A stretch of 64,000 nt of DNA from contig NZ_CP043627.1 of the NCBI RefSeq assembly GCF_016804325.1, forward strand, positions 1 through 64,000, in the 5' to 3' direction. The notes under the pieces were generated by a model that saw nothing but the letters and a program-made list of their open reading frames with translations, did no database searches and was not told the origin of the DNA. The position numbers and the translations under genes are program-made. Source of the stretch: Methylobacterium aquaticum (lineage in GTDB: Bacteria; Pseudomonadota; Alphaproteobacteria; Rhizobiales; Beijerinckiaceae). Below are positions 1 to 64,000 of the stretch, in pieces (position 1 is the first letter of the stretch; each line of letters opens with the position of its first letter).

Positions 1-501
1 CGGGTCGTTGGCGTTGGCCTCGGCCTCGTCGGCGAAGTAGAGCCGGGTCTGGAGGCCGATATTGATGCCGCGGGCGGCGATCCACAGGTTGACGTGCGGC
101 GCCATCGCGCGATGCCCCTTCCGGCCCTCGACCGGGCCGGGCTTCACCGTGTCGAAGAACCAGACACCGGTGTCGAAGTCCGAGCCGGTGCGGCCCCAGC
201 CTCGGAACGTCTCGTCGAGAGGCTTGCCCTCCTGCCGGTCGGCCGGGTGGTTGTAGCGGCCCACGGAATTGGCCTGCCAGATCTCCAGGAAGGCGTCGCG
301 CACCAGCGAGCCGGCGCCGTCGAAGACCCGGCCCTCGATCCGGATGCGCTCGCCCTTGGTGTCGGGCCCGGCGAGAACGTTGGTGAAGTTGGTCTCGAAG
401 ATGTCGAACCCGGCCTGGTGCGGGATCAGCCCGATATGGACGTAGGGCCCGGCGGTCTGGGACGGCGTCTCCTGGAGACGGACGGGAAGCGGCTGGACCA
501 T
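1..501 (-). CDS. pcaG: Protocatechuate 3,4-dioxygenase alpha subunit, 3' part missing
   Basis: The reverse strand encodes the N-terminal 167 residues of the alpha subunit of the intradiol ring-cleaving dioxygenase that opens protocatechuate to 3-carboxy-cis,cis-muconate in the beta-ketoadipate pathway. Visible family landmarks are the start MVQPLPVRLQETPSQTAGPY, the stretch IRIEGRVFDGAG, FLEIWQANSVGRY and APHVNLWIAARGINIG. The alpha subunit normally lacks the iron ligands, which sit in PcaH. The ATG at 501 lies four bases after the pcaH stop, so the pair is surely cotranscribed in the order pcaH-pcaG. The gene runs off the left edge of the window; family members are about 190-205 residues, so only the C-terminal tail is missing. 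Confidence 0.95.
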   Translation of the reverse strand, partial: MVQPLPVRLQETPSQTAGPYVHIGLIPHQAGFDIFETNFTNVLAGPDTKGERIRIEGRVFDGAGSLVRDAFLEIWQANSVGRYNHPADRQEGKPLDETFRGWGRTGSDFDTGVWFFDTVKPGPVEGRKGHRAMAPHVNLWIAARGINIGLQTRLYFADEAEANANDP

Positions 502-505
502 GGTC

Positions 506-1234
506 TCAGTTCCCCTGAAGCTTGTTCTCGAACAGCGTCTGCTGGCGGCCGCGCAGCACGATGTCGAACTTGTAGGCGAGCATGTCGAGCGGCACCGCGG
601 CGCCGAGGTCGAGGGGGGCGATCAGGCGCTCGGCGGCCGAGCGGTCGGGGATGCCGAGCACCATCGGGTCGCGCCAGATCAGCGGGTCGCCCTCGAAATA
701 CATCTGGGTGATGAGGCGCTGGGCGAAGCCCGAGCCGAACACCGAGAAGTGGATATGCGCCGGGCGCCAGGAATTGAGGTTGTTGCGCCAGGGATAGGGC
801 CCGGGCTTGATCGTGCGGAAGTAGTAGAAGCCGTGCTCGTCGGTGATCGTGCGGCCGCAGCCGCCGAAATTCGGGTCGATCGGCGCGAGGTAGCGGTCGT
901 TGCGGTGGCGGTAGCGCCCGCCCGCATTGGCCTGCCAGAACTCGACCAGGGTGTGGGGGATGCCGCGCCCGTTCTCGTCGCGGACATGGCCGTGGACGAA
1001 GATCCGCTCGCCGATCGGCTCGCCCTCGCGGGCGTAGTTGAGGATCAGGTCGTTATCGAGGGCCCCGAGCTCGGAATGGCCGAAGGTCGGGCCGGTCACC
1101 TCCGACAGGGAGGATTGCAGCGACAGCATGGCGCGACGCGGCGAGCGCAGCACGCTGGTCTTGTAGTCCGGCGTGAAGGCCGGTGGGTGGATCGAGCGGT
1201 CCCGTTGCAGGAACTCGCTGTCGGCGTGGGTCAT
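506..1234 (-). CDS. pcaH: Protocatechuate 3,4-dioxygenase beta subunit
   Basis: This is the iron-carrying beta subunit of protocatechuate 3,4-dioxygenase, 242 residues, the usual family size. The Fe(III) ligand pattern of the family is visible as the tyrosine in RYRHRNDRY, the tyrosine in [16 protein letters not shown] and the two histidines of [11 protein letters not shown]. The chosen ATG at 1234 is preceded by a strong ribosome-binding site (AGGAGGAGACG), whereas the longer open frame up to 1372 has no such site and adds residues unlike the family. It is followed after four bases by pcaG. The IclR-type regulator lies directly upstream in the same orientation, which fits known pca loci controlled by IclR-family proteins such as PcaR or PcaU. 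Confidence 0.95.
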
Positions 1235-1368
1235 CGTCTCCTCCTGGGCGCTCCTTTTCGGAGCGTGCGGGTCGTGCGAGGGTTGATCCTCGGTGGCTCG
1301 GGCGGCCCGGTCGTTCGACGCGCCCACGGGACTTACCATCGTCCCGGGAGCCGAGCCATGTCGGGCGG

Positions 1369-2195
1369 TCATCCGGGCGTGACGGCGGCCCGGCCGCCGA
1401 GCGCCCCGAGATACTCGGAGAAGGCGCCGACCGAGGACAGGTCGGCGGCGGCCGCGATGAGCTCGGGCGCGATCGCGTCGCGTTGCGCCTCGCCGAGGCG
1501 CAGGCTCGGGCCGGCGACGCTGAGATTGCCGATCGCCCGGCCGGTCTGCGGATGCACGATGTTGGCCGCCATCGCGGCGGCGCCCGGCGTGTTGGTGTCC
1601 TGCACCCAGGCATAGCCCCGGGCGCGGCCTCGTTCACCAGGGCCATCAGGGCGGCGACCGTGCGCGGCGCGTTGGGGCCGCATTCCTCCGGCGCGCCGAG
1701 ACCCTGGCGCATGACGAGGCTCAAGCCCTCCTCGTCCGAGAGGCTGGCGAGCCATGCGATGCCGGTCGAGGTGGTGGAGAGCCGGGCCTCGGTGCCCATG
1801 TCGCCGTCGTAGCGCAGGCCCGTGCGGGCGCCTTGCGCCTTCGCCACCCAGACCAGGCGCGGGTAGTCGACCACGGCGAGGCGCGCCAGCTCGCCGCTCA
1901 GCCCCGCCAGGCGGTCGAGCACCGACTGGGCGATGTCGACGACGCCGGTGCGCGAGAGATGCTTGAGGCCGAGCGTCGCGAATTTGGTGGTGAGGAGGTA
2001 GCGGCCGGTCTCGCCGTCCTGCACGACGTAATGATGCTCGGCGAGCTCGGCGAGCAGCCGGTGCGCGCCGCTCTTGGGGATATCCAGCGTCTCGGCGATG
2101 GTCTGGAGGGGCAGCCCGCGCGGATGGTTCGCGAGGAGTTCCACCAGGTCCAGGACGCGCCGCAGCAGGGAGCCGGCCATCTGTCGTGCTCGCAT
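1369..2195 (-). pseudogene. IclR-family regulator, frameshifted near 1616-1626
   Basis: Two overlapping frames together read as one IclR-family transcription factor of about 275 residues. The first frame gives the winged-helix part (LLRRVLDLVELLANHPRGLPLQTIAETLDIPKSGAHRLLAEL) and most of the effector domain up to ALVNEAAP. The second resumes with [23 protein letters not shown] and continues to SEYLGALGG, the normal C-terminus of such effector domains. The joint lies in the run CCCCGGGCGC, so one inserted or missing base would restore the gene. Start candidates are the ATGs at 2195 and 2180; neither has a clear ribosome-binding site. The position upstream of pcaHG suggests control of the pca genes, of the divergent permease, or both. 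Whether the frameshift is real or a base-calling error cannot be decided here. Confidence 0.8.
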
Positions 2196-2205
2196 TCACG
2201 TTCGT

Positions 2206-2230
2206 AAATCTGGAACGCGGTTCTGGATTT
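2206..2230. promoter_or_regulatory. Imperfect palindrome, candidate IclR operator
   Basis: AAATCTGGAAC, three spacer bases, then GTTCTGGATTT form an 11-bp inverted repeat with two mismatches. It sits in the 85-bp gap between the divergent IclR regulator and permease genes, next to the regulator's start. IclR-family proteins bind such short palindromes and commonly autoregulate. The assignment is inference from position and symmetry. Confidence 0.45.
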
Positions 2231-2280
2231 GAACTCGGTTCCGTTCTAAGTCAAGGGAGTGGACGGGAGAGGAAGCGGGC

Positions 2281-3181
2281 ATGCGCGGCGCGGGCCAGCA
2301 CGAGACCCTGATCGGCATCGCCCTGATGGTGAGCGCGGTGGCGGGCTTCGCCTCGATCGACGCCTCGGCGAAGTTCCTGAGCGGGACGATGAGCCCGATG
2401 CTGATCGTCGCCGTGCGCTACCTCGTCAGCTTCGTGATCGTGGCGGCGTTCCTCGCCGCGCGGCGCGACATCGTCGGGCTGATGCGCACCGCCGGCCGGG
2501 CCTGCAGGTCCTGCGCTCGCTCTGCCTCGTGACGGCGACGATGTGCTCGTTCGTGGCGCTCCGCTACCTGCCGCTGGCCCAGGTGACCTCGATCACCTTC
2601 GCCTCGCCGCTCGTGGTGGCGCTGATCGCCGGTCCCTTGCTCGGCGAGCGGGTCGGCTGGCGGCGCACGGTCGCGGTGCTGGTCGGCTTCTCGGGCGTGC
2701 TGGTGGTGAGCCGGCCCGGCGTGTCGGGGATGCATCCGGCGGCGTTGCTCGCCGTGGTGACGGCACTCGTCAACGGCGTCTACATCGTGGTGACGCGGAT
2801 GCTCGCCGCCCACGATCCGCCCGAGACCACGATGTTCTATACCGGCCTCGTCGGCTCAGTGCTGACGGCGCCGGTCCTGCCGTTCCTGTGGGAGACGCCG
2901 GGCGAACCCTCGACCTGGATCGGCATCGCCTCGGTCGGCTTCTTCGGCGCGCTCGGGCACTGGCTCCTGATCCTGGCGCACCGCGGGCCCCAGCCTCGAC
3001 GCTGGCCCCCTTCGCCTATGCCCACCTGCTCTGGGCGGTGCTGCTGGGTTTCCTGATCTTCGGCCATCTGCCGGACCGTTGGACGGTGATCGGCGGCGGG
3101 ATCGTGGCGGCCTCGGGGCTGTACCTGCTCTACCACGAGCGTCCGCGGGTGACGCCGCCGGGGGAGGAGGGGGCGGTCTAG
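2281..3181 (+). pseudogene. DMT/EamA-family permease, two apparent frameshifts
   Basis: Three frames must be joined to read one ten-helix drug/metabolite transporter of about 300 residues. The start MRGAGQHETLIGIALMVSAVAG runs to about 2495. The middle frame (VLRSLCLVTATMCSFVALRYLPLAQVTSITFASPLVVALIAGPLLGERV and onward) runs to about 2985. The last frame begins ASTLAPFAYAHLLWAVLLGFLIFGHLPDRWTVIGGGIVAASGLYLLY. Two EamA repeats are recognisable. The joints lie at GGCCGGGCCTG (2491-2505) and CGCGGGCCCCAG (2983-2995). The ATG at 2281 follows AGAGGAAGCGGGC. It is transcribed away from the IclR gene, so uptake or export of an aromatic acid or metabolite is possible. The substrate cannot be told from sequence. 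Confidence 0.75.
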
Positions 3182-3510
3182 TGCGCGGCGTATGCAGGGC
3201 GAGAACCGGCCGCGGTGGGCGGCCGCCATGCCGGCCTCGCTGCCGCCTCGCCGCGCTCGGCCCTGCGCTGCCCGTGGCAGCCATCCGCTCGAACGGCCAC
3301 GCGACTCCGATCGGACGTCGCCCGAGCCCGACCCCGCATCGGCCGTCCCCGCCCATCCGCAACGACGCCCAGCTCACGCAGACAGAATCATGTCCGTGAC
3401 GGCCGTAAGCCCGTGCGGGGAGGAGTCGGAGGTGGGACAGGAGGCACCGTCCAGCTTTAAGCGACACCGCCCCTACACCTGAGAGCCTGTTTGATTGACT
3501 CAAGCACTTA

Positions 3511-3633
3511 TACCAATGGCCCAAGATGCTGACGCATCGGGCCATTGAGCCATCTCGAATTTTCTATGCCAACCCAGAGGCTTGACGAAAATTCGAGAAC
3601 GGAACCAAAGGTCGTTTCCAACGACCGTTGGTA
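3511..3633. mobile_element. Second MITE type, 123 bp, inserted into the outer MITE
   Basis: The ends TACCAATGG and CCGTTGGTA are inverted repeats with one mismatch, and TTA flanks both sides (3508-3510, 3634-3636). In the two uninterrupted sister copies the corresponding site reads CACTTRCTCCC, so the insertion and its 3-bp target duplication are directly visible. Internally there are further hairpins, CAATGGCCC with GGGCCATTG and CGAATTTTC with GAAAATTCG. It has no coding capacity. A decayed relative lies at about 14860-14982. Confidence 0.8.
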
Positions 3634-3760
3634 TTACTCCCACACACGACCTCATCCTGAGGTGTCAGTCGATTGAAAATCGACTGACCTCGAAGGAGGG
3701 CTTCAGCGATCGCGAAGACTTCTGGAGCCCTCCTTCGAGGCTCCTTTCAGTCGCACCTCA

Positions 3761-4007
3761 GAGCCTGTTTGAGCAGCGTTATTTGACAAAAACTGAGAAA
3801 AATCAGCAGATATCCTACCCTTCCACCTCATCCTGAGGTGTTAGTCGATCGCAGATCGACTGACCTCGAAGGAGGGCTCCAGAAGCCTCTGCGATCCCTG
3901 GAGCCCTCCTTCGAGGCTCACTTCGTTCGCACCTCAGGATGAGGTTAGCGGGTAGGATGGTCCCGTCTGTCTCAAATATTTGATAGAAATCCTGCTCAAA
4001 CAGGCTC
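3761..4007. mobile_element. Nested MITE with 16-bp perfect terminal repeats, 247 bp
   Basis: GAGCCTGTTTGAGCAG at the left end and its exact complement CTGCTCAAACAGGCTC at the right end bound a 247-bp element. TCA precedes and follows it (3758-3760, 4008-4010). It interrupts the palindrome CACCTCAGGATGAGG of the outer element, which is intact in sister copies. It carries its own CTCATCCTGAGGTG palindrome (about 3826-3947). The target duplications TGA, TTA and TCA share the form TNA. Confidence 0.85.
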
Positions 4008-4230
4008 TCAGGATGAGGTCGCGAGAGGGATGCGAAAGGTCGTTGCAGCTAAATTTTCGCAAGTCAAACAGGATCTGAAACATTTTCCGACCAAGCGGAT
4101 GCCGGTTCGTTGTAGAAAACGCGGCGAACTCGAAGACTTCGAGAAGCTTCGCGATTGCCGCGCGATCGTGAAGCGTTCCAGCCCCCCCGAGAGGAAGGGG
4201 AGAGCACCGAATTTCAACATCGGTTGAGCT

Positions 4231-6056
4231 TCACCCCGGCCGCCGCTCCATCCCGGCCCAGCGCCGCCGGGCGCTCCAGGCATAGCGCGAATCGCCCTCC
4301 AGCAGGTGCAGGTGGTCCTGCAGCCGGTTGCGCTCCAGCCAGGCGAGGGCCGCCTCCAGCTCATCGACCGTCATCGCCGCGCGGCTCTTGTTGTTGAAGA
4401 GGCGCTTGAGCACCGCGTTGTAGCGGTGCGGCAGGGGGGCGCCGGGCCGCCCGCGCAACTCGGCCTCGTCCTCCACCGCCTGCGCCGTCACCATGGCGGC
4501 CACGCGGGCGCGCAGGGCCCGCTCGACCCGCGACGGCGGCACCGGCGCGGCCTCCGCCGCCTCGGGACGGGCCATCGCCATGGACGGACCGGGGCGCAGC
4601 ATCGCGTAGCGCAGGCCGAGCGCGTTGCTCTCCAGCGGCACGATGCCCTCGTCGGCATCCCGGGACAGCGGCCGCGGCTCGGGCGAGGCCGCTCCCGTCG
4701 GGCGCTTGCGCGGGCGCGTCGCGGTCGCCTGCTCGGTCTCGATCCGGGCGCGGAACTGCGCGAAGAGCGGGTCGTCGGGGTGGAAGACCAGGGCGTGCTG
4801 GTCGGCATAGTCGCCGGCATGGGGATCGACCCGGGTTGCCCGGGCGATCATCTGCTCGAGCCAGGGCCGCGAGCGGATATGCGTCAGCGCAGCCACTACG
4901 GCGACCTCGGGCGCGTCCAGCCCCTCATAGGCCATCGCCACGGTTACCAGTACGGCGGGCTCCGGCGTGAGCCGGAAGGCGGCGAGCGCCGCATGGGCGT
5001 CGGCCTCGGCCGAGGTGGCGATCCGCACGTCGCGGCGCGCCTGCTCCTCCGGCATCCAGGCCTGGATCATCGCGTGGTAGCTCTGCGCGCTCGCCTGGTC
5101 GGGCGCGACGACGAGGAGCTTGCCGAGGCCGCGGACGGCCTCCGTCGCGGTCAGCCCGCGCTTGCGCCGGCGCTCCGCCCGCAGGCGCCGGGTGGCGTAG
5201 AAGGCCTCGCGCAGGAGGTCGCGGGCGAAACCCGTGCGCAAGGCGGTGAACAAAGCCGGCCGGGTCGTCGCGCTCGGCCCCGAGCCCGACAGCCGGTGCG
5301 GGCCGACCCGGGCCTGACCGCTGGTCCGCCCGCCCTCGAGCCAGCTCGCCTCGCCGTCCAGAGCCCCGAAATTGACCGGCAGTACCGCCTTCTCGGCGAG
5401 CGCCTCGGCGCGGGAATAGCCGATCACCGCCCAGCCCGGGCCTCGATGTCCGGCACCTGCGCCCCGTTCTCCGTCCGGTAGGGCAGCCACAGGATGCGCC
5501 GTCCATCCGCCCGCGCCAGGGTGCCCGACAGGAGGAGCCGCAGGCGCGCCTCGCGGAACAGCGGCAGCAGGGCACTGCTCCAGGCCGCCGCCTCGCTGCC
5601 CGATTCACCGTCGGACAGGGCCGGCAGGTGATGCACCTCGTCGACGACCAGCAGGGTGCGGTGGCGGCGCATCTCGGCGAGGTGCAGGGCGGGCGCCGCC
5701 GCCACCGCCTGGTAGGTGGTGACGTAGCCGGCCAGCCCCCGGCTCGGATCGGGGGAATTGTCGGCCGCCCGCACCGAGAGCGCGTGGCCCAAAGCCGCCC
5801 GCCAGGCCGGATCGGCGAAGGCTTCCTCGGCCTGCAGCCGCAGGGAATCCCGCGGCACGACCCAGACCACCCGGTCGACGAGGCCGGCCGCGATCAGCTT
5901 CGACGCGGCGATGACCGGCAGCAGCGACTTGCCGCCGCCGGGCGTCACCGCCGCCAGGATGTCGGTGATGCCGGAGGCCTCGCCGCGGGCAAGCGAGGCC
6001 ACGAGTTCGGACAGGCTGCGCTGGTGGCTGCGCAGGGGGCGGGACGGGGCGCTCAC
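4231..6056 (-). pseudogene. SF2 DEAD/DEAH-box helicase, one frameshift near 5431-5445
   Basis: Two frames join into a superfamily 2 helicase of about 610 residues. The N-terminal frame (GTG start at 6056) shows the Walker A motif TPGGGKS, the Walker B motif VVDEVHHLP (DEVH) and motif III LLLSGTLARADG, and ends DIEARAG. The second frame continues WAVIGYSRAEALAEKAVLPVNF and contains the helicase C domain with motif VI QMIARATRV. The joint lies in AGCCCGGGCCTC. No partner domain (nuclease, SNF2 or RecQ zinc) is evident; it resembles stand-alone phage- or island-type DEAD/DEAH helicases, and its role is unknown. The start is uncertain because no good ribosome-binding site precedes the GTG. Confidence 0.75.
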
Positions 6057-6178
6057 GCCGGGAGGGAATCACGGACCATCCCCGGACCATGCCGGAGCCC
6101 GGCCCCCTTGTGAATCCGGGGGACAAGCAGGATTTCCGTGTTCCCCACACCGGAAAACGGTTGCGCTCCGGGCGCCGA

Positions 6179-7282
6179 TCAGCCGCGCCCGCGCTCCAGC
6201 AGCCGCGACACGACGCGCGCGGTGAAATCGACCATCGGGACGATGCGGGCGTAGTTGAGCCGGGTCGGCCCGATGACGCCGACGACGCCGACGATGGTCT
6301 GGCTGCCGTCCCGGAAGGGGGCGGCGATCATCGACGAGCCGGAGAGCGAGAACAGCTTGTTCTCCGAGCCGATGAAGATCCGCACGCCCTCGCCGCCCTC
6401 GGCGCGCGACAGGAGGTCGATCACGTCCTTCTGGCTCTCCAGGTCGTTGAAGAGCAGGCGGATGCGCTCCAGGTCCTCAGCCGCCCGCAGGTCGTCGAGG
6501 AGGTTGGCCTGCCCGCGCACGATCAGCTGGCGCTCCTCGCTCGGGCCGACCGAGCGGGCGAGGCCCGCATCGACCAGGCGCTCGGTCAATTCGTCGAGCT
6601 CCTGCTTCATCGCCGTCCGGGCGGCCTCGATCTCGCCCCTGACCTCGCCGAGCGTGCGACCTCGGATGCGGGCGTTGAGGAAGTTCGAGGCCTCCTGGAG
6701 CGCGCCGGCCGGCAGGCCGTGCGGCAGGTCGAGGAGGCGGTTTTCCACCGAGCCGTCGTCGGAGACCAGCACCACCAGGGCGCGCCCGGGATCGAGGCGG
6801 ACGAACTCGATGTGGCGCAGGCGCGGGTTCTGCTTGGCGGTGACGACGACGCCGGCCCCGCGCGAGATCCCTGAGAGCAGCACCGAGGCCTCGGTCAGCG
6901 CGCTGTCGAAGGTGTGGCGCGAGGCGGCGGCGCGCATCTGCGCCTCGATCCGGCCCTTCTCCTCCTGGCCGACATCGCCGAGTTCGAGCAGCGCGTCGAC
7001 GAAGAAGCGCAGGCCGTGCTCGGTGGGAAGCCGGCCGGCGCTGGTATGCGGGGCGTAGATCAGCCCGGCCTGCTCGAGATCCGACATCACGTTGCGGATC
7101 GAGGCCGGCGAGAGCGCCATCGGCAGGATGCGGGCGAGGTTGCGCGACCCCACCGGCTCGCCGGTGGCGAGGTAGCTCTCGACGATCTGGCGAAAGATTT
7201 CCCGCGAGCGCTCGTTGAGCTCGGCAATGGCACGGGCCTGACCGGAGCCGCCGGGCAGGGGTGGGAGGTCGCGCGTGTTCAT
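6179..7282 (-). CDS. hrcA: Heat-inducible transcription repressor HrcA
   Basis: This is the 367-residue repressor that binds CIRCE operators in front of groESL and dnaK-type operons and is kept active by GroEL. The N-terminal winged helix reads [30 protein letters not shown], followed by [40 protein letters not shown], the classic HrcA signature. The C-terminal GAF-like region ends with [30 protein letters not shown] chose the ATG at 7282, preceded by TAGGGTTG; an open frame extends far upstream but without family similarity. In many bacteria grpE follows hrcA; here a helicase gene follows instead, and no CIRCE element (TTAGCACTC with its inverted repeat) was found in the window. Confidence 0.93.
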
Positions 7283-7483
7283 CAACCCTACGGGAGCCAT
7301 ACGACCGCCTACTGTGATGGCCTCGGACGTCCGGCGCAAGCGGGCGCGACGCCGCGCGGGCGCACATTTCCGGTCGTCGCCTGAACGAAGGCCGACCCGC
7401 CGTCTCAGGCCGCGTTCAGTCCCCGGCGCCACTCTCGTCTCCATGGCCGCACGAGGATGCGGCGGGACGAACCGGAGGCGACC

Positions 7484-7822
7484 ATGCTGACGTTGCGCAA
7501 TCCCCTGGCGGCCGGCAAGCGGCTTTGGGTGGCGGCCACCCTGGTGGCCGGCGGTCTCCTCGCGGGAGGTGCCGCCGAGGCGGCCCCGTTCGCGCCCGGT
7601 GCCGCATCGGCGCCGTCCGCGGAGGTGATGCAGGTCCAGTACGGCCATCATCACGGCTGGGGCCACGGCCACCACCATGGCGGCTGGGGCCGTCACCACC
7701 ATCACCACGGAGGTTGGGGGCATCACCGCCGCCACCACGGCTGGGGCCACCACCATCATCACCACCGGCACTGGGGCCATCATCACGGCCGGCACCATTA
7801 CCGGGGCTACGGGTATTATTGA
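7484..7822 (+). CDS. Secreted histidine-rich small protein
   Basis: The gene encodes 112 residues. The N-terminus ([33 protein letters not shown]) is a good Sec signal peptide with likely cleavage after AEA. The mature part is dominated by about 28 histidines in GWGHHHH-like repeats and ends YRGYGYY. GGAGG precedes the ATG at 7484; the open frame begins 27 bases earlier without such a site. Histidine-rich periplasmic proteins often bind nickel, zinc or copper, but no metal gene is adjacent and the function is unknown. Similar small His/Gly/Tyr-rich proteins are common, unnamed products in Rhizobiales. Confidence 0.7.
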
Positions 7823-7890
7823 GGTGGTCGCCGCCCACACGGACCACGAACCAAGAGGTTGATCGAAGATTACTTCTTGAGCGCGGGCTT

Positions 7891-8056
7891 CCCCCTCCCC
7901 CTCTGCGGGGGGGTGGCCTGCGCAGCAGGCCGGGAGAGGGGCAGCGCGACGCTGATCCAGTGGGAGCCTGCCAGAATGGTCGCGACCTTTCCGGAAGCGT
8001 CGCCCCCTCTCCCGACCCACTCCGTGGGGCACCCTCCCCGCAGAGGGGGGAGGGGA
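7891..8056. repeat. Intergenic palindromic repeat, CCCCCTCCCCCTCTGCGGGG type
   Basis: The arms CCCCTCCCCCTCTGCGGGG (7891 onwards) and CCCCGCAGAGGGGGGAGGGG (to 8056) are inverted copies. Inner arms (GCCGGGAGAGGGG and CCCCTCTCCCGACC) also pair. It fills most of the gap between the His-rich gene and the convergent DUF2794 gene, so it could act as a bidirectional terminator or be a dispersed repeat. It encodes nothing. Confidence 0.65.
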
Positions 8057-8153
8057 AATCAGTGCCAGAGCGAGAACCGTTTTCGACGACGGCATCCCGC
8101 GTAGATGATTGCCGCCTCGCCGCATCCGCAAGGGATGGCGGCGGTTTAATCCC

Positions 8154-8528
8154 TCACACCACCCTGAGCGGCTTCTCCAGCACCCGCAGCACCTGCGCCA
8201 GGTCGTGTCCGCGCTTCAGGATGCGCCCGGTCTCGGCGATCACCGCGTAGGCGCCCTGGCGGCGGGCGAGGCGGGGGTCCTTCTCGATGCGGTAGAGCGG
8301 CCGCTCGGAGGTGCGGCGATGGATCGAGAACACCGCCTTCTCGCGGGTGAAATCCATCGTGTAGTCCCGCCACTCGCCCTCGGCGACCATCCGGCCGTAG
8401 AGGTTCAGGATGATGCGCAGCTCGTCGCGATGGAAGGACACCTGCGGTGCAGCGCGCTGGGACGAGACCGGGAACGGTACAACCTGGGCGCTGGCGTTCC
8501 AGCTTTCGGCCGTCTCTCCTTCGCTCAT
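8154..8528 (-). CDS. DUF2794 family protein
   Basis: This 124-residue cytosolic protein has the conserved alphaproteobacterial DUF2794 core: [31 protein letters not shown], then [62 protein letters not shown]. The ATG at 8528 has AGGAGAGACG in front. The family is widespread in Rhizobiales and has no established function. It is a single gene, convergent with the His-rich gene on its left. Confidence 0.85.
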
Positions 8529-8920
8529 CGTCTCTCCTGCCTGTCGGGGTGATTCGCGTCCGGGGACCGGATGCGGGATGACGAGCCGGCGAACGACCCG
8601 CCTTGCGACCATGATGGGATGGCACCGGCGGCCCCGCAAGGGTTGCGCCGGAGAGACACCGAGCCGGCAACAAGCAGCCACACAGCAAAAATACCCGGAA
8701 ACGGCCGCCGATGCCCACAAAGCGCCATAATCGCGCCGCGCGCCGGCCTTGATGCGCGCGTAGGGGTGGGTCGACCTCATGGCCCGGCTCGTTGGCCGCT
8801 CCGGTACCCAGCCCCCCAGCCCCCGCGATGCCGGCGGGCCGGGCCTCCTCCGAGGTTTCGAGACCCAAACGACTTCAGGGCCGCCTCCTCGGAGCGCGGT
8901 CCCTTTTTTGACGCGAGCCC
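8529..8920. other. Intergenic stretch, no gene seen
   Basis: These 392 bases hold the upstream region of the DUF2794 gene. I find no reading frame with plausible start, ribosome-binding site and composition, no repeat shared with the rest of the window, and no RNA gene. A promoter for the DUF2794 gene should lie near 8530-8620. Confidence 0.5.
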
Positions 8921-9073
8921 TTACGGCTGCATCCACATCTGGACGGCGAGCGCGCGGGCGCGGGCGACCCGGATGTGGTCGAGTGTCGAGAATCCGATCG
9001 TCAGGGCTCCGGCCAGGAGCACGACGGGCAGGGCGAGCGCCAGGTAGGGATTCTGCCGCGGCGGCGTGGTCAT
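8921..9073 (-). CDS. Small single-span membrane protein (50 residues)
   Basis: A short frame starts MTTPPRQNPYLALALPVVLL, continues through the hydrophobic stretch LAGALTIGFST and ends with a basic segment IRVARARALAVQMWMQP. GAGGAGG lies at suitable distance before the ATG at 9073, which is the main argument that it is real. It has one predicted transmembrane helix (about residues 11-30). No family is recognised. It lies just downstream of another small secreted-protein gene in the same orientation. Confidence 0.5.
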   Translation of the reverse strand: MTTPPRQNPYLALALPVVLLAGALTIGFSTLDHIRVARARALAVQMWMQP

Positions 9074-9185
9074 GCATCCTCCTCGTTTTTTTTCGGGTGC
9101 GCTGTCCGTTCCGGAACGCGCCCGCCCCCAATTGGTGCCGGCGGACCGGCCATCCGGCAAGAGCGCCCCGTCCCCCAGCCCTGCC

Positions 9186-9431
9186 TCACCCCGCGAGCGG
9201 CGCGAAGAAACAGAAGACGGCGTCGCCGCGATGGCACCAGTGATAGCGCCCGTCCTGGCTCGGCCGCACCTTCGCCGATGGCACGAAGATCCCGTGCGTC
9301 CGATAGCCGCCCGGCACCTCGACCGCATCGGTGACCGGCTCGCAATCCTCGTCCGAGCAGCACTCGAACGGGTACCAGGAATGGGCCGGCTGGACGAGGG
9401 AAAGCGCGGCGACGGCGAGGGCGACCTTCAT
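9186..9431 (-). CDS. Small secreted cysteine-rich protein
   Basis: The gene encodes 81 residues. MKVALAVAALSLVQPAHS is a signal peptide with likely cleavage after AHS. The mature part begins WYPFECCSDEDCEPV and includes YRTHGIFVPSAKVRPSQDGRYHWCHR and AVFCFFAPLAG, giving five cysteines in all, which suggests disulphide bonds in the periplasm. GGAGG precedes the ATG at 9431. Similar short secreted proteins with a WYP-ECCS-DC motif occur as unnamed products in Methylobacterium and Bradyrhizobium (from memory, not checked). The function is unknown. Confidence 0.75.
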   Translation of the reverse strand: MKVALAVAALSLVQPAHSWYPFECCSDEDCEPVTDAVEVPGGYRTHGIFVPSAKVRPSQDGRYHWCHRGDAVFCFFAPLAG

Positions 9432-9717
9432 GGGCGTCGGACCTCCGGCGGCTGGGCCCCTGAGAAGATTTCGCAAGAGGAGTGGCCGGTTTCGCGACAC
9501 CACTTTGCGACGATACCAGAATCCCGGATCGACGAAGCGTTGGCAAGCTCCGGGTGCGGCGGGGCCGGTCCCGTGCGGCTCTGCCTCGCCCCGCCATGTC
9601 GGGACGAGGTCGAGGATGGGGGCCGCACCGCCGGACAGCGTCGGCACGCCCCGGGTTTGGGCCCACGAGGCCTGCCCGAAGTCCCGCCCCGGCGCAGGTT
9701 CTCGCCGCGGGACCGGC

Positions 9718-10710
9718 TCAGCCGCCCGCGCTCTCGATGCCTGCCATCCCGCCCGGAGCGTAGCGCGCCCCCGCCGCGGCGCCGGGGGCGAACAGCCCAT
9801 CGAGGGCGGCGATGTCGGCCGGGCTGAGCGCGAGGTCGGCGGCCGCCGCGTTCTCGGCCAGGCGCTCGGGCCGGCGGGTGCCCGGGATCGGGACGACGAG
9901 GGGTGAGCGGGTCATCAGCCAGGCCAGGGCGACCTGCCCGGCGGTGACCCCGCGCGCGCGGGCGAAATCGCCTAGCGCGTCCGCGAGGCGGCGGTTCCGA
10001 TCCAGGGCCTCGCCCTGGAAGCGCGGATTGCCGCGGCGAAAATCGTCCGGCGCCAGGGCCTCGACGTCGACCGCGCCGGTGAGGAAGCCGCGGCCGAGCG
10101 GCGAGTAGGCGACGAGGGCGACATCGAGATCGCGGCAGGTCTCGATCAGGCCGGCTTCGGGCTCCCGGCTCCACAGGGAATACTCGGTCTGCACCGCGGC
10201 GATCGGGTGGACCGCATCGGCCGCCCGCAGGGTCTCGGGCGAGACCTCCGACAGGCCGAGCGCCCGCACCTTCCCGGCTTCGACGAGGCGCGCCATGGCG
10301 CCGACCATCTCGTCGATCGGCACCGACGGGTCGCGGCGATGGCAATAATAGAGGTCGATGGTCTCGACGCCGAGGCGGCGCAGCGAGGCTTCGCACGCGG
10401 CCGTGAGATAGGCCGGACTGTTGTCGATCCGCCGCTCGGTCGAGCCCTCCCGGCGCACGATGCCGAACTTCGTCGCCAGGACGATCCGGTCGCGGCGGCC
10501 CTTCAGCACGCGGCCGAGCAGCTCCTCGTTGCGCCCGAGGCCGTACGTGTCGGCGGTGTCGAGGAAGTCGTAGCCGAGGGACAGCGCGGCCTCCAGGGCG
10601 GCGGGGGCCGCCGCCTCGTCGGTCGGGCCGTAGAATTCCGAGAAGCCCATGCAGCCGAGGCCGGGGGCGGTGACGGTGAGGCCGGAGCGGCCGAGGGAAC
10701 GTCGTTGCAT
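9718..10710 (-). CDS. Aldo/keto reductase
   Basis: This 330-residue NADP-dependent aldo/keto reductase is of the AKR13/YajO-like group. The catalytic tetrad is visible as the aspartate and tyrosine of DFLDTADTYGLGRNEELLG, the lysine of LATKFG and the histidine of LYYCHRRDP. The cofactor end is VVPIPGTRRPERLAENAAAADLALS. The ATG at 10710 follows AGGAGTGCTGCG. It is divergent from a LysR gene 95 bp away, a frequent arrangement in which the LysR protein controls the reductase. The substrate is not predictable; this subgroup reduces small aldehydes and ketones. Confidence 0.92.
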   Translation of the reverse strand: MQRRSLGRSGLTVTAPGLGCMGFSEFYGPTDEAAAPAALEAALSLGYDFLDTADTYGLGRNEELLGRVLKGRRDRIVLATKFGIVRREGSTERRIDNSPAYLTAACEASLRRLGVETIDLYYCHRRDPSVPIDEMVGAMARLVEAGKVRALGLSEVSPETLRAADAVHPIAAVQTEYSLWSREPEAGLIETCRDLDVALVAYSPLGRGFLTGAVDVEALAPDDFRRGNPRFQGEALDRNRRLADALGDFARARGVTAGQVALAWLMTRSPLVVPIPGTRRPERLAENAAAADLALSPADIAALDGLFAPGAAAGARYAPGGMAGIESAGG

Positions 10711-10805
10711 CGCAGCACTCCTGGGCGGACCGCACCGATCTGGCGCTCCGGCACCCATCGGATAAGCTGCGCCGTTCCGCATGAACCGATGAGCCAGGCT
10801 CACCA

Positions 10806-11738
10806 ATGGTCCGCGACGACCTCTCCGACCTCGCGGCCTTCGCGGCGGTGGCCCGGCACCGCAGCTTCCGGCGCGCCGCCGCCGAACTCGGCCTGTCGCC
10901 CTCGGCGCTGAGCCACGCCTTGCGCGGGTTGGAGGAGCGGATGGGCGTGCGCCTTCTCAACCGCACCACCCGCAGCGTCGCCCCGACCGAGGCCGGTGCC
11001 GCCCTGCTGCGGCGGCTCGGCCCCGCCCTCGACGACATCGCGCAGGCGGTGGCGGCGGCGCGGGCGTCCGCCGCGCGGCCCACCGGCACCTTGCGGCTCA
11101 ACGCGCCGCGTAGCGCCTGCCGGCTGGTGCTGATGCCGCTCCTGACCCGCTTCCTGGCCCTGTATCCGGAGATCCGCGTCGAGGTGGCGAGCGACGACGC
11201 GCTGACCGACATCGTCGGCGAGGGCTTCGATGCCGGGATCCGCTTCGGCGAGCGCCTCGCCCTCGACATGGTGGCGGTGCCGGTGAGCGGGCCGCAACGC
11301 TTCGCCGTCGTCGCCGCGCCCGCCTACCTGGCGCGCCGGAGCGTTCCGGCCGTACCGTCGGACCTCGCCGGGCATGCCTGCCTGCGCCAGCGCTTTCCCG
11401 GCGGCAGCCTGTTCCCCTGGGAGCTGGAGCGCGACGGCGTCGCGGAAGCCGTCGCGGTCGACGGCCCCTTGATCCTCGGCGACCAGGACCTGATCCGGCT
11501 CGCCGCCCTCGACGGGCTCGGGATCGGCTTCGTCTTCGAGGGATATGTCGCCGACGACCTCGCGGCGGGCCGCTTGGTGCGGCTGCTCTCGCCGTGGTGT
11601 CCGCCCTTCCCGGGTTTCCACCTCTACCATCCCGGTCGCCGGCAGGTGCCGGCGCCGCTCCGGGCCTTCCTCGACCTGGTGCGGGAGGCGGGGCGGTCCG
11701 CGCCGCCCGGAGCCGGGCCGCCTCCCGCCTGCCCGTGA
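10806..11738 (+). CDS. LysR-family transcriptional regulator
   Basis: The protein has 310 residues with a typical N-terminal LysR helix-turn-helix (LAAFAAVARHRSFRRAAAELGLSPSALSHALRGLEERMGVRLLNRTTRSVAPTEAG) and a C-terminal periplasmic-binding-like effector domain beginning PTGTLRLNAPRSACRLVLMPLL. It belongs to the large subgroup often divergent from reductase or oxidoreductase genes. The shared 95-bp intergenic region 10711-10805 should hold the operator. The inducer is unknown. Confidence 0.93.
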   Translation: MVRDDLSDLAAFAAVARHRSFRRAAAELGLSPSALSHALRGLEERMGVRLLNRTTRSVAPTEAGAALLRRLGPALDDIAQAVAAARASAARPTGTLRLNAPRSACRLVLMPLLTRFLALYPEIRVEVASDDALTDIVGEGFDAGIRFGERLALDMVAVPVSGPQRFAVVAAPAYLARRSVPAVPSDLAGHACLRQRFPGGSLFPWELERDGVAEAVAVDGPLILGDQDLIRLAALDGLGIGFVFEGYVADDLAAGRLVRLLSPWCPPFPGFHLYHPGRRQVPAPLRAFLDLVREAGRSAPPGAGPPPACP

Positions 11739-11746
11739 CCGGGCCG

Positions 11747-12145
11747 TCACGCGCGCGGCGGGTCGAGCAGCACCCAGAGCCGCGCGATCCGCCCGTCGAC
11801 GATCTCGGCGGCATCCATCCCGGTCACCGCGACGGGGCCGCCCTCGGGACCTGCCGTCCAGCGCAGGGTGCCGAGGCCGTGATGGCCGACGGCCCTGCCC
11901 TCGGGAACGAACCGGAAGCCCGGTCCGAAATGATCGAGCAGCCGGCCGGCCACCTCGGAGATCGCCGCCCGGCCCCGGACGGGGCCCGTCGGCTCGAACA
12001 TCACCGGCTCGGCGACGAAGAGCTCGTCGAGGGCGGCGGCTCGCCCGGCCGGGTCGCGCTCGTTGAAGACGCGCGCGAGGTTGGCGCGCAGCAGACGGTC
12101 GTAATCGGGCTCGCCCGCGGCAGGATCCGTCGTGGTGTCCGGCAT
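11747..12145 (-). CDS. SnoaL-like (NTF2-fold) protein
   Basis: This 132-residue protein has the pattern of a nuclear-transport-factor-2-like fold: an N-terminal helical part RLLRANLARVFNERDPAGRAAALDELFVAEPVMFEPTGPVRGRAAI, then LRWTAGPEGGPVAVTGMDAAEIVDGRIARLWVLLDPPRA. Such proteins are isomerases, dehydratases or binding proteins for small hydrophobic compounds. The gene follows the alpha/beta hydrolase gene after 24 bp in the same direction, so they form a two-gene operon. The catalytic role is not predictable. Confidence 0.8.
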   Translation of the reverse strand: MPDTTTDPAAGEPDYDRLLRANLARVFNERDPAGRAAALDELFVAEPVMFEPTGPVRGRAAISEVAGRLLDHFGPGFRFVPEGRAVGHHGLGTLRWTAGPEGGPVAVTGMDAAEIVDGRIARLWVLLDPPRA

Positions 12146-12169
12146 GGTCCGTCCTTTCCGCCCGCGGGA

Positions 12170-13006
12170 TCAGGCCGTCACGAAGGCGAGGAGATCGGCG
12201 TTCACCGTCTCGGCGTGGGTCGTGAGCATGCCGTGGGGCAGCCCCGGATAGGTCTTGAGCGTGCCGTTGCGCAGAAGCGTCACGGATTTCCGGCCGCTGG
12301 CGTCGATCGGGACGATCTGGTCGTCCTCGCCGTGGAGCACGAGGGTCGGCACCGAGATCGCCCGCAGATCCTCGGTCTGGTCGGTCTCGGAGAAGGCCTT
12401 GATGCCGTCGTGATGGGCCAGGGCCGAGCCCATCATGCCTTGACGCCACCAGTTGCGGACAACGCCCTCCTGGACCTGCGCCCCCGGCCGGTTGAAGCCG
12501 TAGAACGGCCCGGCCGCGACATCGAGGAAGAACTGTGCCCGGTTGGCGGCGAGGGCCGCGCGGAACCCGTCGAAGACCGCGAGCGGCAGGCCGCCGGGAT
12601 TGGCCCCGGTCTTCAGCATCAGGGGCGGCACGGCACTGACGAGGACCGCCTTGGCGACCCGCCCCTGCGGCTCGCCGTGGCGCGCGACGTAGCGGGCGAC
12701 CTCGCCGCCGCCGGTCGAATGCCCGATATGGATCGCGTTCGTCAGCCCGAGCCTGTGTACCACCGCCGCCGCGTCCGCGGCGTAATGGTCCATGTCGTGC
12801 CCGCCGGGCGCCTGCGACGAGCGGCCGTGGCCGCGCCGATCATGGGCGACGACCCGGTAGCCGTGCTGCAGGAAGAACAGCATCTGCGCGTCCCAGTCGT
12901 CGGAGGAGAGCGGCCAGCCGTGATGGAACACGATGGCCTGCGCCTCCCGCGGCCCCCAATCCTTGTAAAAGATCTCCACGCCGTCGCCGGTGGTCACGAA
13001 GCCCAT
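12170..13006 (-). CDS. Alpha/beta hydrolase of the non-haem haloperoxidase group
   Basis: The 278-residue alpha/beta-hydrolase carries the chloroperoxidase/arylesterase hallmarks. The start MGFVTTGDGVEIFYKDWG and the motif VFHHGWPLSSDDWD form the oxyanion region. The nucleophile elbow is GHSTGGGEVARYVARHG (Ser in GHSTGG), the acid is the aspartate in VLHGEDDQIVPID and the histidine is in GLPHGM. Enzymes of this family act as esterases or perhydrolases. The ATG at 13006 has AGGAGAG upstream; the longer frame from 13036 lacks one. It is cotranscribed with the SnoaL-like gene. Confidence 0.92.
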   Translation of the reverse strand: MGFVTTGDGVEIFYKDWGPREAQAIVFHHGWPLSSDDWDAQMLFFLQHGYRVVAHDRRGHGRSSQAPGGHDMDHYAADAAAVVHRLGLTNAIHIGHSTGGGEVARYVARHGEPQGRVAKAVLVSAVPPLMLKTGANPGGLPLAVFDGFRAALAANRAQFFLDVAAGPFYGFNRPGAQVQEGVVRNWWRQGMMGSALAHHDGIKAFSETDQTEDLRAISVPTLVLHGEDDQIVPIDASGRKSVTLLRNGTLKTYPGLPHGMLTTHAETVNADLLAFVTA

Positions 13007-13114
13007 CGAGACTCTCCTGCCGCGGGGCCGATGCACCCTGCACCGGTATGTCAGACCCGGCCGGCAGGGTCTAACATATCGGGAAGCCTGTGAAGGGGGC
13101 GCTTCGCGGCGTGC

Positions 13115-13345
13115 TCAGTCCGTCTCGTCGGTCGGCTCCTCCGGCGACGGCTCGGCCGGTGTGGCCTGCTCGTCGGGCTCGTCCGCCTCGGTCGGCTGGG
13201 GCTGGTAGGCGGGCTTGGCGGGCTTGTTCCTGCGCGCCGCCGGGGCCGCCTGATGGGTCGGCATGTCCGCCAGCCGCGCGATGCGCGCCTTGAACTCTTC
13301 GTTCGACGGGCTGCGGGCCGAGCCGGTGATGAACATCTTGGCCAT
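13115..13345 (-). CDS. Small protein with acidic proline-rich tail, unknown
   Basis: The 76-residue product starts MAKMFITGSARSPSNEEFKARIARLADMP and ends in a disordered, acidic Pro/Glu/Asp-rich tail. GAGAGG stands before the ATG at 13345. No family is recognised. The N-terminal 28 residues are the only part likely to fold. It is a single gene on the reverse strand with no obvious partner. Confidence 0.6.
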   Translation of the reverse strand: MAKMFITGSARSPSNEEFKARIARLADMPTHQAAPAARRNKPAKPAYQPQPTEADEPDEQATPAEPSPEEPTDETD

Positions 13346-13696
13346 GGCCAATCCTCTCGTGCGGGAAAGCGGACCCGCCGGAGGCGCCTCTGCCCGCGAT
13401 CGGTGCCGCTGGACAGATTTGGCGATCATATCGGAAAGGATATGGCGCAGCCGAAAGCTCGAGCTTCCGGATCCACGACAGTCAGCCGATGATCGTCCGT
13501 TCGACGATGAACGGTTTCATCGCCGCCGGCAAGCTGCATTCGTCATGAGGACCGCTCGGCGCGACGGCGCCTTTGCTCGACCGGATATCGGGCCCGGGGG
13601 ATTTTTTCGACGACGCGGAGGCCGGTTCGTCACGGACGACGCGGCACGATCGAAAACCCGGATCGGCATCCGGTCGCAACGCGACCGGCCGCTGCT

Positions 13697-13900
13697 TTAG
13701 CGGCGGCGCGGATCCGCGGGGCGGAAGGCGCGCTCCACGGCGGCGGTGGCGCTGGCATAGGCCCGCTCCTCGCTGTCGTGCGGCCGGTCCGACCGCTCCA
13801 GCAGCTTGCCGTGCTTGCGGATCGCCCAGCCGAATTTTCCTTTCGGGCTGCTCAGCGGGGCCACCTCGATGGTGAAGGGATAGAATTCGTTGTCGCTCAT
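13697..13900 (-). CDS. Small cytosolic protein, unknown
   Basis: A 67-residue frame reads MSDNEFYPFTIEVAPLSSPK then GKFGWAIRKHGKLLERSDRPHDSEERAYASATAAVERAFRP. The composition and the amphipathic C-terminal helix look like a real small protein, and similar WAIRKHGKLLERSD-type products are common in Rhizobiales. The ATG at 13900 lacks a strong ribosome-binding site. It has no neighbours in the same direction that suggest a role. The 270 bp between it and the gene at 13345 hold nothing recognisable. Confidence 0.6.
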   Translation of the reverse strand: MSDNEFYPFTIEVAPLSSPKGKFGWAIRKHGKLLERSDRPHDSEERAYASATAAVERAFRPADPRRR

Positions 13901-14162
13901 CCGTGGAACTATGGCACGGAACCCCCGCGGAGGACAAACTGTCCGCCGGCCGAATCCGCCCCTCTCTACCACCCATTTGCCGCCCTCGACGCGGCGCCCC
14001 GGCCCGTGCGATAGCCGGGGCCGTTCCGGTGTCCGGTCGGCAGGACGAAGCGGCCGATGCCCGGCGGAACCGCCCCGCCTGCGTTGCGTCCCGACACTGC
14101 GTGTTCCGACCGCGGAACGCGACCGCTCCCCGGCACGGCGCGGTCCCGATGGAGTCCGATCC

Positions 14163-14876
14163 TTGATCCCCTGGGTTCACCTCGATACCAGCGCCATCCC
14201 CGGCGAGACCGCTTCCTTGCGCCTGATGCGCCGGGGCGACGAGTTCGCGATCGTGGTCGATTCGATCGAGCTGATGAACAGCCGCCGCAGCGGCTCGGAG
14301 CGGGCGCTCGCCAGCCTCGCCTGCGGGCGCCTGCGCGAGACCCGGGCGCCCCGGGTGCTGATCGGCGGGCTCGGCATGGGCTTCACGCTCCGGGCGGCCC
14401 TGTCCGAGCTGGCGCCGGACGCGCAGGTCGTCGTCGCCGAGCTGATCCCGGCCGTCGCCGCCTGGGCGCGGGGACCGCTCGCACACATCTTCGCCGGCAG
14501 CCTCGACGACCCCCGGGTGGTGCTGCACGAGACCGACGTCCACGACCTGATCGCGGCGAGCCCCGGCCGCTACGACGCCATCCTGCTCGACGTCGACAAC
14601 GGCCCCGAGGGGCTGGTGCAGCGCAGCAATGACCGGCTCTACGACGTGGCGGGCCTAGGGACCGCCCACCGGGCCCTGCGCCCGGGCGGGCTGCTCGGCG
14701 TGTGGTCGGAGAGCCCCGACCGCAAGTTCAAGTCCCGGCTGCAGCGCGGCGGCTTTGCGGTCGAGGAGCACAAGGTCCGCTCGGCCGGAAGCGGCGGGCG
14801 GCACGTGGTCTGGATCGGCGAGAAGATGGGCGGGGCAGCCGCGGCGCCCGGGCGGCGTGATCCCAACGGTCGTTGA
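14163..14876 (+). CDS. Spermidine-synthase-like SAM-dependent protein
   Basis: The 237-residue Rossmann-fold protein resembles polyamine aminopropyltransferases. The nucleotide-binding loop is VLIGGLGMGFTLRAAL, the acidic strand VVVAELIPAVAAW and the strand before the active site YDAILLDVDNGPEGL, followed by LRPGGLLGVWSES. It lacks most of the N-terminal beta domain of true SpeE. Proteins of this kind are usually annotated as spermidine synthase but their substrate is unproven. I chose the TTG at 14163 because GGAG precedes it at eight bases and homologous-looking sequence begins at IPWVHLDTS; no ATG lies nearby in frame. The last residues (DPNGR) and the stop codon are contributed by a decayed MITE. 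Confidence 0.8.
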   Translation: MIPWVHLDTSAIPGETASLRLMRRGDEFAIVVDSIELMNSRRSGSERALASLACGRLRETRAPRVLIGGLGMGFTLRAALSELAPDAQVVVAELIPAVAAWARGPLAHIFAGSLDDPRVVLHETDVHDLIAASPGRYDAILLDVDNGPEGLVQRSNDRLYDVAGLGTAHRALRPGGLLGVWSESPDRKFKSRLQRGGFAVEEHKVRSAGSGGRHVVWIGEKMGGAAAAPGRRDPNGR

Positions 14877-14982
14877 AAACGACCTGTAATTTCGGTCTCG
14901 ACTGGTCGTGAAGCTTCCGGCTCGGCGTCGAGACTTCGAGATGGGTCAAACGCCCGGTGCATCGGCATCCGAGGCAGTCGGT
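14860..14982. mobile_element. Degenerate copy of the 123-bp MITE
   Basis: Read on the plus strand this stretch matches the reverse complement of the element at 3511-3633: CCAACGGTCGTTG followed by AAACGACCT at the left, TTCGAGATGG in the middle, and GGTGCATCGGCATC near the right end. The copy is diverged, with no visible target duplication. It overlaps the 3' end of the spermidine-synthase-like gene and supplies its stop codon. The rest of the gap to 15125 holds nothing else recognisable. Confidence 0.6.
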
Positions 14983-15125
14983 CTTGGAGGCAATGCGGTG
15001 CCGCGATCCGACGGCCGCCGCCGCGGACCGGGCGGTTGCCGGGCGATCGATCGATTTGCGTCGCCACCGACGGCATGCAACCTTGGCGGCGAGGGGCGGC
15101 GGGCCGCACCGGACTCGAGCCTGAC

Positions 15126-16169
15126 ATGACCGTGCGCGGCCCCACCCTGTGCCTGGGCGGCTCGACCTCCGGGCCGCGGACAATCCCGGCCTGGCGCGAG
15201 GCCGTGGCGCCGTTCTGGGACGTCGAGATCCGCAAGGAGGACACCCAGGACTTCCGCGGCCGGTCGGACGTCTATCACCTCGGCAACGCGATCGTCGGCC
15301 TCACGGCGGCATCCGGCCTGCGCAACGAGCGCTCGCGCGGCCTCGTCGCCCGCATGGGTGTCGATCACGTCGCGGCGCAGATCCGGATCGAGGGCCGGGC
15401 CCTGCTCCGGGCGGCCGGGTGCGAGACGCCGATGGAGCCCGGGGACGTCGCGCTCCTCGACCTCGCGCAACCCCTCTCCCTCGACTCGACCGATTACCGC
15501 GCCGTCACCGTCATCATCCCGCGCCGCCTCTTTCCGGAGGGCGGAGCGCGGCTCGACGAGGCGCACGGCGTGGTCCTGCGCGGCGCCGAGCCGTTCGGAC
15601 GGCTCGTCGGGGACCACTTGCGTGCCTTCGGCGAGACCATCCCGCGCCTAGCCCCGGCCGAGGCGCGCGCCGCCGCGCAGGCCACGGCCCTCCTCCTGTC
15701 CGCGGCGGGCGCGGCGAGCGGGGCCGGCCGACCCGCGCGGTGCTCGCAGCGCGCGCCGGTCTTCCTCGCCATCCGCAGCCACATCGATGCCGAGATCGGG
15801 TCCGCCGACCTGAGCGTGGACCGGATCTGCCACCGCTTCGGCGTGTCCCGCAGCGGGCTCTACCGCCTGTTCGCGCCGCTCGGCGGCGTGGCGGAGTATA
15901 TCCGCCGGCGCCGGCTCGCCCGCGCCTACCGGGAGCTTGCCGAGGGAGGAGGGCAGGGCGCCCGGGTCTCCGAGATCGCCTATCGCTTCGGCTATGGCAG
16001 CCCGGCGAGCTTCGCCACCGCCTTTCGCATGGAATTCGGGATGAGCCCTGCCGAGGTGAAGGCCGGGGCGCGGGCCGACGTCGCGCCGGCCGGCCGGCCC
16101 GTGCAGCCGGAGCCGCCCGCCGGCGGCTGGGACGCCTTCTACGACTGGGTCCTGATGCTCGATGCCTGA
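15126..16169 (+). CDS. AraC-family transcriptional regulator
   Basis: The protein has about 347 residues. The N-terminal half resembles the AraC-binding-like domain of the AraC/OxyR-type regulators (DVYHLGNAIVGLTAASGL, PMEPGDVALLDLAQPLSLDSTDYRAVTVIIPRRLF). The C-terminal part is a double helix-turn-helix (SHIDAEIGSADLSVDRICHRFGVSRSGLYRLFAPLGGVAEYIRRRRLARAYREL, then VSEIAYRFGYGSPASFATAFRMEFGMSPAEVK). The ATG at 15126 is chosen over a TTG at 15036; neither has a convincing ribosome-binding site. No target gene is adjacent. The C-terminal tail after the DNA-binding domain (about 45 residues) is unusual but low in complexity. Confidence 0.88.
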   Translation: MTVRGPTLCLGGSTSGPRTIPAWREAVAPFWDVEIRKEDTQDFRGRSDVYHLGNAIVGLTAASGLRNERSRGLVARMGVDHVAAQIRIEGRALLRAAGCETPMEPGDVALLDLAQPLSLDSTDYRAVTVIIPRRLFPEGGARLDEAHGVVLRGAEPFGRLVGDHLRAFGETIPRLAPAEARAAAQATALLLSAAGAASGAGRPARCSQRAPVFLAIRSHIDAEIGSADLSVDRICHRFGVSRSGLYRLFAPLGGVAEYIRRRRLARAYRELAEGGGQGARVSEIAYRFGYGSPASFATAFRMEFGMSPAEVKAGARADVAPAGRPVQPEPPAGGWDAFYDWVLMLDA

Positions 16170-16471
16170 TGCCGGCGGCCCGAGGTCGGCTGCGTCCGAC
16201 TGTCGGCATGACGCGGGATCCGGGGGATCACGTCCGGATCGCGCGTGACCGGCCCGCGACCGCGGCGCCTTGCTCCGGCACGCTCGAGCGAAGGCGCTGT
16301 CCTCGTCGCGACGGCGGTTGCGCAGGGGTCGCCGATCGATCGGACCGCCGATGGGGATTTTCCGGCGGATCGCTCGAATGCCGCCGATCGGATGCAAGGC
16401 GGGCTTAACGCCGGCCGGCGATCGTGGCTTCCACATCCGGCCGCGCGATGCGGCGGCGAGGGGAGACGGCG
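16170..16471. other. Intergenic stretch, no gene seen
   Basis: About 300 bases between the AraC gene and the small secreted-protein gene. I see no coding frame with a ribosome-binding site, no repeat shared with other parts of the window and no RNA gene. Confidence 0.5.
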
Positions 16472-16813
16472 ATGCGCGCGGATCTGACGGTCGGGCTGGT
16501 CGTCCTCGGCATCCTGGCGGCCGTCGCGCCCGCGGAGGCGCGGGGCCGGCGCGGCGGGACCGGCATCGTCTTCGTGTCGCGCGGGGGGCAGGCCGGGACG
16601 GCGATGCCGCCCGCGGCCCCGGAGGAGGAGCCGCGGCTGCGGACGGCGGCGGCCGATGCCGGCGGGCCGGAGCCGATGACGACCGGCACCACCATGCCGG
16701 TCGCCGTCCGCGAGCCGGCTCCGAGGCCGGCTCCCGCCCCGGTCCCGGCCCGGCCCTGGTGCAGCACCGGCCGGGTCTTCGGCTCGGGCGCGGGCTTCTG
16801 CGCGATCAATTGA
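16472..16813 (+). CDS. Small secreted protein, unknown
   Basis: The 113-residue product starts with a signal peptide (MRADLTVGLVVLGILAAVAPAEARG). The mature part is Ala/Pro/Gly-rich and ends WCSTGRVFGSGAGFCAIN, in which two cysteines could form a disulphide. GGGAGACGGCG precedes the ATG at 16472; an ATG at 16448 and a GTG at 16424 are less likely. Its last 8 bp overlap the 3' end of the convergent gene 16806-17060. No family is recognised. Confidence 0.65.
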   Translation: MRADLTVGLVVLGILAAVAPAEARGRRGGTGIVFVSRGGQAGTAMPPAAPEEEPRLRTAAADAGGPEPMTTGTTMPVAVREPAPRPAPAPVPARPWCSTGRVFGSGAGFCAIN

Positions 16814-17060
16814 CCGGCGTGGAGAGGCGCGCGACGTTGTTGCGGACGTGCTCGCGGTAGCGGTCGATCACCGCCTCCGGCGTGCCGCCGCCGAGCAGGG
16901 TGCTGGTCGCCTCGAGGGCCGCGCCGATCTTCTCGCTCACCATCCGCTGCGCCTCGACCTGGCCGGCAACGCCGCCCCAGGCGATCTTGACCATGCGCAG
17001 CTCGATGACCTTCTGGGATTCCATCGCGAGCATCGCCGTCGCGTACCAAGCGTCCAACAT
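16806..17060 (-). CDS. Small helical protein near phasin genes, unknown
   Basis: The 84-residue product begins MLDAWYATAMLAMESQKVIE and continues LRMVKIAWGGVAGQVEAQRMVSEKIGAALEATSTLLGGGTPEAVIDRYREHVRNNVARLSTPVN. It is wholly helical with no signal peptide. AGGAGAC precedes the ATG at 17060. It lies 70 bp downstream of a phasin-like gene in the same direction, and its composition is phasin-like too, so a role at polyhydroxybutyrate granules is plausible but unproven. A perfect palindrome TTTTGCAAAA (17077-17086) stands just upstream. Confidence 0.75.
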   Translation of the reverse strand: MLDAWYATAMLAMESQKVIELRMVKIAWGGVAGQVEAQRMVSEKIGAALEATSTLLGGGTPEAVIDRYREHVRNNVARLSTPVN

Positions 17061-17130
17061 CCCTGTCTCCTTTGCGTTTTGCAAAATCGCGAGGCCGGGC
17101 CGGCATGGGGGCGCCGACCCGGAAGCGTCG

Positions 17131-18027
17131 TCAGGCGGCGTCGGCCCGGGGCGCCGTGAAGGCCGGGAGACGGCCCATCCGGCGGGCGAGGTCGGTCCAG
17201 CAGGCGAGCGCCGCATCGACGGCCCGGCTCATCTCGGCGGCCTGGAGCTGCGCGAGGTCGCTCGGCGAACGGGCCGCGAACGCGGACTTCCAGAAGGCGA
17301 GGGCCGCCTGGCTCTCGCCCTGGAAGAACGCCACCAGCCGGCCGTTGATCTCGATGAAGCCCTGCATGGCGGCAAGCGGGATCTCCTCCCGGCCGGCCTG
17401 CCCGGGTGCGGCACCCGGGCCCGGCTCGGCGGGCGCCGCAGCGTCGGCTGGCGGGGCCGAGGCGACCGGCTCCGGAACTGCCGGCTCCGCCATGGTGGGC
17501 GCCTCGGCCGCGTGATCCTCGGATGACGGGGCCTCGATCTCGGACTCCTCGGTCGCGGGCGCCTCGGCCAAGGTCTCGGCGGCGGTGACCGGCGCCTTGG
17601 CGGGCTCCTCGCTCGCCGGCATCGGGTCCGTCCCGGCCGCGGCAACCTCCGGCGAAGCCTCGGCCATCGTCGCGTCTCCGGTCCGCTCGGCCTCGTCCGA
17701 CGCGACCAGGGGCTCGGGCGCGTCGGCCAGGACCGGAGCGGCGACGGGAATGTCGGCGGCGAGCATCGCGACCGTGGAGGTTCCGGCGAGCAGCGGCTCG
17801 GCCGCGGAATGCTCCCCCAGGAGCGGCTCGGCCGCCGTAATCTCGGCCAGGAGCGGCTCGGCCGCCGCGATCTCGGGCATCGGCGGTGCGGCGGCGATCT
17901 CGGCGGGCGCCGCCTCGACGGCCACGGCCTCGCTGGATTTGGCGGGATCGTCCGTCCGCGCCGCCGCCCGGACGGGGGGACGGCGGGGCGGCCTGCGGGT
18001 CTTGTCGATGCGGCGCGTCGTGGTCAT
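17131..18027 (-). CDS. Phasin-like protein with long Ala/Glu/Pro-rich N-terminus
   Basis: The C-terminal 90 or so residues (EEIPLAAMQGFIEINGRLVAFFQ, then ESQAALAFWKSAFAARSPSDLAQLQAAEMSRAVDAALACWTDLARRMGRLP) resemble the helical phasin domain that coats polyhydroxyalkanoate granules. The first 190 residues are low-complexity, Ala/Glu/Pro-rich, with several AAEPLL repeats and a very basic start (MTTTRRIDKTRRPPRRPPVR). AGGAGG precedes the ATG at 18027. The basic, disordered N-terminus recalls PhaF-type phasins, whose extension binds DNA, but here the body of the extension is acidic. It is in an apparent operon with 16806-17060. Confidence 0.75.
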   Translation of the reverse strand: MTTTRRIDKTRRPPRRPPVRAAARTDDPAKSSEAVAVEAAPAEIAAAPPMPEIAAAEPLLAEITAAEPLLGEHSAAEPLLAGTSTVAMLAADIPVAAPVLADAPEPLVASDEAERTGDATMAEASPEVAAAGTDPMPASEEPAKAPVTAAETLAEAPATEESEIEAPSSEDHAAEAPTMAEPAVPEPVASAPPADAAAPAEPGPGAAPGQAGREEIPLAAMQGFIEINGRLVAFFQGESQAALAFWKSAFAARSPSDLAQLQAAEMSRAVDAALACWTDLARRMGRLPAFTAPRADAA

Positions 18028-18349
18028 GGGCTCGGCCTCCTCGGAGTGGCGGGCGGCGCGTCCCTGGCGCGTCACCCGGCGGGCGGCCGCCCTCACCCGA
18101 TGCGGGGGCGGACGCGCAGAGCCGGAGCGCCGGCAGGCTCGTCCGGGGCACCGGCAGATCGGCGCGGACGAGGCCGCGCGGCCATCGACGGCGCCCGACT
18201 GGACGCCCAAGCCGGCCATCCAAGCGATGCGGCGCCGGTTTCGTTCCCTCGGCCGACAGGCGCGATCGTCCGCGACCGGCGCGGGGCGAGGCCGAGCCCC
18301 ACCCCGGACGGCATCATGCGGTGTCCGGACGAATCGTCCGGAAACCGAA
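18028..18349. other. Intergenic stretch between the two phasin genes
   Basis: This 322-bp stretch contains no convincing gene, repeat or RNA. It should contain the promoter of the phasin-like gene at 18027 and the terminator of the phasin gene at 18350; neither shows an unmistakable signature. Confidence 0.45.
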
Positions 18350-18736
18350 TCAGGCCTTGGCCTGGGTCTTGTTCAGGTCGGCCTTGATCGACTCGGACAG
18401 GGTGGCGAATTCCTTGGCCTGGCTCTGCAGCGCGCTCATCTGGTTGCGCATGTACTCGCCCTGCAGCTCCAGGGCTTCCTTGACGTCGCGGGTGCGCACG
18501 AGCTTCTCGGCGAGGTCGAAGGTCGCGGAGGCGTGCTGCTCGGTATACTCGAAGCCGCGGGCCACGGCCGTCCCCATGCCGGTCTGCGAGGTCTGGGTCG
18601 AGGATTGCACGGTCTCGGCGAGCTTGCGGGCGGTGCCCAGGAAGGTGCCGAACGCCGTACGGGCGTTCTGCACGCCCTTCTCAGCGAAGTCGCGCATCTC
18701 GGTCGGGATCTCGAAGGGCTTCTGGGTGCTGCTCAT
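18350..18736 (-). CDS. Phasin family protein
   Basis: The 128-residue phasin is a helical surface protein of poly(3-hydroxybutyrate) granules. It reads FEIPTEMRDFAEKGVQNARTAFGTFLGTARKLAETVQSS, then GFEYTEQHASATFDLAEKLVRTRDVKEALELQGEYMRNQMSALQSQAKEFATLSESIKADL, the standard phasin_2 pattern of alphaproteobacteria. GGAGG precedes the ATG at 18736, and the longer frame to 18811 lacks one. Upstream are two TGC-N3-GCAG sites like those bound by the repressor PhaR, so expression probably rises when polyester accumulates. Confidence 0.93.
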   Translation of the reverse strand: MSSTQKPFEIPTEMRDFAEKGVQNARTAFGTFLGTARKLAETVQSSTQTSQTGMGTAVARGFEYTEQHASATFDLAEKLVRTRDVKEALELQGEYMRNQMSALQSQAKEFATLSESIKADLNKTQAKA

Positions 18737-18783
18737 GGGCGTGGCCTCCGGCTCGTCGCTACGCGCGCCGCCCTCGAGGATTT

Positions 18784-18816
18784 GTGCGACGCAGCAAATA
18801 CGATGCTGCAACGCAG
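18784..18816. promoter_or_regulatory. Tandem PhaR-like operator upstream of the phasin gene
   Basis: CTGC-AAC-GCAG at 18806-18816 matches the CTGC-N3-GCAG site reported for the alphaproteobacterial repressor PhaR. GTGC-GAC-GCAG at 18784-18794 is a second copy with one mismatch. The two centres are 22 bp apart, two helical turns, so two protein dimers could bind the same DNA face. They lie 48-80 bp upstream of the phasin ATG. The phaR gene is not in the window. Confidence 0.65.
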
Positions 18817-18984
18817 CGCGAGAGTCAACGCTTCGCGAGCCGAACGGCCTTGTCCGCCGGTCGGCCCGCGCTACGGCCTGGGATGGGGAGGCACGCGGCT
18901 CCGCCCTGTCGGCGTTCCCGCAGACCGCTGTTCCCGCCCAGCGTCACTTGATCCGACAGGCGAGACCGAAAGTGAAGAGTCTGA

Positions 18985-19201
18985 GAGCCTGTTTGATCGA
19001 CTCGAGCACTTGCTCCCACACACGACCTCATCCTGAGGTGTCAGTCGATTGAAAATCGACTGACCTCGAAGGAGGGCTCCAGAGACCACCGAGACTTCTG
19101 GAGCCCTCCTTCGAGGCTCCTTTCAGTCGCACCTCAGGATGAGGTTGCAAGAGGGAGGGAAAAGGTGGTTGCAGCTCAATTTTCGCAAGTCGAACAGGCT
19201 C
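18985..19201. mobile_element. Uninterrupted MITE copy, 217 bp
   Basis: The ends GAGCCTGTTTGA and TCGAACAGGCTC are near-perfect inverted repeats. The interior is the CTCATCCTGAGGTG palindrome (about 19026-19145) followed by GTTGCAGCTCAATTTTCGCAAG. The flanks are TGA on the left and TGG on the right, so a target duplication has at most decayed. It lies in the 652-bp gap between the divergent phasin and coiled-coil genes. Confidence 0.8.
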
Positions 19202-19388
19202 TGGGCTTCGGTGGCGCAGTCGTCGGTTGTACAGCGCGGCCGGTCACGATGCGTTAAGGTTTTCGGCGGCGAATCGCGGCAAGGCGGCGTTAACGAAGAA
19301 CCGTCATAGTCGCAGGCAATCGTGTTCCCGGGTTCGGGACATCCTCTGCCGCCGCGGCGGCCCTACGAGTACCTGACGAGGACTGCCG

Positions 19389-19796
19389 ATGCGCACCTTT
19401 CGGTTTCGCCTCCAACCCGCCGCCCTCGCGGCCGGCATCCTCGGCCTCGGCACGATGTCGGGCTGGGGCGCCTACGCCATCTCCTCGTCGGGCAAGGCCG
19501 CGCTCCGGACCCAGCTGGCGGAGGTCGAGGGCCAGCGCGACACGCTCGCCGCGCGCGTCAAGCAGTTCCAGGACGTCGAGGCCGAGCTGCGCGACCGCCA
19601 GGCCAAGATCGCCGCGGCCCGGGACGAGATCGCCCAGCTTGGCGTCACCCGCGACAAGGCGAAGGCGCAGCTCGCCGCCACCCAGCGCGATCTCGCCTCG
19701 CTCAACAAGCGGCTCGACCTGGCGAAGGACAAGGTGACCCAGACCGGCAGCATCACGCCGCCCGCAGGCGAGGCGGCCAAGAAGCCGGCGCGTTGA
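19389..19796 (+). CDS. Membrane-anchored periplasmic coiled-coil protein
   Basis: The 135-residue protein has an N-terminal signal anchor or signal peptide (MRTFRFRLQPAALAAGILGLG, then TMSGWGAYAI). The rest is a long charged coiled coil (RTQLAEVEGQRDTLAARVKQFQDVEAELRDRQAKIAAARDEIAQLGVTRDKAKAQLAATQRDLASLNKRLDLAKDKV). It resembles small envelope coiled-coil proteins but matches no named family. The ATG at 19389 has GAGGACTGCCG before it. The function is unknown; it is a single gene, convergent with the next one. Confidence 0.75.
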   Translation: MRTFRFRLQPAALAAGILGLGTMSGWGAYAISSSGKAALRTQLAEVEGQRDTLAARVKQFQDVEAELRDRQAKIAAARDEIAQLGVTRDKAKAQLAATQRDLASLNKRLDLAKDKVTQTGSITPPAGEAAKKPAR

Positions 19797-19802
19797 TCGG
19801 CA

Positions 19803-20153
19803 TCACGCCGGCACGAGGTCCACGGCGTGATCCCGCGGATGCTGGAGCGCCGTCTCGGCCTCGCGGCGCGACAGGCGCTCGACCAGGGCGGCCCAGCGCA
19901 TGCCCACTTCATGGTCGAGGGTGAGGCGCCCCGCCTCGTCGTAGCGGCGCCAGCCGCAGCGCGGCGCCCCGTCCGCCCCGATCTCGTCGTAGGTCTCGTA
20001 GCGCGCCACCAAGCGGTCGAGCCGGTCGTATTCCTGGTGGAACCAACAGATCCCGAACACCCGGCCGCCGCGGCCGAGCATTCCGGCGCTTTCCAGCCGG
20101 TGCTCGCCCGGGATGCGGAAGATGGTCTCGAAGGCGGGCGGCGCGCAGGTCAT
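19803..20153 (-). CDS. Conserved hypothetical protein, 116 residues
   Basis: The product reads MTCAPPAFETIFRIPGEHRL, then GRVFGICWFHQEYDRLDRLVARYETYDEIGADGAPRCGWRRYDEAGRLTLDHEVGMRWAALVERLSRREAETALQ. Composition and third-base bias look genuine, and GGAGATCCCCG precedes the ATG at 20153. No domain is recognised. Upstream, the AT-rich segment around 20300-20320 (TTAA-N7-TAAA) is a possible promoter and weakly resembles a CtrA box. Confidence 0.7.
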   Translation of the reverse strand: MTCAPPAFETIFRIPGEHRLESAGMLGRGGRVFGICWFHQEYDRLDRLVARYETYDEIGADGAPRCGWRRYDEAGRLTLDHEVGMRWAALVERLSRREAETALQHPRDHAVDLVPA

Positions 20154-20377
20154 CGGGGATCTCCGTCGCAGGGCTGTCGAGGGAGCGGCGCCGGAAACGA
20201 AGGGGCGCCCAGTCGAGATGGCAAGTCGAAAGGCCGGGTCGGCGCCGGGATCCGGCGTCGAGAGTCGCACTGTTCGGGGCATGTCCCCGAGGTCGCGCGT
20301 TAATTATTCCTAAACAATTTGTGCGCTGCAACCATCCGGGCGTCAAGCCCGGATGATTCGTCCGACTCCGATGGGGA

Positions 20378-21262
20378 TTACTGGCCCTTGGCGGCGATCG
20401 CCTCGGCCCAGGCGACCGAGCGGCGGGCCATCGGGATGTGCTGGCGCTCGAACATGCGGCCGTTGATCTGGATCGCGCCGCGCTTGGCGTTCTCGGGCCG
20501 CTCGTAGATCTCGATGACGGTGCGGGCGATCCTCACCTCGTCCTCGGTCGGCGCGAAGGCGGCGTTGGCCAAGGCCACCTGGCTCGGATGGATCAGCGTC
20601 TTGCCGTCGAAGCCGAGAACCCGGGCCTGCTCGCATTCCTCGCGGCAGCCGTCGAGGTCGGAGAAGTTGTTGTAGACGCCGTCGAGGATGGTCAGGCCCT
20701 CGGAGCGGGCGCCGGCGAGCGCCGTCATCAGCCACGGCATCATCGGGGCCCGGCCGGGCACGATCTGGGTCCAGGTGTCCTTGGCGAGGTCGTTGGTGCC
20801 GAGCACGAAGCAGGCGAGCCGGGTGCCCGGGTTGCGCCGGGCCGCCGCGATCGCCTGGATGTTGAGGATCGCCGCCGGGGTCTCGATCATCGCCCAGATC
20901 TTGATGCCGGGCGGCGCGTCGAGGGCCTCCAGCCGGTCGGCGATGTTCTCCAGCACCGCCGGGGAGGAGACCTTCGGCATCAGGATCGCGTCGGGCCCGG
21001 CCTCGATCGCGGCGCGCAGGTCGGCCTCGCCCCAGGGGGTCTGCGGCGCGTTGACCCGGATGATCAGCTCGCGGTCGCCGTAGCCGCCTTGGCGGACCGC
21101 GGCGCAGACCTGCTCGCGCGCCACGTCCTTGGCGTCGGGGGCGACCGCGTCCTCGAGATCGAGGATCAGCGCGTCGGCCGCGAGGCTGCGGGCCTTCTCG
21201 AGGGCGCGCAGGTTGGAACCCGGCATGTAGAGCACGCTGCGGCGGAGGCGGAGGTCGATCAT
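20378..21262 (-). CDS. CitE-like CoA-ester lyase (HpcH/HpaI aldolase family)
   Basis: The 294-residue protein is related to citrate lyase beta subunit and malyl-CoA lyases. It shows RRSVLYMPGSNLRALEKARSLAADALILDLEDAVAP (metal site), the arginine region LIIRVNAPQTPWGEADL, KIWAMIETPAAILN (metal-binding Glu) and FVLGTNDLAKDTW (metal-binding Asp). The C-terminal part LGFDGKTLIHPSQVALANAAFAPT is the family hallmark. It cleaves or condenses a malyl-CoA-like thioester; the exact substrate (malyl-CoA, methylmalyl-CoA or citramalyl-CoA) is not readable from sequence. Methylotrophs use such a lyase in the serine cycle, but there it is encoded with other serine-cycle genes; here the neighbours are nitrile hydratase genes. 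Confidence 0.88.
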   Translation of the reverse strand: MIDLRLRRSVLYMPGSNLRALEKARSLAADALILDLEDAVAPDAKDVAREQVCAAVRQGGYGDRELIIRVNAPQTPWGEADLRAAIEAGPDAILMPKVSSPAVLENIADRLEALDAPPGIKIWAMIETPAAILNIQAIAAARRNPGTRLACFVLGTNDLAKDTWTQIVPGRAPMMPWLMTALAGARSEGLTILDGVYNNFSDLDGCREECEQARVLGFDGKTLIHPSQVALANAAFAPTEDEVRIARTVIEIYERPENAKRGAIQINGRMFERQHIPMARRSVAWAEAIAAKGQ

Positions 21263-21351
21263 CGCGAAACGGTTCCCTTGCGGTCCGCCCCTGCTTACGG
21301 CAGCGCCCGATTGCGTTGCAACATAGGCGCGCAACCGGGTGCCGCAGGCCG

Positions 21352-21654
21352 TCACGCGCCGGGATCGTTCTCCAGGAGGATCGGCCGGCCGTGCGGCGTC
21401 GCGGCGGCCGCGCGGGCGAAGGCCGCGCGGCGCGCCGCCAGGGCTGACGGGTCGGTCAGGCCGCGCTCGGCGAGCAGGGTCTCGATCGTGTCGAGCCACA
21501 GGGCGTAATCGGCCGGGCGGTCGCCGGCCCGGCCCAGCGCCTGCGCCCAGTCCGACCAGGTGAACAAGCCGGCATCGTGCAGCGACACCACCAGGGCGAA
21601 GGTCTGCGCCTCCCAGGGGGCGGCGAAGACCGGGGGCTCGGGCGGGCGGCTCAT
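21352..21654 (-). CDS. Nitrile hydratase accessory (activator) protein
   Basis: The 100-residue protein resembles the beta-subunit-like activators (P14K, NhlE type) that deliver cobalt to nitrile hydratase: PPVFAAPWEAQTFALVVSLHDAGLFTWSDWAQALGR, then YALWLDTIETLLAERGL. Its ATG overlaps the nthB stop by four bases, so translation is coupled. It closes the nthA-nthB-activator operon. Confidence 0.9.
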   Translation of the reverse strand: MSRPPEPPVFAAPWEAQTFALVVSLHDAGLFTWSDWAQALGRAGDRPADYALWLDTIETLLAERGLTDPSALAARRAAFARAAAATPHGRPILLENDPGA

Positions 21655-22325
21655 GCGGCGGCGACCCGGGCGGGTTCGAGGTAGCTCTCGAAGGCGTTGA
21701 CCGAGACGGCGAGCCCCGGATCCGCGTCCTCGCCCCACAATTCGATTCCGGAGAACCGCACCGTGTAGAGCCATTGCGGCGCCTCGCCGGCGAAGGCGGC
21801 GTTGGAATCCGGGAAGACGAAGCCGCCATGAACCCGCTCGACCGTGCCGGTGCGGCCCCGCACGTAGCGCGGCAGGCGGGTGTGGCCGGTCGGGTTGACG
21901 ATCTTGGCCCGTACCTCGTCGCCGGGGGAAAAGCGCGCGGGCGTCGCCACCGGGCGGTCGCTCGGGAAGCCGCGGGAGAACAGCGGCGCCACCTCCTCGG
22001 CCTTGAGCACCCGGGCGACCGGGGCCGGCGGCGTCAGGGCGGCGCCCGCCGCCAGTTCGCCGGCCTCGACGAGGCCGTGCTGCCGGACCTGCTTCTCCAG
22101 GGCCCGGAACCAGATCCGGTAATAGCTGGAGGTCAGGTACTCGCCGGGCGGCAGCGATTCGCGGGCGGCGCGGCTGGCATCGAGGTTCCAGGTGCCGGTG
22201 AGCCCCATCGCCATCGCCATGGCGAAGACCCGCTTCTCCCAGGGAGCGTGGAACCAGGGCTCGTCCGCCTCCAGCCCCAGCGGGCCGAAGCCCTGCATGC
22301 CGCCGAGATCCTGTCCGCCGTTCAT
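21651..22325 (-). CDS. nthB: Nitrile hydratase beta subunit
   Basis: The 224-residue beta subunit starts [16 protein letters not shown] and continues [21 protein letters not shown], both hallmarks of the family. The C-terminal beta-barrel has [45 protein letters not shown]. With the alpha subunit it hydrates organic nitriles to amides in the cytoplasm. It overlaps nthA by four bases at its start and the activator gene by four bases at its end, a tightly coupled operon. Confidence 0.95.
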
Positions 22326-22990
22326 GCGCGCACCACTTGGTCGGGGTTCAACGGGAGCCCGGTGCCGATCATCGAATCGCGGGTGATGAGGTCGGCGAGC
22401 GCCGCCTCGTCGAGGTGGTCGGTGCCGGGCGGGCGCATCGGCAGCACCATGTAGCGCAGCTCCGCGGTCGAATCCCAGACCCGGATCCGGGTCTCGGCCG
22501 GCAGCACCGTGCCGAACTCGGCGAGCACCCCGCGCGGGTCGATGACGGTGCGGGAGCGGTAGGGCGGCGACTTGTACCAGACCGGCGGCAGGCCGAGCAC
22601 CGGCCAGGGATAGCAGGAGCAGAGCGTGCAGACGACGACGTTGTGCTCGTCCGGCGTGTTCTCGACCACCACCATGTGCTCGCCGCCGCGCCCGCCGACA
22701 TCGAGCTCGCGCATCGCCGCGCTGCCATCCTCCAGGAGGCGGGCCTTGAAGGCGGGATCGACCCAGGCGCGGGCCACCACCCGGGCGCCGTTATGCGGCC
22801 CGACCTTGGTCTCATAGGTCTCGATCAGGGTGTCGAGGGCCGCCGGATCGACGTAGCCCTTCTCGACCAGGATCGATTCGAGGGCGCGCACCCGCAGGTC
22901 CATCGGCGACAATTCGCTGCCGTGCGGGTGATCGTGGTCGTGGTCGTGGTGATGATCGTGATGGTCGTGGCCATCGTGGTCGTGCGCCAT
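22322..22990 (-). CDS. nthA: Nitrile hydratase alpha subunit, cobalt type
   Basis: The 222-residue alpha subunit binds the catalytic metal. The claw motif is CTLCSC at residues 121-126; threonine at the second position is the feature of cobalt enzymes, while iron enzymes have serine. Two cysteines of this motif are oxidised to sulfinic and sulfenic acids in characterised enzymes. The N-terminus is unusual: residues 3-23 contain twelve histidines alternating with aspartates ([20 protein letters not shown]), which could hold cobalt before insertion. I chose the ATG at 22990; another lies at 23005. nthB and the activator follow with 4-bp overlaps. A SoxA-like gene lies 68 bp upstream in the same direction. 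Confidence 0.95.
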
Positions 22991-23058
22991 GTCTGCCCTC
23001 CCCATGTCTGCCCTCCCTGAGCCGGGAGGATAAACGGGAGGCTCTCACGCCGCCACCG

Positions 23059-23862
23059 TCACGGACGCACGGCCGGGGTCTCGACGGCGAGGGGCGCGGC
23101 GCGCTGCATCAGGTAGAGGGTCAGTGCCACCGCCTCCGCCGAGCCGGGCGTGAACGGCTCGGCGCGCATGCCGGTGAGGCAATTGCGAAAGCGCCGCTCC
23201 AGCGAGCCGAGATCCTGCCATTCGAGCCGGTAGAGCGGATAGCCGGTCGGATGCCCCTGCGGGATCGTGGCCGCGCCGAGCCGCCGGCCGCGGTTCTCGT
23301 CGTGGCAGGCGGCGCAGGAGAAGCCGAGCTGGCCCATCGGCGTCGTGAACAGCCGCCGTCCCTCGGCCCGTGCCGGCGCGAGGCGGGCATCGTCCGGGGG
23401 CGCGATGGCGCTGCCCCGGGAGAGATGGCCGAGATACGCCGTGAGCGCCAGGAGGTCGCGGCCCTCCCGCGCCAGCGGCGTCGTACCCTGGTAGCGGGTG
23501 CGACAGAGATCGATCCGGCCCTCGATGTCGACCGGCCGGCCGGTCGCCGCGTCCCAGGCCGGGTAGCGGGCGGTCACGCCTTGCAGGGACGCCTCGGTGT
23601 GGCAACCGGCGCAGGCCGGGGCGCCGGGAGAGGGCGCCCGGGCGAACAGCTCGGCTCCGTCCTGCACCCAGAGCATGCCGGGATTGGCGGTGTCGTCGGC
23701 CTGCATCGCCCGGGTCTCGGGCGCCATCTCGTCGAAGCCGGAGCGTCGTTCGGCAGGGGGAATTTCAGCTGCTGCCGCCCCGCCGAGGAGCAGGCCTGCG
23801 AGGGCGAGGACGCTAAGGGCTTGGCGTCCTGGGGCGAATTCCAGAATCCCTTCTAGAATCAA
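23059..23862 (-). CDS. SoxA-like dihaem cytochrome c, start uncertain
   Basis: The product is an exported c-type cytochrome of about 267 residues. Two haem sites are CAGCH (residues 84-88) and CAACH (183-187), and the cysteine in RFRNCLTGMRAEPF (228) matches the conserved cysteine that ligates the second haem in SoxA of the thiosulfate-oxidising complex. ALSVLALAGLLLGGAAAAE is a signal sequence. No ATG or GTG is available in frame; the TTG at 23862 is the only start before the palindromic repeat 23870-24021 begins. The original 5' end may therefore have been altered by the repeat. No soxX, soxY, soxZ or soxB is in the window, so the role is open; it could instead belong to a related SoxA-type cytochrome family. 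Confidence 0.75.
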   Translation of the reverse strand: MILEGILEFAPGRQALSVLALAGLLLGGAAAAEIPPAERRSGFDEMAPETRAMQADDTANPGMLWVQDGAELFARAPSPGAPACAGCHTEASLQGVTARYPAWDAATGRPVDIEGRIDLCRTRYQGTTPLAREGRDLLALTAYLGHLSRGSAIAPPDDARLAPARAEGRRLFTTPMGQLGFSCAACHDENRGRRLGAATIPQGHPTGYPLYRLEWQDLGSLERRFRNCLTGMRAEPFTPGSAEAVALTLYLMQRAAPLAVETPAVRP

Positions 23863-23869
23863 GCGCGGG

Positions 23870-24021
23870 ATCCCCTCTCCCGAGTGGGAGAGGGGTAGGG
23901 GTGAGGGTGGCTCGGCTGCCGTGTAAAGCTGAGAGTGTTGAGCTGCCAGCACGATGGTTCGAGCTTTACATGGAAGCGTGTCACCCTCACCCCCGACCCC
24001 TCTCCCACACGGGAGAGGGGA
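23870..24021. repeat. Long inverted repeat, CCCCTCTCCCACACGGGAGAGGGG type
   Basis: Two arms of about 40 bp face each other: one (23870-23909) is rich in GGGAGAGGGGTAGGGGTGAG, the other (23982-24021) carries the complementary CTCACCCCCGACCCCTCTCCC. Each arm can itself fold on CTCTCCC and GGGAGAG. Between them TGTAAAGCT and AGCTTTACA form an inner hairpin. It separates the SoxA-like gene from dnaG and is non-coding. Confidence 0.7.
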
Positions 24022-24179
24022 GACGCGCCATTCTTTTTCCCGGACAGACCGACACCGTCCGAGGGCGAAGTTCCCATGCGCGAGGGGCTTCATGGCCGCC
24101 GTCATTCCCGATTCCACCGCGTTAGGACTCCGCTGACCAAGACGCGCTACAAGGCAGGTCCCTCGATCGGATCCCACCC

Positions 24180-26087
24180 TTGCGCTATCCCCCCCATCTG
24201 CTCGAAGAGATCCGCTCCCGCCTGCCGGCCTCCGAGGTCGTCGGGCGGCGCGTGCGCCTCAAGAAGGCGGGGCGGGAATGGCGCGGCCTGTCGCCGTTCA
24301 ACGCCGAGAAGTCGCCCTCGTTCTACGTGAACGACCAGAAGCAGTTCTACCACTGCTTCTCGTCCGGCAAGCACGGCGACATCTTCACGTTCCTGATGGA
24401 GACCGAGGGCGTCTCGTTCCCCGAGGCCGTCGAGCGCCTGGCCTCGGAGGCCGGGGTGGCCTTGCCCGCGCCGAGCGAGGCCTCGCGCGAGAGCGAGACG
24501 CGGCGGCGCGGCGCGCTCGAGGTGATGGAGCTCGCCTGCACCTTCTTCGAGGAGCAGCTGGCCGGACGGGCCGGGGGACGCGCCCGCGACTACCTCGCCG
24601 GCCGCGGGCTCGACGGCGAGATCGGCCGCACCTTCCGCCTCGGCTACGCCCCGCCCGAGCGCTACGGCTTACGCGACCACCTCGCCGCCCGGGACGTGCC
24701 GGCCGAGATGATGGTGGAACTCAACCTGCTCACCACCGGCGACGACATCAAGGTGCCGTTCGACCGCTTCCGCGACCGGGTGATCTTCCCGATCCGCGAC
24801 GTGCGCGGCAAGGTCGTGGCCTTCGGCGGCCGCGGCATGAGCCCGGACGCGAAGCCCAAATACCTCAACTCCTCCGAGACGCCGCTCTTCCACAAGGGGC
24901 GGATGCTCTACAACCACCATGCGGCGCGCAAGGCAGCCCACGACAAGGGCCGGGTGATCGCCGTCGAGGGCTATGTCGACGCCATCGCGATGACGCTCGC
25001 CGGGCACCCCGAAGTGGTGGCCTCGCTGGGCACGGCGCTGACCGAGGATCAGCTCGCGCTGCTCTGGCGCATGGCCGACGAGCCGATCCTCTGCTTCGAC
25101 GGCGACGGCGCCGGACGGCGCGCGGCCTACCGCGCCCTCGACGTGGCCCTGCCGGCGCTGCAACCGGGAAAATCGCTCCGCTTCGCCCTGATGCCCGAGG
25201 GGCAGGACCCGGACGACCTTCTGCGCACCGGGGGCCCGGGCGCCATCGACCGGGTGCTCGACGGGGCCCGGCCGCTCGTCGACGTGCTGTGGTCGCGCGA
25301 GACCGAGATGAGCCCGGTCGATACGCCGGAGCGCCGGGCCGGCCTCGCCCAGCGCCTGCGCGAGATCGTCAATGGCATCCGCGACGAGACCTTGAAGCGC
25401 TACTACCGCGACGACATCGAGGCCCGCCTGCGCGGGACGAGCCCCAATGGCGGCGGCCGGCGGGAGGGCGGGGCCGAGCGCCCGTACCGGGAGCGCACCC
25501 CCTTCGTGCCGCGCGGCCGCGGCGCCCCGCCGGCGCCGGTCTCGCCGCGGCTCACCGCCCGGGCGAGCCCGCTGCTCGCCCGCTCGTCGCTGTTCTCCGG
25601 CGGCTCGTCCTCGCGCGAGGCCCTGATCGTCGCCGCCCTCCTGGTCCATCCCGAATTGCTGGCCCGCGAGGCCGAGGAACTGGCCGAGGTCGAGTTCGAG
25701 GGCGCCGATGCCCGTTCGTTGCGCGGCGTGCTCCTCGATTTCGCGGCGGAGGGCGGGGCGAGCGACACGCGCTTCCTCGATGCCCGGCTGGAACGGGCCG
25801 GGCTCGCCGCGGCGGCGGGCCGCATCGCCGGCCTGGTGCGGCCCGGCGACCGCTGGGTGCTCGATCCGCATGCCGATCCGGTGCGGCTGGAGGACGCGCT
25901 TCGGCAGGCCGTGATCTTGCACCGCAAGGCCGGAACGCTACATAGCGAACTCCGGGCCGCCGAACGCGCCCTGGCGGAAGAGGAGAGTGAGGCGAATTTC
26001 GCCTGGCTGCGCGACGTGAAGACCCGCCTCTCCGTGGTGGCGGGCGCCGAAGCCGAGGCGGACGAGGCCCAGGAGGCCGAACCGTAA
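24180..26087 (+). CDS. dnaG: DNA primase
   Basis: The 635-residue primase makes RNA primers at the replication fork. The N-terminal zinc-finger domain reads LPASEVVGRRVRLKKAGREWRGLSPFNAEKSPSFYVNDQKQFYHCFSSGKHGDIF. The first zinc ligands of the textbook CPFH motif are replaced by SPFN (residues 38-41), a variant I recall as usual in alphaproteobacteria. The Toprim domain shows the glutamate of IAVEGYVDAI and the aspartates of CFDGDGAGRRAA. The C-terminal part (from about residue 460) is the DnaB-binding domain. The start is the TTG at 24180, giving the normal family beginning MRYPPHLLEEIRSRLP. rpoD follows 220 bp downstream, the classical macromolecular-synthesis order. Confidence 0.96.
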   Translation: MRYPPHLLEEIRSRLPASEVVGRRVRLKKAGREWRGLSPFNAEKSPSFYVNDQKQFYHCFSSGKHGDIFTFLMETEGVSFPEAVERLASEAGVALPAPSEASRESETRRRGALEVMELACTFFEEQLAGRAGGRARDYLAGRGLDGEIGRTFRLGYAPPERYGLRDHLAARDVPAEMMVELNLLTTGDDIKVPFDRFRDRVIFPIRDVRGKVVAFGGRGMSPDAKPKYLNSSETPLFHKGRMLYNHHAARKAAHDKGRVIAVEGYVDAIAMTLAGHPEVVASLGTALTEDQLALLWRMADEPILCFDGDGAGRRAAYRALDVALPALQPGKSLRFALMPEGQDPDDLLRTGGPGAIDRVLDGARPLVDVLWSRETEMSPVDTPERRAGLAQRLREIVNGIRDETLKRYYRDDIEARLRGTSPNGGGRREGGAERPYRERTPFVPRGRGAPPAPVSPRLTARASPLLARSSLFSGGSSSREALIVAALLVHPELLAREAEELAEVEFEGADARSLRGVLLDFAAEGGASDTRFLDARLERAGLAAAAGRIAGLVRPGDRWVLDPHADPVRLEDALRQAVILHRKAGTLHSELRAAERALAEEESEANFAWLRDVKTRLSVVAGAEAEADEAQEAEP

Positions 26088-26307
26088 GACGCGGATTCGT
26101 GACGGAATCGTCCTGGTGCGGCGTTGCGCGTCACGCGCGGCTTGCGGCTTGCGTCGGGACTAGTTAACGGCAAGTCGGTCGATTGGCTTGCACATTTGCG
26201 TGAGATCTGGGGCGGCTCGTGCGCCGCCGGACGAGACATCACGGTGCCGGCACGGCGGGAGTCTCCCCCGCCCGGGCACTGCCGACACCGGGAAGCATAG
26301 GCTGAGC

Positions 26308-28305
<1,998 letters not shown>

Positions 28306-28327
28306 GCTTCGACATTCGATCGGACGA

Positions 28328-28366
28328 GAAGGCCCGGGAGGCGACCGCCCCCGGGCCTTCTTCGTT
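28328..28366 (+). terminator. Rho-independent terminator of rpoD
   Basis: GAAGGCCCGGG (28328-28338) pairs perfectly with CCCGGGCCTTC (28350-28360), with a further GGC-GCC stem in the loop, followed by TTCGTTA. It lies 23 bp after the rpoD stop and touches the 3' end of the convergent DUF2798 gene. Confidence 0.85.
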
Positions 28367-28619
28367 ACGGCATCGGCGCCACGATCCGCGCCACGGCGCG
28401 GCGCACCAGCGGCAGGACGAGCAGCAGGGTCGGGAAGGCGACGAGCCAGGAGAAGCCCCAGGCCCGCGGCCAGTGCCACAGCGCCTCGGGGGTCGGCCCG
28501 AGGGTGAGCAGGGTCGCGAGACCTGAGACGATGCAGGTCATCATCACCGACAGGAGGAACGCGGTGACGAGCGGTGCGGCGGAAGCCGGCAGGCGACGGA
28601 ATGAGGTTAAGGACAGCAT
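28365..28619 (-). CDS. DUF2798 family small membrane protein
   Basis: The 84-residue protein has two predicted transmembrane helices (PLVTAFLLSVMMTCIVSGLATLL and GFSWLVAFPTLLLVLPLVRR) joined by TLGPTPEALWHWPRAW, the pattern of the DUF2798 family found in many proteobacteria. The function is unknown. The start is the ATG at 28619; the ribosome-binding site is weak. It converges on rpoD. Confidence 0.82.
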   Translation of the reverse strand: MLSLTSFRRLPASAAPLVTAFLLSVMMTCIVSGLATLLTLGPTPEALWHWPRAWGFSWLVAFPTLLLVLPLVRRAVARIVAPMP

Positions 28620-28837
28620 GGCACGTCTTTCGGAACGGGCGGTCCGGCCCGGACGAGGCATTGCGCACCGCCCGGCGAAAATCCACCCGGGGAGTGCGTT
28701 GCTTGACGTGAGACGCTTACGGCCGGCCGAGACACGGGCCCGGCGACGGATTCGTCCCTAGCAGGCGCAGGGTCAAATGCCAAGCCGGCGGGCCAGTCGC
28801 CCCCGGCCAAGCCTTGCCGACCCGCCCGGCAGCGCCC

Positions 28838-30097
28838 ATGTCATCAGCCATGTCCGACCAGCCTTGCCCCGCCCCCGCTCCGACGCCCACGGCCGCGGCG
28901 GATGGATCGGAGGCGAGCGACATCCCGATCGGCCTGTTTCGCGATTGCGTGGCGCTCCGCGACTGGCTGCTCAGCGAGGGCGCGCGGCTGCCGGAATCCG
29001 GCGATCTGCTGGCCGGCATGGCCGAGCGGCTGAACGCACTCGGCGTGCCGGTCGACCGGGCCACCACCGCCATCGACGCGCTGCACTCGGACTATTCCGG
29101 CGTCGGCCGGTTCTGGACCCGGGAGGACGGCGTCAGCTTCCGCCTCTTCCCGCATGGCGAGGTCACCGAGCAGGCGCTGGCCCGCAGCCCCTTCGCCCAT
29201 GTCTACGGCACCGGCGAGTGGCTGATCCTCGACCTGCGCGAGACCCCGGACGATCGCTACAGCATCATTCCGGAATTGAAGGCGGCGGGGTACACCCATT
29301 ACATCACCGTACCGCTGTTCTTCACCAACGGCACCAAGAACGGCGTCACCTTCGCGACCCGGGATCCGCGCGGGTTCGGCGACGACGACCTCGCCATCCT
29401 GCGCTTCATCATCCCGACCCTGTCGGCGGTGATGGAGATGCGCGGCCTCAACGCCCGTCTCGACCACGTGCTCAGGGTCTATGTCGGCGACGGGCCGCAC
29501 CAGGCGATCCTGGCCGGCTTCATCCGCCGCGGCCAGGTCGAGCGGATCCGCTCGGCGATCCTGTTCGCCGACATGCGCGGCTACACCCACCTCACCGACG
29601 CGCTCACCCCGGAGGCCTCGGTGGAATTGCTGAACACCTATTTCGACTGCCTGGTGCCGCCGATCGAGAGCGAGGGCGGCGAGGTGCTGAAATACATGGG
29701 CGACGGCCTGCTCGCGATCTTTCGCGAGAGCGGCGACGATCTCGGCGGCGCGGCGCAGGGCGCGCTCTCGGCGGCGCAGGCCGCGCTCCGCCGGGTCGAC
29801 GAGGCCAACCGCGCCGGGCGATTCCCCACCCGCATCGAGATCGGCATCGCGCTCCATCACGGCGAGGCGGCCTACGGCAATGTCGGCTCCGGCGCGCGCC
29901 TCGATTTCACGGTGATCGGCCGCGACGTGAACCTCGCCAGTCGCCTGGCCAAGCTCAACAAGGTCCTGTCCGAGCCGCTCCTGATGTCGAAGCCCTTCGT
30001 CGACTTCCTGTGGGGCGACCCCGAACTGCTCGGCACCCATCCCCTCGACGGCATCGCCGAGGAGATGGCGATCTATCGTCCGGGCAAAGGCGGTTGA
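28838..30097 (+). CDS. Class III adenylate/guanylate cyclase with N-terminal GAF-like region
   Basis: The protein of about 419 residues has a C-terminal cyclase homology domain (residues 240-410). The metal-binding aspartates are in LFADMRGYTHLTD (245) and LKYMGDGLLAIF (289), and the later motif GSGARLDFTVIGRDVNLASRLAKL is also canonical, so the enzyme should be active and make cAMP (or cGMP) from the nucleotide triphosphate. The N-terminal 230 residues look like a sensory region with GAF-like character (YTHYITVPLFFTNGTKNGVTFATRDPRGF). There is no transmembrane segment, so it is cytosolic. Starts at 28838 and 28850 are both possible. Confidence 0.88.
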   Translation: MSSAMSDQPCPAPAPTPTAAADGSEASDIPIGLFRDCVALRDWLLSEGARLPESGDLLAGMAERLNALGVPVDRATTAIDALHSDYSGVGRFWTREDGVSFRLFPHGEVTEQALARSPFAHVYGTGEWLILDLRETPDDRYSIIPELKAAGYTHYITVPLFFTNGTKNGVTFATRDPRGFGDDDLAILRFIIPTLSAVMEMRGLNARLDHVLRVYVGDGPHQAILAGFIRRGQVERIRSAILFADMRGYTHLTDALTPEASVELLNTYFDCLVPPIESEGGEVLKYMGDGLLAIFRESGDDLGGAAQGALSAAQAALRRVDEANRAGRFPTRIEIGIALHHGEAAYGNVGSGARLDFTVIGRDVNLASRLAKLNKVLSEPLLMSKPFVDFLWGDPELLGTHPLDGIAEEMAIYRPGKGG

Positions 30098-30149
30098 CCG
30101 AAGGCGGTTGACGAAGGCGAGCCGGCTCGCCACATTCCGGCCGTTCCAG

Positions 30150-30260
30150 GGAGATCCCCGGCAAGGGGCTGAGACACCGCTGGACCAAGAGCCTTCGGCT
30201 TTTCGGTCGGCGCGGAAATCCTTCGAACCTGATCCGGCTCATACCGGCGTAGGGATTGGA
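30150..30260 (+). promoter_or_regulatory. TPP riboswitch (THI element)
   Basis: The conserved core is present: GGGGCTGAGAC (30165-30175) and, after a variable hairpin, CCTTCGAACCTGATCCGG then ATACCGGCGTAGGGA (30230-30255). This matches the thiamine-pyrophosphate aptamer consensus (CUGAGA, ACCUGAUC and GCGUAGGGA). It stands about 70 bp in front of thiO and is expected to shut off the thi operon when TPP is abundant. Confidence 0.95.
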
Positions 30261-30328
30261 CAGGGTCCGCCAGGATCCGAGCGCGCATCATCCGGCAATC
30301 GGGCGCCGTCCACTCTCTTCGGGCCACC

Positions 30329-31549
30329 GTGGAGACGAGGGTGCACGCGCAGACGATCGGACGGCGAGGCGGACCGTCCGAGATCCCAGACAGAGACCGC
30401 TTGCCGGAGCGCGCCGAAGGTCCGGTCGATGCGGCGGTGATCGGCGCCGGGCTGATCGGCCTGTCGATCGCGTGGCGCCTGGCGCGGGCCGGTCTCGCCG
30501 TCGCGGTGATCGAGCGCGGACGAGCCGGCGACGGCGCGAGTCTCGCCGCCACCGGCATGCTGGCGGCGGCCGCCGAGCACGAGCCCGGGGGCGAGGCCCT
30601 GTCGCCGCTCTGCCTCGAGAGCCAGCGCCTCTGGCACCGGTTTCGCGACGAACTCGAAGCCGAATCCGGCCTCACCATCGATTACCGCCGCGAGGGTACC
30701 CTCGTGATCGCGCTCGGCCGCGACGAGGTCGAGCGCCTGCGCTTCCGCCACGAGCTGCAGCGCCGCGATCATCTCGCCGTCGAGTGGCTGTCCGGACCGG
30801 CGGTGCGCGCCCGCGAGCCCGGCCTGCGCCCCACCGTCACCGCGGGCCTGTTCTGCCCCGACGACCACCAGGTCGATCCGGCCCGGGTGATGGCGGCCCT
30901 GCGCTTGGCCTTCCGCGCGGCCGGCGGCCGGCTGATCGAGGAGACCGCCGTCACCGCGCTCACCCGCGAGGCCGGCCGGGTCACCGGCATCGAGACCACG
31001 GCGGGCACGGTGCGGGCCGGCACGGTGGTGCTGGCCTCCGGCGCCTGGGCCGGGGAGGGGAACCTGGTGCCGGACCTCGCGCTCCCGGTGCGCCCGTTGA
31101 AGGGCCAGTCGATGGCGCTCCAGATGACGCCGCGCAGCGGCTCCCTCTCGCACGTGGTCTGGACCGAGCAGGTCCACATGGCCCCGAAGGGCGACGGCTC
31201 GCTCATCGTCGGCGCCACCGTGGAGGAGACGGGCTTCGATCCCCACCTCACCGCCGGCGGCGTCTTCGCCCTGCTGGAGGGCGCCCGGCGCGCCTTGCCG
31301 GGGGTGGAGGAGATGCGGGTGTCGGGGGTCTGGAGCGGCTTTCGCCCGACCTCCGACGACGACGCCCCGATCCTCGGCGAGGCCCTGCCCGGCCTCGTGC
31401 TGGCCGCCGGCCATCACCGCAACGGCTACCTGCTGGCGCCCGTCACCGCCGAAGCCGTCTCCACCCTGATCCTGCGCGGCGAGACGCTGCCGGTGGCCGC
31501 GCCCTTTGGCCTGTCCCGGTTCGCCCGTGTTTCCGGAGTCCCCGCATGA
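30329..31549 (+). CDS. thiO: Glycine oxidase ThiO
   Basis: The FAD-dependent glycine oxidase of about 406 residues supplies dehydroglycine for the thiazole half of thiamine. The FAD-binding motif is DAAVIGAGLIGLSIAWRLARAGLAVAVIERG, followed by GASLAATGMLAAAAEHEPGG. The C-terminal FAD contact is VSGVWSGFRPTSDDDAPILGEALPGLVLAAGHHRNGYLLAPVTAEAV. The first 30 residues from the GTG at 30329 are not family-like, so the true start may be a little further in. The gene is first in the operon behind the TPP riboswitch and overlaps thiS by four bases. Confidence 0.93.
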   Translation: METRVHAQTIGRRGGPSEIPDRDRLPERAEGPVDAAVIGAGLIGLSIAWRLARAGLAVAVIERGRAGDGASLAATGMLAAAAEHEPGGEALSPLCLESQRLWHRFRDELEAESGLTIDYRREGTLVIALGRDEVERLRFRHELQRRDHLAVEWLSGPAVRAREPGLRPTVTAGLFCPDDHQVDPARVMAALRLAFRAAGGRLIEETAVTALTREAGRVTGIETTAGTVRAGTVVLASGAWAGEGNLVPDLALPVRPLKGQSMALQMTPRSGSLSHVVWTEQVHMAPKGDGSLIVGATVEETGFDPHLTAGGVFALLEGARRALPGVEEMRVSGVWSGFRPTSDDDAPILGEALPGLVLAAGHHRNGYLLAPVTAEAVSTLILRGETLPVAAPFGLSRFARVSGVPA

Positions 31550-31758
31550 AGCTCCTCGTCAACGGCGAGCCCCGCGAGAGCGAGGCCGCCACCCTCGACG
31601 CCCTTTGGCGCGCCGAGACCGCCGACCTCGACTTGAGCGGCCCGCAAGGCTTCGCCATCGCGCTGAACGGCGCGGTGGTGCGCCAGCGCGACTGGGCCGG
31701 CACGGCGCTCGAGGAGGGCGACCGCGTCGAGATCGTGCGGGCGATGCAGGGAGGGTAG
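31546..31758 (+). CDS. thiS: Sulfur carrier protein ThiS
   Basis: The 70-residue ubiquitin-like carrier begins MKLLVNGEPRESEAATLDAL and ends AMQGG; the C-terminal Gly-Gly is adenylated and turned into the thiocarboxylate that donates sulfur to thiazole formation. FAIALNGAVVRQRDW is the usual core motif. The ATG overlaps the thiO stop. thiG, normally next, begins only 780 bp later because of inserted repeats. Confidence 0.95.
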   Translation: MKLLVNGEPRESEAATLDALWRAETADLDLSGPQGFAIALNGAVVRQRDWAGTALEEGDRVEIVRAMQGG

Positions 31759-31810
31759 CGGTTGCGAGATCGTGCGATGGGGTCGCGCTGCATCACCGGT
31801 GCTTTCTTCA

Positions 31811-31950
31811 TCCCACCCTCGACCTCATCCTGAGGTGTCAGTCGATCGAAGATCGACTGACCTCGAAGGAGGGCTCCAGCTGGCTCGGAGATTTCTGGAG
31901 CCCTCCTTCGAGGCCGCTACGCGGCACCTCAGGATGAGGTGGTGGGTCGG
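31811..31950. repeat. Dispersed palindrome, CTCATCCTGAGGTG type, left of the GIY-YIG gene
   Basis: The arms TCCCACCCTCGACCTCATCC and GGATGAGGTGGTGGGT are inverted. Between them lie CTGAGGTG with CACCTCAG, the short hairpin GTCGATCGAAGATCGAC and the pair GGAGGGCTCCAG with CTGGAGCCCTCC. This is the same inner palindrome as in the MITEs, but without their GAGCCTGTTTGA ends. It is placed 52 bp after thiS. Confidence 0.8.
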
Positions 31951-31997
31951 AGATCAGGTATCCGTTGCTAGGAATCAGCAGGCGGAGACATCTCTTC

Positions 31998-32378
31998 ATG
32001 AACGCCTTCGTCTACATCCTGCGATGCGTCGACGAGAGTTACTACGTCGGCTCGGCACGCGGTGAGACCCTCGACAAGCGCCTAGGCGAGCACTAGGCCG
32101 GCACCTATCCCGGCTACACGCGCGAGCGCCGGCCCGTGACACTCGTCTATGCTGAAATGTTCGAGCGCATCACGGACGCGATCGCGATGGAACGGCGCAT
32201 CAAAGGCTGGAGCCGCGCCAAGAAGGAAGCGCTGATCCAAAGTGACTGGGACCGCCTCAAGCACTTGGCCAGACGGAACTGCGTGCAGAATAAGTCAGAT
32301 TTAGGTGCGATTGGTCATCAGGAGTTGCCGACAACGCTCGACGTTGTTGGTGATTCCCACCCTCCAACCTCATCCTGA
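31998..32378 (+). pseudogene. GIY-YIG nuclease (UPF0213 type) with premature stop
   Basis: The frame starts MNAFVYILRCVDESYYVGSA, the GIY-YIG motif region (YIL and YVG), continues RGETLDKRLGEH, then meets TAG at 32094-32096 in frame (codon 33). The same frame goes on AGTYPGYTRERRPVTLVYAEMFERITDAIAMERRIKGWSRAKKEALIQSDWDRLKHLARR, the rest of a typical small GIY-YIG protein. A single CAG to TAG change explains the break. The reading frame ends inside the right-hand palindrome, whose CCTCATCCTGA supplies the stop. It sits between two palindromes within the thi operon. A restart downstream would lack the catalytic tyrosines. Confidence 0.85.
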
Positions 32379-32489
32379 GGTGCTAGCGCATGCGAGCCTC
32401 GAAGGAGGGCTCCAGAAGGCACTGCGATCCCTGGAGCCCTCCTTCGAGGCTCGTTTCACTCGCACCTCAGGATGAGGTCGTGGGTGGGA
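32355..32489. repeat. Dispersed palindrome, CTCATCCTGAGGTG type, right of the GIY-YIG gene
   Basis: The outer arms TCCCACCCTCCAACCTCATC and GATGAGGTCGTGGGTGGGA are inverted. Internally CGCATGCGAGCCTCGAAGG replaces the usual CGATCGAAGATCG hairpin, while GGAGGGCTCCAG and CTGGAGCCCTCC are kept. With the copy at 31811-31950 it brackets the GIY-YIG gene. thiG begins 50 bp to the right. Confidence 0.8.
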
Positions 32490-32538
32490 CATCGGCGAAA
32501 CGCTCGTACGAACTATCTATGAAATCCGGAGAAACCCC

Positions 32539-33318
32539 ATGACCGACACCCCCGACGATCCCTTCGTCATCGCCGGCACCACCCTGTCCTCGCGCCTCCT
32601 CATCGGCACCGCCGGCTACCCGACGCAAGCCATCATGAGCGAGGCGGTGCGGGCGAGCGCGGCCGAGGTGGTGACGGTCTCGATCCGCCGCATCTCGCTC
32701 CACGGCCATGGCTCGGACACGGTGGCGCGGCTCAAAGGGGCACGCTTCCTGCCCAATACCGCCGGCTGCGAGACCGCCCGCGACGCCGTGATGACGGCGG
32801 AGCTGGCGCGCGAGGCGCTCGGCACCCACTGGATCAAGGTCGAGGTGATCGGCGACCGCGAGACGCTGTATCCCGACGTCGCCGAGACGATCGAGGCCAC
32901 CCGCCAGCTGGTCGATTCCGGCTTCACGGTGCTGCCCTATTGCAACGACGATCCCGTCGTGTGCAGCCGGCTCGCCGATCTCGGCGCCGCCGCGGTGATG
33001 CCGATGGGCTCGCTGATCGGGTCGGGCATGGGGGTGGCCAATCCGGCGAACCTCGAACTGATCTGCCGGCGCTCGCCGGTGCCGGTGATCGTGGATGCCG
33101 GCATCGGCACCGCCTCCGACGCGGTGATCGCGATGGAACTGGGAGCCGCCGCGGTGCTCCTCAACACCGCCGTCGCCAAGGCCGACGATCCGGTGCGGAT
33201 GGCCCGCGCCATGCGCCACGCCGTCGAGGCCGGGCGCCTCGCGCATCTCGCCGGCCGCATTCCGCGTCGCGCCCGCGCCGAGCCGTCGAGCCCGCAACTC
33301 GGCCTCGTCGGCTCGTGA
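32539..33318 (+). CDS. thiG: Thiazole synthase ThiG
   Basis: The 259-residue TIM-barrel enzyme joins deoxyxylulose 5-phosphate, dehydroglycine and ThiS-thiocarboxylate to the thiazole phosphate. It shows [20 protein letters not shown], the Schiff-base lysine in [51 protein letters not shown] and the phosphate loop [37 protein letters not shown]. The C-terminus overlaps thiE by four bases. Its natural upstream partner thiS is separated by the palindrome/GIY-YIG insertion, so its transcription may depend on read-through. Confidence 0.96.
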
Positions 33319-33911
33319 GCCTGCCCGCCCGCCTGCTGGTCGTCACCGACCGGCATGGCTGCCCGGAGCCCCTGGGCGACCGCGTCGCCGCCTGCCTCGC
33401 GGCGGGCGCCCGCTGGATCTGGCTGCGCGACCGCGACCTGCCCGCCCAAGAGCGCGCGGCCCTGGCCGAGACCCTGGCCGGCGAGGTGGCGCGGGTGGGT
33501 GGCGCCCTCACCATCGGGCGCGACGTGGACCTGGCGGCGCGGGTCGGGGCTTCGGGCGTCCAGCTCGGCGAGGCTTCCGCCGTGGTGCCGGCTCGGGCGC
33601 GCCTCGGGCGCGGCGTCCTGCTCGGCGTCTCGGCCCATTCCCTCGCCGAGGTGCGGGCCGCCCGGGAGGCGGGGGCGGATTACGTGACCCTGAGCCCGAT
33701 CTTCCTGACCGCCAGCAAACCGGGCTACGGGCCCGCGCTCGGGGTGGGTGTCTTGCGGGAGGCGGCGGGGGTGATGCCGGTCGTGGCGCTTGGCGGCGTC
33801 GATCCCGGAACGGCCACGTCCTGCCGCGAGGCGGGGGCTGCCGCCGTCGCGGTGATGGGGGCGGTGATGCGGGCGCCGGAGGTCGGGGTGCTGGTCCCGG
33901 CCCTCCTGTAG
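33315..33911 (+). CDS. thiE: Thiamine phosphate synthase-type protein
   Basis: The 198-residue TIM-barrel protein couples the thiazole and pyrimidine moieties of thiamine. It reads [89 protein letters not shown] and [32 protein letters not shown], the ThiE/TenI signature. It is slightly shorter than E. coli ThiE, and the TenI-like possibility cannot be excluded. The start is the GTG overlapping the thiG stop. Confidence 0.88.
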
Positions 33912-33951
33912 GGCCGCACCCGCTCCCCGGTCCTCCTCCGGCGTGTTCCGT

Positions 33952-35355
33952 TCAGGCCATCCACCGCATCACGATCAGCACCGTCGTGACGGTGACGGCG
34001 CCGCCGATGCGGGTCGCGATCTGGGCGAACGGCATCAGCTGCATCCGGTTGGCGGCGGTGAGGATGGCGACGTCGCCGGTGCCGCCCTGGCCGGAATGGC
34101 AGGCATTCACGATCGCGGCCTCGATCGGGTACATGCCGAGGCGGCGGCCGACGAAGGCGCCGGTGGCCATCAGGGTGAACACCGTCGCGATGATGGTGAT
34201 CAGGTTCGGGACCGTGAAGGCGGACATCAGCTTGTCCCACGGGGTCAGCGAGACGCCGATGGCGAAGAGCAGCGGATAGGTCATGCCGGTCTGCACGAAC
34301 TTGTAGACGACGAAGCCGCCCGCCTGCAGATGCGGCGAGACCGCGCTCGACAGCTTCGCCAGCACCGCCAGGAACAGCATCGCGACCGGGGCCGGCAGGC
34401 CGATCACGTGGTGCAGCATCACGCCGAGCAGGTAGAGCGTCACCGCCGTGAGCCCCGCCGCCGCGATGGTCGAGACGTCCATGGCGCCGCCGCCCTTCTC
34501 GGCGGTCACCGCCTCGTCCTTGGGATCCATGTCGTCGTGCTCGCCCGGCTGCAGGCGGCCTTCGCCGGTCAGGTGCGGGTATTTCTTGCCGACGAAGTTC
34601 AGGATGCCCGAGAACACGATGGCCGTGAGGCTGCCGAGCATGACCGGCGGCAGCACCTGGGCGAACAGGTCGCCCTGGGAGGCGCCCAGGATCGCCGCAT
34701 AGCCGATCGAGAGCGGGATCGCGCCCTCGCCGACGCCGCCGGCCATGATCGGCACGACGATGAAGAAGAAGGTGTGGTAGGCGCCCAAGCCCAGCGCCGT
34801 CCCGACCAGCGTGCCGACGAGGCCGGCGGCGATCGACCCGATGCCGAGCGGCACGAAGATCTTCAGGAAGCCCTTGATCAGCACGCCGCGGTCCATGCCG
34901 AGGATGCTGCCGACGATGATCGCCGCGATGTAGAGGTAGAGGAAGTTCGTGAACTTTGTGAAGTCGATGATCGACTTCTCGATCTGCGGCGGGATCAGCT
35001 TGTAGTAGGCGAGCGCCGAGGGGATGAAGGTGGCGAAGATGGCGCCGGCGCCGATGTTGCGCAGGATCGGCAGCCGCTTGCCGATCTCGGCGCAGGTGAA
35101 GCCGCCGAGCACCAGGACGGCGATCATCGTCGGCGCATCGGGCTTGATCTCGCGCTCGAGGGTCAGGATCGTCAGGAGCGCGGCCAGGATCAGGTAGACC
35201 GGGATCGGGATGATCCCGATCTTGACGTCCATCAGACGCCACCAGCCCTGCGGCCAGAATTTCCTGGAATCCGGCGGCGTCGTCTCGGCAACCGGGGCCG
35301 TGTGTCGAGCCGTCGTGTCGTGGGTCTTGGCGAGATCTGCGGTCCCCGATGCCAT
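33952..35355 (-). CDS. 2-Hydroxycarboxylate transporter family protein
   Basis: The 467-residue inner-membrane symporter is of the CitS/CimH/MaeN type, taking up citrate or malate with sodium or protons. The two re-entrant loop motifs of the family are visible as MAGGVGEGAIPLS and CHSGQGGTGDVAILTAANRM. It has about eleven predicted transmembrane segments starting at IGIIPIPVYLILAALLTIL. A hydrophilic stretch (about residues 278-302) lies between the two halves. The ATG at 35355 follows GGGAGGATCCACCG. It is a single gene; whether the substrate is citrate, malate or lactate is unknown. Confidence 0.92.
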   Translation of the reverse strand: MASGTADLAKTHDTTARHTAPVAETTPPDSRKFWPQGWWRLMDVKIGIIPIPVYLILAALLTILTLEREIKPDAPTMIAVLVLGGFTCAEIGKRLPILRNIGAGAIFATFIPSALAYYKLIPPQIEKSIIDFTKFTNFLYLYIAAIIVGSILGMDRGVLIKGFLKIFVPLGIGSIAAGLVGTLVGTALGLGAYHTFFFIVVPIMAGGVGEGAIPLSIGYAAILGASQGDLFAQVLPPVMLGSLTAIVFSGILNFVGKKYPHLTGEGRLQPGEHDDMDPKDEAVTAEKGGGAMDVSTIAAAGLTAVTLYLLGVMLHHVIGLPAPVAMLFLAVLAKLSSAVSPHLQAGGFVVYKFVQTGMTYPLLFAIGVSLTPWDKLMSAFTVPNLITIIATVFTLMATGAFVGRRLGMYPIEAAIVNACHSGQGGTGDVAILTAANRMQLMPFAQIATRIGGAVTVTTVLIVMRWMA

Positions 35356-36039
35356 CGGTGGATCCTCCCGAAAGATGTTGTTGCTGCGTGGTTTTCTTGT
35401 CGAATGACGGTCTTGCCGGCCCGCCTCGGAGGGCGGGCCTTGGGCGCGGCGGCGCGATGAGGGGCCTGCCGTCCGGGCCGACGGGGTCTCGTGCGAGGGG
35501 CCGGGGGGCCCGCATCCGCGGTCGAGCCATGAGGTGACGTGGTGAGGCGGTCAGGCGGGCGTCCGTGACCGGCGTGGTTTCCTCCAGGATTCGTTGGGAG
35601 CCGCGGTAGCGGCCGAACCTGTCGGGAACCTGTCAAAGACCGGGGCGTGGAAGACAGTTCGAACCGTGAACCCCGCGGGCGACGGTGCGGTCACCCGTCC
35701 CGTCGTGCCGGACGTGATGCGGAACGACGCAGGCCTCGACGAGGTCGACGGCGCCCTCGCGCCGGACGCGCTCCCGGCGGTCGAACAGATTCCTGAGCAC
35801 GGTTGCGTTCGGCATGATCGCCTCCCTCTGCCCGCCCAACCGCTCGGCAGGCGTCTTGCCAGTTCGGTCGGACCTGGGCTCGGGTGTGGCGGGCGACGGC
35901 GTACTGCCATGGTGCAAGGGGGCGTGGAGCCGCCACGACTCCCCATCCCCCGCAGACCTGCTATACGCGGCACCATCTCCGGCACCGGGCGCGGGCCGCC
36001 CCGGCTGAACCGGCCGATGCGAATGGCCATATCTCGTTC
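35356..36039. other. Intergenic region before prfA
   Basis: A 684-bp stretch between the divergent transporter and prfA genes. Apart from one possible 60-residue gene (35633-35815) and the expected divergent promoters, I see no repeat, RNA or other coding frame. Confidence 0.5.
35633..35815 (-). CDS. Possible small protein (60 residues), unknown
   Basis: A short frame begins MPNATVLRNLFDRRERVRRE and continues GAVDLVEACVVPHHVRHDGTGDRTVARGVHGSNCLPRPGL. The best argument for it is the strong ribosome-binding site GGGAGGCGATC before the ATG at 35815, and the first half looks helical and protein-like. No family is recognised, and the second half is less convincing. Confidence 0.35.
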   Translation of the reverse strand: MPNATVLRNLFDRRERVRREGAVDLVEACVVPHHVRHDGTGDRTVARGVHGSNCLPRPGL

Positions 36040-37119
36040 ATGATCTCGATCCCGTCCGACCGTCTCGACGCCATCCTGGCTCGCCACGACATCGTCACCG
36101 CCACCCTGAGCGCCGGCGAGGCCGAGGCGGAGAGCTTCGTGCAGCTCTCGCGCGAACTCTCCGAGCTCGATTCCGTCGTCGAGGCGATCCGCGCCTTCCG
36201 GGCCGCCGAGAGCGCCCTGCGCGGCGTCGAGGAGATGATCGAGGAGGGCGACCCCGAGATGCGGGCGCTCGCCGCGGAAGAGAAGCCGGAGGCCGAGGCC
36301 GCCCGCGACGCCGCCGCCCGGGCGCTGCAGCTCCTGCTTCTCCCCAAGGACGCGGCCGACGAGAAGAGCGCCATCCTCGAGGTGCGCGCCGGCACCGGCG
36401 GCGACGAGGCGGCGCTCTTTGCCGGCGACCTGTTCCGGATGTATTCGCGCTACGCCGACCTGAAGGGCTGGCGGGTCGAGGTCATCTCCGAGAGCCCCGG
36501 CACGATGGGCGGCTACCGCGAGGTGGTGGCCGAGGTGAAGGGCCGCGGCGTCTTCGCGCGCATGAAGTTCGAGAGCGGCGCCCACCGGGTGCAGCGCGTG
36601 CCCGACACCGAGACGCAGGGGCGCATCCACACCTCCGCCGCCACCGTGGCGGTGCTGCCGGAGGCGGAGGAGGTCGACATCCAGGTCAACGAATCCGACC
36701 TGAAGATCGACACGATGCGGGCGCAGGGCGCCGGCGGCCAGCACGTCAACAAGACCGAATCGGCGATCCGCATCACCCACGTGCCGAGCGGCATCGTGAT
36801 CTTCGTCCAGGAAGAGCGCTCGCAGCACAAGAACCGCGCCCGCGCCATGGCGCTGCTGCGCGCCAAGCTCTACGACCAGGAGCGCAGCCAGAAGGACGCC
36901 GCCCGGGCCGCCGACCGCAAGTCGCAGGTCGGCAGCGGCGACCGGTCCGAGCGGATCCGCACCTACAACTTCCCGCAAGGCCGGGTCACCGATCACCGCA
37001 TCAACCTCACCCTCTACAAGCTGGAGGAGGTGATCGCCGGCACCGCCCTCGACGAGGTGGTGGACGCGCTGATCACCGAGCACCAGGCCGCCCTCTTGGC
37101 CGCCGAGGGGATGGCGTGA
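36040..37119 (+). CDS. prfA: Peptide chain release factor 1
   Basis: The 359-residue release factor recognises UAA and UAG. It contains the catalytic GGQ in [22 protein letters not shown], the family region [23 protein letters not shown] and the C-terminal [28 protein letters not shown]. The ATG at 36040 gives the expected N-terminus [16 protein letters not shown]. The stop codon overlaps the start of prmC, which methylates the glutamine of this GGQ; the two are translationally coupled. Confidence 0.96.
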
Positions 37120-37982
37120 TCGCGATCGACCCGGGGTCGAGCCGGGTCGCGGCCCGGGCCGGGGCCACGGATGCGCTCGCGGCCCACGGCATCGAGACCG
37201 CTGCCCTCGATGCCCGCATCCTGGTCGAGGAGGCGTTGGGCATCACCGCCACCGACCTGGCGCTCCGCGGGGCCGAGCCGGTCGGCGAGGCGGGCGCCGC
37301 GCTTCTGACCGCGTATCTCGCCCGGCGCGTGGCGGGCGAGCCGGTGGCGCGGATCATCGGTGCCTGGGAATTCTGGGGGCTGCCCTTCGGGCTCTCGCCC
37401 GAGACCCTGGTGCCGCGTCCCGACACCGAGACCCTGGTCGAGGCGGCTCTCCGCTCGAGGCCCGAGGGCCCGGCCCGCATCGCCGATCTCGGGACCGGCT
37501 CCGGCTGCATCCTGGTGGCGCTTCTCACCGAATGGCCGCACAGTTTCGGGATCGGCCTCGACCGCTCGCCCGGCGCGCTCAGCACCGCCCGGGCCAATGC
37601 CGCCCGCAACGGTGTCGCCGACCGGGCCGCCTTCGTCGCCGGCGACTGGGCCGCCTCCCTCATGGGGCCGTTCGACCTCGTGGTGGCGAACCCGCCCTAC
37701 ATCGCCAGCGCGGTCATCGCCGGCCTGTCCGGGGAGGTGCGGGACCACGATCCGCGGCTGGCGCTGGATGGCGGAGCCGACGGGCTCGACGCCTACCGCA
37801 CCATCCTGGCCCAGGTGCCGCCCCTCCTGGCGCCGGGCGGGCATCTCCTGGTCGAGATCGGCTACGACCAGGAGGCGGCGCTGCGAGGGCTCGCCGCCGC
37901 CCACAATCTGCGGGCGGAGGTGCGACGTGACCTCGCCGGGCATCCCCGGGTGGTCGTGATGACGGCAGGGATCGGATCCTGA
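37116..37982 (+). CDS. prmC: Release factor glutamine methyltransferase
   Basis: The 288-residue SAM-dependent methyltransferase modifies the GGQ glutamine of release factors. The SAM-binding motif is [17 protein letters not shown], and the catalytic NPPY is in [13 protein letters not shown]. The N-terminal helical domain ends with [30 protein letters not shown], which is typical. It starts with GTG at 37116, overlapping the prfA stop. Confidence 0.96.
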
Positions 37983-38375
37983 TGGGGATTCTTGAGGTTC
38001 CTGTGGCCTTTGTTCGCGAAATCGACGTCAGGTGACTTGGCGGAGCCGGCCGAACCCGCTAACGTCCCGGGGCAGATCGTGAACGGTCCGGACCACACAG
38101 CCAGGCTCAGTTCTCAGGCGCGACATCGAGCGCGGACCTTTGGACGATCTTCCACCACCGGGCAGACCAATGAGCGCGTAGGCGGTCCGGTGCCCCGCAT
38201 CTGTGGATCGACGATGGCCGGATCGTGAGACGGCCCGCGGTCGCACAGGGCAAGGCGGACATCGCTGCGGAGACGGAACATGGCCCGGCAGAGGCCGCCC
38301 GGCTCCGCGGACGAAGACCCGCCGCGCGCGCGAAGTCCCGCCCTTCAAGTCGTCGAAGAGGGTCAGTCGAGGCCG
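37983..38375. other. Intergenic region before the DUF4167 gene
   Basis: The 393 bp contain no convincing gene. The distance suggests a separate promoter for the DUF4167 gene. I see no repeat of the families described elsewhere. Confidence 0.5.
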
Positions 38376-39545
38376 ATGAGACCGAACCAGAACAGGCGTA
38401 TGCGTGGCCGCAACCGCACCAACACTAAGGGGCCGAACCCGCTGACCCGGGCCTACGAGTCGAACGGCCCCGACGTGAAGATCCGCGGCACCGCCCAGCA
38501 CATCGCCGAGAAATACGCCCAGCTCGCCCGCGACGCCCAGGCGAGCGGCGATCCCGTGATGGCCGAGAACTACTTTCAGCACGGCGAGCACTATTTCCGC
38601 ATCATCACCGCGGCGAACGAGCAGTACCGTCAGCAGTACGGCGCCAATTACGGCCGCCAGGGCTACGACGACGAGGATGACGGCGACGACGAGGGCGCGC
38701 CGGCGAACGGCTACCCGCAGCAGGAGCGCGGTGGCGCCAACGGCTACGCCCAGTCCGGCTACGGCGCCGCCGACGAGTACGGCGATCCCGGCCAGCAGCC
38801 GCAGCCCTACGACAGTCGCGGCGACGACCGCCCGTCCCGCTTCGACCGGCAGGACCAGTCGCGGCAAGACCACCAACGGCAGGATCAACAGCGTCAGGAC
38901 CGGCCCGACCGGCAGGAGCGCCGCGAGCGGTTCCAGAATCGCCAGGAGCGCCAGCAGCGCGACCGCCAGGAGCGGGTCGAGCAGCGAGCCGATCGCCAGG
39001 ATCGCCCCGACAGGCAAGATCGCCCCGACAGGCAAGACCGTCCCGACAGGCAAGATCGCTCTGACCGTCAGGACCGGGCCGACCGCCAGGATCGCCCCGA
39101 TCGCCAGGATCGCTCCGAGCGACAGGACCTGTCCCGGGCCGAGCAGCCCCGTCAGGAGCCGGTGCGGCAGGAGAGCCCGAGGCAAGAGAGCCCGAGGCAA
39201 GAGAGCCCGAGGCAAGAGGCTCCGAGACAGGAGGGCTACCGCGAGGGCGGCCGCTCCGAGTTCCGCCGCGAGCGCCGCCGCGAGGAGCCCCGCTCCGAGC
39301 CGATCCTGGCCGCCGACGAGCCGACCGGCCTGCCGGCCTTCCTGACCACCCCGGTGCGTCCCCCCGCTCCCGCGCCCGCACCGGTCGAGGAGGCGCCGCC
39401 GGCTCCTCCCGCCACCCCGGTCGAGGCCGAGGGCGAGGCCCCGGCGCCGCGTCCGCGCCGCCGCCGCCGCACCCGGTTCGAGGGGGTCGAGGGCGAGCCC
39501 GCGGGCGAGCTGTTCCCGAAGCCCGCCGAGCCGTCGGGCGAGTAG
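38376..39545 (+). CDS. DUF4167 protein with long charged repeat region
   Basis: The N-terminal 90 residues are the conserved alphaproteobacterial DUF4167 domain: MRPNQNRRMRGRNR, then NPLTRAYESNGPDVKIRGTAQHIAEKYAQLARDAQASGDPVMAENYFQHGEHYFRII. The remainder of the 389 residues is disordered, with RQDRPD-type hexapeptide repeats, a PRQES pentapeptide block and a C-terminal basic patch RPRRRRRTRFEGVEGE. The basic N-terminus and arginine-rich body suggest nucleic-acid or ribosome contact, but the function is unknown. The ATG at 38376 has GAGG before it. Its place downstream of prfA-prmC is usual in Rhizobiales. Confidence 0.9.
   Translation: MRPNQNRRMRGRNRTNTKGPNPLTRAYESNGPDVKIRGTAQHIAEKYAQLARDAQASGDPVMAENYFQHGEHYFRIITAANEQYRQQYGANYGRQGYDDEDDGDDEGAPANGYPQQERGGANGYAQSGYGAADEYGDPGQQPQPYDSRGDDRPSRFDRQDQSRQDHQRQDQQRQDRPDRQERRERFQNRQERQQRDRQERVEQRADRQDRPDRQDRPDRQDRPDRQDRSDRQDRADRQDRPDRQDRSERQDLSRAEQPRQEPVRQESPRQESPRQESPRQEAPRQEGYREGGRSEFRRERRREEPRSEPILAADEPTGLPAFLTTPVRPPAPAPAPVEEAPPAPPATPVEAEGEAPAPRPRRRRRTRFEGVEGEPAGELFPKPAEPSGE
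38992..39135 (+). repeat. Eight 18-bp tandem repeats encoding RQDRPD-like units
   Basis: Units such as GACAGGCAAGATCGCCCC recur eight times without gaps (38992-39135), with the middle ones nearly identical. They encode D-R-Q-D-R-P hexapeptides in the DUF4167 protein. Such an array can change length by slippage without breaking the frame. Confidence 0.9.
39166..39240 (+). repeat. Five 15-bp tandem repeats encoding RQESP units
   Basis: AGGCAAGAGAGCCCG occurs twice exactly and three more times with few changes. It encodes the RQESP pentapeptides of the DUF4167 protein, 30 bp after the 18-bp array. Confidence 0.85.
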
Positions 39546-39566
39546 GATCCACCGCCGAGCGAGAGT

Positions 39567-39600
39567 GGCGCCCGGCCTCCGGCAACGGAGGCCGGGCGCC
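39567..39600 (+). terminator. Hairpin after the DUF4167 gene
   Basis: GGCGCCCGGCCTCCG and CGGAGGCCGGGCGCC form a perfect 15-bp stem closed by the GNRA tetraloop GCAA, 21 bp after the stop codon. No T-run follows; instead there are three short direct repeats of the ATGCATTCGGGCCCC type (39601-39645). It is likely a transcript-end structure. Confidence 0.7.
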
Positions 39601-39732
39601 ATGCATTCGGGCCCCATACATTCGGCCCACATGCATTCGGGCCCCGAGGGCGATTTTTGCGCCGCCGCCGGTGGCGTTTCTCTCGGCCCTGCCTACCTGC
39701 CGCCGTGACACGAGCCACAGGCGGAGCGCAGC

Positions 39733-40650
39733 ATGACCCACCACCCCGCACTCGCGAAGGGCCGCGTCGCGGTCGTCACCGGCGCGGCGAGCGGCATCGG
39801 CCTGGCCGCCGCCACCGCCTTCGCCCGGGCCGGCATGCGGGTGGTGCTGGCCGACCTTCCCGGCGAGACCCTGGACCAGGCCGGCCGCGCCGTCGCGGCG
39901 GCCTCTCCCGGCGGCGAGGCGGATGTCCGCGCGGTGCCGACCGACGTGACGAAGCCCGAGGCGCTGGAGGCCCTGCGCCGGGAGGCCGGATCCCTCGGAT
40001 CCGTCGCGCTGCTGATGGCCAATGCCGGCATCGAGGCCGGCGGGCGCTTCTCCTCCGATTCCGCGACCTGGCACCGCATCATCGACACCAACCTGTGGGG
40101 CGTCATCAACGCCATCCAGGCCTTCGTGCCGGGGATGATCGAGGCGGGGCAGCCGGGCGCGGTGATCGTCACCGGCTCGAAGCAGGGCATCACCACCCCG
40201 CCTGGCAATACGCCCTACAACGTCAGCAAGGCGGGCGTGAAGGTGACGACGGAGGCGCTGGCGCACGAGCTGCGCGAGGCGCACTCGCCCGTCACCGCCC
40301 ACCTGCTGATCCCGGGCTTCGTCTATACCGGCCTCACCCGCGCCCGCGGCGTGACCGAGAAGCCGGCCGGTGCCTGGACGCCGGAGGAGACCGTGGATTT
40401 CCTCCTCGACAAGATGGCGGCTGGCGACTTCTACATCCTCTGCCCGGACAACGAGACCACCCGGGAGATGGACGAGAAGCGGATGCGCTGGTCCGCCGAC
40501 GACGTGATTCGCAACCGCCCGGCCCTGTCGCGCTGGCACCCCGACCACAAGGCGGCCTTCGCGGCCCATATTGAGGCGCCGCTGGAGGGCGGGGGCAGGG
40601 GAGCGGACGAGGGCATCAAGGAGCCTGCGGCCACGCCGGCCTCGTTCTAG
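39733..40650 (+). CDS. Short-chain dehydrogenase/reductase
   Basis: The 305-residue NAD(P)-dependent oxidoreductase of the classical SDR superfamily has the cofactor motif VVTGAASGIGLAAA, the structural motif LLMANAGIEAGG (NAG) and the active site serine in VTGSKQG with YNVSK about 14 residues later. The C-terminal extension after residue 235 (FYILCPDNETTREMDEKRMRWSADDVIRNRPALSRWHPDH) is longer than in minimal SDRs. The substrate is unknown. It stands alone between a terminator and a MITE. Confidence 0.92.
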   Translation: MTHHPALAKGRVAVVTGAASGIGLAAATAFARAGMRVVLADLPGETLDQAGRAVAAASPGGEADVRAVPTDVTKPEALEALRREAGSLGSVALLMANAGIEAGGRFSSDSATWHRIIDTNLWGVINAIQAFVPGMIEAGQPGAVIVTGSKQGITTPPGNTPYNVSKAGVKVTTEALAHELREAHSPVTAHLLIPGFVYTGLTRARGVTEKPAGAWTPEETVDFLLDKMAAGDFYILCPDNETTREMDEKRMRWSADDVIRNRPALSRWHPDHKAAFAAHIEAPLEGGGRGADEGIKEPAATPASF

Positions 40651-40892
40651 GCAGCGTTGCGTTGGCAGGCCGACGCTTCGCCCGCTCGGGTTCTCGCATT
40701 CCCGCAGATTTTCCGTGCCGGACCGGTCACCGCTTCGGGGAAATCTGCCGAGATGCAAGACGGCTGCGCCGGCCTGATCTCCCGCTCGGATCCGTGGCGA
40801 TCAGACCTGCCGGGCGAGGCCCTCGGCGCAGATGGTGGGCGGAACCTCGCGACGGCGATCGAGGAAGCGGCTGAACCGCCCCGTGCTTCTAA

Positions 40893-41110
40893 GAGCCTGT
40901 TTGATCGACTCACGCACTTACTCCCACGCACCACCTCATCCTGAGGTGTCAGTCGATTGAAAATCGACTGACCTCGAAGGAGGGCTCCAGGGATCGCGAA
41001 GATGTCTGGAGCCCTCCTTCGAGGCTCCTTTCAGTCGCACCTCAGGATGAGGTCGCGAGGGGGATGGAAAAAGTTCGTTGCAGGTAAATTTTCGCAAGTC
41101 AAACAGGATC
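40893..41110. mobile_element. MITE copy, 218 bp
   Basis: GAGCCTGTTTGA at the left and TCAAACAGGATC at the right bound a copy 218 bp long containing the CTCATCCTGAGGTG palindrome (40933-41054). The flanks are TAA on the left and TGA on the right, fitting the TNA target preference but not an exact duplication. It carries the intact junction CACTTACTCCC used to define the insertion at 3511. Confidence 0.8.
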
Positions 41111-41653
41111 TGAGAGACGGTTCTATCCCGGATCGGTCGGATGACGCATTTTCGACGATCGACCATCCGCTTCTCAAGACAATGACATATTATTTTTTCC
41201 ACATAATATTCTAGTATTCGTACCTATCGATCTGCATGCGGGTTCAAATATCTCGATGTCGTTTCGGGTTACGCTACGCATCATCGGGATGACATCGAGG
41301 ATTTCGATCCCGCCGGCCAACTCGCACAGTCTCTCGACGAGAATCTTCCCGGTCCGTCCTGCGCAGCGTGGGGGAAGGGTTGGCCTGCCGTGACCGGTGC
41401 TCCTGCCGTGTCGCCCCCTCTGCGGCAGCATGATCGGGCGCAAGCCGAGGGCTGGGTCGCCCCGTCGGCATGGTAGCCGGCACCGGCCCCGGCGAGAGGG
41501 CCTGTCCCGATCGGCACCTGCAGGCGGCGGTGATTGAACCAGCCGGCCTTCGGCCGCGACGGCCCGGGTCTCGCCGAGCCCGCTCTCACGATGCCTTAAC
41601 CATGCCGACCTACGCTTGCGGCCGCTCTCGCCTTCTCGCCCAAGGAGTGGTTC
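41111..41653. other. Gene-free, partly AT-rich region before the secretion cluster
   Basis: The first 150 bp (especially 41170-41280) are much richer in A and T than the surroundings, which suggests foreign or decayed sequence. A reverse-strand reading frame at about 41180-41360 (ERLCELAGGIEILDVIPMMR) looks faintly coding but has no start or family. The promoter of the adaptor operon is expected near 41590. Confidence 0.45.
41594..41607 (+). promoter_or_regulatory. Shared motif CCTTAACCATGCCG, first copy
   Basis: The 14-mer is identical to the one at 45998-46011, and similarity continues downstream (ACCTACGCTTGC against GCTCACGCTCGC). It lies 46 bp upstream of the adaptor start codon. TTAACCAT resembles a CtrA half-site known in alphaproteobacteria; a promoter or activator-site role is inferred. 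Confidence 0.5.
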
Positions 41654-42382
41654 GTGCGCGCGGCAACCGTCATCGTCCTCTCCCTGGCAGCCCTGCCCGC
41701 GCTCGCTCAACCCGAAGCTCCGATCCGCGGCGTCGTGCGCGCGGTCCGGGATGCCAGCGTCGCGACGGACCTCAACGCCCGCATCCTGACGCTGCCGTTC
41801 CGCGAGGGGACGTCGTTCAACGCCGGCGATACGCTCGTCACCTTCGACTGCGATCGGACCGAGGCGGAATCCCGCGCGGCCGAGGCCGAGACCACGGTCA
41901 ACCGCATCGCCTTCGACAACGCGCAAGCGCTCGACCGTCGCCACGCCATCGGGCGCATCGAGGTCCAGGCCGCCAAGGCGCGATGGGAGAAGGCCCGGGC
42001 CTCCGCGGAAGCCCTGCGCGTCAGGGTGCGCGATTGCCGGATCGTCGCGCCGTTCGCGGGCCGCGTCGCCGAGATGCGGGCGCGCGAATACGAGATGCCG
42101 GTGGCCGGCCAGCCGCTTCTCCGGATCGTCGATGCCACCGCCCTCGAGATCGACCTGATCGTGCCCTCGGCCTGGCTCGCCTGGCTGCGGGCCGCCGCTC
42201 CTCTCAACGTGAAGGTCGACGAGACCGGCAAGACCTATCCCGCCAAGGTGATCCGCACCGCGGCTGCCGTCGATCCGGTCTCCCAGACGATCAGGATCAC
42301 CGCGGCCTTCGCCCCCGGCGACACGTCGGCGGTGCTGCCCGGCATGAGCCTCGACGCCACCTTCGACCGTCCGACCCACTGA
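41654..42382 (+). CDS. Periplasmic HlyD-type adaptor protein
   Basis: The 242-residue protein is a compact membrane-fusion (adaptor) subunit. The signal peptide MRAATVIVLSLAALPALA precedes GVVRAVRDASVATDLNARILTLPFREGTSFNAGDTLVTFDC (lipoyl half), a short helical hairpin (TEAESRAAEAETTVNRIAFDNAQALDRR), and RDCRIVAPFAGRVAEMRAREYEMPVAGQPLLRIVD (second lipoyl half) with a beta-barrel. It starts with GTG, preceded by AAGGAG. It lacks a membrane anchor, so it is periplasmic, and probably bridges the inner-membrane proteins encoded next to the TolC-like channel. The next gene starts one base after its stop. Confidence 0.88.
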   Translation: MRAATVIVLSLAALPALAQPEAPIRGVVRAVRDASVATDLNARILTLPFREGTSFNAGDTLVTFDCDRTEAESRAAEAETTVNRIAFDNAQALDRRHAIGRIEVQAAKARWEKARASAEALRVRVRDCRIVAPFAGRVAEMRAREYEMPVAGQPLLRIVDATALEIDLIVPSAWLAWLRAAAPLNVKVDETGKTYPAKVIRTAAAVDPVSQTIRITAAFAPGDTSAVLPGMSLDATFDRPTH

Positions 42383-42383
42383 C

Positions 42384-43832
42384 ATGGCCGCCACCATGGC
42401 CGTGCCGCAGCCCAATCCCAAGCCTGACCCCAGTTCCAAGCCCGAGTCCGGGGGCCGCCGCGTCCACGTCCATCCCGCGGGCGGCACGGTTCCGCGGGGA
42501 CCGGAACCGGTCGGCGCTGAGGATGCGAGCGCCGGCTTGCGCCAGCTCCTCGCCGTCGAGGCGAGCTTCCGCCAGGCCCCGGACCGCGACGCGCTCGGCC
42601 TTGCCCTCGTCAACGAGAGCGTCACGCTGGTGCGGGCGCGCCAGGGCTTCCTCCTGCGGACGGATCGCCTCGGCGGTCTCACCGTCGAACGGGTGTCCGG
42701 CACGATCCAGGTCGAGCGGCACGCCCCCCTCCTCGCCTTCGTCGAAGCGGCCGTCGCCGCGATCCCCAGGGAGGCGCGCGCCGCACCCCGGAGCATCGAT
42801 CTCGCGACCTCGGAGGCCGAGGAAGCCCGGACCTATCCCTTCCGCCACGCCCTCTTCGTGCCCCTGCGCGATCGGTCGGGCGGCGTGGTCGGCGGCCTGC
42901 TGCTGACGCGCGAGCGGACCTTCGACGAGGCCGACGCGGCCCTGGCCTTGCGGCTTGGCCAGACCGGCGCCCATGCCCTCCTGGCGCTGCGCCCGCCGCT
43001 CCTGCCGCGCCTGTCGGGAAACCTGCGCAAGCCCGCCCTCGTGGCGGCCGGACTGGTCCTCGCCGGTCTCGCCTGTCCGGTCTCGATGACGGTGCTGGCC
43101 CCGGCGACGATCACGGCGGAGCGGCCCTTCGTGGTCGCGGCGCCGATCGAGGGCATCATCGAGGAGATCGTGCCGGCGCCGAACGCCGCCGTCGCCGCGG
43201 GCGACCTCGTCCTGCGCTACGTCGACACCGCCCAGCGCAACGCGCTCGCGGTGTCCGAGCGCGAGGTCCAGGTCGCCGATGCGCGCCTCCGGCAGGTGAC
43301 GGTGGGGGCCTATGCCGAGGAGCGGGTCCGGCGCGAGATCGGGCAGGCCCGCGCCGAGCTCGCCCTGAAGGTGGCCGAACGGGATTTCGCCCGCGAGACC
43401 TTCGCCCGGACGCAAGTTCGCGCCGAGCGCGCCGGCATCGCGGTCTATGCCGACCGCAAGGAGTGGTACGGCAAGCCCGTCGCCGCCGGGCAGCGCATCC
43501 TGGAGATCGCCGACCCGGGGAACGTGGAGATCCGCATCGACCTTCCGGTCTCCGACGCCATCGCGCTCGCTCCGGGCGGCCGGGTGCGGGTCTTCCTCGA
43601 TACCGATCCCCTCAACCCGGTGGAGGCGCAGATCGACCAGGTGACGCCGGTCGCGCGCTTGACCGAGGCCGGCGTGCTCGCCCACCGCATCGTCGCGAAG
43701 CTGCCGGCCGGCGCGCCGGCACCGCGGCTCGGCGCCCGCGGAACGGCGCAAGCCTACGGATCGACGGTGCCGTTCGGGTTCACGCTCCTGCGCAAGCCGC
43801 TCGCGTTCCTGCGCCAGAAGGTCGGCCTGTGA
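42384..43832 (+). CDS. GAF-domain HlyD membrane-fusion protein
   Basis: The 482-residue protein has a cytosolic N-terminal region with a GAF-like domain (about residues 50-195: LRQLLAVEASFRQAPDRDALGLALVNESVTLVRARQGFLLR, then ALFVPLRDRSGGVVGGLLLTRERTFDEADAALALRLG), one transmembrane helix (KPALVAAGLVLAGLACPVSMTVL, about 212-232) and a periplasmic HlyD part (TITAERPFVVAAPIEGIIEEIVPAPNAAVAAGDLVLRY, a helical hairpin, then a barrel). The attached GAF sensor is unusual and could tie export to a cytoplasmic ligand. It overlaps the next gene by four bases. Confidence 0.88.
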   Translation: MAATMAVPQPNPKPDPSSKPESGGRRVHVHPAGGTVPRGPEPVGAEDASAGLRQLLAVEASFRQAPDRDALGLALVNESVTLVRARQGFLLRTDRLGGLTVERVSGTIQVERHAPLLAFVEAAVAAIPREARAAPRSIDLATSEAEEARTYPFRHALFVPLRDRSGGVVGGLLLTRERTFDEADAALALRLGQTGAHALLALRPPLLPRLSGNLRKPALVAAGLVLAGLACPVSMTVLAPATITAERPFVVAAPIEGIIEEIVPAPNAAVAAGDLVLRYVDTAQRNALAVSEREVQVADARLRQVTVGAYAEERVRREIGQARAELALKVAERDFARETFARTQVRAERAGIAVYADRKEWYGKPVAAGQRILEIADPGNVEIRIDLPVSDAIALAPGGRVRVFLDTDPLNPVEAQIDQVTPVARLTEAGVLAHRIVAKLPAGAPAPRLGARGTAQAYGSTVPFGFTLLRKPLAFLRQKVGL

Positions 43833-45967
43833 CCCGCGGGGACCCGGCGGAGGGCCAGCCGCTCACGGCCCTGCGCGAGGATCTGCGGATCGAGCGCGGG
43901 GCGGTCCCGGGCGATGGCGGCCCGGCGCCCTGGCTCCTCTACGATCCCCTGGCGCACCGCTACTACGAGATCGACGAAACCGGCCTCGCCTTCCTCCAGG
44001 CCTGGCGGACCGGCCTCACGCCTGCGGATCTCGCCGACGCCGCCGGAGAGGCCCTCGGGCGGGCGGTCGGGCCGGACGAGGTCGCGGCGTTTCGCGGCTT
44101 CTGCGAGGCCAACGGGCTCGTCGCGCATCGCGGCGGCTGGCAGGCATTGGTGCGGCAGGCGGCGTCCCGCCGGCACGGGCTCGGCGCCTGGCTCCTGCAC
44201 AATTACCTGTTCATCCGCATTCCCCTGGTGCGGCCGCAAGGCTTCCTCGATCGCACCCTGCCCGTCGCCCGCTGCCTCGCCGACCGGCGCAGCCTGGCGG
44301 CCATCGCGCTCGCCGGGCTGCTCGGTCTCTACCTGGCGATGCAGCAATGGGACACGTTCCGGGCGACGTTCCTGGAGTTCTTCACGCCGGAAGGTCTGGT
44401 CTTCTATCTCGCCGCCCTCGTCGCCGTGAAGGCGCTGCACGAACTCGGCCACGCCTACACCGCCACCCATTACGGCTGCCGCGTCCCCAGCATGGGCGTC
44501 GCCCTCATGGTGCTGGTGCCGGTGCTCTACACCGACACCACCGATGCCTGGCGCCTGCGCGACCGCCGGCAGCGCATCGCCATCGACGGCGCCGGGGTCG
44601 CGGTGGAACTCGCCGTGGCGGCCCTCGCGACGCTGGCCTGGTCGTTCCTGCCGGACGGGACGGCGCGCTCCGTCGCCTTCTTCCTCGCCACGACCGGCTG
44701 GGTGATGAGCGTCGCGATCAACCTCAGCCCGCTGATGCGCTTCGACGGCTACTACATCGCCGCCGACCTGTTCGGCGTGTCGAACCTCCAGCCCCGCGCC
44801 TTCGCGCTCACCACCTGGGCGTTGCGCGAGATCCTGTTCGGGCTCGGCGATCCCTGCCCCGAGAGCTGGAGCCCGCGCCGGCGCTGGGGCGTGATCGCCT
44901 ACGGCGTGGCGGTCTGGATCTACCGGCTGGTGCTGTTCACCGGCATCGCCGTGATGGTCTACACCCTGGCCTTCAAGGTCCTCGGCCTGCTGCTCTTCGC
45001 CGTCGAGATCGGCGTGTTCGTCCTCCGGCCGATCGTTCGCGAGACGCTGTTCTGGTGGCGGAACCGCCGCCGCATCGCCCCGAATGGGCGCGTGCGCATC
45101 ACCGGGGCGGCGCTTGCCGTCGTTCTGCTGCTGCTCGTCCTGCCGGTCTCGGGCCGGGTCGAGATCCCGGCCATCGCCGAGCCGGAGCGGACCGAGCGCC
45201 TCACGGCCGTGGCCGCCTCCCGGATCGAGACCGTGGAGGTCGCGCCGGGCGAGTCCGTCAGCGCCGGACAGGTTCTGATGCGGCTGCGCTCGCCGGCCCT
45301 CGACCACGATCTGGAGGCCGCGCGCATCCGCCTCGCCCTCGTCGAGATGAAGCAGGATCGCCGCGCCGCCGATCCGCAGGACCGGGCCGGCGGCCTCGTC
45401 CTCGACGGCGAGGGGAACGCGCGGCGCGAGGCCGTTCGCGGACTGGAGCGGCGCCACGACGAACTGGTGATCCGCGCCGCCTTCGACGGCATCGTCGCCG
45501 AGATCGAACCGGACCTGCATCCCGGCCGCTTCGTCGGCAGGGGCGAGGAACTCGGGACCCTCGTCTCGAACGGACGCCGCCAGGTGCGCGGCCTCGTGCC
45601 GGAGGACGCCATGGCGCGGCTCTATCCCGGCGCCTCCGGCACCTTCGTGCCGGACGATCTCACCACCGGCTCGATCCCGGTCACCGTCACCTCGGTGTCC
45701 GCCGCCGCGGTCGCCGTCGTGGAGATCCCTTCGCTGCTCTCGACCCTGGGTGGTCCGGTCGCCGTGCGCGAGGAGAAGGGCGTCGGTCCGGTGCCGGTCG
45801 AGGCCCAGTACACGGTGGTGCTGAACCGGCCCGACGACGAGTTGCGCCTGTCCGGCACACCCGCCGTGGTGCGCGGCCTCGTCACGGTCTCCGGCCGTCG
45901 CGAGAGCACCGCCGCCCACGCGTTTCGGCGGATCGCCGCCGTTCTCGTCCGCGAGAGCGGCTTCTGA
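43829..45967 (+). CDS. PqqD-like / M50 site-2 protease / HlyD fusion protein
   Basis: The 712-residue inner-membrane protein begins with a PqqD-like segment (residues 20-100: PWLLYDPLAHRYYEIDETGLAFLQAW). A membrane domain follows with the zinc motif HELGH (204-208) in VKALHELGHAYTATHYG and the second M50 motif NLSPLMRFDGYYIAADLF (aspartate 306). The C-terminal third is HlyD-like (IETVEVAPGESVSAGQVLMRLRSPALDHDL, a hairpin, IRAAFDGIVAEIEPDLHPGRF, then a barrel). Intact catalytic residues imply a working intramembrane protease, perhaps processing the exported protein. PqqD domains bind peptides, so the N-terminus may recognise the cargo. The GTG start overlaps the previous stop. Confidence 0.9.
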   Translation: MTRGDPAEGQPLTALREDLRIERGAVPGDGGPAPWLLYDPLAHRYYEIDETGLAFLQAWRTGLTPADLADAAGEALGRAVGPDEVAAFRGFCEANGLVAHRGGWQALVRQAASRRHGLGAWLLHNYLFIRIPLVRPQGFLDRTLPVARCLADRRSLAAIALAGLLGLYLAMQQWDTFRATFLEFFTPEGLVFYLAALVAVKALHELGHAYTATHYGCRVPSMGVALMVLVPVLYTDTTDAWRLRDRRQRIAIDGAGVAVELAVAALATLAWSFLPDGTARSVAFFLATTGWVMSVAINLSPLMRFDGYYIAADLFGVSNLQPRAFALTTWALREILFGLGDPCPESWSPRRRWGVIAYGVAVWIYRLVLFTGIAVMVYTLAFKVLGLLLFAVEIGVFVLRPIVRETLFWWRNRRRIAPNGRVRITGAALAVVLLLLVLPVSGRVEIPAIAEPERTERLTAVAASRIETVEVAPGESVSAGQVLMRLRSPALDHDLEAARIRLALVEMKQDRRAADPQDRAGGLVLDGEGNARREAVRGLERRHDELVIRAAFDGIVAEIEPDLHPGRFVGRGEELGTLVSNGRRQVRGLVPEDAMARLYPGASGTFVPDDLTTGSIPVTVTSVSAAAVAVVEIPSLLSTLGGPVAVREEKGVGPVPVEAQYTVVLNRPDDELRLSGTPAVVRGLVTVSGRRESTAAHAFRRIAAVLVRESGF

Positions 45968-45997
45968 ACGCCGACAAGGGTGGCTTGCCCCACTCTT

Positions 45998-46011
45998 CCT
46001 TAACCATGCCG
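45998..46011 (+). promoter_or_regulatory. Shared motif CCTTAACCATGCCG, second copy
   Basis: This is identical to the motif at 41594-41607 and lies in the short gap between the protease-fusion gene and the giant gene, 28 or 61 bp before its two possible start codons. It suggests that the giant gene has its own promoter under the same control as the adaptor operon. Confidence 0.5.
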
Positions 46012-46072
46012 GCTCACGCTCGCCCGCGCGGAACGCGCCATGCGGTCCCGTCGCGAGCTTAGAGCGGTGTCG

Positions 46073-49000
46073 ATGTTCGAACGTTTCCGGAGCAAGACAC
46101 GGGGCTTGAGCGAGACGCGTGTCCTGAGCAAGACACGGGCCGGCTCGGAGCCGCGGGTCGCGACGGGCGCGCCGACGAGTCCGGCGATCCGCGCGCTGGA
46201 ACCCCGCTTCGTCTTCGACGGGGCGGCTGCACCGGCCGCCGCGCAATCGCACGGCGATCCGGCTCGTGACGACCCGGCCCACGGCGACCGTGCCTCCGGC
46301 GACGAGGCGGGGCGGCACGCCGAACCGGCCGAGGCCCGCGCCGCCGCGCCGGTGGGGGCGCCGCTGCACGAGACCGCCACCGCGAGCGGCCGGCACGAGA
46401 TCGTCGTGATCGACGAGGGGGCGGCCGACGTGGCGACCCTGATCGCCGGCGTGCCGTCCTCGGCCGAGATCATCCTGATCGATCCCGCCCGCGACGGCTT
46501 CGATCAGCTCGCCGAGGCGCTCGAGGGACGCAGCGGCATCGATGCCATCCACATCCTGTCGCACGGCTCGGCCGGCGACCTGCGCCTGGGCACGGGAGAC
46601 CTGACGGCCGAGACGATCCGGGGCCGCTACGCCGCCGACCTCGCCGTGATCGGCAAGGCGCTCACCGCAACCGGCGACCTCATGATCTATGGCTGCGACT
46701 TCGCCGCGGGCGAAGCCGGTGCCCGCGCGGTCGCGCTGCTCGCCTCCGCCACCGGCGCCGACATCGCCGCCTCGGACGATGCCACCGGCGCGGCCGAGCT
46801 CGGCGGCGACTGGACCCTCGAGACGCATCGGGGCGCCATCGAGACCGGCATCGTCGTCGACGCGGCGGCGCAGGCCGACTGGCATCATCTCCTGGCGGCC
46901 GCGGATAACGGCCGCGGCGCCCTGCTCGCAGTCTCGAACCACGGGATCTACAGCGTCGACATCGCGTCCGGAAAGGCGACGGAACTCACCCAGGCTCCCG
47001 GCAGCGTCGGCGGGATCACGCTGGGTGCGTCCCTCAACTCGCTCGCCGTCGACCAGGCGAACGGGCTGATCTACTACGTCGACAACGCCAGCCCGAACGC
47101 CGCCACCAGGAATGCGCTGTTCGCCTACGACTTCCGGAACGATCGGCACATCCTGATCGACGCCGATCTCTCGACCCACGGCGTCACGACCGGCAGCCAG
47201 GGCCTGGGCGGGGCCGGCGCCGCCTTCGCGAACGGCACCCTCTACCTCGCCGTCGAGAACGTCTCCGGCACCACCGACCAGATCTACAGGCTGACCTTCA
47301 CCGGGTCGGGCCGCACCGTGGCATCGGGCGCGACCTTCGGCAGCCAGGCGAACCACGAGTACGACTGGGGCGACATCGGGATCGACCAGGCCGGCGGACA
47401 GCTCGTCAGCCTGACCCGGGGCTCCTTCGCCCGGTTCAGCCTCGGCGACGGGAGGGAGGTGCTCTTCGACAATTCGGTGACCCGAACCGACGTCCAGACC
47501 GGCGTCGATTCCGGCGGCTTCATCTACACCCTCGGGACGAACATCACCCGGCTCGATCCCACCTCCGGTGCCGCAATCGGCAGCGGCAAGGCCATCACCA
47601 CGGACGGCTCGACCCCGCTCGGCACCATCAACGACGCGGCCTCCTGGACACCGCCGACCTCGACCATCGGCGGGCGGGTGTTCGGCGACGCGAACGCCAA
47701 CGGGACCTCCGACAGCGGCGAGGCGGGCCTGCGCGGCGTGACGGTCCAGCTCGTCGACGACGTCAACGGCAACGGGCGGGTCGATGCCGGGGAGCGCGTC
47801 CTGGCCACCGACACGTCCGCGGCCGATGGCAGCTACAGCTTCACCGGGCTCCTCCCCGGTCAGTTCGTCGTGCGCGTGACCGACACTGAGGGCCGCCTCA
47901 CCACGGCCACGGCGACGACGCCGACCTCGGGCGCCCTCGCCGACACCAAGGTCGGCGCGACGCTGGCCGGCCCGGATTTCGGCTACAATCCCGCCCTCGT
48001 GCTCGACCTCGACGCGTCGGCCGCGGGAACCGGCTACGCCACGCGCTACACCGAGCGGGCGCCGGGCGTCGCCATCGTCGACGCCGACGTGTCGATCCTC
48101 TCCGCCGCCGGCACTACCCTCACCGCGGCCAGGGCCGTCATCGCCAACGGCACCGGCGCGGAGACCCTGCGCATCGTCGGGACGCTGCCGGCGGGCCTCG
48201 GCGCGAGCTACGATCCGGCGACCTCCACGCTGACGCTGACCGGATCGGCGAGCCTCGCCGACTACCAGGCCGCCCTCCAGCAAATCCGCTACGCCTCCAC
48301 CGGGCCGGTTCCCTCGCCGGCCGAGCGCAGCATCGCCGTCACGGTGAGCGACGGCACCGTCGATTCCGCCGTCGCCACGGCGACCGTCACCGTCGTCGCG
48401 GCGAACGCTCCCCCGGTCAACACCCTTCCGGCCAGCCAGGGAGCCACCGAGGATACCGACCTCGTCTTCTCGGCGGCGACGGGCAACGCGGTTCGGGTCG
48501 ATGATCGGGACGGCGGGCCGCTCACCGTCACCCTCTCGGCGGATCAGGGGCTGTTGAGCCTGTCCCGCCTCACCGGCCTGACCTTCGCGGCGGGCGACGG
48601 CGCGAACGACGCCGCCATGACGTTCACGGGGTCGATCGCCGACATCGACGCCGCGCTCGACGGCCTGCGTTTCGCCCCCAGGGCGGATTACAACGGCAGC
48701 GCGCGGATCTCCCTCGTGACGCGGGATCCCGTCCGGCCCGCCGACACCTTCACCAACGGCTCGTTCGAGGATCCGGCGATCGGCGGCGGCTACGCGATCG
48801 TCCCGGAATCGTCGGTTCCGGGCTGGAAGACGGATGCCACCGACCACCAGATCGAGATCTGGCGCTCCGGCTACGGCGGCGTGCCGGCCTATGACGGCAA
48901 CCAGTTCGCCGAGATCAACGCCAACCAGGTCGCGGCGCTCTACCAGACGTTCGACGCGACGGCCGGGTCGACGCTCAGCTTCGACTTCGCCCATCGTGGC

Positions 49001-52000
49001 CGCGCCGGCGTGGACACCATGCAGGTGAAGGTCACGGATCTCGGTGCCGACGGCGTCGCCGGGACCGCGGACGATTCCACGCTGTTCGACAAGACGTATT
49101 CCGACGGCAATACCGCCTGGGGCGCCTACGGGGAGACGATCGCGGGAACCGCCAGCGGCAACACGCTGCGCTTCGAATTCCGGTCGATCGGCGCAGCCGG
49201 CGGCTCGCAGAGCGTCGGCAACTTCATCGACGGCATCCGGATCCGGCAGGGCTTCGTGACCGCGAGCGCCCTCGACGTCACCATCGCGCCCGTCGCCGAC
49301 ATCGTGCCGGATGCGGTCGCGACGAACGAGAACACCGCGATCACCGTCAACGCCGTCACCGGCACGAACGGTGCCGCGGCGGACAATTTCGAGGACGTGA
49401 CACGCGCCGTGACAGCCGTCACGCAGGGCGCGCATGGCAGCGTCGCGTTCCAGCCGGACGGGACCCTCACCTACACGCCCGATGCGAACTTCGCCGGGAC
49501 CGACCGCTTCACCTACACGGTCGCGGCGGGCGGGACGACCGAGACCGCGGCGGTGACCGTGACGGTGCGGCCGGTCAACCGGGCTCCCATCCTCGATCTC
49601 GACGCCTCGGCGCCCGGCACCGGGTTCCGGACGAGCTACGGCGTCGGCGGCCCTGCCATCGCCATCGTCGAGACCGGCGTCGCGGTCACGGATGTCGACA
49701 ACGCCCAGATGGTATCGGCCCGGGCGGTCATCACCAACCCACAGGCCGGTGACGGCCTCACATTCGTCGGCACCCCGCCCGCGGGCATCGTCGCGACCTA
49801 CGACCCCGCGACATCCACGCTCACGCTGACCGGCGCCGCCAGCAAGGCCGACTACCAGGCCGCCCTGCAGCAGATCCGCTACGCCTCCACCGGATCGGCG
49901 CCCTCGACGGCCGACCGCACCATCGCCGTCACGGTGAACGACGGCACCGTCGATTCCGCGGTCGCCACGGCGACCGTCACCGTCGTCCCGGCGAACGCTC
50001 CCCCGGTGAACACCCTCCCGGTGAGCCAGACGCTGGCCGAGGATACCAGCCTCGTCCTCTCGGCGGGCAACGGCAACGCCGTCACGGTCTCGGATCCGGA
50101 TGCGGGAACCGGCGCCCTCACCACCACCCTCGGGGTGGCGCACGGCACGCTCACCCTCGGTTCGCGCACCGGCGTCACCGTGACGAACGACGGGACCGGC
50201 GCCGTCACCCTCACGGGCACGGCCGCCGCGATCAACGCCGCCCTCGACGGCACGACCTATCGCCCGGCAGCCGACTATAACGGCCCCGAGACCCTCACGA
50301 TCGTCACGACCGACAACGGCAACACGGGAGCAGGCGGGCCGAGGAGCGACACCGACACCCTCTCGATCGCCGTCACCGCCGTGAACGACGCGCCGACCAA
50401 CACCGTGCCGGCCGCGATGCAGGTGGTGACCGAGGACACTCCGCTGATCTTCTCGGCCCGCGGCGGCAACGCCGTCAGCGTCGCCGACGTCGATGGCGGA
50501 ACCCTCACCGTGGCGCTGAGCTCGTCCGAGGGGCGGCTCACCCTGTCGGGCACGGCCGGCCTGACCTTTCTCCAGGGCACCGGTACCGGCGACCGCGCGA
50601 TGCGCGTCTCGGGCAGCATCGCCGCCATCAACGCCGCCCTCGACGGCTTGCGCTTCGATCCGGCCGCCGATCGCAACGGCCCCGCGCAGATCGCCCTCGT
50701 CACCGTCGATCCGGCCGGGGCGACCGCCGCCAGCACCATCGCCGTCACCGTCCTGCCGGTCGCCGACATCGTGCCGGATGCGGTCGCGACGAACGAGGAT
50801 ACCGCGATCACCTTCAACGCCGTCACCGGCACAAACGGCGCGTCGGCGGATACTTTCGCCGACGGGACCCGCGCCGTGACAGCCGTCTCGCAGGGCGCGC
50901 ATGGCAGCGTGGCATTCCAGCCCGACGGAACCCTCACCTACACGCCGGACGCCGACTTCGCCGGGACCGACCGCTTCACCTACACGGTGACCGCGGGCGG
51001 GACGACCGAGACCGCGACGGTGACCGTGACGGTGCGGCCGATCAACGACGCCCCGGTCCTCGACCTCTCCGCCACGCACGGCTACGCGACACGCTACACC
51101 GAGGGCGGCCCTGGCGTGGCGATCGTCGGCACCGGCATGTCGGTGACCGATGTCGACAGCGCGACCCTGGCCTCGGCCACGGCCGTCATCACCAACGGGC
51201 AGGCCGGCGATGCCTTGTCGGTCGAGGGCGGCTTGCCCGCGGGCCTCGTGGCGCGCTTCGATCCCGCGACCTTCACGCTGACGCTGACCGGGGCGGCGAC
51301 GACGGCCGACTACCAGACGGCGCTGGGCCGGGTGCGGTTCTCCTCCTCCGAGCGCGATCCCTCGACCCTCACCCGCAGCATCGCGGTAAGCGTCAGCGAC
51401 GGCGCGCTGCGCTCCGCCGTCGTCACCGCGACCGTGGAGGTCGCGGCGGTGAACGACGCCCCCGTCAACGGGCTGCCGGAGGCGCAGGCGACCGCCGAGG
51501 ACACGCCCCTGGTCTTCTCGGCGGCGACGGGCAATGCCGTCACGGTCTCCGATCCCGATGCCCGGGACGGCCGCGTCACCACCACCCTCGGCGTCCTGCA
51601 CGGCACGCTGACCCTCGGTTCGCGCACCGGCGTCACCGTGACCAACGACGGGACCGGCGCCGTCACCCTCACGGGCACCATCGCGGCGATCAACGCCGCC
51701 CTCGACGGCACGACCTATCGCCCGGCGGCCGACTATAACGGCCCCGAGACCCTCACGATCGTCACCACCGACAACGGCAATACCGGCGCGGGTGGGCCGA
51801 AGAGCGATGCCGACACCCTCGCGATCGCCGTCAATCCGGTGAACGACGCGCCGACCAACACCGTGCCGGCCGCGATGCAGGTGGTGAACGAGGACACTCC
51901 GCTGATCTTCTCGGCCCGCGGCGGCAACGCCGTCAGCGTCGCCGACGTCGATGGCGGAACCCTCACCGTGGCGCTGAGCTCGGCCGAGGGGCAACTCACC

Positions 52001-55000
52001 CTGTCGAGGACGGCCGGCCTGACCTTTCTCCAGGGCACCGGCACCGGTGATCGCGCGGTGCGCGTCTCGGGCAGCGCCGCCGCCATCAACGCCGCCCTCG
52101 ACGGCTTGCGCTTCGATCCGGCCGCCGACCGCAACGGCCCCGCGCAGATCGCCCTCGTCACCGTCGATCCGGCCGGGGCGATGGCCGCCAGCACCATCGC
52201 CGTCACCATCGCGCCGGTGGCCGACATCGTGCCGGATGCGGTCGCGACCAACGAGGACACCGCGATCACCTTCAACGCCGTCACCGGCACGAACGGCGCG
52301 TCGGCGGATACTTTCGCCGACGGGACCCGCGCCGTGACCGCGATCTCGCAGGGCGCGCATGGCAGCGTGGCATTCCAGCCCGACGGAACCCTCACCTACA
52401 CCCCGGACGCCGACTTCGCCGGGACCGATCGCTTCACCTACACGGTGACCGCGGGCGGGACGACCGAGACCGCGACGGTGACCGTGACGGTGCGGCCGGT
52501 CAACGACGCCCCGGTCCTCGACCTCTCCGATACCCACGGCTACGCCACCCGCTACACTGAGGGGGCCCCTGGCGTGGCGATCGTCGGCACCGGCATGTCG
52601 GTGACCGATATCGACAGCGCGACCCTGGCCTCGGCCACGGCCGTCATCACCAACGGGCAGGCCGGCGATGCCTTGTCGGTCGAGGGCGGCTTGCCCGCGG
52701 GCCTCGTGGCGCGCTTCGATCCCGCGACCTTCACGCTGACGCTGACCGGGGCGGCGACGACGGCCGACTACCAGACGGCGCTGGGCCGGGTGCGGTTCTC
52801 CTCCTCCGAGCGCGATCCCTCGACCCTGACCCGCAGCATCGCGGTGAGCGTCAGCGACGGCGCGCTGCGCTCCGCCGTCGCCACCGCGACCGTGGAGGTT
52901 GCGGCGGTGAACGACGCCCCCGTCAACGGGCTGCCGGGAGCCCAGGCAACCGCCGAGGACACGCCCCTGGTCTTCTCGGCGGCGACGGGCAATGCCGTCA
53001 CGGTCTCCGATCCGGATGCCCGGGACGGCCGCGTCACCACCACCCTCGGCGTCCTCCACGGCACGCTGACCCTCGGTTCGCGCACCGGCGTCACCGTGAT
53101 GAATGACGGGACCGGCGCCGTCACCCTCACGGGCACCATCGCGGCGATTAACGCCGCCCTCGACGGCACGATCTATCGCCCGGCGGCCGACTATAACGGC
53201 CCCGAGACCCTCACGATCGTCACCACCGACAACGGCAATACCGGCGCGGGCGGACCGGAGAGCGACACCGACACCCTCGCGATCGCCGTCGCCGCCGTGA
53301 ACGACGCTCCGGTGAACGGCGTTCCCGGCCCGCAATCCGTGGACGAGGATACCGGCCTCGTCTTCTCCCCGCGCACCGGCAACGCCATCATCGTCGCGGA
53401 CGTCGATGCCGGGAGCGGCGCCGTGACCGTGCTGCTCCACGTCCGGCACGGCACGCTGACGCCCGGCGGCACGGCCAACGTGACGGTCACGGGGGCGGGC
53501 ACCGGTTCGGTCTCGCTGTCCGGCACCCTCGCCGCGGTCAACGCGGCCCTGGATGGGACAACCTATCGCGCCGACGCGGACTATGCCGGCAGCGACATCC
53601 TGACGATGGCGACGACCGACAACGGCAACACGGGGGCGGGCGGGCCGAGAAGCGACACCGACACGATCGCGATCGCCGTCAATCCGGTGAACGACGCGCC
53701 GACCAACACCGTGCCGGCCGCGACGCAGGCGGTGAACGAGGACACTCCGCTGATCTTCTCGGCCCGCGGCGGCAACGCCGTCAGCGTCGCCGACGTCGAT
53801 GGCGGAACCCTCACCGTGGCGCTGAGCTCGGCCGAGGGGCGGCTCACCCTGTCGGGCACGGCTGGCCTGACCTTTCTCCAGGGCACCGGCACCGGTGATC
53901 GCGCGGTCCGCGTCTCGGGCAGCGTCGCCGCCATCAACGCCGCCCTCGACGGGCTGCGCTTCGATCCGGCCGCCGACCGCAACGGCCCCGCGCAGATCGC
54001 CCTCGTCACCGTCGATCCGGCCGGGGCGACCGCCGCCAGCACCATCGCCGTCACCGTCCTGCCGGTCGCCGACATCGTGCCGGATGCGGTCGCGACCAAC
54101 GAGGACACCGCGATCACCTTCAACGCCGTCACCGGCACGAACGGCGCGTCGGCGGACACGTTCGCGGACGGGACCCGCGCCGTGACAGCCGTCTCGCAGG
54201 GCGCGCATGGCAGCGTGGCATTCCAGCCCGACGGAACCCTCACCTACACCCCGGACGCCGACTTCGCCGGGACCGATCGCTTCACCTACACGGTGACCGC
54301 GGGCGGGACGACCGAGACCGCGACGGTGACCGTGACGGTGCGGCCGGTCAACGACGCCCCGGTCCTCGACCTCTCCGATACCCACGGCTACGCCACCCGC
54401 TACACTGAGGGGGCCCCTGGCGTGGCGATCGTCGGCACCGGCATGTCGGTGACCGATATCGACAGCGCGACCCTGGCCTCGGCCACGGCCGTCATCACCA
54501 ACGGGCAGGCCGGCGATGCCTTGTCGGTCGAGGGCGGCTTGCCCGCGGGCCTCGTGGCGCGCTTCGATCCCGCGACCTTCACGCTGACGCTGACCGGGGC
54601 GGCGACGACGGCCGACTACCAGACGGCGCTGGGCCGGGTGCGGTTCTCCTCCTCCGAGCGCGATCCCTCGACCCTGACCCGCAGCATCGCGGTGAGCGTC
54701 AGCGACGGCGCGCTGCGCTCCGCCGTCGCCACCGCGACCGTGGAGGTTGCGGCGGTGAACGACGCCCCCGTCAACGGGCTGCCGGGAGCCCAGGCAACCG
54801 CCGAGGACACGCCCCTGGTCTTCTCGGCGGCGACGGGCAATGCCGTCACGGTCTCCGATCCGGATGCCCGGGACGGCCGCGTCACCACCACCCTCGGCGT
54901 CCTCCACGGCACGCTGACCCTCGGTTCGCGCACCGGCGTCACCGTGATGAATGACGGGACCGGCGCCGTCACCCTCACGGGCACCATCGCGGCGATTAAC

Positions 55001-58000
55001 GCCGCCCTCGACGGCACGACCTATCGCCCGGCGGCCGACCATGACGGCCCCGATGCCCTCACGATCGTCACCACCGACAACGGCAATACCGGCGCGGGCG
55101 GGCCGAAGAGCGACATCGACGTCCTCGCGCTGACGGTCTCCCCCGTGAACGACGCCCCGCGCGCCGGGACGCTTCCGGCCATCATCGGCTTCGACGGGGA
55201 CCGCGTCGCCGGGTTGGATCTCGGCCGCACGTTCTCCGACGTCGAGGGCGACAGGCTGACCTTCGGCGTCTCCGGCCTGCCGGCCGGTCTCACCGTCGAC
55301 AGCGCCACCGGCATCGTCCGCGGCGCGATCGACCGCTCCGCGTCGCGGGGCGGCACGAACGGCGAGTACGCCGTCACGGTCACGGCCGAGGACGGCCACG
55401 GCGGTGCGACGCGCCGCAGCTTCACGTGGCGGGTGGTCGATCCGGCGCCGATCGCGCGGAACGACGACGTGCCCACCGACGCGCGCACGCCCATCCGCGG
55501 CTCCGTGCTCGCCGATAACGGCCACGGGGCCGACAGCGATCCAGACGGCGACCCCCTCACGGTCGTCGCCGTCGGCGGGTCGGCCGCCGGAATCGGGTGG
55601 GCGGTGGCGGGCTCGGAGGGCGGCCGTTTCACGGTGCTCGCCGACGGGAGCTACCGGTTCGACCCGGGCGCGGATTTCGACGATCTCCCGGCGGGCCGGA
55701 CCCGCGCGACGCAGATCGCCTACACGATCGACGATGGCGACGGCGGCAGCGCGACGGCGATCCTCACCGTGACGGTCACGGGCCTCGTCCGGGCTCCGGC
55801 CCCCGGCCTGCTGGGCGACCGTAGCGCCAGCGACGGCGAGGCGGTGGTCCTGCCCTATGGCGGCAGTCCCGACGGCCCGGCCGCGCGCTACGGCGCCACC
55901 GGCCTGCCGCCGGGCCTCGCCATCGATCCGGCGACGGGCACCATCCAGGGCACGATCGACCGTGCTGCCTCCGGCGCCACGGGCCTCACCGACTACCGGG
56001 TCGTGGTCACGGCGACCGGTCCGGGCGGCGCGCAGACCGAAACGCGCTTCACCCTCCGGGTCACCAACCCCGCCCCGCAGGCGAGGGACGACAGCGCGAC
56101 CACGGCCAAGGACAGGCCGGTCGTGGTCGATGTCCTGGCCAACGACCGGGATCCCGACGGGGACCCCCTCGCGATCGTCGCGACGGGCGCGGCCGCGCCG
56201 CGGGCCGGGCACGGCCGGGTCGCGGTCGCGGACGGCGCGCTCGTCTACACGCCGGATGCGGATTTCAACGGCACGGATACGATCACCTACGCCATCGCCG
56301 ACGGGAATGGCGGAACCGGCACCGCCTCGGTCACGGTGACGGTCACCCCCGTCAACGATGGGCCGAGCGCCGACATCCTGCCGGACCAGGCCGGCCGCGG
56401 CGGCGCGGCCGTGATCCACGACATCGCCACGCACTTCCATGATCCCGACGCGGACCGATCGACCGCCGCGATCCCGGGCGAGGGGCTGCGCTTCACCGCA
56501 ACGGGACTGCCGCCGGGCCTGTCCCTCGACCCGGCGACCGGGCTGATCACCGGCCGTCTGCCGGTCGAACCCGCGGCGACCATCGATTTCACCGTGACCG
56601 TCACGGCGACGGATGCGGAGGGCGCGAGCATCGCCCGCAGCTTCACCTGGACGGTGACCGAGCCGGTTCCGACGGCCGGACCGGACGATGCCGCCACCCG
56701 CGCCGGCACCCCTGTCTCCGTCGCGGTCACGGCGAACGATTCCGACCCCGACGGCCCCGTCCGCCTCGTCGACGCACCCGGTGCGACGCATGCCGCTCAC
56801 GGCACCGTCTCGGTCGATCCCGCGACGGGGCGTCTCACCTACGTGCCGGATGACGGATTTTCCGGGACGGACACCGTCGCCTACACCATCGAGAACCAGC
56901 AGGGCGGGCGCGCGACCGGTCTCCTGACCGTCGCGGTCTCGCCCGTGAACCGTCCGCCAGTCGCGCCCGACACCCTTTCGGGCGCCGAGGCGGCCGATGG
57001 CGAGAGCGTGCGCCTGCCGCTCGGACTCCTCTTCGTCGATCCCGAGGGAGCACGCCTCGCCTATACCGCGACCGGCCTGCCGCCGGGTCTGGCGATCGAT
57101 CCGGCGACGGGCGAGATCGCCGGGACGATTCGCCACGACGCCTCGGGTCCGACCGGGCACGCCACCTACATGGTGACGCTCACCGCCACCGACGGGTCAG
57201 GCCTCGCGGTCTCGCGGACGCTCGCCTGGGCGATCACGAACCCTGCGCCGTCGGCCGCGGACGACGTGATCACGACCGACGAGGACCGGCCGGTCGACAT
57301 CGACGTGACCGGCAACGATCACGATCCCGACGGCGATCCGCTCGCGGTGGTCGCCGGCTCGGTGACGGCCCGGCACGGCACGGTCGCGATCAACCCGGAC
57401 GGCAGCCTGCGCTACACGCCCGATCCGGATTTCAACGGCGCCGACACGATCGTCTACACGATCACCGACGGCAATGGCGGCTTTGCCACGGCCTCGGTCG
57501 CGGTCGCGGTCAACCCGGTCGACGATGCGCCCGTGGTCGATAGCGCCTCGCCGATCATCGCCGACCGGTCGGACAGCGATGCCGCGCGGGTGTCGATCCC
57601 GGCGGGACACGCCTTTTCCGATGTGGACGAGGGCGACGTGCTGACGTTCACCGCGACCGGCCTGCCGCCCGGGCTGGCGATCGATCCGGCCACCGGCGAG
57701 ATCGCCGGGACGATTCGCCACGACGCCTCGGGCCCGACCGGGCGCACCACCTACGCGGTGACGCTCACCGCCACCGACGGGTCAGGCCTCGCGGTCTCGC
57801 GGACGCTCGCCTGGGCGATCGCGAACCCTGCGCCGTCGGCCGCGGACGACGTGATCACGACCGACGAGGACCGGCCGGTCGACATCGACGTGACCGGCAA
57901 CGACCACGATCCCGACGGCGATCCGCTCGCGGTGGTCGCCGGCTCGGTGACGGCCCGGCACGGCACGGTCGCGATCAACCCGGACGGCAGCCTGCGCTAC

Positions 58001-60121
58001 ACGCCCGACCCGGATTTCAACGGCGCCGACACGATCGTCTACACGATCACCGACGGCAATGGCGGCTTCGCCACGGCCACGGTCGCGGTCGGGGTGAACC
58101 CGGTCGACGATGCGCCCGTGGTCGATAGCACCTCGCCGATCATCGCCGACCGGTCGGACAGCGATGCCGCGCGGGTGTCGATCCCGGCGGGACACGCCTT
58201 TGGCGACGTGGACGAGGGCGACGTGCTGACGTTCTCGGCGACCGGCCTGCCGCCGGGTCTGGCGATCGATCCGGTGACCGGCGAGATCGCCGGCACCCTC
58301 GCGTCCGACGCGTCGACCCGGGTGCCGGGCGGCGTCTACGCGGTCACGCTCACCGGCACCGATTCCGCCGGCGCCTCCGCAACAGCGCGCTTCACCATCA
58401 CGGTGGGGAATCCGGCCCCGATCGCCCGCGACGACCTGGCGGCCCTCGACGAGGACGGCCTTCTCGAAGGTCGCGTGCTCGACAACGACGCCGATCCCGA
58501 CGGCGACGCCATGCGGGTCGATCCGATGCCCGTCGCCGGTCCGCTGCACGGACGGCTCGACCTGCGGGCGGACGGCACCTTCACCTACAGGCCGGAGGCC
58601 GGGTTCCACGGCGAGGATTCCTTCGCCTACGCGGTCGTCGATTCCGATGGCGGCCGCTCGACGGCCATGGTCCGCCTCACGGTCGCGTCCATCGACACCC
58701 TGCCCGAGGACACCACACCCGAGGACACCCCACCCAAGGCAACGGCGGCTCCGGTGACGACCCGCGAGGACACGCCCGTCGACGGCCGCATCATCGTGGA
58801 CGATCCGGGCGACGCCCCCCCGACCTTCGCGGTCGAGATGGCGCCGGCCTCCGGCCAGGTCACGCTGCGTCCCGACGGCGGCTTCACCTATACCCCCGCC
58901 ACGGATTTCCACGGCGCCGACGGCTTCACCGTGCGGGTCTCCACCGAAACCGGCGGCTCCACCCTGGTCCCGGTCGCGGCGACCATCGTGGCGGTCAACG
59001 ACGCCCCGGACGCCCATGCCGACGCTCTGGCGATCTCGGCTGGCGAGGTCGGCCGGGGGCGGGTCGTGGCGACGGATCCCGACGGCGATCCCCTGGACTT
59101 CCGCCTCCAGGCCGGCCCGGCGAATGGGACGGTCGTGCTGGCCGAGGACGGATCCTATGCCTACACCCCCGCAACCGGCTTCAGCGGCCGCGACAGCTTC
59201 ACGGTCGAGGTCGGCGACGGCAGCGGCGGGGTCGCGCGTGCCACCGTGGCCGTCACGGTCGCGGCGAAGCCGGTTCTCGTGCCGCCCCCCGGGGCCTCCG
59301 CCCCGCTTCCCGGCGCCCGGCTCCTTCTCGACGCTCCGGCGATGCCGCCGGCTCCGGCCCATGACACCGGGATCGTCGCCGACGGCTTCGTCCTGCAGGC
59401 CGTCGCCGCGATCGACCCGCTCGGCTCCGTCGGACAGGCGATCCTGGCGAAGGGAGCGATCGTCGCCGCGGTCAACGGCGTCGACGACCTGCATGGGACG
59501 GCGATCGACATCGACCGTCCGGTGGTGCTCGACGCGGGCGACCGGATCGGGCGGCTCGCCTGGGAACGGTTCGAACGCCAGCCGGACGGTCGCGCACCCT
59601 GGTTCTCGGCGAGCCCCTATCTCGGCCGCTCCCTCGGCCTCACCCTGTCGACGGACGAGACCGTCACGGGCCGGGGCGACCTCACGATCGAGGCGATCCG
59701 CCGGCCCGACACCCTGGTCATCAACCTGCGCAACCGGACGCCCGACGACGCCTCGGTGGGGAACGTCCGGCTCCTCGGGCCGGACGGCGCGCCGGTGCCG
59801 GCCTGGATCGAGGGAGATGGCAGGGGCAGCTTCTGGGGGCGTCCCCCGGCCGGAACCCGTCTCGTCGCCGTCGAGGTGGAGATCGCGCTCCGGGATGGCC
59901 GCGTCGTGCGCTGGCCGATGACCGTCGACGTGGAGACGGGCGAGATCCGTGCGACCGCGCCCGCGCGCCCGGGCGCCGGTCGCCCGCCTGCCGAATCACC
60001 CGGGATCGGGCTGCGCGGCGAGGCGCCGATGTTCACGGCCCGGCTCGCATCCCTGGAGCGGGACGGGCATCCCGATCTCACGCTGATCGAGACGGCACTC
60101 CGGCGAGGAGCCGGATTTTGA
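46073..60121 (+). CDS. Giant DUF4347/cadherin-like repeat protein (about 4,680 residues)
   Basis: A single frame encodes about 4,682 residues (4,693 if the ATG at 46040 is used). The order is: a basic leader without Sec signal; the motif ALEPRFVFDGAA (about residue 42), a LEPR-type element typical of giant surface proteins; a DUF4347 domain (about 108-270, with IDAIHILSHGSAGDLRLG and LMIYGCDFAAGEAG); a repeat-propeller-like region to about 530; an SdrD B-like calcium domain (GGRVFGDANANGTSDSGEAGLRGV, 530-640); then dozens of VCBS/cadherin/tandem-95 and He-PIG-type modules marked by VNDAPV, EDTPLVFSA, GTLTYTPDADFAGTDRFTYTV and GLPPGLAIDPATG. The last 280 residues are a non-repetitive domain. 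It is presumably an exported surface adhesin, handled by the neighbouring protease/HlyD/TolC proteins. A calcium-binding or adhesive role is inference. Confidence 0.92.
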   Translation: MFERFRSKTRGLSETRVLSKTRAGSEPRVATGAPTSPAIRALEPRFVFDGAAAPAAAQSHGDPARDDPAHGDRASGDEAGRHAEPAEARAAAPVGAPLHETATASGRHEIVVIDEGAADVATLIAGVPSSAEIILIDPARDGFDQLAEALEGRSGIDAIHILSHGSAGDLRLGTGDLTAETIRGRYAADLAVIGKALTATGDLMIYGCDFAAGEAGARAVALLASATGADIAASDDATGAAELGGDWTLETHRGAIETGIVVDAAAQADWHHLLAAADNGRGALLAVSNHGIYSVDIASGKATELTQAPGSVGGITLGASLNSLAVDQANGLIYYVDNASPNAATRNALFAYDFRNDRHILIDADLSTHGVTTGSQGLGGAGAAFANGTLYLAVENVSGTTDQIYRLTFTGSGRTVASGATFGSQANHEYDWGDIGIDQAGGQLVSLTRGSFARFSLGDGREVLFDNSVTRTDVQTGVDSGGFIYTLGTNITRLDPTSGAAIGSGKAITTDGSTPLGTINDAASWTPPTSTIGGRVFGDANANGTSDSGEAGLRGVTVQLVDDVNGNGRVDAGERVLATDTSAADGSYSFTGLLPGQFVVRVTDTEGRLTTATATTPTSGALADTKVGATLAGPDFGYNPALVLDLDASAAGTGYATRYTERAPGVAIVDADVSILSAAGTTLTAARAVIANGTGAETLRIVGTLPAGLGASYDPATSTLTLTGSASLADYQAALQQIRYASTGPVPSPAERSIAVTVSDGTVDSAVATATVTVVAANAPPVNTLPASQGATEDTDLVFSAATGNAVRVDDRDGGPLTVTLSADQGLLSLSRLTGLTFAAGDGANDAAMTFTGSIADIDAALDGLRFAPRADYNGSARISLVTRDPVRPADTFTNGSFEDPAIGGGYAIVPESSVPGWKTDATDHQIEIWRSGYGGVPAYDGNQFAEINANQVAALYQTFDATAGSTLSFDFAHRGRAGVDTMQVKVTDLGADGVAGTADDSTLFDKTYSDGNTAWGAYGETIAGTASGNTLRFEFRSIGAAGGSQSVGNFIDGIRIRQGFVTASALDVTIAPVADIVPDAVATNENTAITVNAVTGTNGAAADNFEDVTRAVTAVTQGAHGSVAFQPDGTLTYTPDANFAGTDRFTYTVAAGGTTETAAVTVTVRPVNRAPILDLDASAPGTGFRTSYGVGGPAIAIVETGVAVTDVDNAQMVSARAVITNPQAGDGLTFVGTPPAGIVATYDPATSTLTLTGAASKADYQAALQQIRYASTGSAPSTADRTIAVTVNDGTVDSAVATATVTVVPANAPPVNTLPVSQTLAEDTSLVLSAGNGNAVTVSDPDAGTGALTTTLGVAHGTLTLGSRTGVTVTNDGTGAVTLTGTAAAINAALDGTTYRPAADYNGPETLTIVTTDNGNTGAGGPRSDTDTLSIAVTAVNDAPTNTVPAAMQVVTEDTPLIFSARGGNAVSVADVDGGTLTVALSSSEGRLTLSGTAGLTFLQGTGTGDRAMRVSGSIAAINAALDGLRFDPAADRNGPAQIALVTVDPAGATAASTIAVTVLPVADIVPDAVATNEDTAITFNAVTGTNGASADTFADGTRAVTAVSQGAHGSVAFQPDGTLTYTPDADFAGTDRFTYTVTAGGTTETATVTVTVRPINDAPVLDLSATHGYATRYTEGGPGVAIVGTGMSVTDVDSATLASATAVITNGQAGDALSVEGGLPAGLVARFDPATFTLTLTGAATTADYQTALGRVRFSSSERDPSTLTRSIAVSVSDGALRSAVVTATVEVAAVNDAPVNGLPEAQATAEDTPLVFSAATGNAVTVSDPDARDGRVTTTLGVLHGTLTLGSRTGVTVTNDGTGAVTLTGTIAAINAALDGTTYRPAADYNGPETLTIVTTDNGNTGAGGPKSDADTLAIAVNPVNDAPTNTVPAAMQVVNEDTPLIFSARGGNAVSVADVDGGTLTVALSSAEGQLTLSRTAGLTFLQGTGTGDRAVRVSGSAAAINAALDGLRFDPAADRNGPAQIALVTVDPAGAMAASTIAVTIAPVADIVPDAVATNEDTAITFNAVTGTNGASADTFADGTRAVTAISQGAHGSVAFQPDGTLTYTPDADFAGTDRFTYTVTAGGTTETATVTVTVRPVNDAPVLDLSDTHGYATRYTEGAPGVAIVGTGMSVTDIDSATLASATAVITNGQAGDALSVEGGLPAGLVARFDPATFTLTLTGAATTADYQTALGRVRFSSSERDPSTLTRSIAVSVSDGALRSAVATATVEVAAVNDAPVNGLPGAQATAEDTPLVFSAATGNAVTVSDPDARDGRVTTTLGVLHGTLTLGSRTGVTVMNDGTGAVTLTGTIAAINAALDGTIYRPAADYNGPETLTIVTTDNGNTGAGGPESDTDTLAIAVAAVNDAPVNGVPGPQSVDEDTGLVFSPRTGNAIIVADVDAGSGAVTVLLHVRHGTLTPGGTANVTVTGAGTGSVSLSGTLAAVNAALDGTTYRADADYAGSDILTMATTDNGNTGAGGPRSDTDTIAIAVNPVNDAPTNTVPAATQAVNEDTPLIFSARGGNAVSVADVDGGTLTVALSSAEGRLTLSGTAGLTFLQGTGTGDRAVRVSGSVAAINAALDGLRFDPAADRNGPAQIALVTVDPAGATAASTIAVTVLPVADIVPDAVATNEDTAITFNAVTGTNGASADTFADGTRAVTAVSQGAHGSVAFQPDGTLTYTPDADFAGTDRFTYTVTAGGTTETATVTVTVRPVNDAPVLDLSDTHGYATRYTEGAPGVAIVGTGMSVTDIDSATLASATAVITNGQAGDALSVEGGLPAGLVARFDPATFTLTLTGAATTADYQTALGRVRFSSSERDPSTLTRSIAVSVSDGALRSAVATATVEVAAVNDAPVNGLPGAQATAEDTPLVFSAATGNAVTVSDPDARDGRVTTTLGVLHGTLTLGSRTGVTVMNDGTGAVTLTGTIAAINAALDGTTYRPAADHDGPDALTIVTTDNGNTGAGGPKSDIDVLALTVSPVNDAPRAGTLPAIIGFDGDRVAGLDLGRTFSDVEGDRLTFGVSGLPAGLTVDSATGIVRGAIDRSASRGGTNGEYAVTVTAEDGHGGATRRSFTWRVVDPAPIARNDDVPTDARTPIRGSVLADNGHGADSDPDGDPLTVVAVGGSAAGIGWAVAGSEGGRFTVLADGSYRFDPGADFDDLPAGRTRATQIAYTIDDGDGGSATAILTVTVTGLVRAPAPGLLGDRSASDGEAVVLPYGGSPDGPAARYGATGLPPGLAIDPATGTIQGTIDRAASGATGLTDYRVVVTATGPGGAQTETRFTLRVTNPAPQARDDSATTAKDRPVVVDVLANDRDPDGDPLAIVATGAAAPRAGHGRVAVADGALVYTPDADFNGTDTITYAIADGNGGTGTASVTVTVTPVNDGPSADILPDQAGRGGAAVIHDIATHFHDPDADRSTAAIPGEGLRFTATGLPPGLSLDPATGLITGRLPVEPAATIDFTVTVTATDAEGASIARSFTWTVTEPVPTAGPDDAATRAGTPVSVAVTANDSDPDGPVRLVDAPGATHAAHGTVSVDPATGRLTYVPDDGFSGTDTVAYTIENQQGGRATGLLTVAVSPVNRPPVAPDTLSGAEAADGESVRLPLGLLFVDPEGARLAYTATGLPPGLAIDPATGEIAGTIRHDASGPTGHATYMVTLTATDGSGLAVSRTLAWAITNPAPSAADDVITTDEDRPVDIDVTGNDHDPDGDPLAVVAGSVTARHGTVAINPDGSLRYTPDPDFNGADTIVYTITDGNGGFATASVAVAVNPVDDAPVVDSASPIIADRSDSDAARVSIPAGHAFSDVDEGDVLTFTATGLPPGLAIDPATGEIAGTIRHDASGPTGRTTYAVTLTATDGSGLAVSRTLAWAIANPAPSAADDVITTDEDRPVDIDVTGNDHDPDGDPLAVVAGSVTARHGTVAINPDGSLRYTPDPDFNGADTIVYTITDGNGGFATATVAVGVNPVDDAPVVDSTSPIIADRSDSDAARVSIPAGHAFGDVDEGDVLTFSATGLPPGLAIDPVTGEIAGTLASDASTRVPGGVYAVTLTGTDSAGASATARFTITVGNPAPIARDDLAALDEDGLLEGRVLDNDADPDGDAMRVDPMPVAGPLHGRLDLRADGTFTYRPEAGFHGEDSFAYAVVDSDGGRSTAMVRLTVASIDTLPEDTTPEDTPPKATAAPVTTREDTPVDGRIIVDDPGDAPPTFAVEMAPASGQVTLRPDGGFTYTPATDFHGADGFTVRVSTETGGSTLVPVAATIVAVNDAPDAHADALAISAGEVGRGRVVATDPDGDPLDFRLQAGPANGTVVLAEDGSYAYTPATGFSGRDSFTVEVGDGSGGVARATVAVTVAAKPVLVPPPGASAPLPGARLLLDAPAMPPAPAHDTGIVADGFVLQAVAAIDPLGSVGQAILAKGAIVAAVNGVDDLHGTAIDIDRPVVLDAGDRIGRLAWERFERQPDGRAPWFSASPYLGRSLGLTLSTDETVTGRGDLTIEAIRRPDTLVINLRNRTPDDASVGNVRLLGPDGAPVPAWIEGDGRGSFWGRPPAGTRLVAVEVEIALRDGRVVRWPMTVDVETGEIRATAPARPGAGRPPAESPGIGLRGEAPMFTARLASLERDGHPDLTLIETALRRGAGF
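50030..55140 (+). repeat. Kilobase-scale tandem repeats inside the giant gene
   Basis: A 1,458-bp unit (486 codons) recurs three times: positions near 50281 match 51739, and these match 53587 after an extra 390-bp module (about 53290-53690) that makes the second spacing 1,848 bp. Copies two and three appear identical by eye for about 820 bp (about 52345-53170 against 54193-55018), which implies very recent duplication or gene conversion. Confidence 0.9.
57060..58230 (+). repeat. 585-bp direct repeat in the giant gene
   Basis: A unit containing CTCGCCTGGGCGATC (57221 and 57806) and coding for GLPPGLAIDPATGEIAGTIR then ITTDEDRPVDIDVTGNDHDP is present twice with only scattered substitutions, 195 codons apart. 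Confidence 0.88.
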
Positions 60122-60128
60122 CGATTCG

Positions 60129-60140
60129 TTTACCATGCGG
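60129..60140 (+). promoter_or_regulatory. Related motif TTTACCATGCGG, third copy
   Basis: It differs from TTAACCATGCCG at two positions. It lies 8 bp after the giant gene's stop codon and about 80 bp before the TolC-like gene, so this gene may share the control of the upstream units. Confidence 0.4.
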
Positions 60141-60219
60141 AACGAAACAGTAGGGAGACGCGAGAGCGGTCTCCCGGGGCTTCCCGAGTGCGCTTGAGCC
60201 CGGAGGGGAAGCGGGAACC

Positions 60220-61827
60220 ATGGCGCAGGTTGGGCCGGGCAGCCGGAGGGGCAGACGCCGGATCGGCGCCGTGTTGGTCGGAGCCACGCTTCTGGCCACG
60301 GCGATGGTCGGCTGCACGGTGAAGCCCCAGCCGCTCGGGCCGGCTGAACTCGGTGCCTACGCGGCGGACAAGCTGCGCCGCGTCGGGTCCGACCAGCCTT
60401 TGCCGGGACCGCGCATCGATCTCTACGAGGCCTTCGCCCGCGCCCTGAAGTACAATCTCGATCAGCGCGTCGAGATCATGCAGACGGCGGTGCGCGCGCG
60501 CGAGCTGAGCTTCGCCAGCTATTCCATGCTGCCGAACTTCGTCGCCAACAGCGCCTATGCCGGGCGCGACAGCTACGCCGCCAGCTCCTCGATCTCGGTG
60601 CTGAGCCAGCGCCAGTCGCTGGAGCCATCCTACAGCCAGGACAAGAACTTCGTCTTCGGCGACTTGTCCTTGAGCTGGAACATCCTCGATTTCGGCTTGT
60701 CGTACGTGCGCGCGCGGCAGGCCGCCGATGCCGTCCTCATCGCCGAGGAGAGCCGCCGCCGGGTGGTGAGCCGCATCATCGAGGACGTGCGGACCGCCTA
60801 TTGGCGCGCGCTCACGAGCGAGCGGCTCGCGAGCCGCCTGCGCGCCCTCGAGGGGCGCGCTCAGACGGCGATCGGCGACGCCCGCCGGCTCTACGCCGAG
60901 CGCCAGACCTCGCCGCTCACGGCGCTGACCTACGAGCGCGAGCTGATCGAGATCCGGCGCGAGGCCCAGCGCGTCGAAGCCGACCTCCTGGTCGCCCGCA
61001 GCCAGCTCGCCTCGCTGATGAACCTTCCGCCCGACCTGCCGTTCCGCCTCGCCGAGATGGAGGGGGTCGAGGCCGGCCTGAAGATCGGGGTCCCCGATTC
61101 CGACCTCGTCCGCGTCGCCCTGGAGAACCGGTCGGAACTCCGCGAGGTCGCCTACCGCCAGCGCATCAACGGGCGGGAGGCGACCGCCGCCCTGCTCGAA
61201 TTGCTGCCCGGCTTCAACGTCATCGTCGGCGGGAACGCCGATTCGAACCGCCTGCTCTACAATGCGAGCTGGGTCGGCTGGGGCGCCCGCGCGAGCTGGA
61301 ACCTCATGAACGTGTTCCGCTACCCCGAGCGGACCGGCCTCATCGACGCGCAGGACGCGCTCCTCGACAAGCGGGCGCTCGCCGTCACCATGGCGGTGAT
61401 GACCCAGGTCCATGTCAGCCGGATCCGCCACGCGCTCGCCATGCGGGAATACGAGACGGCTGCCGCGTTCCGCCGCGTCCAGCGCCGCATCGTGGGGCAG
61501 ATGCGCGCCTCCGCCGCCGCACTCTCGACGAGCGAGCAGACCCTGATCCGCGAGGAGATGAACACCCTGATCGCCGAGGTGAAGTTCGACCTCGCCCATG
61601 CGGCCGTCCAGAACGCCCGCGCCAACGTGTTCGCCTCCCTCGGCCTCGACTCCTTCCCGCTGGCGACCATCGATGGCCAGGACCTTCAAGGCCTGACGCA
61701 GACCGTGCGGACGAGCTGGCTCGGGATCGGCGCCGTCCTCGCCGACGCCCCTCCGATCCCGCAGGTTCCTCCGATCCCGCAGGTCTCGCGCCCGCCCGCC
61801 GCCCTGCCCCTCGGATTGAGGCGCTGA
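60220..61827 (+). CDS. TolC-family outer-membrane lipoprotein
   Basis: The 535-residue outer-membrane efflux protein has a lipoprotein signal (IGAVLVGATLLATAMVGC; lipobox ending at Cys32). Two TolC halves follow: ARALKYNLDQRVEIMQTAVRARELSFASYSMLPNFVANSAYAGR, FGDLSLSWNILDFGLSYVRARQAADAVLIAEE and RTAYWRALTSERLASRLRALEGRAQTAIGDARRLYAERQTSPLTALTYERELIEIRREAQRVEADLLVARSQLASLMNL; the second half includes WVGWGARASWNLMNVFRYPER. The C-terminus carries a proline-rich IPQVPPIPQV direct repeat. It should form the exit channel for the adaptor proteins encoded upstream. A good ribosome-binding site (GGAGGGGAAGCGGGAACC) precedes the ATG. Confidence 0.92.
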   Translation: MAQVGPGSRRGRRRIGAVLVGATLLATAMVGCTVKPQPLGPAELGAYAADKLRRVGSDQPLPGPRIDLYEAFARALKYNLDQRVEIMQTAVRARELSFASYSMLPNFVANSAYAGRDSYAASSSISVLSQRQSLEPSYSQDKNFVFGDLSLSWNILDFGLSYVRARQAADAVLIAEESRRRVVSRIIEDVRTAYWRALTSERLASRLRALEGRAQTAIGDARRLYAERQTSPLTALTYERELIEIRREAQRVEADLLVARSQLASLMNLPPDLPFRLAEMEGVEAGLKIGVPDSDLVRVALENRSELREVAYRQRINGREATAALLELLPGFNVIVGGNADSNRLLYNASWVGWGARASWNLMNVFRYPERTGLIDAQDALLDKRALAVTMAVMTQVHVSRIRHALAMREYETAAAFRRVQRRIVGQMRASAAALSTSEQTLIREEMNTLIAEVKFDLAHAAVQNARANVFASLGLDSFPLATIDGQDLQGLTQTVRTSWLGIGAVLADAPPIPQVPPIPQVSRPPAALPLGLRR

Positions 61828-62124
61828 GGCGGGGATTCCCGCGCTTGCGGAAGAGGGTGGGGGACGGGCCGCCCGGCCCGCATGCCCACGGCGGCGCCCC
61901 GAGGCATCCGGAGCGGGTCGGGGTGGGAGGAGCTCCAGGGCCGCCAGGCTTCGGGCCGCCGTCGTGGACCCCGATACAACGTCCGCGTCGCGCCTCGCGG
62001 GGCCGGCCTCCGCCGGGGCGGCGGCTTCCCCTTGCCGCCCCCGGCGCCAGCGCCTAAGAGCGCGCGGCCCCGCACATCTCAAGCGCCGCGCCGACGCGCA
62101 CGGCGCACCTGACAGGAGTTGCCC

Positions 62125-62838
62125 ATGCGTCCCTCGAAGCGCGCCCCCGACGAGCTGCGCAAGGTCACGCTGGAGCGGGGCGTCTCGCGCTACGCCGAGG
62201 GCTCCTGCCTCGTCACCTTCGGGGAGACCAAGGTGCTGTGCACCGCCTCGCTGGAGGAGCGCGGGCCGTCCTGGCTGCGCGGCTCCGGCAAGGGCTGGAT
62301 CACCGCCGAGTACAGCATGCTGCCGCGTGCCACCCACGACCGCAACCGGCGCGAGGTCAATGCCGGCAAGCCGTCCGGGCGCACCCAGGAGATCCAGCGC
62401 CTGATCGGCCGGTCCCTGCGCGCCGTGGTGAACCTGCCGGCGGTGGGCGAGCGCCAGATCGTGGTCGATTGCGACGTGCTCCAGGCCGATGGCGGCACCC
62501 GCACGGCGGCGATCACCGGCGCCTGGGTGGCGTTGCACGAGTGCTTCACCTGGATGCGCGGCCGCTCGATCATCTCGGTCGATCCGATGCGCGACCACGT
62601 CGCGGCGATCTCCTGCGGCATTCACAAGGGCACGCCCGTGCTCGACCTCGACTACGCCGAGGATTCCGGCGCCGAGACCGATGCCAACTTCGTCATCACC
62701 GGCTCGGGCGGCATCGTCGAGGTGCAGGGCACGGCCGAGGTGAAGCCGTTCTCCGAGGAGGAGTTCCTGAGCCTCCTGCGGCTGGCCAAGACCGGCACCG
62801 CCGCCCTGGTGGCGCTCCAGAAGCAGGCGATCGCCTGA
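62125..62838 (+). CDS. rph: Ribonuclease PH
   Basis: The 237-residue phosphorolytic exoribonuclease trims tRNA 3' ends. It starts [20 protein letters not shown] and contains [79 protein letters not shown] and [19 protein letters not shown]. The ATG at 62125 has AGGAG before it. The stop overlaps the rdgB start by one base. The 297 bp upstream (61828-62124) hold no other gene. Confidence 0.97.
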
Positions 62839-63470
62839 TGGCCCGGCTCCTCACCGGGCGGGTCGTGATCGCGACCCACAATGCCGGCAAGCTGCGCGAG
62901 ATGCGCGAGCTGCTGGCGCCCTTCGGCGTCGAGGCCGTCTCGGCCGGCGAGCTGAACCTGCCGGAGCCGGACGAGACCGGCACGATGTTCTCGGAGAACG
63001 CCGCCATCAAGGCGCGGGCGGCGACCGAGGCCACCGGGCTGCCGGCCTTCGCGGACGATTCGGGGCTCTGCGTCGATGCCCTCGACGGGGCGCCCGGCCT
63101 GTTCTCGGCCCGCTGGTCCGGCGGCTCGAAGGATTTCTCGGGGGCGATGGCGCGCATCGAGCGGGAGCTGACGAGCCGCGGTGCCACCGACCGCCGCGCG
63201 CACTTCGTCTCGGCCCTGGTCCTGGCCTGGCCGGACGGGCACGAGGAGCTGTTCGAGGGGCGGGTGTTCGGCGAGCTGGTCTGGCCGCCCCGGGGCGACA
63301 AGGGCTTCGGCTACGACCCGATGTTCAAGCCGGACGAGAGCCCGCTCACCTTCGGCGAGCTGTCCTCGGAGGAGAAGCACGGCATCGACTGGGCGAAGCG
63401 CGAAGCCCTTTCGCACCGGGCCCGCGCCTTCCTGGCGCTGGAAGCCGCCTGCCTGCGCCGGCCGGACTGA
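62838..63470 (+). CDS. rdgB: XTP/dITP diphosphatase
   Basis: The 210-residue Ham1-type pyrophosphatase removes dITP and XTP from the nucleotide pool. It reads [70 protein letters not shown] and [49 protein letters not shown], all diagnostic. The ATG overlaps the rph stop codon, so the two are cotranscribed, an arrangement usual in alphaproteobacteria. hemW, often next, is not there; the downstream gene is convergent. Confidence 0.97.
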
Positions 63471-63590
63471 CATTGACACCCTCGATGCCGTCCCGGGGCT
63501 CGGCGAAGACGACACCCCGGGATCACATCGAGAGAAGTCGGCTCATGTGCCGGATCGATCGACGCGGCCGTTCTCGATAGGCCCTGAACG

Positions 63591-63630
63591 AAGGAGGCGC
63601 CCGCTCCGGGGGAGGGGCGCCTTGCCTTCT
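63591..63630. terminator. Hairpin between rdgB and ohr
   Basis: AGGCGCC and GGCGCCT (stem 63595-63602 with 63615-63622) enclose a GC-rich loop and are followed by TGCCTTCT on the plus strand and preceded by GTTCAGGGCC on the other. It lies between convergent genes and may end both transcripts. A second hairpin, TCCCGGGGC with CCCCGGGA, lies nearer rdgB (about 63497-63522). Confidence 0.4.
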
Positions 63631-63679
63631 AGCGCGAGAAGGAGGCGGCCGGGCCGCCCCTTCTCGGGCCTGCGATGGA

Positions 63680-64000
63680 TCACGCGATGGTCAGGCCGAC
63701 ATCGACGTTGCCGCGGGTGGCGTTCGAGTACGGGCAGACCTGGTGGGCCTTCTCGACCAGCGTCTCGGCGGTCGCCTTGTCGAGGCCGGGCAGCGAGATG
63801 GTCAGGTCGGTGGTGATGCCGAAGCCGCCCTCGGAGCGCGGGCCGATGCCGACCTTGGCGGTCACGGTGGTGTCGGCCGGGACGGCGATCTTCTCCTGGC
63901 CGCCGACAAACTTCATCGCGCCGAGGAAGCAGGCGGCATAGCCGGCCGCGAAGAGCTGCTCGGGGTTGTTGCCGGCGCCGCCGGCGCCGCCGAGCTCCTT
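63680..64000 (-). CDS. ohr: Organic hydroperoxide resistance protein, 5' part missing
   Basis: The 106 codons at the right edge encode the C-terminal three quarters of an Ohr/OsmC peroxidase, which reduces organic hydroperoxides. Both catalytic cysteines are visible: [21 protein letters not shown] and [21 protein letters not shown]. The latter [11 protein letters not shown] is the Ohr signature and separates it from OsmC. The N-terminal part lies beyond the window. An OhrR regulator, usually adjacent, would also be beyond it. Confidence 0.95.

Follow-up and report, generated by a model that had tools for sequence, protein, structure and literature searches.

A conserved cassette around an S2P-HlyD fusion suggests ABC-independent export of tagged giant repeat proteins

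A five-gene locus of Methylobacterium aquaticum probably encodes a dedicated, ABC-independent machine for the export and processing of giant repeat proteins with an N-terminal LExR-type tag; we put the probability of this reading at roughly 60%. As far as gene order and sequence can tell, comparison of related loci shows a conserved linkage of a periplasmic adaptor, a GAF-HlyD protein and a fusion of a site-2 protease with an HlyD part (S2P-HlyD or M50-HlyD) to a tagged giant, joined in the clade of this locus, outside SAR11, by a TolC-type channel. An initial annotation of the window, the whole stretch of 64,000 nucleotides analysed here, had already proposed a dedicated export system without an ABC ATPase around the giant, and this proposal is well supported by the conserved linkage and by a SAR11 genome assembled in one contig. 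An extended tag shared among the cargo proteins, the caspase-like fold of the DUF4347 domain and a SecA-like putative motor in a sister clade are new.

Results

Five consecutive genes on the plus strand

Coordinates, domains and motifs bore out the five consecutive same-strand genes of the initial annotation. The periplasmic adaptor of the RND_mfp/HlyD type (41654..42382, +, GTG start, 242 aa) reached 104.7 bits with the RND_mfp model (cut-off 94.9; Pfam/NCBIfam) and has the signal-peptide-like N-terminus already described. Its start, placed earlier at 41594, had to be moved to 41654 because of an in-frame TAA at 41597. The adjoining GAF-HlyD protein (42384..43832, +, 482 aa) contains one predicted membrane segment at about residues 219-237. 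Its HlyD part stood; the GAF assignment is weak by sequence, with a GAF_2 match below cut-off (21.3 bits, cut-off 28.6). HlyD_3 was above cut-off in the adaptor, the GAF-HlyD protein and the S2P-HlyD fusion (Pfam/NCBIfam).

The S2P-HlyD gene (43829..45967, +, GTG start, 712 aa) overlaps the stop of the GAF-HlyD gene (43832) and encodes an N-domain (approx. residues 10-100), an M50 protease and a C-terminal HlyD part. The presence of both intact motifs, HELGH and NLSPLMRFDGY, together with a Pfam Peptidase_M50 match of 28.7 bits (cut-off 27.2) identifies it as a site-2 protease, as annotated before. Among the relatives, a pattern search found HExxH in 130 of 130 and NxxPxxxxDGY in 126 of 130. 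The PqqD-like segment attributed to this protein fared less clearly. The window protein gave no Pfam match to PqqD, and only two of 23 related N-domains did so, with a best E of 0.015. A predicted model of the N-domain consists of three strands followed by three helices, which is the order of the PqqD fold. Comparison of the whole model by VIA returned rows for the HlyD part alone, and the missing PqqD and M50 rows exclude nothing.

The giant cargo protein (46040..60121, +) comprises 4,693 aa when counted from the first ATG, an alternative ATG at residue 12 being possible; approx. 4,680 residues had been given earlier. All features ascribed to it were recovered: the LEPR motif, which is part of the tag LEPRFVFDGAA (46196..46228, +, residues 53-63), a DUF4347 domain (46400..46894, +, 175 bits) and cadherin/Big repeats (Pfam/NCBIfam). 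It has a single cysteine, no RTX core and a C-terminal domain (59504..60091, +, residues 4489-4684) common to other cargo, with 38 ORFs detected by an iterated profile. The last gene (60220..61827, +, 535 aa) codes for a TolC-type outer-membrane channel (OEP, 76 bits; Pfam/NCBIfam) with a lipoprotein-like N-terminus (AMVGC), likewise as annotated. Ahead of the cassette lie long ORFs on the minus strand (717, 534, 510 and 601 aa), none of which matched a Pfam family at an E of 0.001 or less.

The cassette is conserved and linked to giant proteins

To collect relatives, an alignment of 24 homologues was run against one genome for each species; at least 581 were confirmed, and the best 80 loci were kept. 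These span Alphaproteobacteria including SAR11, Gammaproteobacteria, a Nitrosospira MAG and Nitrospirota, a recurrence by which chance linkage was rejected. A separate ORF best matching the GAF-HlyD protein of the window occurred in 77 of the 80 loci, an adaptor-type ORF in 68 and a TolC-type ORF in 57, most SAR11 loci having no TolC nearby. Cargo signatures, that is the tag, DUF4347 or the C-terminal domain, were present in 57/80, and another ORF of more than 1,200 aa adjoined the cassette in 6/80 (five Azospirillum loci and L070). Contig ends cut 14 of the 80 loci. The giant lies upstream or downstream of the cassette, at times on the opposite strand; one SAR11 locus (G363) carries two giants in tandem, and the nitrospiral giants have a membrane-like segment at their C-terminus. 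Only three of the 80 loci (L063, L079 and L084) contained no cargo despite flanks of 4.4 kb or more in both directions. Regular occurrence of the fusion without a giant, which the initial annotation had named as a refutation of its proposal, was thus not observed.

Clustering of 832 neighbour ORFs without labels returned the HlyD-type set (78 loci), the giants (53) and TolC (50) as linked families. No further widely shared neighbour emerged from the 80 loci, the next family being present in 10 and ABC proteins in 7. A co-occurrence analysis, as suggested with the first description of the locus, covered 289 alphaproteobacterial genomes. The fusion was found in 13, DUF4347 in 23 and both in 10; DUF4347 thus accompanied 10 of 13 genomes with the fusion versus 13 of 276 without it (Fisher p 3e-10). 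Two of the fusion genomes without DUF4347 (G147 and G109) encode the C-terminal cargo domain on the contig of the fusion, and the contig examined in the remaining one (G050) is 5 kb long. Another genome of the same genus as the window (G283) had neither fusion nor DUF4347.

A tag and a caspase-like domain in the cargo

The tag, LExR..(F/L/M)D(A)(G/A/S).., was matched by 40 of 988 ORFs of more than 300 aa from 89 stretches, and all 40 were giants or ORFs cut by the end of the stretch. Of 43 aligned tags, 40 had D and the other three S at that place; position +9 was A in 40, and position +13 was T in 32. This constancy is partly due to selection, as the tags had been chosen by a pattern in which L, E and R or K were obligatory and the choice at later positions was restricted. 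Peak local hydrophobicity around the 43 aligned tags (median 1.2) did not reach the level common in signal peptides. The tag was absent from all 18 DUF4347 ORFs of genomes without the fusion, nine of which had 8-34 RTX cores; two DUF4347 places (L195 and L199) were left out of the 18 since the profile did not recover them. Two DUF4347 ORFs from fusion genomes, subjected to the same test, carried the tag and no RTX core. Among 46 tagged ORFs, 42 were free of RTX cores, and one (L047) had five.

DUF4347 adopts a caspase/CHAT-like fold with His-Gly and Cys placed after strands, as is characteristic of clan CD. In the giant of the window these residues are His175 and Cys219, the sole cysteine of the protein. 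The cysteine of the YGC motif was the only one in 34 of 43 tagged ORFs, and the motif was missing from four. In the aligned rows, His was present in 23/29 and Cys in 26/29; some nitrospiral copies have no such His. DUF4347 may be a caspase-fold peptidase inside the cargo. Passages of PMC8262886 and PMC12322963 mention a DUF4347 protein and say no more of it.

ABC transporters in cassette-bearing genomes

No ABC_membrane domain is encoded within the window, consistent with the ABC-less cassette first described. That account also considered an ABC partner elsewhere in the genome, and the genome indeed codes for 14 ABC_membrane proteins, all outside the window. Seven were classified, one being of the HlyB type above cut-off and another just below. 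Because of these HlyB-type proteins, independence from ABC transporters is argued from the relatives. The cassette occurs in the SAR11 genome G346, which is assembled in a single contig of 1,308,759 bp. There, ORFs of 240, 445 and 712 aa directly follow an ORF for a giant of 7,341 aa, and the one of 712 aa has HELGH. The single ABC_membrane protein of G346 matched MsbA best (518 bits, cut-off 602) and reached 310 bits with the best type 1 secretion model (cut-off 726). The remaining ABC ATPase frames above family cut-off were at most 373 aa long, except for one of 965 aa, which we take for UvrA. In 13 cassette-bearing SAR11 genomes, some of them incomplete, 0-2 ABC_membrane matches were obtained per genome. 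The fusion occurred in 3 of 118 sampled genomes of the SAR11 family and is therefore uncommon there.

Generic ABC matches lay in 7 of the 80 best-locus neighbourhoods, and an ABC partner adjoining the cassette was rejected on account of this sporadic occurrence. An AAA ATPase is conserved downstream in L035, L039, L040, L042, L056 and L063; it was dismissed as a general motor because it is confined to these six loci.

A SecA-like ATPase in the sister clade

The fusion was detected in 57 of 369 gammaproteobacterial genomes, and division at 460 bits assigned 17 to a higher-scoring and 40 to a lower-scoring type. Ten lower-type loci were read. A SecA-like ORF of 655-762 aa adjoined the S2P gene in seven, an ORF of more than 1,100 aa was present in nine and a DUF4347 match in four; one locus (L235) had a TolC match plus a tagged ORF of 843 aa. 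The cargo of L236 and L238 contains LEPRLLLSAD, and that of L241 a similar motif. With a threshold of at least 60 bits, which excluded weaker matches to frames some 700 aa long, a second SecA-like ORF was found in 23 of the 40 lower-type genomes, in 20 of them at most 5 kb from the S2P gene. The other 17, many of which are fragmented, had no short SecA. A second SecA-like ORF occurred in only one of 17 higher-type genomes, where it adjoins an extra lower-type copy (G740), and in two of 37 genomes without the fusion (frames of 1,050 aa and of 2,938 and 4,001 aa). The enrichment in lower-type genomes was significant (p 6e-7 and 3e-4); two partial SecA matches on two contigs of one genome (G537) were taken for one split housekeeping gene.

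The Walker A pattern was present in six and DEAD in all of seven SecA-like proteins. Their alignment to SecA (reference: G758) stops near residue 650 of 904, and they thus have no counterpart of the part that we take to be the wing, the two-helix finger and the tail. Scores with SecA2 models were below the cut-offs (L241: TIGR03714, 487 versus 930; L233: 463; L242: 362). In the S2P tree, SecA-linked and TolC-linked rows were separated by a fully supported branch; the tree was calculated by a quick method from 113 of 130 sequences after removal of duplicates and short ones, has long branches and does not show L235. Methylobacterium haplocladii and M. brachythecii possess both kinds. Near the loci of the window's clade (clade A), a three-sequence SecA profile detected no SecA paralogue at E 1e-5. 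The genome of the window and G346 each have one housekeeping SecA, and the former has no second SecA.

Discussion

We propose that the N-domain of S2P-HlyD binds the tag on the cytoplasmic side and that a SecA-type motor, the dedicated short SecA in the sister clade and perhaps the housekeeping SecA in the window's clade, would drive the chain through the inner membrane. The S2P might cleave off either the tag or a segment held in the membrane. Adaptor, TolC and the HlyD modules would conduct the chain across periplasm and outer membrane, and DUF4347 could then process the giant from within the cargo. Cleavage by the S2P, cargo binding by the PqqD-like part and sensing by the weakly matched GAF domain had been suggested in the initial annotation, and all three are putative. 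Some observations speak against such a machine: the clade of the window has no motor gene of its own, HlyB-type ABC proteins are encoded in its genome, 17 of 40 lower-type genomes are without the short SecA and three loci are without cargo. To these add the rarity of the fusion in the SAR11 family sample (3 of 118), the lack of a nearby TolC in most SAR11 loci, and the cargo copies without the His of DUF4347 or without YGC. The parts missing from the SecA-like proteins are those that reach into SecY, among them the SecY-inserting finger. Tentatively, and with clearly less than even odds, the loci may represent a new class of trans-envelope secretion, in which a finger-less SecA-derived motor of the sister clade would act on S2P-HlyD instead of SecYEG, the window's clade would operate with no motor gene of its own, and the cargo would be LExR-tagged giants with a caspase-like protease, including the SAR11 ORF of 7,341 aa.

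Export might instead proceed in two steps: the general Sec system would deliver the giant to the periplasm, and only the outer-membrane step and trimming would fall to the cassette. The single housekeeping SecA of the window's genome and of G346 and the SecA-like genes of the sister clade fit this route, which we nevertheless regard as unlikely, as there is no signal-peptide-like hydrophobic stretch near the tag and the SecA-like proteins are without the C-terminal third of SecA. It is less probable still that this is ordinary type 1 secretion, powered by an ABC protein encoded elsewhere, with the cassette providing adaptors, channel and a maturation protease. The HlyD and TolC parts belong to the tripartite type, and candidates exist among the 14 ABC_membrane proteins of the window's genome, yet G346 holds only an MsbA-like exporter, ABC_membrane matches are few in the cassette-bearing SAR11 genomes and ABC genes rare near the best loci, and RTX cores are absent from the giant of the window and from nearly all tagged ORFs.

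S2P enzymes are regulatory proteases, and the terminal membrane-like segment of the nitrospiral giants could be cut by one. The fusion might act on the giant as a protease of signalling or quality control and be no part of a conduit. We consider this highly improbable, given that it has an HlyD part, is accompanied by a second HlyD protein and mostly by adaptor and TolC, and has no other widely shared export gene nearby. Dedicated export of the tagged giants, independent of an ABC transporter, remains our preferred reading.

If correct, it would define a widespread Gram-negative secretion route for giants that dispenses with ABC transporter and classical signal peptide alike, and would assign a role to DUF4347, to the LEPR-type N-terminal motif and to the huge protein of some SAR11 strains. 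Natural SecA-like motors without the SecY-reaching parts would also make it testable what such motors push through. No description of such a system was found in the open-access literature, a body that leaves aside preprints and holds few subscription journals.

Several known families and systems invite comparison. The best named match of the M50 part (residues 97-394, 168 bits) is the M50 protease of ribosomal peptide pathways (NF041824, daptide_HExxH). The score is below the cut-off of 300, and unlike that family the protease is fused here to an HlyD part and linked to giants. The LEPR-XLL model (NF012209, LEPR-8K; cut-off 17), to which its listing attaches no export role, is passed by L238 and L241 of the sister clade and by L060 of clade A; L134 stays just below (16.1), and the first 500 aa of the window's giant gave no match up to E 0.01. 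In contrast to clan CD cysteine peptidases, CHAT domains and the T6SS effector Tce1 (9qpe), the caspase-like fold constitutes here an N-terminal domain of a candidate exported giant.

Accessory SecA2 systems serve serine-rich repeat adhesins of Gram-positive bacteria. Similarly, in the sister clade a second SecA-like ATPase is encoded next to the gene of a giant repeat protein. Differences are the low SecA2 score, the missing C-terminal third, the HlyD-type partners and the lack of a second SecA in the window's genome. Giant adhesins of the LapA/BapA type are exported by type 1 secretion (HlyB-HlyD-TolC), and the cassette resembles these systems in having HlyD-type adaptors and a TolC-type channel beside a giant without a classical signal peptide. 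It differs from them in that no ABC protein is encoded in the cassette, nor in G346 beyond the MsbA-like one, in that the cargo carries an N-terminal tag and no RTX repeats, and in that an intramembrane protease takes the place of the ABC transporter.

Variation among related loci

The sister type of the S2P-HlyD protease, accompanied by a SecA-like gene, was found besides the window-type cassette in Methylobacterium brachythecii (L244:5305-12226) and M. haplocladii (L243:11118-15667). In both species the sister-type locus lies elsewhere in the genome than the window-type cassette. The intermediate gamma loci L235:5894-10479 and L232:6357-10469 each displayed a TolC match and a short ORF carrying the N-terminal tag, of 843 aa (LEQRVVLDAAA) and 1,371 aa (LEKRIVLDGAA), respectively; neither the YGC motif of DUF4347 nor SecA was detected at these two loci.

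The C-terminal end of the giant repeat proteins is also variable. In the downstream giants of the Nitrospirales/Nitrospira loci L058, L074 and L080 and in one giant of the sister clade (L241:14340-18068), a membrane-like segment and then DPLP(V/I) form the C-terminal end, in place of the C-terminal domain of the other cargo. Rhizobiales-type loci (L035, L039, L042 and L056) harbor an extra conserved gene run including an AAA ATPase after the protease gene (L035:12315-21706), and this run is present in part at L040 and L063 of the same group.

Surroundings of the window cassette

The genes flanking the cassette, encoding a short-chain dehydrogenase (window 39733-40650) and a Ham1-type pyrophosphatase (window 62238-63470), both look ordinary. 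Antisense to the giant gene, an open frame of 4,468 aa extends over window 43754-57160 on the minus strand, which is probably a by-product of the high G+C content. The interval separating the cassette from the dehydrogenase ORF upstream of it contains nested inverted repeats (window 40922-41064), with arms of 20-27 nt and a complementarity of 80-92%, that resemble a repetitive palindromic element.
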